64,000 nt of DNA from Sipunculus nudus (Eukaryota > Annelida > Sipuncula > Golfingiida > Sipunculidae), in assembly GCA_026874595.1 (NCBI GenBank), contig CM049318.1:44062456-44126455 (forward strand). The letters are read 5' to 3'. The number at the start of each line of letters is the position of its first letter. Position 1 is the stretch's first letter. The translations under genes were made by a program, and so were the position numbers. Positions 1 through 64,000 of this stretch are shown here, piece by piece. A model generated the notes under the pieces. It made no database searches, was not told where the DNA came from, and saw nothing but the letters and a program-made list of their open reading frames with translations.

Positions 1-2514
1 TATATTCATGAATGCATTCATGAATACATTTTGAAAGTATTTGCACTGGTATTCATATACTTTCATTTTTACCTGAATTCCAATTCTTTATGCAAGACAT
101 TTTATAATGGAGTACATATTAATATTCGTATTTAAATACAACTGCAAAGTTTTCCCACCATTACTGGCATTTATTCAGTTTTCACTAAACAATTATGTTG
201 AGAATCCAGAATATACAAAATTCACACATTTAAATTATGATCAAAAGACCTGGTTTTATGGCTTTTATTTATATTTTAAAAAAATGTAATATATTCATTT
301 TGGACTAATTTCACATCAATGTACACACTAGACACAGTAGGAATCTAGATTAATAATATCAACTGCATCTTTGTCTATCATTAATTTCCTTCATATGATC
401 CCTAATGATTAGTAATGAATAATATGATTTACTTTTTTATCATTAAAATTGAACTGAAAAATACCATAGGTGACTGCATGGTGTTATTTGGAGTACGTGA
501 CATTCTATCCATCGATACAAGATTCTTTTATCATCAGTAACTGCAAGTTGATTTCTTGTTATTATAAACTAACAAATTCTTTTTTATTTTTCTTTAATTT
601 GTTATTAAAAAAACATTAAAATTTATTAATTTATTGTTAATTGTTATGTTGTTGGTTAAAACTACTAGATGAGTTGGGTTGGACACCTGGATCAACTGTG
701 GCTGGCCATAAGCTGCCTATCTGCAACAGTGTATGGCTCGCCTCAAGCATGCATAATTTGCTGAAAGTTCAACAAGGTCAACATACAGGTGACTCAAGAG
801 GGGCTGGAGAGAGTTAAGGTCTGACATGGTCTCATAAAAACATTAATAAAAGCTACAATTTTTGGCCAATTTCTTTCAGCTTTCTAAACTAAAAAGCTGA
901 AATCCTTGTGTGCATGATATGAAAATTATATCAACCGTGCTCACAGGAAACAAATGTGCCATGGTCAAAGTTGGGCAAAATTTAAGGTACTTATTTTATA
1001 TTTATACTAATAACATATAAAATTTGAAAAATTCAGGACTAATTTGGGGTATTCAATTGAATCTTGATTAAATAATGTTACATCCCTGGCAAAAAAACTC
1101 TAGCTTCAGCAATCCCCTTGTTAAGGGAGTAAATATATTTCTTGATTTTTTACATAGTGCATTATGTTTGGGCCCATAACTTAAAACAATTACGCAATAC
1201 TGACATCATTTCTGGCATATGCATAGAGAATGTATAGAAAAATATGTATATTATATATGATTAAAGTCACATCAGTGGTTTTGATATTAGGCAGTCTTGA
1301 AGTGTAACAATGGGTTTTTAATGGAAAAATGAAGTTTTTCATTAATATCTCAAAGGTATTAAGTCCTAGTGACCAAATTCTTGGCATGGTAGGGAATTTT
1401 GGAGACATCTAATTGTATGCCAAATTTTAGGAACTGAGAGCTGTAGCTGGGGAGCTGAGCTCTTGCAAACTGCATAACACTAGCTTGATGTAAACAATTT
1501 GTTACATGGTGCTTGAAAACTTGAATAAAATCTACAGTTTTTGATCAACTGGTTTCAAATTTTTGGTGTTAACAGAAAAAATGCTAACAAAAACATGCTG
1601 AGAAAATTAAATCCACAGTACTTACAGTAAAAAAACGTGCCATGGTCAAAGTTGGGCAAAATTTAAGGTACCAATTTTTTATTTTTGTTAATATTTTAAA
1701 AAATTTAAAAGATTTTGATCTAATTTTGGGTATACAATTTAATTTTGATAAACTAAAGTTATATTACTGGAAAAAAAGTCCATAGCTTTAACAAGTTTTG
1801 TGTTAAGTGATCAAATATCTTTCCTGATTTTTTACAAAATGCATTATGTTTGGGGCCATAACTTTTTTAAATTATATAATACAGACATAATTTCTGGCAT
1901 GTACATAGGAACTATATAGAAGAATATTTATGGTAAATATGAGGGAAAACAGATGAGTGGTTTGGATATTAGGCAGTCCTGAAGTGTGAAAATAGGTTTT
2001 TAATAAAAAATTGAGGTTTTTCCTTAATTTCTCAAAGGAACGAAGTCGCAAAGACCCAGTTTTCGGCTTGGTAGGAGATCTTGGGGACATCTAACATTAT
2101 GCTGAATTTTGGATTCCTAGGTCTTACGGTTTCAAAACGTGCCACATCTACGGACGGACGGACGGACGGACGGACGGACGGACGGACGGACAGACGGACG
2201 GACGACGGACAATGGACCACGACTATAGCTCAGATGACTTATAGTCAGCTGAGCTAATAAAAAATTGAGGTTTTTCCTTAATTTCTCAAAGGAACGAAGT
2301 TGCAAACACCCAGTTTTCGGCTTGGTAGGAGATCTTGGGGACATCTAACATTATGCCGAATTTTGGATTCCTAGGTCTTACGGTTTCAAAACGTGCCACA
2401 TCTACGGACGGACGGACGGACGGACGGACGGACAGACGGACGGACGGACAGACGGACGGACGACGGACAATGGACCACGACTATAGCTCAGATGACTTAT
2501 AGTCAGCTGAGCTA
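1..2514 (+). mobile_element. F1a Helentron-like element, 5' end cut by the window edge, 3' end duplicated
   Basis: It matches the interior and 3' part of the complete copies at 4870-7498 and 56251-58860. It contains the palindromic run ATTCATGAATGCATTCATGAA near position 5. The 3' end carries a GACG microsatellite (2149-2210) and a hairpin (2226-2256) with arms TAGCTCAGATGACT and AGTCAGCTGAGCTA around TAT. The last 255 bp or so is then repeated, with its own microsatellite (about 2403-2468) and hairpin (2484-2514). No protein-coding capacity was recognised. Confidence 0.8.
2001..2514 (+). repeat. Tandem duplication of the F1a 3' terminus
   Basis: The sequence starting TAATAAAAAATTGAGG at 2001 recurs at 2255, immediately after the first terminal hairpin, and runs to a second hairpin at 2514. 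The join falls at TAAT, shared by the element end (GCTAAT) and the internal sequence (TTTAATAAAA). Microsatellite lengths differ by about 4 bp between copies. Confidence 0.9.
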
Positions 2515-2845
2515 ATAATACAGATGGCACCACCAGTCTACAGGAACTGATGGAACACCTCTTGATCAATATGTATGCCAAAAATCATGACCATCAGTGT
2601 TGTAGTTATTGAGATGTTGCAATTTGTTTTTTATCAAATTTTCCATTATTCTTTGGGGTAATTAGGAGCCCAACAGCTCAAAGGATATATGTAACAGAGA
2701 CCTTATTTCAGGTTTCCATGAAGACTTTTCATAGGTCTCTCACTGTGTGAGGAATGAAGATTCTAGGTCCAGTCTTTACAATTTGTGCCCTGTTGACAGG
2801 TGTTCACAGTTTTAAAGGTCTCAAAAATAGAGAAAACAATTCGTA
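2515..2845 (+). repeat. Single A monomer between two F1 elements
   Basis: It begins TACAGATGGCACCACCAGTCTACAG, cf. the GGTGGCGCCACC box of the A arrays at 33.9-36.6 kb and 59.2-62.3 kb, and ends in the usual linker CTCAAAAATAGAGAAAA...TTCGTA. An F1 3' end abuts it on the left and an F1 5' end on the right. Confidence 0.75.
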
Positions 2846-3335
2846 AACAAGGGACCTATGGGTCACGGCACTCAGCTGTTATATATGATTAAAAAATATG
2901 ATTTAGAAATGAGGCACATGCTGGTTTTATGTGGTAAAAAAATAAGCTGTATTATGAGTTGTTGTTGTTAAGCTTATGTATGATTTTGATAGTACCTTTG
3001 GAGACAGGGAAGAGGATTGATTTCATTTATTTTATTAACAAATGGAGTGCTATTGTCACACAGATTTTGACTTGGCCATATAACTTATAAGCAGAACATA
3101 TAATATAAGAGTTTAACTATTTATTAAAAAAATTTACAAATATTGTCCCAAATATAATTTTTTATTAAAAATAATAAGAGAATCGTATGATTTTTTAAAA
3201 TAAAATATAACTGAAGTGATTATTAAAATAATATTAAAGAATATATTCATGAATGCATTCATGAATACATTTTGAAAGTATTTGCACTGATATTCATATA
3301 CTTTCATTTTTACCTGAATTCCCATTCTTATGAAG
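2846..3335 (+). mobile_element. F1a 5' fragment
   Basis: It starts AACAAGGGACCTATGGGTCA and then GGCACTCAGCTG, the F1 left end, and follows the complete F1a copies as far as the TTTTTACCTGAATTCCCATTCTT region. There it breaks and joins an F2 body. The 3' half is missing. Confidence 0.78.
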
Positions 3336-4869
3336 GATGAGGGGCTTGACACCCATGAAGTGATCACATGGTGCCCATGAAGTGTTCACATGTCACCCAT
3401 GAGGTGATCACATGCCATGTGCTTGGCTGCACTGATTGAACTCTTAACCTATATCTGGCTGCACTGAATGAACTCTTGATCTGTTCCTAAATCTGAAACA
3501 GTTGGCAGTTTCTCAACCTATTTAAAGATACAGATTCAATCTTGGCCTGGTATATGTGTTTACACATACTGAAAGACTTTGGTTAAAATTTCTTTTTTCA
3601 AGCCGACATATTCATAAACTTTTTATCAAAATATCTAGAATAATAAAAGGTGCAGTACTTTCATTGTTAAAGGTCCAATAGTTCTGCCAAAAATCATTCT
3701 AGTAAACTTGAACAAAGGCCACCTAAGAATAATTTTTGTGCAATGTTACAGAAGATATAATTGAAATAATAATTTTGTAGAAGAACACTATTGCAGTCCT
3801 CAGTTTGAAAAAGACATAATAATGGCCATAAGACCAACTTAAGCCTATCACGACTCAACCAAAAATCAACAAACTCAGTATATTCTGATATGATTGAAAG
3901 AACCATGTCCTAGGATAATTCTTTTAAAAAATTTGAACAAATCAACTTGACAGTTTCATCATTTAGCTGAAAGAGGCTAAAATTATGAGGTTTTTTGCCC
4001 ATAAAAAACAGGTCAATGTAGGTGGCACCACCAAATCTACAACTTCAAATATGAGTCATGTGACCACTATTTGCACAATACCTGGTAATGCTAGCTTCTG
4101 TCATTTCTGAGAGTACTATGTCAGTATGCCTACTTGGCTGAATGACTGTTCAAATTTGTGTAACTCCACTAAAAGTCATCAAATACAAACCATTTGAACA
4201 AACTTGTGAGGGCTTGCCTCTGGGATCCTTTAAGTAAAATATTTAACAATTTGGCTGGACCGTCTACAAGAAGACGACTTTTAAAATATTGTCAGCTTTT
4301 TCCTTATAAAATCTAAGTAAATGCAGATAGCAAAAAAATAAGCTGAATCCCACAAAATTTGATATGTGACAGATTATTGCATAAAATCTGGGAATGGTAG
4401 CTCCTGCTATTCCTGAGAAATTATGGATTAATGTACAGATGACCAATGAACCCCGTACAAAAATAGGTCAATTCAGGTGGCGCCACCAATACCTGAATTT
4501 CATATATGACTCATGTGACCAACACTGGCAAAAAATTTGGTGATGATAGCTCTGGCTGTTTCTGAGACTGTCATTTAAGTATGATTTTTTGGACAGATGA
4601 CTAAGTTTAACTTCCTGAACAAAATTGAGGGAGATGGTATAAAAGATTATTTCTGTGAAATATTGAACAATTTGGCTTGAGTGTTTTGGAGGAGAAGTAG
4701 TTTTATAGGTTTTTTTAGCTTTTTCTCTATAAAATTTAAGAAAATTTTCAGATGGCTAATTTTTTGCATTAAATTTCATGGTGCTAGCTCCAATCATTTT
4801 CAAAATAGTATGGGTAAACGTACAGAAGACAAACCCCACCACACCATCGCATTAGTTCACAGGTTTATT
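3336..4869 (+). mobile_element. F2 element body, left part (interrupted by F1a; right part at 7499-8543)
   Basis: It follows the complete F2 copy at 20566-24250 from the GAGGGGCTTGACACCC segment onward, through D-type monomers (GGTGGCACCACC/GGTGGCGCCACC boxes, ACTCATGTGACCAACA, GAACAAACTTGAGAGGG). It includes an older internal 3' end (CATCGCATTAGTTCACAGG, about 4845-4864). The F2 5' terminus is absent. Confidence 0.75.
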
Positions 4870-7498
4870 AACAAGGGACCTATGGGTCACGACGCTCAGC
4901 TGTTATATATGATAAAAAAATATTATTTAGAAATGAGGCACATGCTGGTTTTGTGTGGTAATAAATATAAGCTGTATTATGAGTTGTTGTTGTTTAGCTT
5001 ATGTATGATTTTGATAGTACCTTTGGAGACAGGGAAGAGGATTGATTTCATTTATTTTATTAACAATTGGAGTACTATTGTCACACAGATTTTGACTTAG
5101 CCATATAACTTATAAGCAGAACATATAATATAAGAGTTTAACTATTTATTAAAAAAAATAACAAATATTGTCCCAAATATAATTTTTATTAAAAATAATA
5201 AGAGAATCATATGATTTTTTAAAATGAAATATAACTGATATGATTATTAAAATAATATAAAAGAATATATTCATGAATGCATTCATGAATACATTTTGAA
5301 AGTATTTGCACGAGTATTCATATACTTTCATTTTTACCTGAATTCCCATTCTTTATGCAAGAAATTTTATAATGGAGTACATAATCATATTCGTATTTAA
5401 ATACAATTACAAAGTATTCGCACCATGTCTGGTATTTATTCAATTTTCACCAAACAATGATGTTGAGAATCCAGAATATACAAAATTCACACATTTAAAT
5501 AATGATCATAAGTACCTGGTTTTATGGCTTTTATTTATATTAAAAAATAACTGTAAAAAATTCATTTTGGACTAATTTCACATCAATGTACACACTAGAC
5601 ACAGTAGGAATATAGATTAATATTATCAACTGCATCTTTGTCTATCATTAATTTCCTTCATATGATCCCTAATGATTAGTAATGAATAATATGATTTACT
5701 TCTTTATCATTAAAATTGAACTGAAAAATGCCATAGGTGACTGCATGGTGTTATTTGGAATATGTGACATTCTACCCATCGATACAAGATTCTTATATCA
5801 TCAGTAACTGCAAGTTAATTTCCTGTTATTATAAACTAACAAATTCCTTTTTTATTTTTCTTTAATTTGTTATTAAAAACCAATAAAAATTTATTTATTC
5901 ATTGTTTATTGTTATGTTGTTGGTTAAAACTACTAGATGAGTTGGGTTGGACACCTGGATCAACTGTGGCTGGCCATAAGCTGCCTGGATTCCTGTATGC
6001 CTCGCCTCAAGCGTGCATAATTTGATGAAAGGTCAACAAGGTCAACATACAGGTGACTCAAGAGGGGCTGGAGAGAGCCAAAGTCTGACAGGGTCTCATA
6101 AAAAACATTAATAAAAGCTACAATTTTTGGCCAATTTCTTTCAGCTTTCTAAACTAAAAAGCTGAAATGCTTATGTGTGCATGATATGAAAATTATATCA
6201 ACAGTGCTCACGGGAAACAAACGTGCCATGGTCACAGTTGGGCAAAATTTAAGGTACTAATTTTATATTTATACTAAATAAAATTTGAAAAATTCAGAAC
6301 TAATTTTGGGTATTCAATTGAATCTTGATTAAATAATGTTACATCCCTGACAAAAAAATCTCTAGCAATGCCCTTGTTAAGGGAGTAAATATATTTCTTG
6401 ATTTTTTACAATGTGCATTATGTTTGGGCCCATAACTTAAAACAATTACGCAATACTGACATCATTCTGGGATGTGCATAGAGAATGAAAAATATGTATA
6501 TTGTTTATGATTAAAGTCAGATCAGTGGTTTTGATATTAGGCAGTCTTGAAGTGTAACAATGGGTTTTTAATGGAAAAATGAAGTTTTTCATTAATATCT
6601 CGAAGGTATTAAGTCCTAGTGACCAAATTCTTGGCATGGTAGGGGATTTTGGAGACATCTAACTGTATGCTGAATTTAAGGAACTTAGAGCTGAAGCTGG
6701 GGAGCTGAGCTTTTGCAAACTGCATAACACTAGCTTGATGTAAACAATATGTTACAAGGTGCTTGAAAACTTGATTAAAATCTACAGTTTTTGATCAACT
6801 GGTTTCAAATTTTTGGTGTTAACAGTTGAAATGCTGACAAAAACATGCTGTGAAAATTAAATCCACAGTACTTACAGGAAAAAAACGTGCCATGGTCAAA
6901 GTTGGGCAAAATTTAAGGTACCAATTTTTTATTTTTATTAATATTTTAAAAAATTTAAAAGATTTTCATCTAATTTTGCGTATACAATTTAATTTTGATT
7001 AATTAAAGTTATATTACTGGAAAAAAGGTCCACAGCTTTTACATTTTTTGTGTTAAGTGATCAAATATCTTTCCTTATTTTTTTCAAAATGCATTATGTT
7101 TGGGCCAAGAACTTTTTTAAATTAAATAATACAGACATAATTTCTGGCATGTACATAGGAACTATATAGAGGAATATTTATGGTAAATATGAGGAAAAAC
7201 AGATGAGTGGTTTTGATATTAGGCAGTCCTAAAGTGTGAAAATAGGTTTTTAATAAAAAATTGAGGTTTTTCCTTAATTTCTCAAAGGAACGAAGTTGCA
7301 AAGACCCAGTTTTCGGCTTGGTAGGAGATCTTGGGGACATCTAACATTATGCCGAATTTTGGATTCCTAGGTCTTACGGTTTCAAAACGTGCCACATCTA
7401 CGGACGGACGGACGGACGGACGGACGGACAGACAGACGGACGGACGACGGACAATGGAGCACGACTATAGCTCAGATGACTTATAGTCAGCTGAGCTA
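4870..7498 (+). mobile_element. Complete F1a Helentron-like element inserted in F2
   Basis: This 2.63-kb non-autonomous element begins AACAAGGGACCTATGGGTCA then CGACGCTCAGCTG. It ends with a GACG microsatellite (7401-7449) and a 31-nt hairpin (7468-7498) closing CAGCTGAGCTA. The left GCTCAGCTG and right CAGCTGAGC are inverted copies. The uninterrupted F2 copy at 22840-22870 reads straight through the insertion point, so no target bases were duplicated. No Rep or helicase reading frame is present; short frames reading VRPSVRPS are the microsatellite read backwards. Confidence 0.85.
7468..7498 (+). repeat. F1 3' terminal hairpin
   Basis: Arms TAGCTCAGATGACT and AGTCAGCTGAGCTA pair at 13 of 14 positions around loop TAT. 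It directly follows the GACG microsatellite and the stretch GACAATGGAGCACGACTA. Confidence 0.9.
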
Positions 7499-8543
7499 AA
7501 AATTAATACAGATGCATATTGAATGCAAAATTATAATACAGATATATCTCACTGATGGCAAAATCTTGAATTAATTTGACTATGAATACCAATTATTTAT
7601 AATCCATGTACAGCCATCTTTATATACCATCAGAGAGCTGTATAGCTGTGATTGTAAACATTGCCTGGCATGAGGAATATCTAAAAATCATAAATCTACA
7701 TTTTTTAAAAGCTTTTAAAAAACATTCTTGTCAATATTAACCATAGATAACCTGAAATCTAAATGTCTAGAGGCATGATGTAATAAATGCTGATAAACTG
7801 ATGCCAGTCTAGATGTATCTAGATGTATCGGAGTATCTGCTTCACACAGCTAACATATATGGTAAAATGACTCAATTGAACCTTTATAATTCAGCCAAAA
7901 TTCATTCTTTGGAACCATAAAAGACAATTATTATAAGAATTATTCAGGGGATTATTCTTGTAAAATATTAAACAAATTGGCCTCAGTAGGGTCAGTCAAA
8001 AAAATTTTTACAGGTTTATAACTCATATGGGAAAATACAGCAAAATGGCTAAGTTAAGCTTCCCATAACTCAGCCAAAAGTCACTGAACTGAGACCATTT
8101 GAACAAACTTGAATTATCAACATCTAAGGATAATTAATGTGTGATATTTAAGAATTTGGCCCAGTGGTTTTTGTTGAGAAGATTTTTTTAGCCACTTAGC
8201 TAAAATGGGCTGCTATGTCATATGACTAAATTCAGCTTCCCATAACTTAGCCAAAAGTCACTGAACTGAGACCATTTGAACAAACTTCAGAAAGCACTAC
8301 CCTAGGATCATTTCTGTGCGATATTATTTTATAGCTTTTTCCCTATAAAATCTAAGAAAATGCAGTTAGCCAAAAAATAAGCAAAATCCGATAGAGTTTT
8401 TTAGATGACTAATTTTATGCATAAAATTTGATGATGCTAATTCTTGCGGTTTTCAAGATAGTATAGGTTTACGTACAGACGCAGGCCGACCGCCGACGGA
8501 TGCCGGACGACGCCACACCATCGCATAAGCTCACTGGTTTGCT
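7499..8543 (+). mobile_element. F2 element, right part with 3' end
   Basis: It continues the F2 copy broken at 4869, matching 22853-24250 (TTAATACAGATGCATATTGAATG onward). It contains D monomers (CTTCCCATAACTCAGCCAAAA). It ends with a degenerate GACG-type run (about 8477-8515) and CATCGCATAAGCTCACTGGTTTGCT, the F2 right end. Confidence 0.8.
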
Positions 8544-9285
8544 AAAAATAAATGTAATATATTCATTTTGGACTAATTTCACATCAATGTACACACTAGA
8601 CACAGTAGGAATCTAGATTATTATTATCAACTGCATCTTTGTCTATCATTAATTTCCTTCATATGATCCCTAATGATTTGTAATGAATAATATGATTTAC
8701 TTTTTTATCATTAAAATTGAACTGAAAAATACCATAGGTGACTGCATGGTGTTATTTGGAATACATGACATTCTATCCATCGATACAAGATTCTTATATC
8801 ATCAGTAACTCAAGTTAATTTCCTGTTATTATCAATTAACAAATTCCTTTTCTATTTTTCTTTAATTTGTTATTAAAAGTCAATAAAAATTTATTAATTT
8901 GATACAAGATTCTTATATCATCAGTAACTCAAGTTAATTTCCTGTTATTATCAACTAACAAGTTCCTTTTCTATTTTTCTTTAATTTGTTATCAAAAATC
9001 AATAAAAAATTATAAATTTATTGTTTATTGTTATGTTGTTGGTTAAAACTACTAGATGAGTTGGGTTGGACACCTGGATCAACTGTGGCTGGCCATAAGC
9101 TGCCTGGCTGCCCCACTTAATGCCTCGCCTCAAGCATGCATAATTTGCTGAAAGTTCAACAAGGTCAACATACAGGTGACTCAAGAGGGGCTAGAGAGAG
9201 CCAAGGCCTGACATGGTCTCATAAAAACATCAATAAAAGCTACAATTTTTGGCCAATTTCTTTCAGCTTTCTAAACTAAAAAGGT
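8544..9285 (+). mobile_element. F1a interior fragment with a 119-bp internal tandem duplication
   Basis: It matches about 285-890 of the first copy (ATATTCATTTTGGACTAATTT to TTTCAGCTTTCTAAACTAAA). The block beginning GATACAAGATTCTTATATC at 8782 is repeated at 8901. Both termini are missing. Confidence 0.75.
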
Positions 9286-9404
9286 CTCTCAATGTGTCAA
9301 GAATTAAGATTCTAGGTCCAGTCTTTACGATTTGTGCCCTGTTAACAGATGTTCACATTTTTAAAGGTCTCAAAAATAGAGAAAAAAATTCGTAAAAAAT
9401 TTAA
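9286..9404 (+). repeat. A monomer fragment (right part)
   Basis: It contains GGTCTCTCAATGTGTCAAG, TTCTAGGTCCAGTC and the linker CAAAAATAGAGAAAAAAATTC of the A monomer. It is cut on the right by the F1e element at 9405; the next A monomer resumes at 11305. Confidence 0.75.
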
Positions 9405-11304
9405 AACAAGGGACCTATGGGTCTCAACGCTCAGCTGACGTTAACCTTGAAGGTAAAAATCTGAAATAATATCAAATGGAGATAAAGTGTAAGAGGAAGA
9501 GGTAATAAAGGCCATGGTTGGTTTATATGATTGGTTTGTATTGATGAGCAGGAAATTGTTGCAAAAAATATTTTGTGACCTGACCATGTGTTTCCTAATG
9601 TTGAAACTAAAGCATATGAGCAGTTTGTGAACAAATGATCTGTACTATTACCATGATCATTAATTGGTTTTTTGATTAACTGTTGACATTTCAGTAGTTT
9701 ACACATTTGTTCAATCGAATCTTTTTTTTTGTATAATATTATTAAATATATATGTATTTTTTTTATGAAATGTATACAGTTGAAATAGAGCTAATAAACA
9801 ACATAAAACAGGGCAAACAAAGCCTGATCTCAAATTCTGCTGAGGCAGGAAAATAATGAACAAATGTTTGTATTAAATCCATTTTTTTTATCACATCAAT
9901 TATTTTCTAATTTAAGTTTATATTTCTATACATTTCCAATTTAACATATATATCTGAATATAAAAGTTGATTCATAATTCTCAATTGCATCATCATAAAT
10001 CTCAATCTTGTCAGATAACACCACATCATGCATACAAATGTTTATTTATTTTTTACCACAAAAATATATCTTTCAAATCTGCAAAACAATAAATATCTAA
10101 AAATAATACTTGATTTAGATTTCACAATTTTTAATTGTGTCTTTAATTATCCATAATGTGCTTCATATTTTATAATAATTTAAGCATACTGATGGGTTCA
10201 ATTATATTTGTTAAAATCATTTAAAAGAAATTTGATTTCTTTAAAAATGTTACATTACACAACATTGCATCTTCTTGATTACACCTTGAATTATTTTTTC
10301 AAGGAAAGTTTTTGCATATCGGAGTGGAAACAGCATTACAATTAAGGAGATACAGTGAAAACAATAACAATTAGTGCATAACACTTGGTGGGTTGGGTTT
10401 GCGGGGGTTGGGGGGGGGGGTGATTGGGGTGGTGATATGAGAATAACTGTACACCTGTCACAGCAGGGGATCTCCCCCAGTGACTGTAACAAATCAGAAA
10501 CCCTGGCATAGCTGACTTCCAGTGACCTGGAGTGGGACCCTGCATCTGTAATCAAAGCAAGTGACTACAGAAAAAAAATCAATAACTAGCTTAATTTTCA
10601 AGCTTTTATTTTCAAATTTCAGATTTAGACAAACTAAATATTTATGTTTACATGCTGTGAAAATTAAATCAATGGTGCTTACAGGAAAAAAACGTGCCAT
10701 GGTCAAAGTTGGGCAAAATTTAAGGTACTGAAATTTTTTTTATGCTAATAACTTAAAAAATTTACAAAATTCAGATCTAATTTTCGGTAAACAATTGAAT
10801 CTTAATTAAACATAGTTATATACTTGAGAAAATAGACTCTAGTTTCAAAATTTTTCATGTTAAGTGAGTTATTATTTTTCCTGATTTTTTACAAAGTCCA
10901 TTATGTTTGGGCCCATAACTTAAAGAATTTATAGTTTACAGACTTAATTTCTTGCATGTACATAGGAACAATATAGAGGAATATTTATGGTAAATATGAG
11001 GAAAAACAGATGAGTGGTTTTGATATTAGGCAGTCCTGAAGTGTGAAAATAGGATTTTAATAAAAATTGAGGTTTTTCCTTAATTTCTCAAAGGAACGAA
11101 GTCGCAAAGACCCAGTTTTCGGCTTGGTAGGAGATCTTGGGGACATCTAACAATATGCTGAATTTTGGATTCCTAGGTCTTACGGTTTCAAAACGTGCCA
11201 CATCTACGGACGGACGGACGGACGGACGGACGGACGGACAGACGGACGGACGACGGACAATGGACCACGACTATAGCTCAGATGACTTATAGTCAGCTGA
11301 GCTA
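9405..11304 (+). mobile_element. Complete F1e element (F1 subfamily) inside an A-monomer linker
   Basis: It begins AACAAGGGACCTATGGGTC then AACGCTCAGCTGACG and ends with a GACG microsatellite (11208-11252) and hairpin (11274-11304). The left half (GTTAACCTTGAAGGTAAAAA, a G-run at about 10400-10420, AGTGACCTGGAGTGGG) differs from F1a; the right half from about 10650 (CATGCTGTGAAAATTAAATC) is shared with F1a. The flanks are A-monomer linker on the left and a GGTGGCACCACC box on the right. Length is 1.90 kb with no recognisable protein. Confidence 0.82.
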
Positions 11305-11655
11305 AAAACAGGTGGCACCACCAGTCTGCAGGAACTGATGAAACTTCTCATGATCAATATGTATGCAAAAATTCATGACCATCAGTGATGTAGTTAATGA
11401 GATATTGAAGTTTTTGTATGAAATTTTGAATATTCTGGGGGTTGCTTTGGGGCCCCATAGCTCGAAGGATATGGGTAACAGAGACCTAATTTCTGGTTTC
11501 CAAGGAGATTTTTTATGGACCTCTCAGAATGTAAAATTACAAAATTCTAGGTCCAGCGGTTACAATTTGTGCCAGGTTAATGGACAGACGGACAGACGGA
11601 CGGACGGACAAAGAGTGATCGCTATAGCTCAGATGACTTACAGTCAGCTGAACTA
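11305..11655 (+). repeat. A monomer with F1-type 3' end
   Basis: It opens with AACAGGTGGCACCACCAGTC and closes with a short GACG/GACA run (11582-11610) and hairpin (11625-11655) ending CAGCTGAACTA. It is probably the 3' end of the F1 element whose A linker was hit by F1e. Confidence 0.75.
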
Positions 11656-12014
11656 AAAACTTAAGAGCATAAAACAAGGTTGAGTCCAGTGGCAGCTGGA
11701 CTATTACGCCCCCTTGTAAGGCTGTCCTGGAATATGCCCCAAGGCTGTGTTTACTTTGCAAGCTGTATGTGGTATGCAGTAAGCAGTAAGTGAAAAAGAT
11801 TTTTTCGCTCTAATGATTTTATCATTAACCATTTACCTGGCCTGCAGTATAGGCCCGCCGTATCGATTCTGAGTGGAGAACGGGATCCACATACCGCTTG
11901 TAGGTATAGCAACTACCAGAAATGGTTACCATGTTTCACATAACCAGTCCCATACCATGTTGTTTTACCCCCCTTCAAGTAAATGCCCTACACAGTTTTA
12001 TATCACATTCTGCA
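11656..12014. other. Non-element stretch with one minisatellite unit
   Basis: A unit GCCCCCTTGTAAGGCTGTCC lies near 11708-11730, the same sequence as the minisatellite at 14110-14290 on the other side of the TIR element. It also contains a short GTATGCAGTAAGCAGTAAG run. No gene was recognised; it is probably HDAC intron. Confidence 0.5.
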
Positions 12015-12016
12015 TA

Positions 12017-14072
12017 CCGTAAAATCTCCACTTAAAACCGCACTTCCGATTAAAACCGCACCCAGACTTCGCCAAAATTCCAGGTGAGACACCGCGAGGG
12101 GCTCAAATACTAAAAACCCCCCTTTAAAACCGCACCAACTTTCGCTACTGAATGATTTGACAAAAGACACAATCAAGCTATCATCTAGAAATGAACACGC
12201 GTAGGTTGCGGCTCGGCCATTCCTATCCACTTTAAAATTCCTTGGGCGTTTTATTTAAACTCATCATAAGACTTTTTATGCAGGGTCACTCAAGCATTAA
12301 GTTTGGGAAGACGCAAGGGCCGGTGAACCTCTGCCTGTTTATACAGATTTTATATTCCGTGCCATATTCTTGTTTGCTACTGATTTGTCATTATATTTTG
12401 GAAAATATATTCTGCTTATCCATTTCAAGTCACTGTATATTTTAATTCTAAAAGAATATTTTGAAATCTTAATTTCTGATGAAAATTCCATTTTCTGGAA
12501 TTACTCGGAAGATTCAAATCATTTTCATACCAGTTACTTCGGTATTATCATCGTCACATCGTACGTTGACATCGCTCCAGGTTACAATTTGCTGGTTCGT
12601 TTGAAAACATCGCTGGTCACCTTAACTAAATATCAAAGTAACTGAAGTTACCTTGTCGAGATACGCACGTATAGGAAACATGACGCTTGAAAACGAGTGA
12701 TTTTAAGGTAAAATTAAAGTGGCCAGTCGGGGGTAAGCAAGTTTTTTTCCTGAAGAAAGTTTCCGTGGGGAGCCATTTTGTCAAGGCAGTGTTCGCGCAA
12801 GGCACGCTGGGACGAAATAGGTGGCTGTTCTGTTTACCACCCACCGCGTACAGCCGTTCAAAATATTCTTAGCAGAATACCGGGGCGTTTCAGCACATGG
12901 CGGCACTCAAACTTGATATTCAAACGATCGTCTGCCATTGTGTGACTCTTTGCGATGTCAGCTTTTTATTTACTTAACGTTTTAAACAAATAATCATTCC
13001 TAAATAATGCCGCAAATGGGTTTATAGTAGGCTTTTATTTCAATTTTGCTTGACCATGTCCAACGATGTGGGCCGCTGTTAGCCCTATCGCCCGTCCTCT
13101 CTTACTACGCTACGCTGTGCGAGAGCCCTAGAAGATAATTTGAGGAAACTGGAGACATTCCACATGACAATTAAATTCTTATATTTCGTCTGAAAATGTG
13201 GTATTCGTTAAGAAATAAAGATATTCTTATCAAATACGCATATAACATTCCACTTAGACAGTGTTTGTCCACTTTTAATGATGATTAGAAGAATATGTAT
13301 TATCCTAATAAACGGTGATACACGGGGAACGATGTCTGCTCTGGGTTTTTTCTCCAGCCACGGCTGGCCGGCAGCCGCCTGTTGTAACCAGTGGTGACGG
13401 GCCTTGTTGGCTCAGCGAGCAAAGGTCACGCAGTTCATTGTTTCAGATTCTGAGACAGTTTCAAGCGCAAGGATTGCAAAGTTTTAAAAGTGAGTCTTGT
13501 TTACATACTAAAACATAATATTTAGCTGAATTTCGTGGTCATTCGAATAAAGTACTATATCTCCCTTGGATTACTTAAAGTTTCCTTGTCATAAACGCAC
13601 TATTTGATTTTACACGATTTTTTCCTACAAGGGTTTGAAATTCTCCAGTTTACTCTGAAGCTTTTTATGCGGCGGTATCCTGGGTCCTGGATCCCGCCGC
13701 ATTTAATGCAGTTAGGCCGCTGTGTGTTACAGCAGGGTTGTTGTAAACGTATTATTTGGTAACAAATACCAAGATTTTATAACAAGTTATATATCACACG
13801 AAAACTAATCAGCAATATTTTAATTTATAAATAACAAATAATCGTAAATAATACATTTACACACCGCTCCCATGCATGCGAGACTGCTGCCAAGAACGGC
13901 CTTTGAAAGTTGCAATATTATCGCTCACTCGCCGGCCAAAAAACGATAACTGTCAGGAAGATATTCAGGAAACCCTTCTAGTATAAACCGCACAGTGCTT
14001 TCAGGAAATCAACCTGATTTCAAGATTTTGAATTTCTTGATTAAACCGCAGTTTTAAGTGGAGATTTTACGG
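12017..14072. mobile_element. TIR DNA transposon, non-autonomous, TA target duplication
   Basis: The left end CCGTAAAATCTCCACTTAAA (12017) and right end TTTAAGTGGAGATTTTACGG (14072) are inverted copies; over 25 bp there is one mismatch. Both are flanked by TA (12015-12016, 14073-14074), as in Tc1/mariner/pogo-type elements. Subterminal motifs TTAAAACCGCAC occur at 12032, 12050 and 12123, with variants near 13984 and 14041, like the repeated transposase-binding sites of other families. The 2.06-kb interior is richer in G+C and CpG than its surroundings. It shows no transposase; the longest frames (e.g. 13315-13518) have no recognised domain. The superfamily is uncertain. Confidence 0.8.
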
Positions 14073-14109
14073 TAGCTCCGCTGCTGCAATATGCATATCA
14101 CATACCGTG

Positions 14110-14290
14110 TAGTAAGTAAATGCAGCTTTAGGCTCTACTGAAATATGCCACCCTTGTAAGGCTCTACTAAATATGCCCCCTTTTAAGGCTGTACTGAAAT
14201 GTGCAACCTTGTAATTTAAAGCTGTGCTGAAATATGCCCCCTTGTAAGGCTTTCCTGGAATATGCCCCCTTGTAAGGCTGTTCTGTTCAC
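14110..14290 (+). repeat. Minisatellite, about 32-bp unit
   Basis: About five imperfect units of TATGCCCCCTTGTAAGGCTG plus a short TACTGAAA-like spacer. Lone related units at 11708-11750 suggest the TIR transposon landed in or near this minisatellite. It lies in HDAC intron sequence close to the splice donor at 14342. Confidence 0.75.
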
Positions 14291-14342
14291 CTCTTTGTAC
14301 AGCTGAACTACCATATGCTGAAGTGTTCCCTGGATAACTTAC

Positions 14343-14476
14343 TTCACATTTGTTGGAGAGTCCTGTTTCTTGTAATCTCGCCCAGATGCTTTGGAGACGA
14401 CCAGCGTGCTCTGGATGTATACTGTTACTGCCACACGTACACTGGTGTTTTAACATCATCACATCATATGCTAAAC
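14343..14476 (-). CDS. HDAC4: Next exon of the class IIa histone deacetylase, start of the deacetylase domain
   Basis: This 134-nt exon begins after acceptor CATACAG and ends GAA before a consensus donor GTAAGT. It supplies the last two bases of the Gly codon opened by the exon at 38254-38542, then 44 codons, ending in phase 0. The product starts [16 protein letters not shown] and continues [20 protein letters not shown], then SNKCE. It aligns without gaps to HDAC4 at [17 protein letters not shown] and [20 protein letters not shown]. The CxC pair and nearby histidines belong to the structural zinc-binding subdomain special to class IIa enzymes. No stop or frameshift is present, so the exon looks functional. 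The following exon (expected to begin near a GRKATLEEL-like stretch) was not found in 1-14342 and probably lies beyond the window. A TIR transposon ends only 270 bp downstream. Confidence 0.96.
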
Positions 14477-14493
14477 CTGTATGATACAAAGCA

Positions 14494-14562
14494 ACTCTTG
14501 ATGTATTCAGTTACTGCCACACATACACTGGTGTTTTAGCATCATCAAATCATATGTTTAAC
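14494..14562 (-). pseudogene. Decayed partial tandem copy of the HDAC exon
   Basis: On the minus strand this repeats the first 68 or so bases of the exon at 14343-14476, offset by 86 bp, with about eight differences. The acceptor-like AATACAG is kept. In the exon's reading phase the first full codon is TAA, and a TGA replaces the codon after GGCAGTAAC. It has no donor of its own. Spliced in, it would end the protein just before the catalytic domain. It lies directly upstream of the true exon in gene direction, so it overlaps the place where that exon's branch point and pyrimidine tract should be. Confidence 0.8.
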
Positions 14563-14652
14563 CTGTATTTTGCAGAATTTAAGCTATTATGTATGTAATT
14601 TTAATTATCAACAGTGTACTTGCATCCAAAAAAAATTTGAATTTTTATGTCT

Positions 14653-15426
14653 GAAAAGTGACCCATGGGTCATGACACTAAGCTTACTAGCATGGTATTA
14701 TAGGCTAACATTCACAACAAAAATTTTATCATCTGAAAAACCAACTTCAGATGTGATCTTGACCTTCGACTTCTGACACCAAAGTTGGCAGTGTTCTTTC
14801 CTAGTGAAGGGTCACACATGTGAAGACTGAATCCAATCATGACTGGTCTATTCAGATTGTACTAGATAAGAATAAGATTTCTGAAGAAATGGTTTAAGAA
14901 CTGGATTATCTGACACCAAAGTTGACAAGATTCTTTCTTAAGTGATGGGTCACACATATGTGAAGAAGGAAACCAATTATGACTGGTCTGTACAGGTTGT
15001 ACAAAGAAAGAGTAATATCAAGGTCAAGGTAACCAGGTTTTTAACTCCTCCCAGAACTTGATAAGCAATCTGTGTCAAATATGAGGAACACGTCATACAC
15101 AATACTCCCAAAGCAAAAATGTTAAAGACCAAAGTATAATTTGGCTGATTTTGACCTTCAAGATAAAGGCCAAAGTCGCAGGTGTTCAAAGTTCTCTGAG
15201 AACTTGGTTGAAACATTTTATCTATCAAATTTGAGGTCAAAATATGCCAAGGTCAAAATCACCAATTTTAAGCTGAAAATGTTCAGTACTTTAAAAGTTA
15301 TAGTGGTGATTATTCAAGGGAGGGGTGGGAGTGTGGAGAAATAAAAACATAAAACATTTCAGGACATCAGAAGAAACCACAGTTGAGAAACATACCATTG
15401 ATATAATTTGGCAGTCTCAAAAGAGG
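14653..15426 (+). mobile_element. Degraded F1 start with CAAAGTTG-type repeats
   Basis: It begins GAAAAGTGACCCATGGGTCA then TGACACTAAGCTT, a damaged F1 left end. After it come two diverged copies of GACACCAAAGTTG...GTCACACATGTGAAG (about 14776 and 14911) and stretches such as AAGGTCAAGGTAACC and TTTTGACCTTCAAG related to the C arrays. No 3' end. Confidence 0.55.
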
Positions 15427-16299
15427 AACAAGGTCACAGCACTCAGCTGAAATTGATTATGAAAATATTTTTTTAATCAGCTGAATTTGTCTATAAGGAT
15501 GTGTTTATGAACTTTTTTTAAAATGTGGGTCCTGTGATAGAGTTTGAAGCTAATCAATCTATGCAAACTGGAGTTATCATCCGTAAACTAATTTATGAAA
15601 GGATGGGCCCTGTGACCTTGACCTTTGAGCTTGTGACCCCAAAATCCAGAAGTTTCTTCCACTATTGGAAGGGGCACAGAATGTGAAAGATGGAAGGTTT
15701 GGGATGAAAATTTGGCTTTAAAAGCATTCATAATCTTTTTAAAAAAGTGGGTCCTTTGACCTTGTCCTTTGACCTCATGACCTTAAATCAAAAGGGTTCT
15801 TACTTTAGTGGTGGGCCATATATTAGTCAAGTTTGAAACAAATATTTAAATCCAGTTATCATTTGGAAACATATATGTTGACAAATGACCCATGTGACCT
15901 TGAACTTTGACCTCGTGGCCCCAAAATATAAAGGTTTCTTACTTTATTGGTGGGCCACAGATAAGTCAAGTCTGAAACCAATATGTTGATCCAAACTGGA
16001 GTTTTTATCCGGAAACAAATATGCTTACAGATGGCTCCTGTGATCCTGACTTTTGACCTTATGACCCCAATATCAATCAGGTTCTTCCCCTATTCACAGG
16101 CCAGCTACATGTACAAGATGGAAGGTTTTGGACGAAAAGTTTGGCTTCAAATGCATCCACCATCTTTTTAAATAAGTGGGTTGGGTGAAGTTGACCTCTG
16201 TTCTCACGACCCCAAAATCGGTAGGGTTCTTGCATTAAATGTGGGCCATATGTCAATCGTAAACAAATATGTTGGACATACAGAAACCCCCCCCCCCCT
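15427..16299 (+). mobile_element. F1-start element with a C array
   Basis: It starts ACAAGGTCACAGCACTCAGCTGA, an F1 left end that has lost its palindrome. About four half-units of C follow (GTGACCTTGACCTTTGAGC near 15611, then about 15760, 15895, 16040), each with ...CATGACCCCAAAATC. It ends in a 13-nt C run (16287-16299) at the next F1 start. No 3' terminus. Confidence 0.65.
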
Positions 16300-16890
16300 A
16301 AAAATGACCCATGGGTCATGACACTCAGCTGCCAAGCATGACCTTCAACATCATGGGCTGAGATTCACAACTTCCAGTCACATTTTTGAAGAACTTATTT
16401 GCCAATTTGTGTTGAAACTTTCTACGATGACAGAAATATATATCACATATGTCTGGTTAAAACATAGTGTCCTGATGTTTTGAGGCAAAATGTATTGTTG
16501 TTGAGCTAACAGGAACTAATCCCATAGCTTGCTTGTTACCTGCCAGTCTCAAAAGGAACACAGGCCAAATATAATATCAACATGTATAGCAAAAAATCAA
16601 GGAAATCCATGCAAGAATTATTAAGAAACAGGTGCTTCTGTATGATTTTTATTCCATATAAACCAACCGTACTGAACTTTCATTAATGTGGTCATATTTT
16701 TAAAGAAATCCTTGACCAATTCCATTGCAATATTACATTAATATATACATCCCACTGCATTCACTTTAAGAGTTCTTAGGAAAATATGCTCAAAAGGATT
16801 TTTAAGATGGCTACCTGGTGGCCATATTGGATTTCTTACAGGTCTGAAATCTGTCAACAAATATCCTCTAAAAGGGACCAAACATTTAAA
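16300..16890 (+). mobile_element. F1f 5' fragment
   Basis: It starts TAAAAATGACCCATGGGTCA then TGACACTCAGCTGCCAAGCATGACC, and follows the F1 copies at 41631 and 63036 (ATCATGGGCTGAGATTCACA, TATGTCTGGTTAAAACA, AAATCAAGGAAATCCATGC). It is cut by the next F1 start at 16891. Confidence 0.7.
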
Positions 16891-18141
16891 ACTAGGGACC
16901 CATGGGTCTCGACGCTCAGCTGCATTTCACTATGAGGATATATGTTTATGAGGTTTTCCAAAATATTGGCCCTGTGATCAGTTTGAAGCCAACCTGTCTA
17001 CCCAAACTGGAGTTATTGTCCATAAACTAATCTGTGAATGGATGGGCCCTGTGACCTTAACCTTTGACCTTGTGACCCCAAAATCAAATGGAAACTTTCC
17101 CTATTGGCAGGTGCACCACATGTTAATGATGGAAGGATTGAGATGAAAAGTTTGGCTCAAAATGCACAATCTTTCTAAAGTAATGGGTCCTGTGACCTTT
17201 GATCTCATGACCCCAGAATCAACAGTTCTTACTTTAGTGGTGGGCCATATATAAGTCAAGTTTGAAACCAATATTTCAAACCAAACTGGTGATATCATCT
17301 GGAAACTAATATGTGGATTGATGGCCCCAATGACCTTGACCTTGTGACCCCAAATCCATAAGTTACTTCCAATATTGGCAGGTGAGCAACATATGGAAGA
17401 TAGAAGGTTTGGGACAGAAATTTTGGATAAAAATACATCAACAATCTTTTTAAAGAAGTGGGTCCTTTGACCTTGACCTTTGGCCTTATGACCCCAAAAT
17501 CAAAAGGGTTCTCACATTATTGGCAGGTCATCTTCAAGTCAAAACTGAAACCAATATGTCAATCCTAACTGGAGTTAACATCCAGAAACAAATCAGGGAC
17601 AGATGGGCCCCAGTGACCATGACCTTTGACCTTGTTTCTTCCCCTATTGATTTGGGATGAAAAGTCTGGCTTCAAATGCATATGCATTCTTTTTAAAGAA
17701 ATTAGTCCTGTGACCTTGACCTTTGACCGTTGGACCCCAAAATCCACACAGTTCTTACTTTAGTGGTGAGTCATATATAGGTTAAGTTTGAAACCAATAT
17801 GTCAAACTAAACTGGAGTTATCATCTGGAAACTATTTTGTGAACAGATGGCCCCTGTGACCTTGACCTTTGACCATGTGACCCCAAATTCATTTATGCAC
17901 TCCCCAAGCTGGCAACTCAGCTTAATGTGCAAAATGGAAAGTTTGGGATTAAAAGCTTGGCTTAAAATGCAGCCATAATCTTTAAAAAAAAGTGAGTCCT
18001 GTGACCTTGACCTTTGACCTCATGACCAAAAATTCATATAGGTTCTTGCTTTAGTGGTGGGCCATAAGTAAGTTTGAAACCCATGTGTCAATACAACCTC
18101 GAGTTATTATCAGGAAACAAATTTGTTTGAATGGATGGATG

Positions 18142-18174
<33 letters not shown>

Positions 18175-18205
18175 GGTGATAACTATATGGCATCCACTTG
18201 TGATC
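16891..18205 (+). mobile_element. F1-start element with C array and GACA microsatellite
   Basis: The start is ACTAGGGACCCATGGGTC then TCGACGCTCAGCTG. About eight half-units follow at roughly 130-150 bp spacing, with GACCTTGACCTTTGACC-like cores near 17051, 17190, 17330, 17466, 17615, 17711, 17857 and 18001. A GGAT/GACA microsatellite (18130-18174) and GGGTGATAACTATATGGCATC stand where F1 elements have GTGATCGCTATAGCTCAG, so this looks like a decayed F1 3' end without the hairpin. Confidence 0.65.
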
Positions 18206-18308
18206 AATAAACACACCAGGTTTTGGGACACTATATGTAATTACAGCTGAGATACTGACATGATTATTGTCATTTTATAGTAAAAAAAAAATATTTGTTA
18301 AAATAACA

Positions 18309-19006
18309 AACAAGGGACCCATGGGTCACAGCGCTCAGCTGATTGTGATTAGACTATAAATGTATCACCATTGTGATACTATATTTAGTCGACAAACCTT
18401 ATGAATATCATGGACATGTTAGGTTATTATAAAGGAATATAATGTAATATGTGAATAAATGATGTATGAAATAACCTAACTGATGGATTAATATGGAGCA
18501 AATATAGTGGTTTATTTTTTTATTTATTTGGGAGCTGTTGAAAATAGGGATATATTTGAGCAAATATGAATGCAATGACAGTACACTAAGCAGTGGTAGA
18601 ATGATGATAAGGCTATTTGTTGAAGGATCTATAGTGTATTGAAGTCCGCAAGATTTCAATTTGACAGATATAATATTATGATTAACTATGCTGAAGAGGA
18701 GATTTATGAATTGTGACTGTATGACATGATATCTCTCAGGTCTTGACAAGGTACATTATATTGATGCCCACCACGTCTACATATTACACAATATTGACAT
18801 AATTTCTGGTATGTATATAGGTAACAAATAGTTATACAATATATAAAAATATGAATATATCTGATTCATCTTGTTCTCGTTTACTGAGGCTGATATTGGG
18901 ATGGGGTTCGGAGAAGGAAACAGTGGCGGGCAGCAAGGACGGTTAAATGTAGAGAGAAAAGGAGTTAGAGAGAGAGGGACGGAGCATTCAACAGTACTTA
19001 AACACC
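18309..19006 (+). mobile_element. F1 left end followed by unassigned AT-rich sequence
   Basis: The left end AACAAGGGACCCATGGGTCA then CAGCGCTCAGCTGA is clear (18309-18342). The following 660 bp matches nothing else in the window and has no convincing gene; it may be a private element interior or old intron. A GA-rich patch (AGAGAGAGAGGGACGG) lies near 18964. Confidence 0.5.
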
Positions 19007-20001
19007 TGGAAGGTTAAAATCTAAAATATTATGAAATGTAGATAAAGTCTGAGAGAAAGAGGTAATCTAGGCCATAGTTGGTTGATATGACTGAAGAAAT
19101 TGTTGCAAATAATATTTTAAGATCTGACCATGTGTTTCCATTGGATACCTTTCTGACAGGCTGTTGACAGTTCAACATTTTACACATTTGTCTAATGATT
19201 TGTCTAACTTTTTTTTCTATTTAATTATATGTATACAGTTGCTATAAAGTCCCCATTCCACAGGTGGAAGGACTTAATGGGGGGGGGGGGGGTTATGATG
19301 GGAGTTACAACGCCTCTGTCTCTCTGTATATATTTTCTTCAAATTATTAAATTTTATGCTATAGCAAAAGAACTATTGTTCATAGTGCCAAGGAGCAAGG
19401 GCTTAGTGGGGTGGGGGGAGGGGATGGTGGAAGTTACAATACCCTTGCATATACGTACAGGATATGAAATTTAATTAATCAGTGCTTACAGGGAAAAAAA
19501 AATTTATTCATAATTATTAAATATTTAAAACAGGCAGAAAGCTAGAGAAACAAAGCAAATCATTTTAATTGCCATTCTTCTGAGCCAGGAAATTATGAAC
19601 AATTTTTACATAAATTCCTTTTTTTTAACATCATTTTTTCCAGGTTTGAAAATGTAACTATACATTTAGAGTATGTGAATATTTCAGTTGATTCACATTT
19701 CTTAATTGCATCAACATATATATCTAATAAATCAGGTTTATAGTACCTGTCAACAGAATGGGGTGGAGGGAGGAAGGGAGGCATAGGGGTAAGAGAGAGA
19801 GAAAGAGAGAGAGAGAAAGAGAGCTAGACTGGCAGAGAAAGAGAGAAAGGGAAAGAGAGAGAGGAGAAAGGCTCTCTGGTAATTACTGCCTGACCCAGAC
19901 ACTCAGGGAGGCAGTAGGCAAGGAGTGAAGGTGTTATGTAACAGCCTAGAACACTGTTAACCAATGACTTGATGTAAACATTCAAGACATGGTGCTATAA
20001 A
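19007..20001 (+). mobile_element. Diverged F1e copy with G-run and GA microsatellite
   Basis: It resembles 9430-10100 (GGTTAAAATCTAAAATATTATG, GTGACC/GATCTGACCATGTGTTTCC, ACAGTTTACACATTTGT). It contains a 15-nt G run (about 19278-19292) and GTGGGGTGGGGGGAGGGG near 19407. A GAGA/AAAGAG microsatellite occupies 19786-19874. Confidence 0.55.
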
Positions 20002-20565
20002 TATGGGTCACTGTGCTCAGCTGAAGTTGACTTTGAAGGTAAAAATCGAAAATAATATCAAATGGAGATCAAGTCTAAGAGGAAAAGGTAATATATGTCA
20101 TGGCTGGTTGACATGATTGGTTTGTATTGATGAGCAAGAAATTGTTGCAAATAATATTTTGTGACCAAACCATGCATTCTCTAATGTCAAATTGATGCAT
20201 GTGAGCAGTTTGTGAACATAAGTTATATATTATTACCATGATCATTGGCTGGCTTTTTGATAAATTGTTGACAGTTCAGTGGTTTATACATTTGCTCAAT
20301 TGGATTTTTTTTTACATAATATATATTATTAAATATATGTATTTTTTATTTTATAAAATGTATACAGTTGAAATATAACTGATGTCCCCAGTCCCCAGAT
20401 GCAAGGACTTGGTGGTGGTGGTGGGGGGGGGGGGGGGGGGGAGGGCTGGAATGATGGGAGTTACAACATCTCTGTATTAATATAGTGTATATACATATAG
20501 GATTTCCACTTAATTCCACAATACTTACAGGATTAAATAGTTCACTCACAATTACATTATATTTA
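20002..20565 (+). mobile_element. F1e copy, left part (continues at 24251)
   Basis: It starts inside the F1 left end (ATATGGGTCACTGTGCTCAGCTGAAG), then follows F1e. It contains GGTGGTGGTGG and an 18-20-nt G run (about 20422-20441). It is interrupted at TATATTTA by the F2 element; the uninterrupted equivalent is near 48180-48250. Confidence 0.7.
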
Positions 20566-23500
20566 AACAAGGCCTACTGGCCTAATGCGAACCTGTGCAT
20601 TGGGAAATACACCAGGTATAATGCTTCAATGCTGGACAATTACTTTTCATGTATATGAACTATGCAAGTACTAAACATTTTGAATAAAAAACAATTACAC
20701 AAACATCACTGCTGAAATTCTGGCATAGGTGCACACAACACTAAAAAGATTGTAGCTGGCACCACCAGTCTTGTATACAAAGAAGCAATCAGAGATATAT
20801 ACATAAGCCCAATTTCAGACTGCTATATCAAACCCCTCCTGAGAAAAACGTGTGCAAAAGTCATGGTAGGTGGCGACACCTGTCTTGTGAGTGAGAAAGC
20901 CATCAAAGACACATAGACAGGTCAAAATATTAGGCCAATACATCAAACTACCTTGAGTCTGATGCCTGGGGCTGACCAGGCTTAGGTGAGAAAGGCTGTT
21001 GCCCCGAGTGAACTGTGACAAATTGCTTGCTCAGACTACTGCACTGAGTGAACTCATGACCTGCACCTGGCTAGACTGAGTGAACTTTTGACCTGTACCT
21101 GGCTGCACTGAGTGAACTCTTGACCTGTTGCATAATCTGACACAGTTGGCAGTCTGCCAAAGCTATAAATAGGATGCAGCTACTGCACTGAGTAAACTAC
21201 TGACCCATACCTGGCTGCACTGAATGAACTCTTGACCTGTTGCCTAATCTGATACAGTTGGCAGTTTGCCAAAGCTATAAATAGATCCAGACTGACCTCT
21301 AGCCTGTTGCCAAATCTGAAATAGTAGCCACACCATTGCATAAGCTCATGCAAGGGCCCTGCCCTGAGGGGCTTGACACCCATGAAGTGAACACATGCCA
21401 TGTGCTTGGCTGCACTGATTGAACTCTTGACCTATATCTGGCTGCACTGAATAAACTCTTGATCTGTTCCCAAATCTGAAACAGTTGGCAGTTTCTCATC
21501 CTATTTAAAGATACAGATTCAATCTTGGCCTGTTGGTATATCTGTTTACACATACTGAAAGACTTTGGTTAAAATTTCTTTTTTCAAGCCAACATATTCA
21601 TAAACTTTTTATCAAAATATCTAGAATAATAAAAGATGCAGTACTTTCATTGTTAAAGGTCCAATAGTTCGGCAATTCTAGTAAACTTGAACAAAGGCCA
21701 ACTTAGAATAATTTTTGTGCAATGTTACAGAAGATATAATTGAAATAATAATTTTGTAGAAGAACACTATTGCAGTCCTCAGTTTGAAAAAGACATAATA
21801 ATGGCCATAAGACCAACTTAAGCTTTTCACAACTCAACCAAAAATCAACAAACTCAGTATATTCTGATATGATTGAAAGAACCATGACCTAGGATAATTC
21901 TTTTGAAAAATTGAACAATTCAACTTGACAGTTTTATCATTAAGCTGAAAGAGGCTAAAATTATGAGGTTTTTTGCCCATAAAAAACAGGTCAATGTAGG
22001 TGGCACCACTAAATCTACAATTTCAAATATGAGTTATGTGACCAACATTTGCACAATACCTGGTAATGCTAGCTTCTGTCATTTCTGAGAGTACTATGTC
22101 AGTATGCTTACTTGGCCGAATGACTGTTCAAATTTGTGTAACTCCACTAAAATTCATCAAATGCAAACCATTTGAACAAACTTGAGAGGGCTTGCCTCTG
22201 GGATCATTTATGTAAAATATTTAACAATTTGGCTGGACCGTCTACAAGAAGATGACTTTTAAAATATTGTCAGCTTTTTCCTTATAAAATTTAAGTAAAT
22301 GCAGATAGCAAAAAAAATAAGCTGAATCCCACAAAATTTGATATGTGACAGATTATTGCATAAAATCTGGGAATGGTAGCTCCTGCTATTCTTGAGAAAT
22401 TATGGATTAATGTACAGATGACCAATGACCCCCGTACAAAAATAGGCCAATTCAGGTGGTGCCACCAATACCTGAATTTCATATATGACTCATGTGACCA
22501 ACACTGGCAAAAAATTTGGTGATGATAGCTCTGGCTGTTTCTGAGACTGTCATTTTAGTATGCTTTTTTGGACATGACTAAGTCCAACTTCCTGAACAAA
22601 ATTGAGGGAGATGGTATAAAAGATTATTTCTGTGAAATATTGAACAATTTGGCTTGAGTGTTTCAGAGGAGAAGATTTTTAAAGTTTTTTTTAACTTTTT
22701 CTCTATAAAATTTAAGAAAATTTTCAGATGGCTAATTTTTTGCATTAAATTTCATGATGCTAGCTCCAATCATTTTCAAAATAGTATGGGTAAACGTACA
22801 GAAGACAAATGCCGCCACACCATCACATTAGTTCACAGGTTCACTAAAAATTAATACAGATGCATATTGAATGCAAAATTATAATACAGATACATCTCAC
22901 TGATGGCAAAATCTTGAATTAATTTGACTATGGATACCAATTATTTATAATCCATGTACAGCCGTCTTTATATACCCACAGAGAGCTGTATAGCTTTGAT
23001 TGTAAACATTGCCTGGCATTAGGAATATCTAAAAATCATAAATCTACATTTTTTAAAAGCTTTTAAAATACATTCTTGTCAATATTAACCAAAGATAACC
23101 TGAAATCTAAATGTCTAGAGGCATGATGTAATAAATGTTGATAAACTGGTGCCAGTCTAGATGTATCTAGATGTATCTGTGTATCTGCTTCACACAGCTA
23201 ACATATATGGTAAAATGACTCAATTGAACCTTTATAATCAACCAAAATTCATTCTTTGGAACCATAAAAGACAATTATTATAAGAATTATTCAGGGGATT
23301 ATTCTTGTAAAATATTAAACAAATTGGCCTCAGTAGGGTCAGTCAAAAAAATTTTACAGGTTTATAACTCATATGGGAAAATACAGCAAAATGGCTAAGT
23401 TAAGCTTCCCATAACTCAGCCAAAAATCACTGAACCAAAACCATTTGAACAAACTTGAATTATCAACATCTAAGGATAATTAATGTGTGAGATTTAAGAA

Positions 23501-24250
23501 TTTGGCCCAGTGGCTTTTGAGGAGAAGATCTTTGTAGCCACTGTGCTAAAATGGGCTGTTAGAGCATATAACTAAATACAGCTTCCCATAACTCAGCAAA
23601 AAGTCACTGAACTTAAGACCTTTCGAACAAATTTCAGAAAGCACTACCCTAGGATCATTTCTGTGCGATATAAAAGTATTTGGCCATATGGTTTCAGAGA
23701 AGAAGTTTTTTGTAGCCGTCAGTATGATACGGGCACTGATGACCCCCGTACAAAAAAGGTCGAAGCAGGTGGCGCCACCAATACCTCAATTTCAGATTTG
23801 TCTCATGTGAACAACATTGGCATAAAATTTGGTGATGATAGCTCCAGCCGTTTCTGAGATTGTAATTTTAGTATGCTTTTTTGGACAGATGACTAAGTTC
23901 AACTTCCTGCAACTCGGCCAAAAATTACCGAACTTAAACCATTTGAACAAACTTGAGAAAGGTTGTTCCTGGAATCATTTCTGTGAAATATTGGACAATT
24001 TGGCTTAACAATTTTGGAGAAGAAGATTTTTAAAGCTTTTTAAGCTTTTTCCCTATAAAATCTAAGAAAATGCAGTTAGCCAAAAAACAAGCAAAATCCG
24101 ATAGAGTTTTTTAGATGAATAATTTTTTACATAAAATTTGGTGATGCTAACTCCTGCCGTTTTCAAGATAGTATGGGTTAATGTACAGACGACGGACGAC
24201 GGACCACGGACAGACTACGCCATACCATCGCATAAGCTCACAGGTTCGCT
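20566..24250 (+). mobile_element. Complete F2 element
   Basis: This 3.69-kb element begins AACAAGGCCTACTGGCCTAA then TGCGAACCTGTGCAT, and ends with a GACG-type run (24188-24215), CCATCGCATAAGCTCACAGG and TTCGCT. The left GCGAACCTGTG and right CACAGGTTCGC are exact inverted copies of 11 bp. Inside, in order, are short CTGCACTGAGTGAACTCTTGACC repeats (about 21040-21240), an internal 3'-end remnant (about 21330), D monomers, a second internal 3' end (22820-22848) and more D monomers. It is inserted in an F1e copy without target duplication. No protein recognised. Confidence 0.8.
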
Positions 24251-26267
24251 AAAAAGAACAGACAGACTGTTAGACAAACAAAGCTGATAATATATTTTAA
24301 TATTTTAAAGTTTTTCATCAGCAATATTACACATCTGAAAATATAAGTTAATTGCTTTCAAATTTCAGACTTTAAAAGCTTAAATCCATACACATACAGC
24401 ATATGAAAGTTATTTCAACAGTGCTTAAAGGAAAAATTTCATAATTAATATATATTTAATGATAATTGAGATGATGGACAGACAGAACTGATCACTTTAT
24501 GTTCCATTCTTCAGAGGCAAGAATATGTTTCAATTAGATCTTAATATTTTCTAATCCAATTATTTTTCAAATTAAAAAAATTGTGCACATTTGCAATAAT
24601 AACTAATGTCTCAGTGAAAAGGTGATAGTGAGGTGCAAAGGATCAATGACAGCCGGGGGAGGGGGGGGGGCATGGTGGGATTAACAACACTTTTGCATAT
24701 ACATTATGGGCAAACAAAGCCTGATCTCCAATTCTGCTGAGCCTCGAAAATAATAAACACATGTTTGTATTAGATCCTCATTTTTTATTTTAAGTTTAAT
24801 TTGTATACATTTCCAATATAACATATATTTCTGAATATAAACGTTGATTCATAATTCTAAATTGCATCATCATAAATCTCAATCTTGTCATATAACACCA
24901 CATCATGCATACAAATGTATATTTATATATTCATGGGGGGGGGGGGGGGGTGTGATATGAGAACAATTGTACACCTGTCACAGCAGGGGATCTCCCCCAT
25001 TGACAGTGACAAATCAGGAACCCTGGCATAGCTGACTTCCAGTGACCTGGAGTGGGCTACCTGCATCTGAAACAAAGCAAGTGACTACAATAGAGCCTCA
25101 AGATAAAATTCAATAACTAGCCTAATTTTCAACCTTTTATTTTCAAATTTCAGATTTAAACAAATTAAATACTTATGTTTACATGCTGTGAAAATTAAAT
25201 TAACAGTACTCACAGGAAAAAAAACATGCCATGGTCAAAGTTGGGTAAAATTTAAGGTACTGATTTTATGTTTATGCTAATAACTTATAAAATTTACAAA
25301 ATACAGATCTAATTTTGGGTATACAATTGGATCTTAATTAAACAAAGTTATATACTTGAAAAAAATTCTCTAGCTTCAATAATTTTCATGTAACGTCAAT
25401 ATTTTTTCTGATTTTTTAAAAAGTCCATTATGTTTGGGCCCATAACGTAAAACACTTACGCAATACTGACATCATTTCTGGCATGTGCATAGCGAATGTA
25501 TAGAAAAATATGTATATTATATATGATCAAAGTCAGATCAGTGGTTTTGATATTAGGCAGTCTTGAAGTGTAACAATGAGTTTTTAATGGAGAAATGAAG
25601 TTTTTCATTAATATCTCGAAGGAATTAAGTCCTAGTGACCAAATTCTTGGCATGGTAGGTAATTTGGAGACATCTAACTGTTTGCCAAATTTAAGGAACT
25701 TAGAGCTGAAGCTGGGGAGCTGAGCACTAGCAAACTGCATAACACTAGCTTGATGTAAACAATATGTGACATGGTGCTTGAAAACTTGAATAAAATCTAC
25801 AGTTTTTGATCAACTGGTTTCAAATTTTTGGTTTTAACAGACAAAATGCTAACAAAAACATGCTGTGAAAATTAAATCCACAGCAGTTACAGGAAAAAAA
25901 GTGCCATGGTCAAAGTTGGACAAAATTTAAGGTACTAATTTTTTATTTTTCCTAAAATTTTAAAAATTTAAAAGATTTTTATCTAATTTTGGGTATACAA
26001 TTTAATTTTGATTAATAAAAGTTATATTACTGGAAAAAAAGTGCTTAGCTTTAACAAGTTTTGTGTTAAGTGATCAAATTTCTTTCCTGATTATTTACAA
26101 AATGCATTTTGTTTGGGCCCATAACTTTTTTAATTTATATAATACAGACCTAATTTCTGGCATGTACATATGAACTATATAGAGGATAATTTATGGTAAT
26201 ATGAGGAAAAACAGATGAGTGGTTTTGATATTAGGCAGTCCTGAAGTGTGAAAATAGGTTTATCGTA
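24251..26267 (+). mobile_element. F1e copy, right part
   Basis: It continues the copy broken at 20565 (GAACAGACAGACTGTTAGACAAACAAAGC, cf. 48240-48270). It contains G runs near 24656-24670 and an 18-nt run at 24936-24950, then the shared F1 right half (ACATGCTGTGAAAATTAAAT, AGGCAGTCCTGAAGTGTGAA). An F2 start cuts it at 26268 before its own 3' end. Confidence 0.7.
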
Positions 26268-29027
26268 AACAAGGCCTACAGGCCTAATGCGAACCTGTGC
26301 ATATGGATATACACCAGGTATAACGCTTCAATGCTGAACCACTACTTTTCATATATATGAACAATGCAAGTACTAAACATTTTGAACAAGAAACAATACA
26401 CAAACATCACTGCTGAAATTCTGGCATGGGTGCACACAACACAAAAATTATTGTAGTCTTGTATACTACAAAGCTATTTGACATGTATAAATATGCCCAA
26501 TTTCAGGCTGATATATCAAATTCCTCTGTAGAATTAAGCAGGCACATACACTTTGAAAAAGTCATTGTAGATGGCGACACCTGTCTTGTGAACGAGAAAG
26601 CCATTAAAGACACATAGACAGGTCAGAATATCAGGCCAATACATCAAACTTACCTTAAGTCTGATGCACGGGGCTGACCAGGCTTAGGTGAGAAAGGCTG
26701 TTGCCCCGAGTGTACTGTGACAAGTAACTGGCTCAGGCTACTGCACTGAGTGAACTCTTGACCTGCACCTGGCTAGACTGAGTGAACTTTTGACCTGTAC
26801 CTGGCTGCACTGAGTGAACTCTTGACCTGTTGCATAATCTGACACAGTTGGCAGACTGCCAAAGCTATAAATAAATCCAGGCTGACCTTTTGCCTATTGC
26901 CAAATCTGAAATAGTAACCACACAATTACATAAGCTCACAGATTGGCTCCATATGCAGCCCTGAGGGGCATGACACCCATGAGGTGATCACATGATACTC
27001 ATGAGGTGATCACATGCTACCCATGAGATGAACACATGCTGCCCATGAGGTGATCACATGCCTTGTGCTTGGCTGCACTGATTGAACTCTTGACCTATAT
27101 TTGGCTGCACTGAATGAACTCCTAATCTGTTGCCAAATCTGAAACAGTTGGCAGTTTCTCAAACTATTCAAGAAACATACACAATCATGGCCTGTTATGT
27201 AACTCTGCTAATATTTATCCAGCACTAACCATTTGAAGAAACTTGAGAGGGCTTGCCTCTGGGATCATTTCTGTAAAATATTGAACAATTTGGCTGGACT
27301 GTTTACAAGAGGAAGACTTTTAAAGTTTTTTTCCCAGCTTTTTCCCTGTAAAATCTAAGTAAATGCAATAGCAAAAATAAGCTGAATCCATCAACATTTG
27401 ATATGTGACAGATAATTGAATAAAATTTGGGGATGGTAGCTCCTGTTATTCCTGAGAAATTATGAGTTAGTGTACAGATGATATGTAATATCATGAACCT
27501 ACATTTTTTTAAAAGCTTTTAAAAAACATTCTTGTCAATATTTTCCATGGATAACCTGAAATCTAAATGTCCAGAGGCATAATGTAATGGATGCTGAAAA
27601 ACTGGTGCTAGGCTCTATGTATCTGCTTCACACAGCAAACATATATGGTAAAATGACTCAAATCAATCTTTATAATTCAGCCAAAATTAATTTTTTGGAA
27701 CCATAAAAGACAATTATTATAAGAATGATTCAGGGAATTATTCTTGCAAAATATTAAACAAACTGGCCTCAGTATCATCAGTCGAAAAATTTTTTGTAGG
27801 TTTATAACTCATATGTGAAAATACAGCAAAATGGCAAAGTTCAGCTTCCCATAACTCAGCCAAAAATCATTGAACCAAAACCATTTGAACAAACTTGAAT
27901 TATCAACATCTAAGGATAATTAATGTGTGAGATTTAAGAATTTGGCCCAGTGGTTTTTGAGAAGAAGAATTTTGTAGCCACTTAGCTAACATGGGCTGTT
28001 ATGGCATATGACTAAATTCAGCTTCCCATAACTCAGCCAAAAGTCACTGAACTGAGACCATTTGAACAAATTTGAATTATCAACATCTAAGGATAATTAA
28101 TGTGTGAGATTTAAGAATTTGGCACAGCAGTTTTTGAGAAGAAGATTTTTGTAGCCACTTAGCTAACATAGGCTGTTATGGCATATGACTAAATTCAGCT
28201 TCCCATACCTCAGCCAAAAGTCAATGAACTGAGACCATTTGAACAAACTTGAATTATCAACATCTGAGGATAATTAATGTGTGAGATTCAAGAATTTGGC
28301 CCAGTGGTTTTTGAGAAGAAGATTTTTGTAGTGACTAAATTCAGCTTCCCATAACTTAGCCAAATGTCACTGAACTGAGACCATTTGAACAAAATTCAGA
28401 AAGCACTACCCTAGGATCATTTCTGTGCGATATTAAACAATTTGGCCATTTTTTTCAGAGAAGAAGTTATTTGTAGCTGTAAGTATGATACGGGCACTGA
28501 TGACCCCTGTACAAAAAACCCCCACCGATGCAGGTGGCGCCACCATTACCTCAATTTAAGATATGACTTATGTGACCAACATTGGCATAAAATTTGGTGA
28601 TGATAGCTCAAGCTATTTCTGAGACTGTATTTTTAGTATCCTTTTTTGGACAGATGACTAAGTTCAACTTCCTGTAACTCGGCCAAAAATCACCGAACTT
28701 AAACCATTCGAACAAATTTGAGATAGATTGTTCCAGGAATCATTTCTGTAAAATATTGGACAATTTGGCTGAACAGATTCGGAGAAGAAGATTTTTTAAG
28801 CTTTTTTGGCTTTTTCCCTATAAAATCTAAGAAAATGCTGTTAGCCAAAAATATGCAAAATCCGATAGAGTTTTTAAGATGACTAATTTTTTGCATAAAA
28901 TTTTGTGATGCTAATTCTTGCAGTTTTCAAGATAGTATGGGTTAACGTACGGACGGACGGACAGACGGACGGACGACGGACAATGGACCACGACTATAGC
29001 TCAGATAACTTATAGTCAGCTGAGCTA
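26268..29027 (+). mobile_element. Chimeric element: F2 5' end and body, F1 3' end
   Basis: The start AACAAGGCCTACAGGCCTAA then TGCGAACCTGTGCATATGG and the body are F2, including D monomers in three or four tandem units of about 177 bp (CTTCCCATAACTCAGCC near 27844, 28020, 28198, 28347). At 28948 the F2 pre-terminal GATAGTATGGGTTAACGTAC runs into a GACG microsatellite followed by GACAATGGACCACGACTATAGC and the F1 hairpin (28997-29027), instead of the F2 right end. Confidence 0.8.
28997..29027 (+). repeat. F1 3' hairpin on an F2 body
   Basis: Left arm TAGCTCAGATAACT and right arm AGTCAGCTGAGCTA; one base of the left arm differs from the usual form. Confidence 0.88.
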
Positions 29028-29394
29028 AAAATACAGGTTGGGCCACCACTTTTTGGGAACTGACAAAACTAGTCATGGTCAATATTCAAGGCAAGATTCA
29101 TGACAATCCATGCATTTATTGTCAAGCTATTGGAGGTTTTGTATTAAATTTTTTATTTTTCTGGGGGGGGGGGGGGTACTTTCAAGCCCTAAGGCTTGAA
29201 GGATATAGGTTGCAGTGACCTAATTTCAGGTTTCCAAGGAGATTTTTTATTGACCTCCCTGGATAGTTTCCCTTAGAAGTTTCTAGGTCCAGCAATTAAG
29301 ATTTGTGCCCTGCTAACGGACGGCCGGACGCTCGGACGGACGACGGACAAAGCACCATTCCTATACCTCATTTGACTTACAGTCAGCTGAGCTA
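29028..29394 (+). repeat. A-like monomer with F1 3' end
   Basis: It opens AATACAGGTTGGGCCACCAC, a mutated box, and contains a G run (29164-29176). It ends with a GACG run (about 29317-29348) and a worn hairpin (29364-29394) closing CAGCTGAGCTA. Confidence 0.72.
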
Positions 29395-29873
29395 AAAAAT
29401 CACAGAAACTGCACTGACAAAGGGATTTCTAAGGTGGCTACCTGGCATACATAATACATTTCTGACAAGTCTGACATGTGATATCACATATCCCCAAATA
29501 AGAGACAAAACTTGGCAATTGCCCCAAAGAATGTTACAGTTATGAATGTCCAAAACAATTCAAAAGGCATGATCAGGTTGGAGAGCTCTCATATCAGATT
29601 AACGGACATGTAAATGGAAAAAGTGTAAGTCCAATATTTTTAAATTATCACCTTGCTTTTAAGTTGGGTCAGAAGGGTAGGTAAACTGCAAAACCAAAAG
29701 AAAAGAAATGCAGAAAGCATCACTAAGACCTGTAAAACAAATAACACCATCCTAAATCCAGGTACACACCTACAAATTATCAGAACAAACACTTCCTGGT
29801 ATATCTGATGATTTGCGTAAAAAGTTTTAAGATATCCAGGAAACTAAGTTTACTGCTATGATTCCATTAAATA
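29395..29873 (+). mobile_element. F1f interior fragment
   Basis: It matches 42220-42700 (GGATTTCTAAGGTGGCTA, TCCAAAACAATTCAAAAGG, AAAGAAATGCAGAAAGCAT). Both ends are missing; an F2 start follows. Confidence 0.65.
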
Positions 29874-30047
29874 AACAAGGCCTACAGACCTTATGCGAAC
29901 CTTTGCAAAGTTTGGGAGTATGAATGAAGGTTTATTTTTCAAATTTAATATTGATCCTCTTATGTTCTGCATATCTACCTTAGTCATTATGACTTCAGCA
30001 AAATGGACGTTTCGGACCTGCAAGTTTTGAACTAAGACATTTTAAAA
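29874..30047 (+). mobile_element. F2 5' stub
   Basis: It starts AACAAGGCCTACAGACCTTA then TGCGAACCTTTGC. Only about 170 bp remain before an F3 start. Confidence 0.65.
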
Positions 30048-32260
30048 CTAGAATACGGGTAGTCGACAAGCAACTACGTGTATCCACCAAAATCAGAGTG
30101 GGATGGGTGAAGTGAGGCATGGATTGAATGGCAAGGGGAAATAAAGTGAGGTGTGTTGCATATTAGCATGGATGTCTGCAGCTGAAATGTGTATGTAGGT
30201 TGCACCACCTACCACAAAATTGAGAAAGCAGTCTAAGTTGTAAAAATGTGCAAAATTTTAGGCAGATAAGTCAAACCACTACTTGTATATGAGTGATTTT
30301 ATTCCACAGCAGACAAACATAAGGATGCTGTGCAAAAATGGTGGCAGGTGGCACCTCCACTTTTGGGTCTGATAAAGAGCTATGTGACATCTATATACAT
30401 GCAAAATTTCAGGAGGATACAGCAAACCACTCCTGAGTTATAAACCTGGATGTCTGCAGTGTAAACATAAATGTAGGTGGCACCACCTGCCACAAAACCC
30501 AGAAACTATCCAAGATGTATAGACTTGCAAAATTTTAGGCAGGTAAGTCAAACCACTGCAAAGATATGAATGATTTTATCCTACGGCAGACAAACAGACT
30601 GATGCTGTGCAAAAATGGTTGTAGGTGTTGCCACCATTTTTAGTGTATGTTATGAAGCTATTTGCCCCACCAGTTTCGTGTATGATAAAAAGCTATGTGA
30701 GATCTATACACATGCAAAATTTTGGCCCAATCAGTCATACAGTTTCTGAGATATAAGCTTGGATGTCTGAAGCGTTAACATGTATGTAGGTATCTCCACC
30801 TGTCATAAAATCAAGAAAGCTGTCTAGGATGTATAAACCTGCAAAATTTCAGGTGGATAGATCAAACCACTGCCGAGATATGAGTTATTTTATCCCAAGG
30901 CAGATGAACAGATGGATGCTGTGCATAAGTGATTGCAGGTGGCGCCTCCAGTTTTGCGTATGATGAAGAGCTATGTGAGATCTATGAACATGCAAAATTT
31001 TGGCCCAATCGGTCAAATGGTTCCAGAAATATAAGCTTGGAAGTCTGCAGAGTAAACGTGAATGTAGGTGGCGCCACCTTTCAGAAAATCGAGAAAACTG
31101 TCCAGGATGTATAAACCTGCAAAATTTCAGGTGGATAAGTCAAACCACTGCTGAGATATGAGTGATTTTATCCAAAGGCGGATGAACAGATGGGTGCTGT
31201 GCATAAATGGTTCCAGGTGGCGCCTCCAGTTTTGCCTATGATGAAGGGCTATATGAGATCTATACACATGCAAAATTTTGGCCAAATCGGTCAAATGGTT
31301 CGAGAAATATGAGCTTGGATGTATGCACAGTAAATGTGAATGTAGGTGGCGCCACCTGTCATAAAATCGAGAAAGCTGTCCAGGATGTATAAACCTGCAA
31401 AATATCAGGTGGATAAGTTAAACAACCACTGCTGAGATATGAGTGATTTTATCCCAAGGCAGATGAACAGATGGATGCTGTGCATAAATGTCTGCAGGTG
31501 GCGCCACCAGTTTTGCCTATGATGAAGGGCTATGTGAGATCTATACACACGCAAAATTTTGGCCAAATCGTTCAAACGATTCCCGAGATATGAGCTTGGA
31601 TGTATGCACAGTAAATGTGAATGTAGGTGGCGCCACCTGTCATAAAATGGAGAAAGTGGTCCAGGATGTATAAACCTGCAAAATATCAGGTGGATTTTAT
31701 CCCAAGGCAGATGAACAGATGGATGCTGTGCATAAATGTTTGCAGGTGGCGCCACCAGTTTTGCCTATAATGAAGAGCTATGCGAGATCTTATACACATG
31801 CAAAATTTTGGCCCAATCGGTCAAACGGTTCCAGAGATATGAGCTTGGAAGTCTGCAGAGTAAACGTGAATGTAGATGGCGCCACCTTTCAGAAAATCGA
31901 GAAAACTGCCCAGGATGTATAAACCTGCAAAATTTCAGGTAAATAAGTCAAACCACTGCTGAGATATGAGTGATTTTATCCAAAGGCAGATAAACAGATG
32001 GGTGCTGTGCATAAATGGTTGCAGGTGGCGCCACCATTTTTAGTGTATGTTATAAAGCTATCAAAGGGCTACATTTGTGCAAAATTTTTAGCCTGATCGG
32101 TCAAACGGTTTCCGAGATATGTGGGTTTATGTATGGAAACAGACGCACAAATGGACACTGGGCAGCAAGGAAAGGTCAGATGTCAACCAAAAATGAAGGC
32201 ACAGCAGTTCACATGTGACCTGATGATAAACCCGATTTGCTTTAAATGCAGCCCAAGTTT
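30048..32260 (+). mobile_element. F3b element with B array, 3' truncated
   Basis: It starts CTAGAATACGGGTAGTCGAC and then GTATCCACCAAAA (30080-30092), the inner inverted-repeat arm. About seven B units of roughly 280 bp follow. Boxes at 30938, 31216, 31498, 31745 and 32023 mark the last units, with one 247-bp unit that lost about 30 bp. Each unit has two boxes of GGTGGCGCCACC type and phrases such as AATCGGTCAAACGGTTCC and GAGATATGAG. The hairpin end seen at 33885 is missing. Confidence 0.72.
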
Positions 32261-32530
32261 TTTCAAACAGTTGAAAGATATAGTTCCAATAATCTGGGAA
32301 TTCTGCATCTAAACATTGTATCCAGACATCTAGATTGTCTAGACACCCCCCCCCCCCCCCCCCCCCCCGCCAGGTCAGTTGCCATGGTGATGTCTGGACC
32401 CCACCTGTTTGTACTGAGTGACCTCTTGACTTGGCTGCATGAAGTCAAATCTGTTTTCAAATACAGAAAGCCTTTTTCAATTGGCTACAATGCTTTTTTA
32501 AAACTGTATTTACCCAATATATTCTTATAA
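32261..32530. other. Unassigned spacer with a 23-nt C run
   Basis: It contains CATCTAGATTGTCTAGACA followed by 23 C (32346-32368). No counterpart was recognised in the window and no gene is seen. Confidence 0.5.
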
Positions 32531-32711
32531 AACAAGTGACCCATGGGTCATGACGCTCAGCTGACTGGGAAGAGATTTGCAAAAGGAAATTTTATCACCA
32601 GAATGGTAGTATATACCCATTCAACTGAAGCATCAAACAGATTAACCAACAGGCCAAGATTTAGTCTGTATTTATATATCTCAAAAATAGAGAAAAATGT
32701 GTAAACTTTTA
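32531..32711 (+). mobile_element. F1 5' stub, parent of the A array ending at 36640
   Basis: AACAAGTGACCCATGGGTCA then TGACGCTCAGCTGACTGGG. It parallels the stub at 38672-38850 (CCCATTCAACTGAAGCATC) and ends in the A-type linker (CAAAAATAGAGAAAAATGTG). An F3b element is inserted there, after which the A array resumes. Confidence 0.75.
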
Positions 32712-33885
32712 AAACTAGAATACGGGTAACCGACAAGTGACTACATGTATCTGCCAAAATCGGATAGTGAGGCATGGATTGAGTGGCAAGGGGAAATAGA
32801 GTGAGGTATGTTGCATATTAGCATGGATGTCTGCAGCCTAAATGTGTATGTAGGTTGTGCCACCTACCACAAATCCAGAAATCTGTCCAAGTTGTATACA
32901 CCTGCAAAATTTTAGGCAGAAAAGTCAAACCACTACATGTATATGAGCGATTTTTGCCCATGGCAGACAAACAGACAAACACTGTGCAAAAATCTTTGCA
33001 GGTAACCCCTCCAGTTTTGTGTATGATAAAGACCTATGTGAGATCTAAACACATGCACAATTTTGGCCCAATCGGTCAAATGGTTCCTGAGATATGAGCT
33101 TGGATGTGTCCAGTGTTAACTAGAATGTAGGTGGCGCCACCTGTCATAAAATCAAGAAAGCTGTCCACGATGTATAAACCTGCAAAATTTTAGGCAGTTA
33201 TGTCGAACCACTACAGAGAAATGTGTTATTTTAGGCCACGGCAGACTAACAGACAGACGCTGTGCAAACATTGTTACAGGTGGCGCCACCATTTTTTGTG
33301 TATGTTACAGAGCTATCAAAGGGCTACATTTGTATAAATTTTATTTCCTGATCGGTCAAACGGTTCCCAAGATATAAGCTTCGATGTCATCAGCGTGAAC
33401 GTGAACGTAGGTGGCGCCACCTGTCATAAAATCAAGAAAGCTATCCTGGATGTATACACATGACGAATTTCAGGTGAATTAGTCAATTCACTGCAGAGAT
33501 ATGAGTGATTTTAACCCAAGGCAGATGAACAGATGGACACTGTGCAAACATGGTTACAGGTGGCGCCACCATTTTTTGTGTATGTTATAAAGCAATCCAA
33601 GGGCTACATTTGTATCAATTTTATTTCCTGATCGGTCAAACGGTTCCCGAGATATGAGGGTTTATGAGTGGAAACAGACCCACAAATGGACACTGGATAG
33701 AGAGGAAAGGTCAGAGGTCAATGCAAATTGGTTAGGCACCAGTTCACATGTGACCCGATTATAGGTGTAAGTTTGGGAAAAATCGGTCCATTAGTCTCCG
33801 AGGAGCTCTCTGGAAACGAACGCCGCCACGGCGGAGGAACTCGGTCAAAAACATAGTATCCGCAAAACTTCGTTTTGGCGAATAC
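32712..33885 (+). mobile_element. F3b element with both ends
   Basis: The left end is CTAGAATACGGGTAACCGAC (32715), with inner arm GTATCTGCCAAAA at 32747-32759. The right end is a hairpin at 33856-33885 (GTATCCGCAAAAC, loop TTC, GTTTTGGCGAATAC). Left inner arm and right end match as inverted repeats at 11 of 13 positions. Two to three B units lie between. Flanks are A-type linker and an A monomer, with no visible target duplication. Confidence 0.75.
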
Positions 33886-36640
33886 AAAAATACAGGTGGC
33901 TCCACCAGTCTGCAGAAACTAATAAAAACACTTAATGGTCAATATCCATGCAAAAAAATCATGGTGATCTCTGCATTAGTTGTTCAGATACTTCAGTTTT
34001 TGTATCAAATTGTCCATTATTCTGAGGGATACTTCGGAGTCCTATAGCTTGAAGGATATGGGTAACAGAGACCTAATTTCAAGTTTCCACAGGCACCTTT
34101 CATGGGCCTCCTTGCATGACAAGAATGAAGATTCTAGGTCCAGTTGTTGCGATTTGTACCCTGTTGACAGATAACCACATCTTTAAAGGTCTCAAAAAAA
34201 AGAAAAAATTCGTAAAAATTTGAAAAAAAAAAATAGAGGTGGCACACCCAGTCTGCAGAAACTGATGGAACAGCTCATGATCAATATGTATGCCGAAAAT
34301 CATGACCATCAGTGTTGTAGTTATTGAAATACTGCAGTTTTTGTATCAAATTTTCCATTATTCATGGGGGGGGGGATATTTTGGACCCATACAGCTTAAA
34401 GAATATGGGTAACAGAGACCTAATTTCAAGTTTCCATGGAGACTTTTCATGGGTCTCCCTGTGTGTCAAGAATGAAGATTCTTGGTCCAGTTTTTATGAT
34501 TTGTGCCCTGTTAACAGATGTTCATATCTTTAAAGGTCTCAAAAATACAGAAAAATTTCGTAAAAAAAACCGAACAAATACAGGTGGTGCCACCAGTCTG
34601 CAGAAACTTATGAAACACTCCATGATCAATATCCATGCAAACAATTATGGTTATCTCTGCATTAGTTGTTCAGATACTTTAGCTTTTGTATCAAATTTTC
34701 CATTATTCTGAGCTGTACTTTGGAGTGCCATAGCTCAAAGGATATGGGTAACAGAGACCAAATTTCAGGTTTCCATGGAGACTTATCATGGGTCTCCCTG
34801 TGTGTCAAGAACGAAGATTCTAGGTCCAGTCGTTACGATTTGTACCCTGTTGACAGATAACTACATCCTTAAAGGTCTCAAAAATGGAGAAAACAATTCA
34901 TGAACATTGAAAAATACAGGTGGCGCCACCAGTCTGCACAAACTGATGAAGCATCTCATGATCAATATGTATGTCGAAAATCATGACCATCAGTGATGTA
35001 GTTAATGAGATATTTAAGTTTTTGTATGAAATTTTTTACTATTCTGGGGGGTAATTTTGGGCCCCATAGCTCGAAGGATATGGGTAACAGAGACCTAATT
35101 TCTGGTTTCCATGGAGACTTTTCATAGGTCTCTCAGTGTGTCGAAAATGAAGATTCTAGGTCCAGTCGTTACGATTTGTGCCACGCTAACAGATGACAGC
35201 ATCCTCAAAGGTCCCAAAAATAGAGGAAAAAATCGTAAAAAATCAATCAGTACAGGTGGCGCCACCAGTCTGCAGGAACTGATCGAACATCTCATGATCA
35301 ATATGTATGCCAAAAATGAAGACCATCAGTGATGTAGTTATTGAGATATTGAAGTTTTTGTATGAAATTTTTTACTATTCTGGGGGGTACTTTGGGGCCC
35401 GATAGCTCAAAGGATATGGGTAACAGAGACCTAATTGGGTAACAGAGACCTAATTTCTGGTTTCCAAGGAGATTTTTCATGGGTCTCCCTGTGTGTCAAG
35501 AACGAAGATTCTAGGTCCAGTCGTTACGATTTGTACCCTGTTGACAGATAACTACATCCTTAAAGGTCTCAAAAATGGAGAAAACAATTCGTGAACATTG
35601 AAAAATACAGGTGGCGCCACCAGTCTGCACAAACTGATGAAACATCTCATGATCAATATGTATGTCGAAAATCATGACCATCAGTGATGTAGTTAATGAG
35701 ATATTGAAGTTTTTGTATGAAATTTTTGACTATTCTGGGGGGTAATTTTGGGCCCCATAGCTCAAAGGATATGGGTAACAGAGACCTAATTTCTGGTTTC
35801 CATGGAGACTTTTCATAGGTCTCTCAGTGTGTCGAAAATGAAGATTCTAGGTCCAGTCGTTACGATTTGTGCCACGCTAACAGATGACAGCATCCTCAAA
35901 GGTCTCAAAAATAGAGGAAAAAATCGTAAAAAATCAAACAGTACATGTGGCGCCACCAGTCTGCAGGAACTGATTGAACATCTCATGATCAATATGTATG
36001 CCGAAAATGAAGACCATCAGTGATGTAGTTATTGAGATATTGAAGATTTTGTATGAAATTTTTTACTATTCTGGGGGGTAATTTTGGGCCCCATAGCTCA
36101 AAGGATATGGGTAACAGAGACCTAATTTCTGGTTTCCAAGGAGATTTTTCATGGACCTCTCAGTGTGTCAAGAATTAAGATTCTAAGTCCAGTCTTTATG
36201 ATTTGTGCCTTGTTAACAGATGTTCACATTTTTAAAGGTCTCAAAAATAGAGAAAAAAATTCGTAAAAAATCGAAAAATACAGGTGGCGCCACCAGTCTG
36301 CAGGAAGTGATGTAACATCTCATGATCAATATGTATGCCAAAAATCATGACCATCAGTCAAGTAGTTAATGAGATATTGAAGTTTTTGTATGAAATTTTT
36401 GACTTTTCTAGGGGGTACTTTGGGGCCACATAGCTCGAAGGATATGGGTAACAGAGACCTAATTTCTGGTTTCCAAGGAGATTTTTTATGGACCTCTCAG
36501 AATCCCAAGTTACAAGGTTCTAGGTCCAGCGGTTACGATTTGTGCCTGGTTAACGGACGGACAGACGGACAGACAGACAGACGGACAGACGGACAAAGAG
36601 TGATCGCTATAGCTCAGATGACTTTCAGTCAGCTGAGCTA
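33886..36640 (+). repeat. A array, about eight monomers, with F1 3' end
   Basis: Boxes of GGTGGCGCCACC type lie near 33896, 34231, 34580, 34919, 35255, 35610, 35946 and 36293, spaced 335-355 bp. Each monomer runs from the box and AGTCTGCAG...ACTGATG through TTGGGGCCCCATAGCTC, GGATATGGGTAACAGAGACC and TTCTAGGTCCAGTCGTTACG to an A-rich linker. The last monomer carries a GACG/GACA microsatellite (36554-36595) and hairpin (36610-36640). Repeated 60-80 codon frames here are by-products of the repeat. Confidence 0.85.
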
Positions 36641-37260
36641 ACTAGCAGAACCCTACCATAGAATAATTCTTGTAAAGTTTAAACCAATCAGCTGAACAGT
36701 TTCATCATAAATCAGTGTATAAGCTAGAAGAGTTTAAAATTACATTTTCGCTTGTAAAAAACACATCAATGTAGGTGGCGCCACCAATACCTCAAAATCA
36801 GATATGACATATGTGACAAACATTGGTAAAAAATTTGGTCATTATAGCTCTAGCCGTTTCTGAGATTTTAATTTTAGTGTGCTTTTTTGGACAGATGACT
36901 AAGTTCAACCTCCTGTAACTCGGCCAAAAATTTCCAAACTGGAACCATTCGAACAAACTTGAGAGAGATTGTTCCAGAGATCATTTCTGTGAAATATTGG
37001 ACAATTTGGCTGGACAGTTTCAGAGAAGAAGATTTTTTAAAGGTTTTTAAGCTTTTTCTCTATAAAATCTAAATTAATGCAGATACCCAATAATAAGCTC
37101 CAGGCCACCAAGTTTCACAAGTGACGAATTCTTACATGTAATTTGGAGCTGCTAGCTCCGACGGTTTCTGACTTACAGCCATGGACGGCGGAAAGCCAGC
37201 CCTGGACGGCGGACGGCAGACGGACGACGCTGCGCCATCGCATAAGCTCACAGGTTCGCT
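36641..37260 (+). mobile_element. F2 3' fragment
   Basis: D monomer sequence (GTAGGTGGCGCCACCAATACC, GAACAAACTTGAGAGAG) followed by a GGAC-rich run (37182-37230) and the F2 right end CATCGCATAAGCTCACAGGT then TCGCT. The 5' part is missing. Confidence 0.75.
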
Positions 37261-37850
37261 AAAAAATTATCAACTTTATGGTAGGGTGTCCTTGAGCCAT
37301 AAAAAAATGTGTTCAATGGTGCAGCATAGATATCTAACGCAAATTCTTGGCATGGAAAATTGGATTAGGACGGCACGTTTATGGTGCGTTATGAATACAG
37401 GGCATTAGTTTTGTGACGGGCGTCCAGGGGGCGCAGCAAACAGCAATTGGTTAACAGGTGATTGGGCCCCTTTAAATGAGTAAATAACTTTCCTGATATT
37501 TTACAAAGTGCATTATATTTGGGCCTATAACTTCTATAAATTAAGTAATACTGACTTAATTTCTGTCATGTACATAGAAACTATATAGGGGAATCTTTAT
37601 GGTAAATATGAAGAAAGTCACATGAGTGGTTTTGATATTAAGCAGCCCTGAAGTGTGATATTAGTTTTTTGATGGAAAATTTAGGTTTTTCCTTAATTTC
37701 TTGAAGGAACAAGTCTAGGTGACCCAGTTTTCAATTTGGTAAGAGATCTTGGGGACATCTAACAGTATGCAAAATTTTGGATCTATCGGTTTCAAAACGT
37801 GCCAGTCTAACAGATGGCAAACAGACAAACAGACAATAAACCACGAAAAT
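37261..37850 (+). mobile_element. Spacer and degraded F1a 3' region
   Basis: 37261-37480 has no counterpart in the window. From 37480 it follows F1a (TTTACAAAGTGCATTATATTTGG, GGTTTTGATATTAAGCAG, TTTCAAAACGTGCCA) to a worn AACAGACAAACAGACAATAAACCACGA. The hairpin is lost. Confidence 0.6.
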
Positions 37851-38140
37851 CATGGTAAATTATTCATTAATCAATGAGATACTGGGGCTTTTGCATCAAT
37901 TTTTTAATTATTCTGAGGTGCACAAACAGGCCCCAAAACTTAGAGAATATAGGTTGTTGTGACCTAATTTCAGGTTTTCAAGGAGATTTTTTAAGGACCT
38001 CAAAGGGTGTGAAGTTAGAAGTTTCTAGGTTCTACCTTTATGATCTGTGCCTAGTTAACAGACAACTTTGTGACCTGACAGAGGGATGAAGGACAAAGCA
38101 TGAGTGCTACAGCTCAGATGACTTACAGTCAGCTGAGCTA
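37851..38140 (+). repeat. A-like monomer with F1 3' hairpin
   Basis: It contains TCATGGTAAATTATTCATTA, TTCTGAGGTGCACAAACAGG and GACCTAATTTCAGG. The microsatellite is nearly gone (GGGATGAAGGACAAAGC) but the hairpin at 38110-38140 is well kept and closes CAGCTGAGCTA. Confidence 0.7.
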
Positions 38141-38253
38141 AAAACATGACAACATGTCAAGATCTTGGCAAAATGTCTGCACTCAAACAGAAATTCAAAG
38201 TAGCATGACTTGGTGAAGAGTGAGTGATACGAAAAGCAACTGCTGCTTTCTAC

Positions 38254-38542
38254 CTGTGGTGAACTGAAGTTTGCTGCATGATTCTGGAGATGATGATGAA
38301 TTCTGTTGTTGTGGAGATGCACTACGACATGTGACAAGAGGACTTGACTGTGCACGAGCTAGCGGGCGTGGTGGCTGAGTCTGGCATGTGGAAGGGATAC
38401 CACCTAAGGAGGACTGCTGGCGTAGCTTGATAAGATCTCGGGGCTGAAGAACACCTTCAGCTGTTGGGTTTATAAGAAAGGGTTCTGAGTCACCCAAGAT
38501 TATGATATCCTCTTCCTCCTTTAGAAATGGCTCTCTCATCTC
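38254..38542 (-). CDS. HDAC4: Internal exon of a class IIa histone deacetylase (HDAC4/5/7/9-like), regulatory region before the catalytic domain
   Basis: This 289-nt exon encodes 96 codons plus one base. Upstream is a branch-point-like TACTAAT and the acceptor TTTTAG; downstream is the donor CAG followed by GTAGAA. Residues 59-68 read RPLARAQSSP, matching the RPLSRAQSSP 14-3-3 docking site of vertebrate HDAC4 (recalled family knowledge). In that family the serine (here residue 66) is phosphorylated by CaMK/PKD/SIK-type kinases, which sends the corepressor to the cytoplasm. The exon ends ...KLQFTT plus the first base of Gly, where HDAC4 reads RFTTG just before the deacetylase domain. The rest is acidic (KEEEDIIILGD) or Ser/Gln/Pro-rich and presumably disordered. 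It lies in about 530 bp of non-repetitive sequence between mobile elements. Class IIa is a firm call; invertebrates usually have one such gene, so the symbol stands for the group. Other exons were not found in the window. Confidence 0.93.
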
Positions 38543-38671
38543 CTAAAATTAGTAATAAAATTGATTAGTGTCTCAGCGTAAACTTTTGTACACATCTGTA
38601 CATGAATGGTTCAATCTCGACCAATATATCATAATGTCATGACTTTTAGGAATCATATTACAATATTTAAA

Positions 38672-38850
38672 AACAAGTGACCCATGGGTCATGATGCTCA
38701 GCTGACTGGGAAGAGATTGCAAAAGATATTTTATCATCTGAATGGAAGTATATACCCATTCAACTGAAGCATCAAACAGATTAACCAACAGGCTGAGATT
38801 GTGCCTGTATTAATATATCTAAAAAATAGAGAAAAAATGCGTAAACTTTA
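38672..38850 (+). mobile_element. F1 5' stub, parent of the nest ending at 45079
   Basis: AACAAGTGACCCATGGGTCA then TGATGCTCAGCTGACTGGG, close to the stub at 32531. It ends in the linker AAAAATAGAGAAAAAATGCG, where F2 is inserted. The parent resumes at 41303 and 44050 and ends with a hairpin at 45079. Confidence 0.75.
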
Positions 38851-41302
38851 AACAAGGCCTACAGGCCTAATGCAAACCTGTGCATATGGATATACACCAG
38901 GTATAAAGCTTCAGTGCTGAACCACTACTTTTCATATATATGAACAATGTAAGTACTAAACATTTTGGACAAGAAACAATACACAAACATCACTGCTGAA
39001 ATTCTGGCATGGGTGCACACAACACAAAAATGATTGTAGGTGGCACCACCAGTCTTGTATACTACAAAGCTATTTGACATGTACACATATGCCCAATTTC
39101 AGGCTGATATATCAAATTCTTCTGTAGAATTAAGCAGGCACATACACTTTGCAAAAGTCATTGTAGATGGCGACACCTGTCTTGTGAACGAGAAAGCCAT
39201 AAAACACATAGACAGGTCAGAATATCAGGCCAATACATCAAACTTACCTTGAGTCTGATGCACAGGGCTGACCAGGCTTAGGTGAGAAAGGCTGTTGCCT
39301 CGAGTGTACTGTGACAAATTACTGGCTCAGGCTACTGCACTGAGTGAACTCTTGACCTGCACCTGGCTAGACAGTGAATTTTTGACCTGTACCTGGCTCC
39401 ACTGAGTGAACTCTTGACCTGTTGCATAATCTGAAACAGTTGGCAGTCTGCCAAAGCTATAAATAAATCCAGGCTGACCTTTTGCCTATTCCCAAATCTG
39501 AAATAGTAGCCACACAATTGCATAAGCTCACAGATTGGCTCCATATGCAGCCCTGAGGGGCATGACACCCATGAGGTGATCACATGATACTCATGAGGTG
39601 ATCACATGATACTCATGAGGTGATCACATGCTACCCATGAGATGATCACATGCTGCCCATGAGGTGATCACATGCCTTGTGATCGGCTGCACTGACTGAA
39701 CTGTTGACCTATATTCGGCTGCACTGAATGAACTCTTGATCTGTTGCCAAATCTGAAACAGTTGGCAGTTTCTCAACCTATTCAAGAAACGTACACAATC
39801 TTGGCCTGTTATGTAACTCTGCTAAAATTTATCCAACACACACCATTTAAACAAACTTGAGAGGGCTCGCCTCTGGGATCATTTCTGTAAAATTTGGACA
39901 ATTTGGCTGGACTGTTTAGAAGAAGAAGACTTTTACAAGTTTTTTTCAGCTTTTTCCTTGTAAAATCTAAGTAAATGCAGATAGCAAAAATAAGATGAAT
40001 CCATCAACATTTGATATGTGACAGATAATTGCATAACATTTGGGGATGGTAGCTCCTGTTAGTGAGAAATTATGAGTTAGTGTACAGATGATATGTAATT
40101 TCATAAATCTACATTTTTTAAAAGCTTTTAAAAACATTCTTGTCAATATTTTCCATAGATAACCTGAAATCTAAATGTCTAGAGGCATGATGTAATGGAT
40201 GCTGATAAACTGGTGCTAGGCTAGATGTATCTGCTTCACACAGCTAACATATTTGGTAAAATGACTCAATTCAATCTTTATAATTCAGCCAAATTCATTT
40301 TTTGGAACCATAAAAGACAATTATTATAAAAATGATTAAGGGAATTATTCTTGCAAAATATTAAACAAACTGGCCTCAGTATCATCATCAGTCGAAAAAC
40401 TTTTGTAGGTTTATAACTCATATGGGAAAATACAACAAAATGGCAAAGTTCAGCTTCCCGTAACTCAGCCAAAAAGCACTGAACCAAAATCATTTGAACA
40501 AACTTGAATTATCAACATCTGAGGATAATTAATGTGTGAGAATTAAGATTTTGGCCCAGTGGTTTTTGAGAAGAAGATCTTTGTAGCCACTGAGCTAAAA
40601 TGGGCTGTTATGGCATATGACTAAATTCAGCTTCCCACAACTTAGCCAAAAGTCACTGAAAAGAGACCATTTGAACAAACTTCAGAAAGCACTACCCTAG
40701 GATCATTTCAGTGCAATATTAAACATTTTGGCCATATGGTTTCAGAGAAGGAGTTTTTTGTAGCCCTCAGTGTGATACAGGCACTGATGACCCTGTACAA
40801 AAAAGGCCGATGCAGGTGGCACCACCAATACCTCAATTTCAGATATGACCTATGTGACCAACATTGGAATAAAATTTGGTGAAGCTAGCTACAGCCGTTT
40901 CTGAGATTTAAATTTTAATATGCTTTTTAGCACAGTTAACAAAGTTCAACCTCCTGTATCTCAGCCAAAAATCTCTGAACTGGAACCATTCGAACAAACT
41001 TGAGAAAGATTGTTCCAGGTATCATTTCTGTGAAATATTGGACAATTTTGTTGGACAGTTTCAGAGAAGAAGATTTTTAAAGCATTTTTTAGCTTTTTCC
41101 CTATAAAATCTAAGAAAATGCGGTTAGAAAAAAAATAAACAAAATCCAATATAGTTTTTTGGATGACTGATTATTTGCCAAAAAATTGGTGATGTTAGCT
41201 CCTGCCATTTTTGAGAAAGCTATTGGTTAACGTAGAGACACCGCACGACGCACAACAGAGGTTGCATGACGCCACACCATCGCATAAGCTCACAGGTTCA
41301 CT
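38851..41302 (+). mobile_element. Complete F2 element
   Basis: Left end AACAAGGCCTACAGGCCTAA then TGCAAACCTGTGCAT; right end CATCGCATAAGCTCACAGG then TTCACT. Inside: GGTGGCACCACCAGTCTTG (39040), CTGAGTGAACTCTTGACCTG short repeats (39345-39425), a GAGGTGATCACATG minisatellite (39570-39675, about five units) and D monomers to a worn GACG-like tract (41236-41262). At 2.45 kb it is shorter than the 3.69-kb copy. It lies in an A-monomer linker. Confidence 0.78.
39570..39675 (+). repeat. Minisatellite of F2, about 24-bp unit
   Basis: About five units of CATGAGGTGATCACATGATAC/CTAC. Related shorter runs occur at 3347-3412 and 26970-27062 in the other F2 copies. Each unit holds the palindrome TGATCA. 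Confidence 0.8.
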
Positions 41303-41630
41303 AAAAAAGCCCGAACAAATACATGTGGTGCCACCAGGCTGCAGAAACTGATGAAACACGCCATGATCAATATCCATGCAAACAATTATGGTGATCTCTG
41401 CAGTATTTGTTCAGATACTTCAGCTTTTGTATCAAATTTTCCATTATTCTGAGCTGTACTTTAGAGTGCCATAGCTCAAAGGATATGGGTAACAGTGACC
41501 TAATTTCAGGTTTCCATGGAGACTTTTCATGGGTCTCCCTGTGTGTCAAGAATGAAGATTCTAGGTCCATTCGTTACAATTTGAACCCTGTTGACAGATA
41601 ACTACATCCTTAAAGGTCTCAAAAATAGAG
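41303..41630 (+). repeat. A monomer of the parent F1
   Basis: It opens GAACAAATACATGTGGTGCC and runs to the linker CTCAAAAATAGAG, where the F1 element at 41631 is inserted. Confidence 0.78.
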
Positions 41631-44049
41631 AACAAGTGACCCATGGGTCATGACGCTCAGATGCCAAGCATGACCTGCGACATCATGGGCTGAGATTCAC
41701 AACTTCCAGTTAAATTTTGAAGACCCAATTTGCCAATATGTTGAAATTTTCTACGACAACAGAAATATATATCACCTATGTCTGGTTAAAACACAGTGAA
41801 TTGATGGTCTGAGGAAAATGCATGATTGTTAAGGTATCCAGAACTATTCCCATAGCTTCCTTGATACCTGTCAGTCTCGAAAGGAACACCACAAAGGGCA
41901 AATATAAGATCAAAATATATAGCAAAAAATCAAGGAAATCCATGCAAGAATTATTGAGAAACAGGTGCTTCTGTATGAATTTTTATTCAATACAAGCCAA
42001 CTGTACTGCACTTTCATATATGAAGATAATATTTATTAAGAAATATTTGACCCTATCCTTTGCAAGATTACATTAATATACATCCGACTGCCTTCACTTT
42101 AACAGTTCTTGAGATAATATGATGAAAAGGAATTTAAAGATGGTTGCCTGGTGGCCATTTTGGACTTCTGACAGGTCTGAAATCAGATAACAACCATTCT
42201 CTAAATCGGACCAAAAATTGAAGGAAAATTACTGAAACTGCACTGAAAAAAGGATTTCTAAGGTGGCTAACTGGCAGACAAAATGGATTTCTGACAAGTC
42301 TGACATTTGATATCTCACATCCTCCCATAAAAGACCAAACTTGGAGCAAATTCTCCAAATGATGTTACAGTAATGAATGTCCAAAACAATTCAAAAGGAA
42401 TGTTCAGGCGCTCATATCAGATTTATAGATATGCAAATGTAAAAGTGTAGGTCCAATATTTTTTTATTATCACTCTGCTTTTCAATGGGGTCAGCAGGGT
42501 TGGTAAACTGCAAAACCTGAAAGAAAAGAAATGCAGAAAGCATGACTAGAGTCTTGTAATAAAATAAAGCCATCCAAAATCAAGTACACATCCACATATT
42601 ATGAGAACAAACACTTGCTTTTATATGTGGTGATTTATATAAAAAAATTCAGTTATCTAGGAAACTTTGTTTATTGCTATGATTCCATAAAATAAACTGC
42701 AAAATGTTCCCATCATTTAATAAATCAGTAGCTATACCTTAATACTATACTCTCATAGTGTTAATTCCTGGCTGAAGTATTCCAACAACAGTGTTTTGTT
42801 ATGCAGTAACGAGGTACTTATCACTCAGCCTTATCACTTAATAGCCTGATACAAAAGGGAGTCATATGTCACCAGTGTCACTCACAATTACAGCCACAGG
42901 TTGAGATGTACCAGCTGGAGTGCAAGCTTATATATACAAGAAAAATAGAGATGGTCTACAAAATAAGTTGACCTGATATATGACCTTGGCCTTTTGCCCA
43001 CATATCAACTGGATTCTCTCTGAATGATGGGTAACTACTAACCACTTACATCTGGCCGGGTGTAATTACTTAGCAACCAATGAGTGAATAACTTAGACCT
43101 GCAACCTTTAACCTCCTGACCAGCTGACCTCAAAATCAATTAGTTATTTCTTCATGCAAAAAGACCCATAAATATGAAGTTTGAATCACATTGAGTGATG
43201 CATAGATGTGGCATATGTGAAAGACTGAAGGTTTGGGTTGAACAGTTTCACTTGAAATATGTTCACAAGCATTTAGAACAATATTGTGACATTGACCTTA
43301 GACTTTTTGAACTCAAATTCAACAGGCTTCTTCCCCTATTGGTAGGTAAGCCATATATGACAGATGGAAAGTATAGATTGAAAAGTTTGCCTGAAAATGA
43401 CTCCACGCAAGAAGAGGTGTGAACTTGACCTTTGACCTCAAAATCAACAGGTCTTTTCCCCTGTTGGCAGAGAAGCGATATCAGTGCTGAAAGGTTTGGA
43501 ATGAAAGGTCTAGCTTGAAATGTGTCCACAACTTTTTCAAAGAAGTGGATCCTGTGACCCTGACCTTTGACCTTGTGACTTCAACATCTATAGGATTCTT
43601 CTCCCACTTAGTAGGTGAGCTATATGTGAAAGATCAAAGAATTGGGATGAAAGGTTTGGCTTAAAATGCATCCACAGGCTTTTCAAAGAAGTTGGTTCTG
43701 TGACCTTGACCTTTGACCTTGTGACCTCAAAATAATTATGGTTCTTCCCCTGTTGGTAGGTGAGCTGTATGTGAAAGATGGAAGGTTTGGGATGAAAATT
43801 TTGGCTAAAAGAATTATTTCTGGGGGGTGCAAACACACCCCATAACTTCGAGAATATAGGTCACAGTGACCTAATTTCAGGTTTGCAAGGAGATCTTTTT
43901 AGAACCTCTAAGACTGCATAGGGTTCATGGCCCTAGCCCCTACGGTTACGATTTGTGCCCTGCTAACGGCCGGCCGGACGGACAGACGGAAGGACGACGG
44001 ACAAAGACCCATCGCTATAGCCCAGCATGACTGAAAGTCAGCTGAGCTA
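41631..44049 (+). mobile_element. Complete F1f element with C units, inserted in an A linker
   Basis: The start is AACAAGTGACCCATGGGTCA then TGACGCTCAGATGCCAAGC. The F1f interior runs to about 42700, followed by about 280 bp seen nowhere else in the window (42700-42980). C half-units with DR1 cores lie near 43424, 43557 and 43705, then a partial A-like last unit from 43805. It ends with a GACG run (43968-44000) and hairpin (44018-44049). The flanks, AAAAATAGAG on the left and AAAAATTGTAAAC on the right, form an uninterrupted A linker when joined. Confidence 0.78.
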
Positions 44050-45079
44050 AAAAATTGTAAACATTTGAAAAACACAGGAGGCGCCACCAGTCTGCAGAAA
44101 CTGATGAAACATCTCATGATCAATATGTATGCCAAAAATCATGACCATCAGTGATGTAGTAAATGAGATATTGAAGTTTTTGTATGAAATTTTTCACTAT
44201 TCTGGGGGGTACTTTGGGGCCCCAAAGCTCGAAGGATATGGGTAACAGAGACCTAATTTCAGGTTTCCATGGAGACTTTTCATAGGCCTCTCAGAATGTC
44301 AAGAATGAAGATTCTAGGTCCAGTCTTTACGATTTGTGCACTGTTAACAGATGTCCACATTTTTAAAGGTTTCAAAAATAGAGAAAAAAATTCGTAAAAA
44401 ATGGAAAAAAATAGAGGTGGCGCACCCAGGCTGTAGAAACTGATGAAACACTCCATGATCAATATCCATGCAAACAATTATGGTGATCTCTGCATTAGTT
44501 GTTCAGATACTTCAGCTTTTGTATCAAATTTTCCATTATTCTGAGCTGTACTTTGGAGTGCCATAGCTCAAAGGATATGAGTAACAGAGACCTAATTCCA
44601 GGTTTCCATGGAGACTTTTCATGGGTCTTCCTGTGTGTCAAGAATGAAGATTCTAGGTCCAGTCGTTACAATTTGAACCCTGTTGACAGATAACTACATC
44701 CTTAAAAAAAAAATAGAGAAAAAAAATTGTAAAATTGCATAAACTGATGAAACATCTCATGATCAATATGTATGCCGAAAATCATGACCATCCGTGATGT
44801 AGTTAATTAGATATTGAAGGTTTTTTTAATGAAATTTTTTGCAATTCTGGGGGGTACTTTGGGGCCCCATAGTTCGAAGGATAGGGGTAACAGAGACCTA
44901 ATTTCTGGTTTCCAAGGAGATTTTTCATGGAGCTCTCAGAATGTCAAGCTACAAGATTCTATGTACAGCAGTTATGATTTGTGCCTGGTTAACGGACAGA
45001 CAGACGGACGGACAGCTAGACGGACGACAGACAAAGAGTGATCACTATAGCTCAGCATGACTGAAACTCAGCTGAGCTA
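44050..45079 (+). repeat. A array (three monomers) with F1 3' end
   Basis: Boxes near 44077 (GGAGGCGCCACC) and 44415 (worn), and a third unit without a box (about 44735). It ends with a microsatellite (44993-45033) and hairpin (45048-45079). This is the 3' end of the parent F1 begun at 38672. Confidence 0.8.
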
Positions 45080-45347
45080 ACAAGTGACCCAGGGGTCATG
45101 ACGCTCAGCTGACTAGGGAAACATTCAGAAAAGGAATTTTATCAATTCCCAGTTATGTAGATGGTATCCCCATTCAACTTAAGCATAGCTCCGAGGATAT
45201 GGGTAACTGAGACCTAATTTCAGGTTTCCAAGGAGATTTTTTATGGACCTCAGTGGATGTCAATTTACAAGATTCTAGGTGCAATGGTTACAATTTGTGC
45301 CCTGTTAACAGACAACCAACTCTTTCAAGGAAAGCGTAAAAATTTGA
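45079..45347 (+). mobile_element. F1 5' stub fused directly to the preceding F1 3' end
   Basis: CAGCTGAGCT is followed without spacer by AACAAGTGACCCAGGGGTCA then TGACGCTCAGCTGAC. After about 110 bp it switches to an A-monomer 3' half (GCTCCGAGGATATGGGTAAC) and ends in the linker before the next F1 start. Confidence 0.78.
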
Positions 45348-46080
45348 AACAAGGGACCCACAGCTCACGTTGCCTAGCTGAATTTTGGAAAATTTTAGCA
45401 AATGCAAAATATACTTATTTCCTTTTTAAAGCTAAGAGAAAATGGCCCTGCTAACTGATGATAATCAAATATTAAATATATGTTTGCTGAACTAATACTG
45501 AGCCATTTTTTGGATTTTATCTAAAGTGCAGGAGCCTCTCATGATCGAATATTTCTATAAGTATCATTATATCAACTATATAACAATAATATGTGCATAA
45601 AATGATTAGCTTAAGTATAATAATGCACATTAAATTAAAAACTGAAATTAAATGCTGTAAGAAATTAAAATTTTCTATATTCAAATGAGCAAAAACTAAA
45701 TCTGATAAGAATATATTGCACTGTGTAATACATGAAAATTGGGTTTGAAACTATTTAATAATGCAATAAGGAAAAAAAACAATATGTGCCTCACAGTTAT
45801 TTTAAAAGGTACCCTACATTTGACAAACATACAAGGGACCCATGTGTCATGGTGCTCAGCCAAAGTTTGAAATTTTTCGCAAATGCAAAATATTCTAATG
45901 TAATGTTTTTTCATATATATAATCATATGATAAGTTAAGAGGAAAGGGGCCCTCCTTCTTGGTTTTAGTAAAGTTCTAAATATAGGATTGCAAAACTAAT
46001 ACTCTGACAAGACTTTCATGAAGATAAACAGAAAAGTTTTGAGATACTGTGATGCATATGAACAATTTACAGATGGACAG
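45348..46080 (+). mobile_element. Two degraded F1 starts in series
   Basis: AACAAGGGACCCACAGCTCACG at 45348 and ACAAGGGACCCATGTGTCATGG at 45831. Both are followed by similar TTTGGAAAATTTTAGCAAATGCAAAATAT-like sequence, also seen after the start at 58863. No 3' ends. Confidence 0.6.
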
Positions 46081-46740
46081 GCAAGTGGACAGAATGGATT
46101 ATACCTTTATTTCACTTTAAAGGAAATAATGCACTTAAGTTTATATTAAAACCTATTTTTCTTAGCATATCCACTTCTTCCATAAATAGTTTTTATCAGA
46201 TTCTGTTTTTTATTTTCAAGTTTTATAAATTGGTAATAAAAAACATCGGAAAATTTAAGTTAAAATATCAGAATTCTAAGTTTCAATCATTATTTATCCA
46301 GAGTGTAGTTCATATCGGGTCATATTATGCATACACATATATTTTATTATTTTAAAATCACAAATGTTTAAACTGAATTTAAAAGATAATAATGCCACAA
46401 AATGGCATCTTCAAGATTATTCCTTGAATCACTATCATAAAGTTTTGTACATTGGAGTTTTCAGTACATGCTTAATTTTATTCACCGTAATAAAAGATTC
46501 TGTAAATGTGATAAATAAAAACATCTTTCAAATTAAGTGTACACACTGTTGGTTGAATGAATGACAAACAATATCATTTTGCTGATTACTATCTCAGCTA
46601 TAATTTATTACTGGAATTAATAGTCAATTTCACACCTAGTAAAGTGTTTACTCTTCTGAAGTAAAGAATGACTTATCTGATGAACATCCACACTTTCACA
46701 GCAATACACCACTTTGATGACACAATTAAATGTGCACTTT
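46081..46740. other. AT-rich sequence, no gene recognised
   Basis: A stretch without counterpart in the window, possibly old intron or a private interior. No splice-flanked coding segment resembling HDAC was found on the minus strand. Confidence 0.5.
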
Positions 46741-47657
46741 AATCATTGTAACCCTGGTGGTACAATACAAAATCTAAAATGTAGCACAGTCTAGAATAAG
46801 AATGAATCAAATACAGAAAATTATAACATTCATTTAGTTTATGCACCAGCTGGGGTTGAGGGGAAGAGTACAGGGGGGAGAGGGGAAGTCTGCAGCTTCT
46901 AGTAGTGGCCAAGCTGAGCCAAGGCAAGCTGGCTCTAGCAGACTGCATAACACTAGCTTGATCCAAACAATTCTTTACATGGTGCTTGAAAAAACTTGAA
47001 TAAAATCTACAATTTTCGATCAACTGATTTCAAATTTCAGATGTTGACAGTTAAAATGCTTATGAAAACATGCAGTGAAAATTAAATCCACAGCAGTTAC
47101 AGGTAAAAAATGTGCAATGGTCAAATCTGGGCAAAATTTAATGTACAGATTTTATATTTATGCTAATAAATTAAAAATTTTGAAAAATTCAGATCTAATT
47201 TTGGGTATACTATTTGAATATTGATTAAATATAGTTATACCTAAAAAAAAAGTCTCTGGTTCAAGCAATTCTCAAATAAAGGGAGTAAATATATGATTTT
47301 TTTATCCTGATTTTTTTACAAAGTGCATTATGTTCCGCCCATAACTTCAAGAATTTTAAAAATATTTCTAGTATGTACATAGGAAACAGATAGGGGAATA
47401 AATATATCAGGTCAGTTGTTTTGATATTAGGCAGTCTTGAAGTGTAACAATGGGTTTTTCAAGGAAAACAGAGATTTTTCCTTAATATCTCAAAGGAATA
47501 AAGTCCTAATGACCCAAATGTGAGCAGTTTGTGAACATAAGATGTATATATTATTACCATGGTCACTGGTTGGTTTTTTGGTGATGACAGTGCCAGCCGT
47601 TTCAGAGACTGAAATTTTAATATGCATTTTTGGACAGATGACTAAAGACAAAATCAA
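46741..47657 (+). mobile_element. F1a-like interior fragment and short F1e/F2 scraps
   Basis: 46900-47510 follows F1a (AGACTGCATAACACTAGCTTG, CATGCAGTGAAAATTAAATCC, GGCAGTCTTGAAGTGTAACAA). 47515-47657 joins a scrap of F1e (TGTGAGCAGTTTGTGAACATA) to a scrap of a D monomer (CAGCCGTTTCAGAGACTG). Confidence 0.6.
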
Positions 47658-49245
47658 AACAAGGGACCCATGGGTCACTGTGCTCAGCTGAAGTTGACCT
47701 TGAAGGTAAAAATCTAAAATAATATCAAATGGAAATAAAGTGTAAGAGGAAGAGGTAATATAGGCTATTGTTTGTTTTATATGATTGGTTTATATTGATG
47801 TGCAAGAAATTGTTGCAAATAATGTTTTGTGACCTGACCATGTGTTTCCTAATGTTGAAACTGAAGCATGTGAGCAGTTTGCGAACAAATGATCTGTACT
47901 ATAACCATGATCATTAGTTGGCTTTTTGATTAACTGTTGACATTTCAGTAGTTTACACATTTGTTCATTTTAATCTATTTTTTATAATATATATTATTAA
48001 ATATATGTATTTTTTTATTTTATGAAATGTATACAGTTGAAATATAACTAATGTCCACAGTCCACAGATGAAAGGACTTGTGGTGGTGGCGGTGGTAAAG
48101 GGGGGGGGGGGGTTGTGTGGAATCGTGGGAGTTACAATATATCTGTATTATTATAGTGTAAATACATAGGATTTTCACTTAATTCAACAATGCTTACAGG
48201 ATAAAAGAGTTTATTCAAAATAACTTATTACTTAAAAAAGGACAGACAGGCTGGTAGACAAACAAAGCTGATAATATATGAAGTTTCAATTATTTCCTAA
48301 TTTTTTATGTATACCAAATTTTTTTAAAGTTTTACATCTGCAATAATACACAACTGAATATAATTTGCTTTCAAATTTCAGACTTAAATAGCTTAATTAC
48401 AAACACATACAGCATATGAAAGTTATTTCAACAGTGCTTATATGAAAAATTTTATAATTAATATATATTTAATGATAACGGAGAGATGATGGACAGAGCT
48501 GATCACTTTGTTCCATTCTCCTAAGGCAAGAATATGTTTCAATAAAATCTTAATTTTTTCTAATCCTATTATTTTTTTAATTTAATAAATTGTACACATT
48601 TGCAATAAAAACTAATGTCCCAGTGCACAGGAATCAATGGCAGCAGGGAGGGGGGGGGGAGAGATGGTGGGATAAATAATGCTCCTACATACACATACAG
48701 GGCAAACAAAGCCTGATCTCCAATTCTGCTGAGGCAGGAAAATAATTAACAGATGTTTGTATTAGATCCTCATTTTTTTGTCACATCAATTTTTTATTAT
48801 AAGTTTATATTTCTATACATTCCAATATGACATATATATCTGAATATAAAAGTTGATTCATAATTCTAAATTGCATCATCAAAAGTCTCAATCTAGTCAG
48901 ACAACCCTACATCATGCATACAAATGTTTATTTATTTTTACCACAAAAATAAATTTGCAAAACAATAAATATCTAAATATTATACTTGATTCAGATTTCA
49001 CAATTTCAAATTGTGCCTTTATTTATCCATAATTTGCTTCATATTTTATAAACTTAAGCATACTGATGGGTTTAATTATATTTGTTAAAATCATTTAAAA
49101 GAAAATAGATTTCTTTAAAAATGTTTCATTAAGACAACATGACATCTCCTGAATTACACCTCGAATTACATTTTCAAGGAAAGTTTTTGTATATTGGAGT
49201 GGAAATAGTAACAATTACTGCATAACACTTGGTGGGTTAGGTTTG

Positions 49246-49286
<41 letters not shown>

Positions 49287-49435
49287 AATTGGGGTGTTGA
49301 TTTGAGAATAACTGTACACTTGTCACAACAGGGGATCTCCCCAGTGACTGTAACAAATCAGAAACCCTTGCATAGCTGACTTCCAGTGACCTGGAGTGGG
49401 ACCCTGCATCTGGACAAAGCAACTGACTACAATAA
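47658..49435 (+). mobile_element. F1e element, left part
   Basis: It starts AACAAGGGACCCATGGGTCA then CTGTGCTCAGCTGAAG and follows F1e, with G runs near 48100-48112 and 48650-48659 and a 39-nt G run at 49247-49285. It joins F1a sequence near 49436 (GTGCTGGTTTTGTGTGG). It supplies the uninterrupted version of the F2 insertion site at 20565/24251. Confidence 0.72.
49247..49285 (+). repeat. 39-nt G homopolymer
   Basis: An unbroken G run in the F1e position that holds shorter G runs in other copies (10400-10420, 24936-24950). A likely G-quadruplex former and a place where assembly length may be unreliable. Confidence 0.95.
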
Positions 49436-49712
49436 AGCGTGCTGGTTTTGTGTGGTAATAAATATAAGCTGTATAATAAGTTGTGGTGTTGTGGTATAAT
49501 AATTGGGGTGTTGATTTGAGAATAACTGTACACTTGTCACAACAGGGGATCTCCCCAGTGACTGTAACAAATCAGAAACCCTTGCATAGCTGACTTCCAG
49601 TGACCTGGAGTGGGACCCTGCATCTGGACAAAGCAACTGACTACAATAAAGCGTGCTGGTTTTGTGTGGTAATAAATATAAGCTGTATAATAAGTTGTTG
49701 TTGTTTAGCTTA
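49286..49712 (+). repeat. 214-bp tandem duplication across the F1e/F1a join
   Basis: TAATTGGGGTGTTGATTTGA at 49286 recurs at 49500, and about 198 bp of each copy looks identical, including the F1e/F1a junction. The duplication is therefore younger than the junction, or is an assembly artefact next to the G run. Confidence 0.9.
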
Positions 49713-51596
49713 TGTATGATTTTGATAGTATCTTTGGAGACAGGGAGAAAGGATTGATTTCATTTATTTTATTAAGAAATGGAGTACTATTGTCACACAG
49801 ATTTTGACTTGGCCATATAACTTATAAGCAGAACATATAATATAAGAGTTTAACTATTAATTAAATAATTTTACAAATATTGTCCCAAATATAATTTTTA
49901 TTAAAAATAATAAGAGAATCTTATGATTTTTTTAAAAGAAATATAACTGAAATGATTATTAAAATAATATTAAAGAATATATTCATGAATGCATTCATGA
50001 ATACATTTTGAAAGTATTTGCACTGGTATTCATATACTTTCATTTTTACCTGAATTCCCGTTCTTTATGCAAGAAATTTTATAATGGAGTACATATTCAT
50101 ATTCGTATTTAAATACAATTGCAAATTAATCGCACCATGTCAGGTATTTATTCAGTTTTCACCAAACAATGATGTTGAGAATCCAGAATATACAAAATTA
50201 ACACATTTAAATAATGATCATAAGTACCTGGTTTTATGGCTTTTATTTATATTTAAAAAAAGAATGTAATATATTCATTTTGGTCTAATTTCACATCAAT
50301 GTACACACTAGACATAGTAGGAATCTAGATTAATATTATCAACTGCATCTTTGTCTATGATTAATTTCCTTCATATGATCCCCAATCATTAGTAATGAAT
50401 AAGATGATTTACTTTTTTATCATTAAAATTGAACTGAAAAATACCATAGGTGACTGCATGGTGTTATTTGGAATACATGACAATCTATCCATCGATACAA
50501 GATTCTTATATCATCAGTAACTGCAAGTTAATTTCCTGTTATTATAAACTAACAAATCCTTTTCTATTTTTCTTTAATTTGTTATTAAAAACCAACACAA
50601 ATTTATTAATTTATTGTTTATTGTTATGTTGTTGGTTAAAACTACAAGATGAGTTGGGTTGGACACCTGGATCAACTGTGGCTGGCCATTATATAATAAG
50701 CTGCCTGGAGCCCCAGTTTATGCCTCCTGTCAAGCATGCATAATTTGCTTAAAGTTCAACAAGGTCAACATACAGGTGACTCAAGAGGGGCTGGACAGGG
50801 CCAAAGTCTGACATGGTCTCATAGAAACATTAACAAAAGCTACAATTTTTGGCCAATTTCTTTCAGCTTTCTAAACTAAAAAGCTGAAATCCTTATGTGT
50901 GCATGACATGAAAATTATATCAACAGTGCTCACAGGAAACAAACGTGCCATGGTCAAAGTTGAGCAAAATATAAGGTACTAATTTTATATTTATACTAAT
51001 AACTTATAAAATCTGAAAAATTCAGAACTAATTTTGGGTATTCAATTGAATCTTGATTAAATAATGTTACATCCCTGACAAAGAAATCTCTAGCTTCAGC
51101 AATCTCCTTGTTAAGGGAGTAAATTATTTCTTGATTTTTTACAAAGTGCATTATGTTTGCGCCCATAACTTAAAAACAGTTACGCAATACTGACATCATA
51201 TCTGGCATGTGCATAGAGAATGTATAGAAAAATATGTATATTATATATGATTAAAGTCAGATCAGTTGTTTTGATATTAGGCAGTCTTGAAGTTTAACAA
51301 TGGGTTTTTAATGGAAAAATGAAGTTTTTCATTAATATCTCAAAGGTATTAAGTCCTAGTGACCAAATTCTTGGCATGGTAGGGGATTTTGGAGACATCT
51401 AATTGTATGCCAAATTTTAGGAACTTAGAGCTGAAGCTGGGGAGCTGAGCTTTTGCAAACTGCATAACACTAACTTGATGTAAACAATATGTTACATGGT
51501 GTTTGAAAACTTGAATAAAATCTACAGTTTTTGATCAACTGGTTTCAAATTTTTGGTGTTAACAGACAAAATGCTGACAAAAACATGCTGTGAAAA
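49440..51596 (+). mobile_element. F1a copy, left part (interrupted by F3c; right part 54405-55040)
   Basis: It follows F1a from TTTTGTGTGGTAATAAATAT to CATGCTGTGAAAA without the F1 left end, which was replaced by F1e sequence. It contains ATTCATGAATGCATTCATGAA near 49980. Confidence 0.8.
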
Positions 51597-54404
51597 CTAG
51601 ACATTTCTTGGCACCGCAGGTGCCAGAGTATCCCCAGACATAGTAGGCCCCCCCTTTATAAATAGACCCCCATTTTTAGCAGCATATACTAACACTTGGC
51701 ATATTTATTGTTTCTTCCATCTAACAATCCACAATCTTGTTGAAGATGTTGGTCCTGTGACCTTGATCTTTTTAAAGATGTGTCCTGTGACCTTGACCTT
51801 TGACCTCATGACCCCAAAATCAATTCTGGTCTTGCTTTTCCAATGGGACATATGCAAGTTAAGTTTGAAATCTATACATCAATAAAGCAGGAATTATCAC
51901 CCAGAAACTAATTTTTGGACAGATGGCTCCTGTGACCTTCACCTTTGACCTTGTGACCTCAAAATTGATAGTGTTCTTCCTCTCTTGGCAGGAGAACTAT
52001 ATGTGCAAGATGAAAGATCTGAGATGAAATGTTTGGCTGAAAAATGCATCCACATCTTTTTAAAGATGTGTCCTGTGACCTTGACCTTTGACCTCATGAC
52101 CCTAAAATCAATTTGGGTCTTACTTTTCCAATGGGACATATACAAGTCAAGATTGAAATCCATACATCAATAAAAGCAGATATTATCATCCAGAAACTAA
52201 TTTTTGGACAGATGGCTCCTGTGACCTTCACCTTTGACCTTGTGACCTCAAAATTTATAGGGTCTTCCACTCTTGGCAGGTGAACTATATGTGCAAGATG
52301 AGAGATCTGAGATGAATTGTTTAGCTGAAAATGCATCCACAATCTTTTTAAAGAGGTTTCCTGTGACCTTGACCTTTGACCTCATGACCCCAAAATCAAT
52401 TCAGGTCTTGCTTTTCCAATGGGTCAAATTCAAGTCAAGTTTGAAATCCATACATCAATAAAAGAAGAAATTATCATCCAGAAACTAATTTTTGGACAGA
52501 TGGCTCCTGTGACCTTCACTTTTGACCTTGTGACCTCAAAATTGATAGGGTTCTTCCATTCTTGGCAGGTGAACTATATGTGCAAGATGAAAGATCTGAC
52601 CCAAAATCAATTCAGGTCTTGCTTTTCCAATGAGTCAAATACAAGTCAAGTTTGAAATAAATACATCAATAAAAGAAGGAATTATCATCCGGAAACTAAT
52701 TTTGGGACAGATGGCTCCTGTGACCTTCACCTTTGACCTTGTGACCTCAACATTGATAGGGTTCTTCCTCTCTTGGCAGGTGAACTATATGTCCAAGATG
52801 AAAGATCTGAGATGAAATGTTTGGCTGAAAATGCATCCACATCTTTTTAAAGATGTGTCCTGTGACCTTGACCTTTGACCTCATAACCTCAAAATCAATT
52901 TGGGTCTTGCTTTTCCAATGGGACATATATAAGTCAGGTTTGAAATCCATACATCAATAAAAGCAGATATATCATCCAGAAACTAATTTTTGGACAGATG
53001 GCTCCTGTGACCTTCACCTTTGACCTTGTGACCTCAAAATTGATAGGGGTCTTCCACTCTTGACAGGTGAACTATATGTGCAAGATGAAAGATCTGAGAT
53101 GAATTGTTTGGCTGAAAATGCATCCACAATCTTTTTAAAGAGGTTTCCTGTGACCTTGACCTTTGACCTCATGACCCCAAAATCAATTCTGGTCTTGCTT
53201 TTCCAAAGGGTCAAATACAAGTCAAGTTTGAAATCCATACATCAATAAAAGAAGGAATTATCATCAAGAAACTAATTTTTGGACAGATGGCTCCGGTGAC
53301 CTTCACCTTTGACCTTGTGACCTCAAAACTGATAGGGGTCTTCCTCTATTGGCAGATGACTTACATGTGCAAGATGAAAGGTCTGAGATGAAATGTTTGG
53401 CTGAAAATGCATCCACAATCTTTTTAAAGATGTGTCCTGTGACCTTGACCTCAGGACCCCTAAAATAAATTTGAGTCTTGCTTTTTCAATGGGACATATA
53501 TAAGTCAAGTTTGAAATCAATACATCAATAAAAGCAGGAATTATCATCCAGAAACTAATTTTTGGACAGATAGCTCCTGTGGCCTTGACCTTTGACCTTG
53601 TGACCCCAAAATTTATATGGATCATCCACTATTGGCAAGTGAGCTATATATTCAAGATGGAAGACCTAGGATGAAAGTTTGGCTTAAAATGCATCCACAG
53701 TATCTTTTAAAATGCCAGTCCAGTGACCTTGACCTTTGAACTCATGACCCTAGAACCTAAAGGGTTCTTACTTTAGTGGTGGGCCATACATAAGTCATGT
53801 TTGAAATCCATATGGCTATCAACACTGGAGATATCATAAGAGGTGTGTGATTTTCACCATATATGGCAATATTCAAGGTCAAGGCCACTATCATAGGAAA
53901 GGTCATGACCCCAATTTAAATAAACATCATCCCATAACCCATACCTATGTATATGCATAATATAAAAGAAATCTGTCCATTAGTTTTTGACTTATAATGC
54001 TCACAGTACTGTAAGGTGGGAATTTTGGGGGTATTAAACGGCACGAAAACAAGTAAAGAATAATAGGTGGCGCCACCAGTTTCTGGAACATGACAACTCT
54101 ATTTATGATCTTCCATCAAGTTGATTTTGGGATAAATCCATGCAAGATTTCTTGAGATATTAAAGAATTTGTGTGATTTTCCCCAAAATTGGACCTGTTC
54201 AAGGTCAAGGACACTCTCCTATTAAAGGTTATGACCTCATTTTAAATAGGCGTCCTCCTCTCACCCATATCTATACATATACCAAGTTTGGTAAAGTTCC
54301 GTGAAATATTTTTTGGGTTATCGCGCCAACAAGTTTTATATGCGGCGGCGGCGGCGGGACCGGTATGAAAACATAGTATCTCCCGACTTTGTCTGGGGAT
54401 ACAA
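51597..54404 (+). mobile_element. Complete F3c element with C array, inserted in F1a
   Basis: This 2.81-kb element begins CTAGACATTTC, then a hairpin TGGCACC-GCA-GGTGCCA (51609-51625) and GTATCCCCAGACA (51628-51640). It ends with a hairpin at 54376-54402 whose right arm TGTCTGGGGATAC is the exact inverted copy of the left motif. The interior is a C array (51750-53850), then ATCAAGGTCAAGG-type sequence, a GGTGGCGCCACC box at 54067 and a GCGGCGGCGG tract (54350). Joining the flanks gives GTGAAAATTAAATCC, as in uninterrupted F1a copies, so no bases were duplicated. No protein recognised. Confidence 0.85.
51750..53850 (+). repeat. C array, 288-bp dimer of two about 144-bp halves
   Basis: One half has CCTTGACCTTTGACCTCATG, the other CCTTCACCTTTGACCTTGTG. 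The TGACCTTTGACCT cores at 51794, 52082 and 52370 are exactly 288 bp apart, as are those at 52869 and 53157. A unit between 52370 and 52869 is partly deleted. Confidence 0.85.
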
Positions 54405-55040
54405 TTAAATCCACAGTACTTACAGGAAAAAAACGTGCCATGGTCAAAGATGGGCTAAATTTAAGGTACCAATTTTTTATTTTTGTTAATATTTTAAAAA
54501 AATTTAAAAGATTTTGATCTAATTTTGGGTATACAATTTAATTTTGATTAATTAAAGTTATATTACTGGAAAAAAAGTCCATAGCTTTAACATGTTTTGT
54601 GTTAAATGATCAATATCTTTCCTGATTTTTTACAAAATGCATTATGTTTGGGCTCATAACTTTTTAAAATTATATAATACAGACATAATTTCTGGCATGT
54701 ACATAGGAACTATATAGAGGAATATTTATGGTAAATATGAGGAAAAACAGATGAGTGGTTTTGATATTAGGCAGTCCTGAAGTGTGAAAATAGGTTTTTA
54801 ATAAAAAATTGAGGTTTTTCCTTAATTTCTCAAAGGAACGAAGTTTTCGGCTTGGTAGGAGATCTTGGGGACATCTAACATTATGCCGAATTTTGGATTC
54901 CTAGGTCTTACGGTTTCAAAACGTGCCACATCTACGGACAGACGGACAGACGGACGGACGGACGGACGGACGGACAGACGGACGGACGACGGACAATGGA
55001 CCACGACTATAGCTCAGATGACTTATAGTCAGCTGAGCTA
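54405..55040 (+). mobile_element. F1a right part with 3' end
   Basis: It resumes TTAAATCCACAGTACTTACA and runs to a GACG/GACA microsatellite (54935-54989) and hairpin (55010-55040). Confidence 0.85.
54938..54989 (+). repeat. GACG/GACA microsatellite of an F1 3' end (representative)
   Basis: Every intact F1 3' end has such a run between GTGCCACATCTACG (F1a/e) or GCCCTGTTAACG (A type) and the hairpin. Others: 2149-2210, 2403-2468, 7401-7449, 11208-11252, 11582-11610, 28948-28980, 29317-29348, 36554-36595, 43968-44000, 44993-45033, 58783-58811, 60811-60845, 62186-62238. Confidence 0.9.
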
Positions 55041-55042
55041 AA

Positions 55043-55350
55043 AAGGTATGGTTCTCAGGCACTTTTTTTTCAGAAATCAATGCGGGCAGGCACTTTTTTT
55101 CTTTTAAATTTTTTGGTATATTTAGATAAAAATGTCAAATGATAAGGGAAAAGCATGAAAATAACAGTTTTATTTTGCTAAATAAGTAAAAGCACTTCAA
55201 AACAAAGGAATTTGTATGGTTTTATCTTCTTGAAAGAAATTTCGGAGCGGCAGCAGCTCAAAATTGGAAAGTTTTTATTGAAAATCAAAATAAAAAGTTT
55301 TGATGCGGGGGTTTAAAATTGATACAGGCGGTGCCTGTGAACCTTACCTT
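55043..55350. mobile_element. Small foldback/MITE-like element
   Basis: GGTATGGTTCTCAGGCAC (55045-55062) and GTGCCTGTGAACCTTACC (55331-55348) are inverted copies at 16 of 18 positions. The 308-bp interior is unlike the rest of the window. A clear target duplication was not seen, so the superfamily is open. Confidence 0.6.
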
Positions 55351-55553
55351 GAATTTTTTTGGCCTAAGTTCAACCTTCTGTAATTCAGCCAAATTTCTCT
55401 GAACTGGAACCATTTGAACAAACTTGAAAGAGATTGTTGCAGGGATAATTTCTGTGAAATATGGGACAATTTGGCTGGACAGTTTTGGAAAAGAAGATTT
55501 TTAAAGCTTTCTTTAGCTTTTTCCCTATCAAATCTAAGAAAATACAGGTAGAA
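55351..55553 (+). mobile_element. F2 D-monomer fragment
   Basis: AAGTTCAACCTTCTGTAATTCAGCC and GAACAAACTTGAAAGAG place it in an F2 body; it is cut by an F1e start at 55554. Confidence 0.65.
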
Positions 55554-56250
55554 AACAAGGGACCTAAGGGTCACTGTGCTCAGCTGACATTAACCTTGAA
55601 GGTATAAATCTATAATAATATCAAATGGAGATAAAGTGTAAGAGGAAGAGGTAATAAAGGCCATGGCTGGTTTATATGATTGGTTTGTATTGATGAGCAA
55701 GAAATTGTTGCAAATAATATTTTGTGACCTGACCATGTGTTTCCTAATGTTGAAACTGAAGCATGTGAGCAGTTTGTGAACAAATGATCTGTACAATTAC
55801 CATGATCATTAGTTGGCTTTTCGATTAACTGTTGACATTTCAGTAGTTTACACATTTGTTCAATCGAATCTTTTTTTTGTATAATATATATTATTAAATA
55901 TATTTTCTTTTTATGAAATGTATACAGTTGAAATATAACTAATTAACAACATAAAACATGGCAAACAAAGCCTGATCTCGAATTCTGCTGATGCAGGAAA
56001 ATAATGAACAAATGTTTGTAATAAATCCTCATTTTTTTATCACATCAATTTTTTTTTAATTTAAGTTTATATTTCTATACATTTTCAATATAACATATAT
56101 ATCTGAATATAAAAGTTGATTCATAAATCTCAATTGCATCATCATAAATCTCAATCTTGTCAGATAACACCTTATCATGCATACAAATGTTTATTTATTT
56201 TTTACCACAAAAATATATCTTTTAAATCTGCAAAACAATAAATATCTAAA
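55554..56250 (+). mobile_element. F1e 5' fragment
   Basis: It starts AACAAGGGACCTAAGGGTCA then CTGTGCTCAGCTGAC and matches 9405-10100 closely, lacking the G-rich part. It is cut at AATAAATATCTAAA by a complete F1a. Confidence 0.75.
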
Positions 56251-58860
56251 AACAAGGGACCTATGGGTCACGACGCTCAGCTGTTATATATGATAAAAAA
56301 ATATTATTTAGAAATGAGGCACATGCTGGTTTTGTGTGGTAATAAATATAAGCTGTATTATGAGTTGTTGTTGTTTAGCTTATGTATGATTTTGATAGTA
56401 CCTTTGGAGACAGGGAAGAGGATTGATTTCATTTATTTTATTAACAAATGGAGTACTATTGTCACACAGATTTTGACTTGGCCATATAACTTATAAGCAG
56501 AACATATAATATAAGAGTTTAAATATTTATTAAAAAAAATTACAAATATTGTCCCAAATATAATTTTTATAAAAAATAATTAGAGAATCATATGATTTTT
56601 TAAAATGAAATATAACTGATATGATTATTAAAATAATATTAAAGAATATATTCATGAATGCATTCATGAATACATTTTGAAAGTATTTGCACGAGTATTC
56701 ATATACTTTCATTTTTACCTGAATTCCTATTCTTTATGCAAGAAACATATAATGGAGTACATAATCATATTCGTATTTAAATACAATTACAAAGTATTCA
56801 CACCATGTCTGGTATTTATTCCGTTTCACCAACCAATGATGTTGAGAATCCAGAATATACAAAATTCACACATTTAAATAATGATCATAAGTACCTGGTT
56901 TTATGGCTTTTATTTATATTAAAAAATAACTGTAAAAAATTCATTTTGGACTAATTTCACATCAATGTACACACTAGACACAGTAGGAATCTAGATTAAT
57001 ATTATCAACTGCATCTTTGTCTATCATTAATTTCCTTCATATGATCCCTAATGATTAGTAATGAATAATATGATTTACTTCTTTATCATTAAAATTGAAC
57101 TGAAAAATGCCATAGGTGACTGCATGGTGTTATTTGGAATATGTGACATTCTACCCATCGATACAAGATTCTTATATCATTAGTAACTGCAAGTTAATTT
57201 CCTGTTATTATAAACTCACAAATTCCTTTTCTATTTCTCTTTAATTTGTTATTTAAAACCAATAAAAATTTATTAATTTATTGTTTATTGTTATGTTGTT
57301 GGTTAAAACTACTAGATGAGTTGGGTTGGACACCTGGATCAACTGTGGCTGGCCATAAGCTGCCTGGATTCCTGTATGCCTCGTCTCAAGCGTGCATAAT
57401 TTGATGAAAGGTCAACATACAGGTGACTCAAGAGGGGCTGGAGAGAGCCAAAGTCTGACAGGGTCTCATGAAAAACATTAATAAAAGCTACAATTTTTGG
57501 CCTATTTCTTTCAGCTTTCTAAACTAAAAAGCTGAAATCCTAATGTGTGCATGATATGAAAATTATATCAACAGTGCTCACAGGACACAAACGTGCCATG
57601 GTCACAGTTGGGCAAAATTTAAGGTACTAATTTTATATTTATATTAATAACTTATAAAATTTGAAAAATTCAGAACTAATTTTGGGTATTCAATTGAATC
57701 TTGATTAAATAATGTTACATCCCTGACAAAAAAATCTCTAGCTTCAGCAAGCCCCTTGTTAAGGGAGTAAATATATTTTTTGATTTTTTACAAAGTGCAT
57801 TATGTTTGGTCCCATAACTTAAAACAATTACGCAATACTGACATCATTCTGGCATGTGCATAGAAAATGAAAAATTTGTATATTATTTATGATTAAAGTC
57901 AGATCAGTGGTTTTGATATTAGGCAGTCTTGAAGTGTAACAATGGGTTTTTAATGGAAAAATGAAGTTTTTCATTAATATCTCGAAGGTATTAAGTCCTA
58001 GTGACCAAATTCTTGGCATGGTAGGGGATTTTGGAGACATCTAACTGTATGCCAAATTTAAGGAACTAAGAGCTGAAGCTGGGGAGCTGAGCTCTTGCAA
58101 ACTGCATAACACAAGCTTGATGTAAACAATATGTTACATGGTGCTTGAAAACTTATTAAAATCTACAGTTTTTGATCAACTGGTTTCAAATTTTTGGTGT
58201 TAACAGACAAAATGCTCACAAAAACATGCTGTGAAAATTAAATCCACAGTACTTACAGGAAAAAAACGTGCCATGGTCAAAGTTGGGCAAAATTTAAGAT
58301 ACCAATTTTTTATTTTTATTAATATTTTAGAAATTTTAAAAGATTTTCATCTAATTTTGGGTATACAATTTAATTTTGATTAATTAAAGTTATATTACTG
58401 GAAATAAGGTCGATAGCTTTAACATTTTTTGTGTTAAGCGATCAAATATCTTTCCTGATTTTTTACAAAATGCATTATGTTTGGGCCCATAACTTTTTTA
58501 AATTAAATAATACAGACATAATTTCTGGCATGTACATAGGAACTATATAGCAGAATATTTATGGTAAATATGAGGAAAAACAGATGAGTGGTTTTGATAT
58601 TAGGCAGTCCTGAAGTGTGAAAATAGGTTTTTAATAAAAAAATTGAGGTTTTTCCTTAATTTCTCAAAGGAACGAAGTTGCAAAGACCCAGTTTTCGGCT
58701 TGGTAGGAGATCTTGGGGACATCTAACATTATGCCGAATTTTGGATTCCTAGGTCTTACGGTTTCAAAACGTGCCACATCTACGGACGGACGGACAGACG
58801 GAGGGACGACGGACAATGGACCACGACTATGGCTCAGATGACTTATGGTCAGCTGAGCTA
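56251..58860 (+). mobile_element. Complete F1a element
   Basis: At 2.61 kb it is closely similar from end to end to 4870-7498. The left end is AACAAGGGACCTATGGGTCA then CGACGCTCAGCTG. The GACG tract is short (58783-58811), and the hairpin (58830-58860) has arms TGGCTCAGATGACT and GGTCAGCTGAGCTA. Confidence 0.85.
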
Positions 58861-58862
58861 AA

Positions 58863-59016
58863 AACAAGGGGCCCATGGGTTGCGTCGCTCAGCTGAATTC
58901 TGGAAAATATTAGTAACTGCAAAATATTTTTATTTCTTATGGTTTTTCCATGTATATTACCATTTGAAAAGCTATGAGGAAATGGCCCAGCTTAAATGAA
59001 ACTCTGTAAATTATAA
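58863..59016 (+). mobile_element. F1 5' stub next to an F1 3' end
   Basis: AACAAGGGGCCCATGGGTTG then CGTCGCTCAGCTGAA, two bases after the preceding hairpin. About 150 bp follow, similar to the stretches after 45348 and 45831, then the next F1 start. Confidence 0.7.
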
Positions 59017-62000
59017 AACAAGTGACCCAGGGGTCATGACGCTCAGCTGACCAGGAAGACATTGACAAAAGTAATTTTATCATCTGAATGTCAAATTTGA
59101 ATGAAATACTTTTTCCAAACTTGACCTTTTGTATAAAATCATCCAATATTCATTGGGGTACTATGGAGCTCTGTAGCATGAAAGATATGGGTAACAGACA
59201 CCTATTTTCAAGGTTTACAAGATGACTTTTCAGGGGTCTCCCAGCATGTCAAAAAATAAAATTCTAGGTCCAGTTATTATGATTTGTGCCCTGTTAACAA
59301 ATCCAAATGTTTATTCTGGGGGGTATTTCAAAGCCGCATAGGATGAAGGATATGGGTAACAGAGATGTTATTTCAGGTGCACAAGGAGACTTTTCAGGGG
59401 CCTCCCAGCATATCAAGAAAGGAGATTCTAGGTCAAGTCATTATAATTTGTGCTCTGTTAACAGATGACCAAATCTTTATTCTGGGGAGTACTTCGGAGC
59501 CCCAGAGCATGAAGGATATGGGTAACAGGGAACTCATTTCGGGTTTCCATGTAGACCTTTTATGGGCTTCCCTGGAGGTGAGGACAGAAGATTCTAGGTC
59601 CAGTCATAATGATTTGTGCCCTGTTAATATATGACCAAATCTTTATTCTGGGGGGTACTTCAGAGCCCAATAGCTCACAGAATATGGGTAACAGGGACCT
59701 TATTTCGGGTTTCCATGTAGACACCTTTTATGGGCTTCCCTAGAGGTGAGGACAGAAGATTCTAGGTCCAGTCATTATGATTTGTGCCCTGTTTACAGAT
59801 GACCAAATGTTTAAAGATCACAAAAGTAGAGAAAAGAAATCGTAAAAAAAAAAAAAAAAATATAGGTGGCGCCACCAATCTCCAGAAATTGATGAAACAC
59901 TCCATGATCAATATCCATGCAAAGAATCATGGTGATTAATGCATTAGTTGTTCAGATACTTGAGCTTTTGTATTAAATTTTGCATTATTCTGGGGGGTAC
60001 TTCAGAACCCCATAGCTCAGAGGTTACGGGTAACAGAGACCTAATTTTGAATTTTTTAAGGAGACTTTTCATGGGCCTCTCAGCATGTCAAGAGAGAAGA
60101 TTCTAGGTCCAGTTGTTACGATTTGTGCCATGTTAACAGATGACCACATCTTATGAGGTCTCAAAAATAGAGAAAAAAATTCGTAAAAATAAAAAAAATA
60201 CAGGTGGCGCCACCAGAATGCAGAAACTGATGACACATTCCATGATCAATATCCATGCAAAGAATCATGGTGATCACTGCAATAGTTGTTTAGATACTTG
60301 AGCTTTTGTATCAAATTTTCCATTATTCTGGGGGGTACTTCGGAGCCCCATAGCTCAAAGGTTATGGGTAACAGAGACCTAATTTCAGGTTTCCAAAGAG
60401 ACTTTTTATGGGCCTCCCTTTATGTCAAGAGAGAAGATTCTAGGTGTAGTCGTTACGATTTGTGCCCTGTTAACAGATGGCCGCATCTTAAGAGGTGTAA
60501 AAAATAGAGAAAAATATTGGTAAAAATCGAAAAAATACAGGTGGCGCCACCAGTCTGCAGATACTGATGAAACACTCCATGATCAATATCCATGCAAAAA
60601 ATCATGATGATCAATGCATTAGTTGTTCAGATACTTGAGCTTTTGTATCAAATTTTCCATTATTCTGGGGGGTACTTCGGAACCCCATAGCTCGAAGAAT
60701 ATAGGTCACAGTGACCTAATTTCAGGTTTACAAGGAGAATTTCCATAGACCTCCCAGGATGTTAAGTAAGAAGATTCCAGTTCTAGGGGTTACGATTTGT
60801 GCCCTGTTAACGGACGGACGCCCGGACGGCCGGACGGACGACGGACAAAAGGTGATCCCTATAGCTCAGATGACTTACAGTCAGCTGAGCTAAAAATACA
60901 GGTGGAGCCACCAGAATGCAGAAACTGATGAAACATTTTATGATCAATATCCATGCAAAGAATCATGGTGATCAATATAATAATTGTTCAGATACTTGAG
61001 CTTTTGTATCAAATTTTCGATTATTCCGGGGGGTACTTCGGAGCCCCATAGCTCAGAGGTTATGGGTAACAGAGACCTAATTTCAAGTGTTTAAGGAGAC
61101 TTTTCATGAGCCTCTCAGCATGTCAAGAGAGAAGATTCTAGGTCCAGTTGTTACGATTTGTGCCATGTTAACAGATGACCACATCTTATGAGGTCTCAAA
61201 AATAGAGAAAAAAATTCGTAAAAATAAAAAAAATACAGGTGGCGCCACCAGACTGCAGAACCTGATGAAACATTCCATGATCAATATCCATGCAAAGAAT
61301 CATGGTGATCAATGCAATAGTTGTTCAGATACTGGAGCTTTTGTATCAAATTTTCCATTATTCTGGGGGGGTATTTCGGAGCCCCATAGCTCAGAGGTTA
61401 TGGGTAACAGAGACTTAATTTCAGGTTTCCAAAGAGACTTTTCATGGGCCTCCCGGAATTTCAAGAGAGAAGATTCTAGGTCCAGTCATTACAATTTGTG
61501 CCTTGTTAACAGATGACCACATCTCAAGAGGTCTCAAAAATAAAGAAAAAAATTCATTAAAATCGAAAAAATATAGGTGGCGCCACCAGACTGCAGAAAC
61601 TGATGAAACATTCCATGATCAATATCCATGCACAGAATCATGGTGATCAATGCAATAGTTGTTCAGATACTGGAGCTTTTGTATCAAATTTTCCATTATT
61701 CTGGGGGGGTACTTCGGAGCCCCATAGCTCAGAGGTTATGGGTAACAGAGACTTAATTTCAGGTTTCCAAAGAGACTTTTCATGGGCCTCCCGGAATTTC
61801 AAGAGAGAAGATTCTAGGTCCAGTCATTACAATTTGTGCCTTGTTAACAGATGACCACATCTCAAGAGGTCTCAAAAATAAAGAAAAAAATTCATTAAAA
61901 TCGAAAAAATATAGGTGGCGCCACCAGACTGCAGAAACTGATGAAACATTCCATGATCAATATCCATGCACAGAATCATGGTGATCAATGCAATAGTTGT

Positions 62001-62285
62001 TCAGATACTTGAGCTTTTGTATCAAATTTTCCATTTTTCGGGGGGGTACTTCGGAGCCCCATAGCTCAGAGGTTATGGGTAACAGAGACCTAATTTCAGG
62101 TTTCCAAGGAGATTTTTCATGGTACTCCCTGGATGTCAAGTTAGAAGATTCCAGGTCCAGTCATTATGATTTGTGCCTGGTTAACGGACAGACAGACGGA
62201 CAGACAAACCGACAGACAGACGGACGACGGACGACGGACCAAGAGTGATCGCTATAGCTCAGATGACTTTCAGTCAGCTGAGCTA
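59017..62285 (+). mobile_element. Complete F1 element carrying an A array
   Basis: This 3.27-kb element starts AACAAGTGACCCAGGGGTCA then TGACGCTCAGCTGACC and ends with a GACA/GACG microsatellite (62186-62238) and hairpin (62255-62285). Partial A units lie at 59150-59860. Boxes at 59865, 60203, 60540, 60901 (GGTGGAGCCACC), 61239, 61577 and 61915 mark full monomers, mostly 337-338 bp apart. An extra microsatellite and hairpin (60811-60892) sits inside the array. Monomers 61239-61576 and 61577-61914 are almost identical. No coding gene. Confidence 0.83.
60862..60892 (+). repeat. Internal F1 3' hairpin within the A array
   Basis: Arms TAGCTCAGATGACT and AGTCAGCTGAGCTA around TAC, preceded by a GACG run (60811-60845). 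The array continues directly with AAAATACAGGTGGAGCC. Confidence 0.9.
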
Positions 62286-62753
62286 ATAATTGACATGAGC
62301 TAAAGTATATGGACTGTGTAATAAATGAAACCTTTGGCCTGAAACCATTTAGTGATGCACCAAGAGAAAAAATGGGCCTAGGGTAAGTGCCATATAAAAG
62401 TTCCATTTCATAAACAAATAATATCTGAAGGTAATTAAGTTTTCAAAAGTTAAATATATGGCCATATGAGTTCAAAATTAATCCCACAAAGTTTGACCAA
62501 TATTCCTAATTTTAAAAACTAAGTTTAACAGTGTTATTCACACCTAGGCCCGCCAACTTTAATATTTTATCACATTTGAAGATTAGGAAAAAATTCCTGA
62601 ACATTTTTTTCTTAAAAAAAATCAAAATTGTCCAAGTTACAACAAAAAGAATTTTTTTAACATTAAAATTATAAGCTTTTGTCTTGTTTATTAGTCCTGT
62701 GTATCGAAGGGGTGGGTGGGGGAGGGGTCTCTGTTGTTACTGTTCATCTCTGA
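62286..62753. other. AT-rich stretch, no element or gene recognised
   Basis: No counterpart was recognised in the window. A GGGGTGGGTGGGGGAGGGG patch (62709-62727) could form a G-quadruplex. Confidence 0.5.
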
Positions 62754-63035
62754 AACAAGGGACCTATGGGTCACGGCGCTCAGCTGTTATATATGATTAA
62801 AAAATATGATATAGAAATGAGCCACATGCTGGTTTTGTGTGGAAATAAATACAAGCTGTATTAAGAGTTGTGGGTGTTTAGCTTATGTATGATTTTGATA
62901 GTACCTTTGAAGACAGGGAAGAGGATTGCTTTCATTTATTTTATTAACAAATGGAGTGCTATTGTCACACAGATTTTGACTTGGCAATATAACTTATAAG
63001 CAGAACATATAATATAAGAGTTTAACTATTTATTA
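62754..63035 (+). mobile_element. F1a 5' fragment, outermost of a serial nest
   Basis: AACAAGGGACCTATGGGTCA then CGGCGCTCAGCTGTTATATATG. It stops at TTTAACTATTTATTA, where other copies (5135) continue AAAAAAAATAAC, because an F1f element is inserted. Confidence 0.8.
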
Positions 63036-63729
63036 AACAAGTGACCCATGGGTCATGACGCTCAGCTGCCAAGCATGACCTGCGACATCATGGGCTGAGA
63101 TTCACAACTTCCAGTCAAATTTTGAAGAACCAATTTGCCAATTTGTTGAAATTTTCTACGACAACAGAAATATATATCACCTATGTCTGGTTAAAACACA
63201 GTGAATTGATGGTCTGAGGAAAATGTATGATTGTTAAAGAATCCAAAACTATTCCCATAGCTTACTTGATACCTGTCAGTCTCAAAAGGAACACCACAAA
63301 GGGCAAATATAAGATCAAAATATAGCAAAAAAATCAAGGAAATCCATGCAAGAATTATTGAGAAACAGGTGCTTCTGTATGAATTTTTATTCAATACAAG
63401 CCAACTGTACTGCACTTTCATATATGATGATAATATTTATTAAGAAATATTTGACCCAATGGTTGGCAAGTTTACATTAATATACATCCGACTGCCTTCA
63501 CTTTAACAGTTCTTGAGATAATATGATGAAAAGGAATTTAAAGATGGTTGCCTGGTGGCCATTTTGGACTTCTGACAGGTCTGAAATCAGATAACAACCA
63601 TTCTCTAAATCGGACCAAAAATTGAAGGAAAATTACTGAAACTGCACTGGAAAAAGGATTTCTAAGGTGGCTAACTGGCAGACAAAATGGATTTCTGACA
63701 AGTCTGACATTTGATATCACACGTCCTCC
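63036..63729 (+). mobile_element. F1f 5' fragment, middle of the nest
   Basis: AACAAGTGACCCATGGGTCA then TGACGCTCAGCTGCCAAGC; very close to 41631-42320. It stops at CACACGTCCTCC, where 42320 continues with CATAAAAGACC. Confidence 0.8.
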
Positions 63730-64000
63730 AACAAGTGACCCAGGGGTCATGACGCTCAGCTGACCAGGAAGACATTGACAAAAGTAATTTTATCATCTGA
63801 ATGTCAAATTTGAATGAAATACTTTTTCCAAACTTGACCTTTTGTATAAAATCATCCAATATTCATTGGGGTACTATGGAGCTCTGTAGCATGAAGGATA
63901 TGGGTAACAGACACCTATTTTCAAGGTTTACAAGATGACTTTTCAGGGGTCTCCCAGCATGTCAAAAAATTAAAAAATTCTAGGTCCAGTTATTATGATT
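63730..64000 (+). mobile_element. F1 5' part, innermost of the nest, cut by the window edge
   Basis: AACAAGTGACCCAGGGGTCA then TGACGCTCAGCTGACC; near-identical to 59017-59290, so probably another A-array element that continues past the window. Confidence 0.82.

Follow-up and report, generated by a model that had tools for sequence, protein, structure and literature searches.

The locus and its features

The window, i.e., the whole 64-kb stretch of Sipunculus nudus DNA analysed here, holds repeats whose ends fall into two or more families, among them F1 and F2, together with an exon of a minus-strand host gene. Its recognised features are listed below with the 5′ and 3′ labels of the preliminary description of this DNA, whose orientation runs counter to the published HINE layout, where the hairpin end is the 5′ end (available text of PMC7492417).

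2226..2256, plus, F1 hairpin end; on minus it reads as the canonical HINE 5′ end
2484..2514, plus, F1 hairpin end; 254-bp tandem duplication with the hairpin end at 2226..2256
7468..7498, plus, F1 hairpin end; complete copy 4872-7498
11274..11304, plus, F1 hairpin end
11625..11655, plus, F1 hairpin end
28997..29027, plus, F1 hairpin end
29364..29394, plus, F1 hairpin end
36610..36640, plus, F1 hairpin end
38110..38140, plus, F1 hairpin end; tetranucleotide tract degenerate, 58 bp from the exon-bearing frame
44018..44049, plus, F1 hairpin end
45048..45079, plus, F1 hairpin end
55010..55040, plus, F1 hairpin end
58830..58860, plus, F1 hairpin end
60862..60892, plus, F1 hairpin end; complete copy 59019-60892
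62255..62285, plus, F1 hairpin end
4872..4902, plus, F1 5′ end, strict scan
32533..32563, plus, F1 5′ end, strict scans
38674..38704, plus, F1 5′ end, strict scans
45081..45111, plus, F1 5′ end, strict scans; immediately 3′ of a hairpin end
47660..47691, plus, F1 5′ end, strict scan; sequence beyond resembles, by eye, the unfilled site of the L022 copy
56253..56283, plus, F1 5′ end, strict scans
59019..59049, plus, F1 5′ end, strict scans
62756..62786, plus, F1 5′ end, strict scans
63038..63068, plus, F1 5′ end, strict scans
63732..63762, plus, F1 5′ end, strict scans
24225..24253, plus, F2 3′ end, strict scan
37235..37263, plus, F2 3′ end, strict scans
41277..41305, plus, F2 3′ end, strict scans
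33886..36554, plus, 336-bp tandem array, F1 central repeats
59643..62185, plus, 338-bp tandem array, F1 central repeats
38198..38542, minus, 115-aa open frame with host-gene exon, class IIa HDAC-like by eye

The host gene appears to be HDAC-like, a name given by eye from two exons and from PF00850 exons farther down; its catalytic exons lie on the minus strand at C13:43,945,290 and 43,973,924, 88–117 kb below the window's first base. The 115-aa frame at 38198..38542 was not recognised in Pfam or PDB sequence searches.

The repeats are HINEs

The repeats are HINEs (Helentron-associated interspersed elements, or DINE-1), non-autonomous Helentron-type rolling-circle transposons like those of the oyster (Cg_HINE; PMC7492417) and of mites and flies (PMC4067079). 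As far as the available text of these reports describes them, the known elements share with the present ones subterminal inverted repeats, terminal palindromes, a GTCC-type microsatellite, central tandem repeats, insertion in T-runs without target duplication and no visible coding capacity. Here the subterminal inverted repeats occur at both ends: the 5′ end (labelled as above) has GCTCAGCTGA, and the hairpin end has the complementary TCAGCTGAGC. The left-end subterminal repeat of the HINE layout is present with its complementary inverted repeat and forms a hairpin of -10.6 kcal/mol (z -5.65, equalled by 0 of 200 shuffles), and the right-end palindrome GACCCATGGGTC is also present, with a fold no better than that of shuffled sequence (z -0.39, 64 of 200 equal). 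By eye, the right-end repeat and palindrome lie nearer the terminus than in the mite HINEs, as these are described in the accessible part of PMC4067079. ACGG arrays and 336–338-bp arrays correspond to the microsatellite and the central tandem repeats. The 12 complete copies, scanned on the plus strand, show T-run insertion without target duplication, with A-runs on both sides and flanks that all differ, and AA precedes the 5′ end in all 42 matches of the host-domain sample.

Canonical Helitrons are defined, in the text available of PMC4067079, by a 5′ TC, insertion between A and T, a 3′ CTRR and a hairpin, the last about 11 bp inside. The present elements differ from this at the 5′ end, which is CAAG with A on either flank. 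Their other end reads GAGCTA followed by A-runs and could thus still be CTAA, but its hairpin is at the very end. An Rfam search gave no match. The F1 hairpin is nearly palindromic, and its strand is therefore read from the GGAC-type tract, not from the hairpin alone.

One-way orientation in the window

The one-way orientation of the elements, first noted in the preliminary description, is confirmed and extends beyond what was stated there. All 15 F1 hairpin ends found (about 15 had been counted) are on the plus strand, with the GGAC-type tract plus in 14 and degenerate in the one at 38110, and the F2 3′ ends, likewise said to be all plus, number three plus and none minus by strict scan. With up to two mismatches, GACGGACGGAC occurs 48 times on plus and never on minus; the window therefore has no CCGTCCGT tract, in line with the preliminary description. 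The claim of more than 20 F1 5′ ends depends on stringency: each of two strict scans returned 9 plus and 0 minus sites (10 distinct sites jointly), whereas a looser pattern returned 21 on plus. The many minus-strand ends that would have told against one-way orientation did not appear in the motif scan of the window. The strict F1 3′ pattern, which recovers 8 of the 15 plus hairpin ends, matched the minus strand once, at 11274, where it picks up a plus end through its palindrome. Reversed-sequence controls gave 0 matches for the strict F1 5′, F1 3′ and F2 3′ patterns. Self-comparison of the window produced 896 matches, 885 direct vs 11 inverted, with 10 of the latter involving one palindromic GAATACATTCAT tract and the other being a 45-bp inverted match; the corresponding repeats cover 54,624 bp (direct) and 298 bp (inverted).

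The elements had also been called antisense to the host gene. This holds in the orientation used there; as the hairpin end is the 5′ end in the published HINE layout, the window's elements are by that layout sense to the host gene.

The host domain

Twenty stretches of 10 kb were sampled between -260 and +324 kb relative to the window, and in every one of them the window's orientation predominates. Recognised ends in this host domain number 94 plus and 3 minus (264 kb sampled over 584 kb) once five of the seven minus F1_3 matches are dropped by eye as palindrome artefacts, the first scan having used a looser F1_3 pattern that counted palindromes on minus; the remaining minus ends are two F1_3 and one F1_5. 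The sample also contains minus copies lacking recognised ends in L021 and L022 and an inverted pair in L010. The domain spans at least 584 kb as sampled vs at least 187 kb of host gene shown, which implies that the domain takes in more genes on the same strand, that the gene itself is longer or that the cause is something other than the host gene. A one-sided supply of targets is ruled out as the cause, with 125 A5 and 134 T5 runs in 45.8 kb of unrepeated sample DNA.

A shared orientation might also be inherited, if copies nest in the A-runs of earlier copies or if tandem or segmental duplication enlarged the region. Local arrays and nested junctions are indeed present, including a 254-bp end duplication at 2001-2518 and the L022 copy, which apparently lies within an A-run of another HINE. 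To this extent the asymmetric A-rich targets and the tandem copying proposed in the preliminary description survive. Nesting is not the main cause, because the F1 of L006 adjoins the middle of a minus copy (one side read) and yet is plus like those of L001–L005, L007 and L008, because the two families share domains, agreeing over tens of kb, and because A- and T-runs are about equal; tandem copying explains the local arrays only, because the 12 complete copies have different flanks. As sole cause, local duplication or nesting is ruled out by the L006 copy, the shared F1/F2 domains and the 12 differing flanks. Inheritance, against which the 9 of 9 gene loci elsewhere that follow the same rule (see below) also speak, is a very improbable explanation.

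Orientation domains on C1

Genome-wide, plus and minus matches to the three end patterns are balanced. Random orientation elsewhere, which had been set against the original claim, is accordingly seen in the totals, but the C1 matches listed are strongly clustered. Among these, pairs within and between families agree in 83 of 86 cases at 2–20 kb, in 108 of 130 at 20–50 kb and in 2468 of 4936 at 1–3 Mb, with agreement fading within about 100–200 kb, and the 210 events fall into 59 orientation runs vs a shuffled mean of 103.8 and a minimum of 74 in 20,000 shuffles. Exact-match C1 copies are presumably young; of their 23 pairs less than 20 kb apart, 22 agree, about the strength of the mixed-age host domain. 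In the parts of the genome examined, nearly all recognised F1 and F2 copies thus share one direction across stretches of at least gene size, and the opposite direction prevails in other stretches.

An apparent link to the strand of genes

A small sample supports the view that the strand of the local gene sets the sign of HINE orientation. When the window served as library, 9 loci out of 29 were informative, and at all 9 (five minus-strand and four plus-strand genes) the elements run against the gene in the preliminary description's orientation, with thin support at L033 (85 bp), L048 (121) and L042 (192). A wider library gave 11 of 13 informative loci opposite. Among the 11 gene points examined on C1, seven have a C1 element within 100 kb, the nearest being opposite at six; when every listed C1 element within that distance is counted, 12 of 17 are opposite. 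Overall, the rule holds at 15 of 16 gene points, or at 16 of 17 with the host gene (binomial p 2.7e-4), these points being few and the host gene itself having prompted the test. One minus-strand kinase gene has an F2 16 kb away in the 'wrong' direction. Among the matches listed, searches for ankyrin and ion-channel genes yielded no C1 gene point below 39.7 Mb. These patterns suggest that the insertion or survival of the elements is tied to transcription.

In the best reading, to which we give nearly an even chance, the sign follows the local gene strand because the elements insert strand-specifically, at T-runs on the coding strand, into genes transcribed in the germline. A HINE would enter in single-stranded form at T-runs on the coding (non-template) strand, exposed there by germline transcription; other-strand T-runs would rarely be used because the template strand would be covered. 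In that case, HINE orientation would preserve which way genes are transcribed in the germline. In its strictest form, with HINE/Helentron DNA joined solely to displaced coding-strand T-runs and tens of thousands of copies serving as an RNA-free fossil map of germline transcription direction, the proposal is possible, if distinctly more tentative.

The main rival, less likely but quite possible, is selection: both orientations insert, and the one that damages the surrounding gene's splicing or polyadenylation is then rapidly lost. Such removal of sense copies, already raised in the preliminary description, predicts the observed link to gene strand (15 of 16 points), and the antisense bias of mammalian intron transposable elements is ascribed to it in the available text of PMC3088655. 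Simple signal counts are mixed: the lost orientation would put more ATTAAA (415 vs 205) and GGTRAG (67 vs 27) in the transcript, but the retained one is richer in AATAAA (411 vs 332) and acceptor-like tracts (65 vs 16). Four non-HINE coding remnants in the host domain, chosen by eye out of a filtered list of frames and matched in Pfam above cut-off for one and weakly for two, are all plus, as selection would have it; against it, a retroelement remnant in L028 is, by eye, on minus, and L047 has a LINE fragment in the sense direction of its gene. The LINE control was a 17-mer with a single occurrence. The mammalian bias with respect to the host gene is, as far as that source goes, strongest near exons, whereas the bias of this rolling-circle element is near-complete across the sampled domain, often tens of kb from the exons seen. 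The exact-match copies, if indeed the younger ones, would also tell against selection, since their bias is about as strong as that of mixed-age copies.

Replication offers a further, improbable alternative, in which the element enters the lagging-strand template, like IS608 in bacteria, and the domains are replication domains. The insertion orientation of IS200/IS605 and Tn7 tracks replication direction (PMC5371812, part available), and the gene shown is shorter than the host domain. However, agreement on C1 decays within about 100–200 kb, 15 of 16 points have the sign expected from gene strand, and a plus-strand HDAC gene at C1:17.27-17.30 Mb has one F1 on minus inside it, with the nearest listed elements, 143 and 50 kb away, on plus, a double flip that consists of a single element. 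The coding-strand reading keeps the likeness to IS200/IS605, as presented in that part of PMC5371812, in that the direction of insertion reflects the target strand's state, with the difference that theirs is bacterial and replication-linked and the present one eukaryotic and apparently linked to gene strand.

Significance

To our knowledge, target-strand choice by eukaryotic rolling-circle transposons is poorly known, and a near-complete local bias tied to gene strand provides a testable handle on it. If the insertion rule is true, orientation alone would predict gene strand in unannotated genomes and report past germline transcription; if selection is true, this would be an unusually strong case of the purging of intronic copies. 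A literature search of limited coverage returned no report of gene-linked Helitron/Helentron orientation. Oyster Cg_HINE integrates in both orientations, and the available part of its description (PMC7492417) mentions no local or gene-linked bias; unlike such known HINEs, the Sipunculus nudus copies form orientation domains linked to gene strand. Since balanced genome totals mask this pattern, it may have gone unnoticed in other HINE-rich genomes.

Orientation of elements in the window and its surroundings

The preliminary description held that all recognised element ends in the window point the same way, and this is borne out for two end families of repeats, F1 and F2. The strand-giving tetranucleotide tract lies on the plus strand in 14 of the 15 F1 hairpin ends, being degenerate in the one at 38110, and strict scans placed on plus all the opposite (5') ends of F1 (9 in each of two scans, 10 sites combined) and all three F2 3' ends, with 0 matches in the reversed-sequence controls for both. 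Compared against itself, the window gave 885 direct versus 11 inverted matches, 10 of the latter involving one palindromic tract; direct repeats cover 54,624 of its 64,000 bp. Neither chance nor randomly oriented free insertion accounts for this one-way orientation.

Twenty sampled stretches of 10 kb, spread between −260 and +324 kb relative to the window (henceforth the host domain), without exception have this orientation in the majority, with minus matches of 0–993 bp per stretch. Across the 264 kb sampled there were 17,228 direct versus 628 inverted matches, the latter deriving from a handful of minus copies. Plus ends numbered 41 F1 5', 33 F1 3' and 20 F2 3', against 1, 2 and 0 minus ends once five palindrome artefacts were removed, these ends being non-independent events since a complete copy is counted twice, by its two ends.

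Element structure and affinities

In F1, a subterminal repeat and the sequence complementary to it make up the terminal hairpin (−10.6 kcal/mol, z −5.65), and the element also carries a tetranucleotide array and central tandem repeats of 336–338 bp. At its far end the subterminal repeat has a counterpart, accompanied by the palindrome GACCCATGGGTC, whose fold, taken alone, is no better than that of shuffles. The F2 3' end, GCATAAGCTCACAGGTTCGCTAAAAA, is different. Pairing of ends on the plus strand yielded 12 complete F1 copies of 1.4–3.9 kb with differing flanks, lacking a target duplication and having A-runs on both sides; for the copy of stretch L022, the unfilled site can be made out, by eye, in the sequence that follows the window's F1 5' end at 47660.

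The hairpin, arrays, subterminal repeats and missing target duplication are those of HINEs, non-autonomous Helentron-type rolling-circle transposons, as far as the relevant parts of two accounts describe them (PMC4067079, PMC7492417). The layout given there places the subTIR, IR and GTCC-type microsatellite at the left end, so that the hairpin end is the true 5' end, the target a T-run and the window copies sense to the minus-strand host gene. Hence the shared direction proposed earlier stands, and the antisense relationship is reversed under the published layout.

At 2001–2518 the hairpin-end portion of an F1 copy, end included, is duplicated in tandem (254 bp), perhaps because the end was wrongly recognised. 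A 10-bp palindrome, GTGGCGCCAC, is present at 42 sites (at most 1 mismatch) across 4022–61924, often where tandem monomers begin. At 49247–49698 a run of 39 G adjoins about 1.9 copies of a 214-bp unit with 100% matches between them, pointing either to duplication in the recent past or to hypervariability at this site.

The host gene

The host gene is HDAC-like, and the following features are assigned to it:

Window 38198–38542, minus strand: open frame that by eye resembles the N-terminal region of a class IIa HDAC
L015 (a further sampled stretch) 5839–6147, minus strand: second frame, by eye likewise a class IIa HDAC N-terminal part
C13 (the window's contig) 43,945,290–43,945,622, minus strand: catalytic exon, PF00850, E 2e-33
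C13 43,973,924–43,974,013, minus strand: catalytic exon, PF00850, E 7.3e-4, just over the cut-off

Pfam recognised neither N-terminal frame, nor did a PDB sequence search recognise the first. The catalytic exons are ordered as expected, and we infer that all four form one gene, which would then span at least 187 kb. The host domain extends beyond this gene as mapped, and so must hold additional genes on the same strand, reflect a gene larger than the part seen, or have some other cause. Uninterrupted full-length HDAC-like frames of 330–334 aa, six of which score alike, occur on contigs C61, C62, C72, C74, C77, C79–C83, C89 and C90, with ankyrin-motif arrays in addition on C61 and C62; these contigs look like bacterial, perhaps symbiont, DNA within the animal assembly.

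Genome-wide balance and local co-orientation

Genome-wide, the strands are balanced for each end pattern scanned: F1a 6760/6724 (at most 3 mismatches), F2 4704/4809 (at most 2) and F1b 1275/1253 (exact). On contig C1 we analysed the positions of the first 100 places per pattern, all exact, reaching 19.4 Mb for F1a, 39.0 Mb for F2 and 39.7 Mb for F1b. Among these listed places, pairs within and between families agree in orientation in 83/86 cases at 2–20 kb, 108/130 at 20–50 kb, 130/178 at 50–100 kb, 207/325 at 100–200 kb and 2468/4936 at 1–3 Mb. Likewise, the 210 merged listed events below 19.45 Mb form 59 strand runs (20,000 shuffles: mean 103.8, minimum 74). Co-oriented domains are therefore common to the families, yet the genome as a whole is balanced.

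Relationship to gene strand

Two kinase-motif searches gave 9 and 44 matches (reversed-pattern controls 0 and 2), from which 29 loci were drawn: all 9 places of one, as centred pieces of 3 kb, and, from the remaining 35 places of the second, 20 pieces of 2 kb lying 2.5–4.5 kb upstream. With the window as library, 9 of the 29 were informative (five minus-strand and four plus-strand genes), and in all 9 the elements, in the preliminary orientation, lie opposite to the gene, support being short at L033 (85 bp), L048 (121 bp) and L042 (192 bp). The 264-kb library made 13 loci informative, 11 of them opposite; the two that are not, L033 and L041, have their matches in stretches L011, L021 and L024. 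Of 11 zinc-finger, HDAC and kinase gene points in the listed range of C1, 7 lie no more than 100 kb from a listed element, the nearest being opposite at 6/7; counting all listed elements within 100 kb, 12/17 are opposite. A plus-strand HDAC gene at C1 17.27–17.30 Mb has a minus element as the sole listed F1 inside it and listed plus elements 143 and 50 kb off, one on each side. Combined, 15/16 gene points are opposite, or 16/17 (p 2.7e-4) with the host gene, which itself prompted this test. On this small sample, the data support gene strand as setting the sign of element orientation; we found no report of such gene-linked co-orientation in the open-licence literature searched.

Insertion or survival

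The preferred reading is that the element strand would be joined into T-runs of the coding strand laid open by germline transcription. The chief rival is selection, whereby survival rather than insertion sets orientation, as in mammalian introns, where the bias is attributed to selection and is greatest near exons in the part of the account drawn on here (PMC3088655). In 45.8 kb unrepeated within the sample, A- and T-runs occur in similar numbers (A4 426/T4 386, A5 125/T5 134, A6 40/T6 48), and targets are thus available for both orientations. The F1 of stretch L006 is plus and adjoins the middle of a minus copy, as read on that side only. The exact-match copies on C1, presumably young, are about as biased (22/23 listed pairs under 20 kb agree) as the mixed-age host-domain copies (94/97). 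Signals on the transcript-sense versus the other strand of the host domain are mixed: AATAAA 411 versus 332, acceptor-like tracts 65 versus 16, ATTAAA 205 versus 415 and GGTRAG 27 versus 67; they therefore neither support nor exclude a simple purge through splicing or polyadenylation damage.

Non-HINE remnants, too few to decide between insertion and survival, include four plus-strand cases picked out by eye among filtered frames (Pfam: one above cut-off, two weak) and one on minus, by eye, in stretch L028. At locus L047, a LINE reverse-transcriptase fragment is sense to the nearby kinase gene, with HINE pieces on the other strand. The stop-broken, integrase-like frames at L021 2538–4589, plus strand (Integrase_H2C2 above cut-off, rve below), come from a non-HINE transposon.
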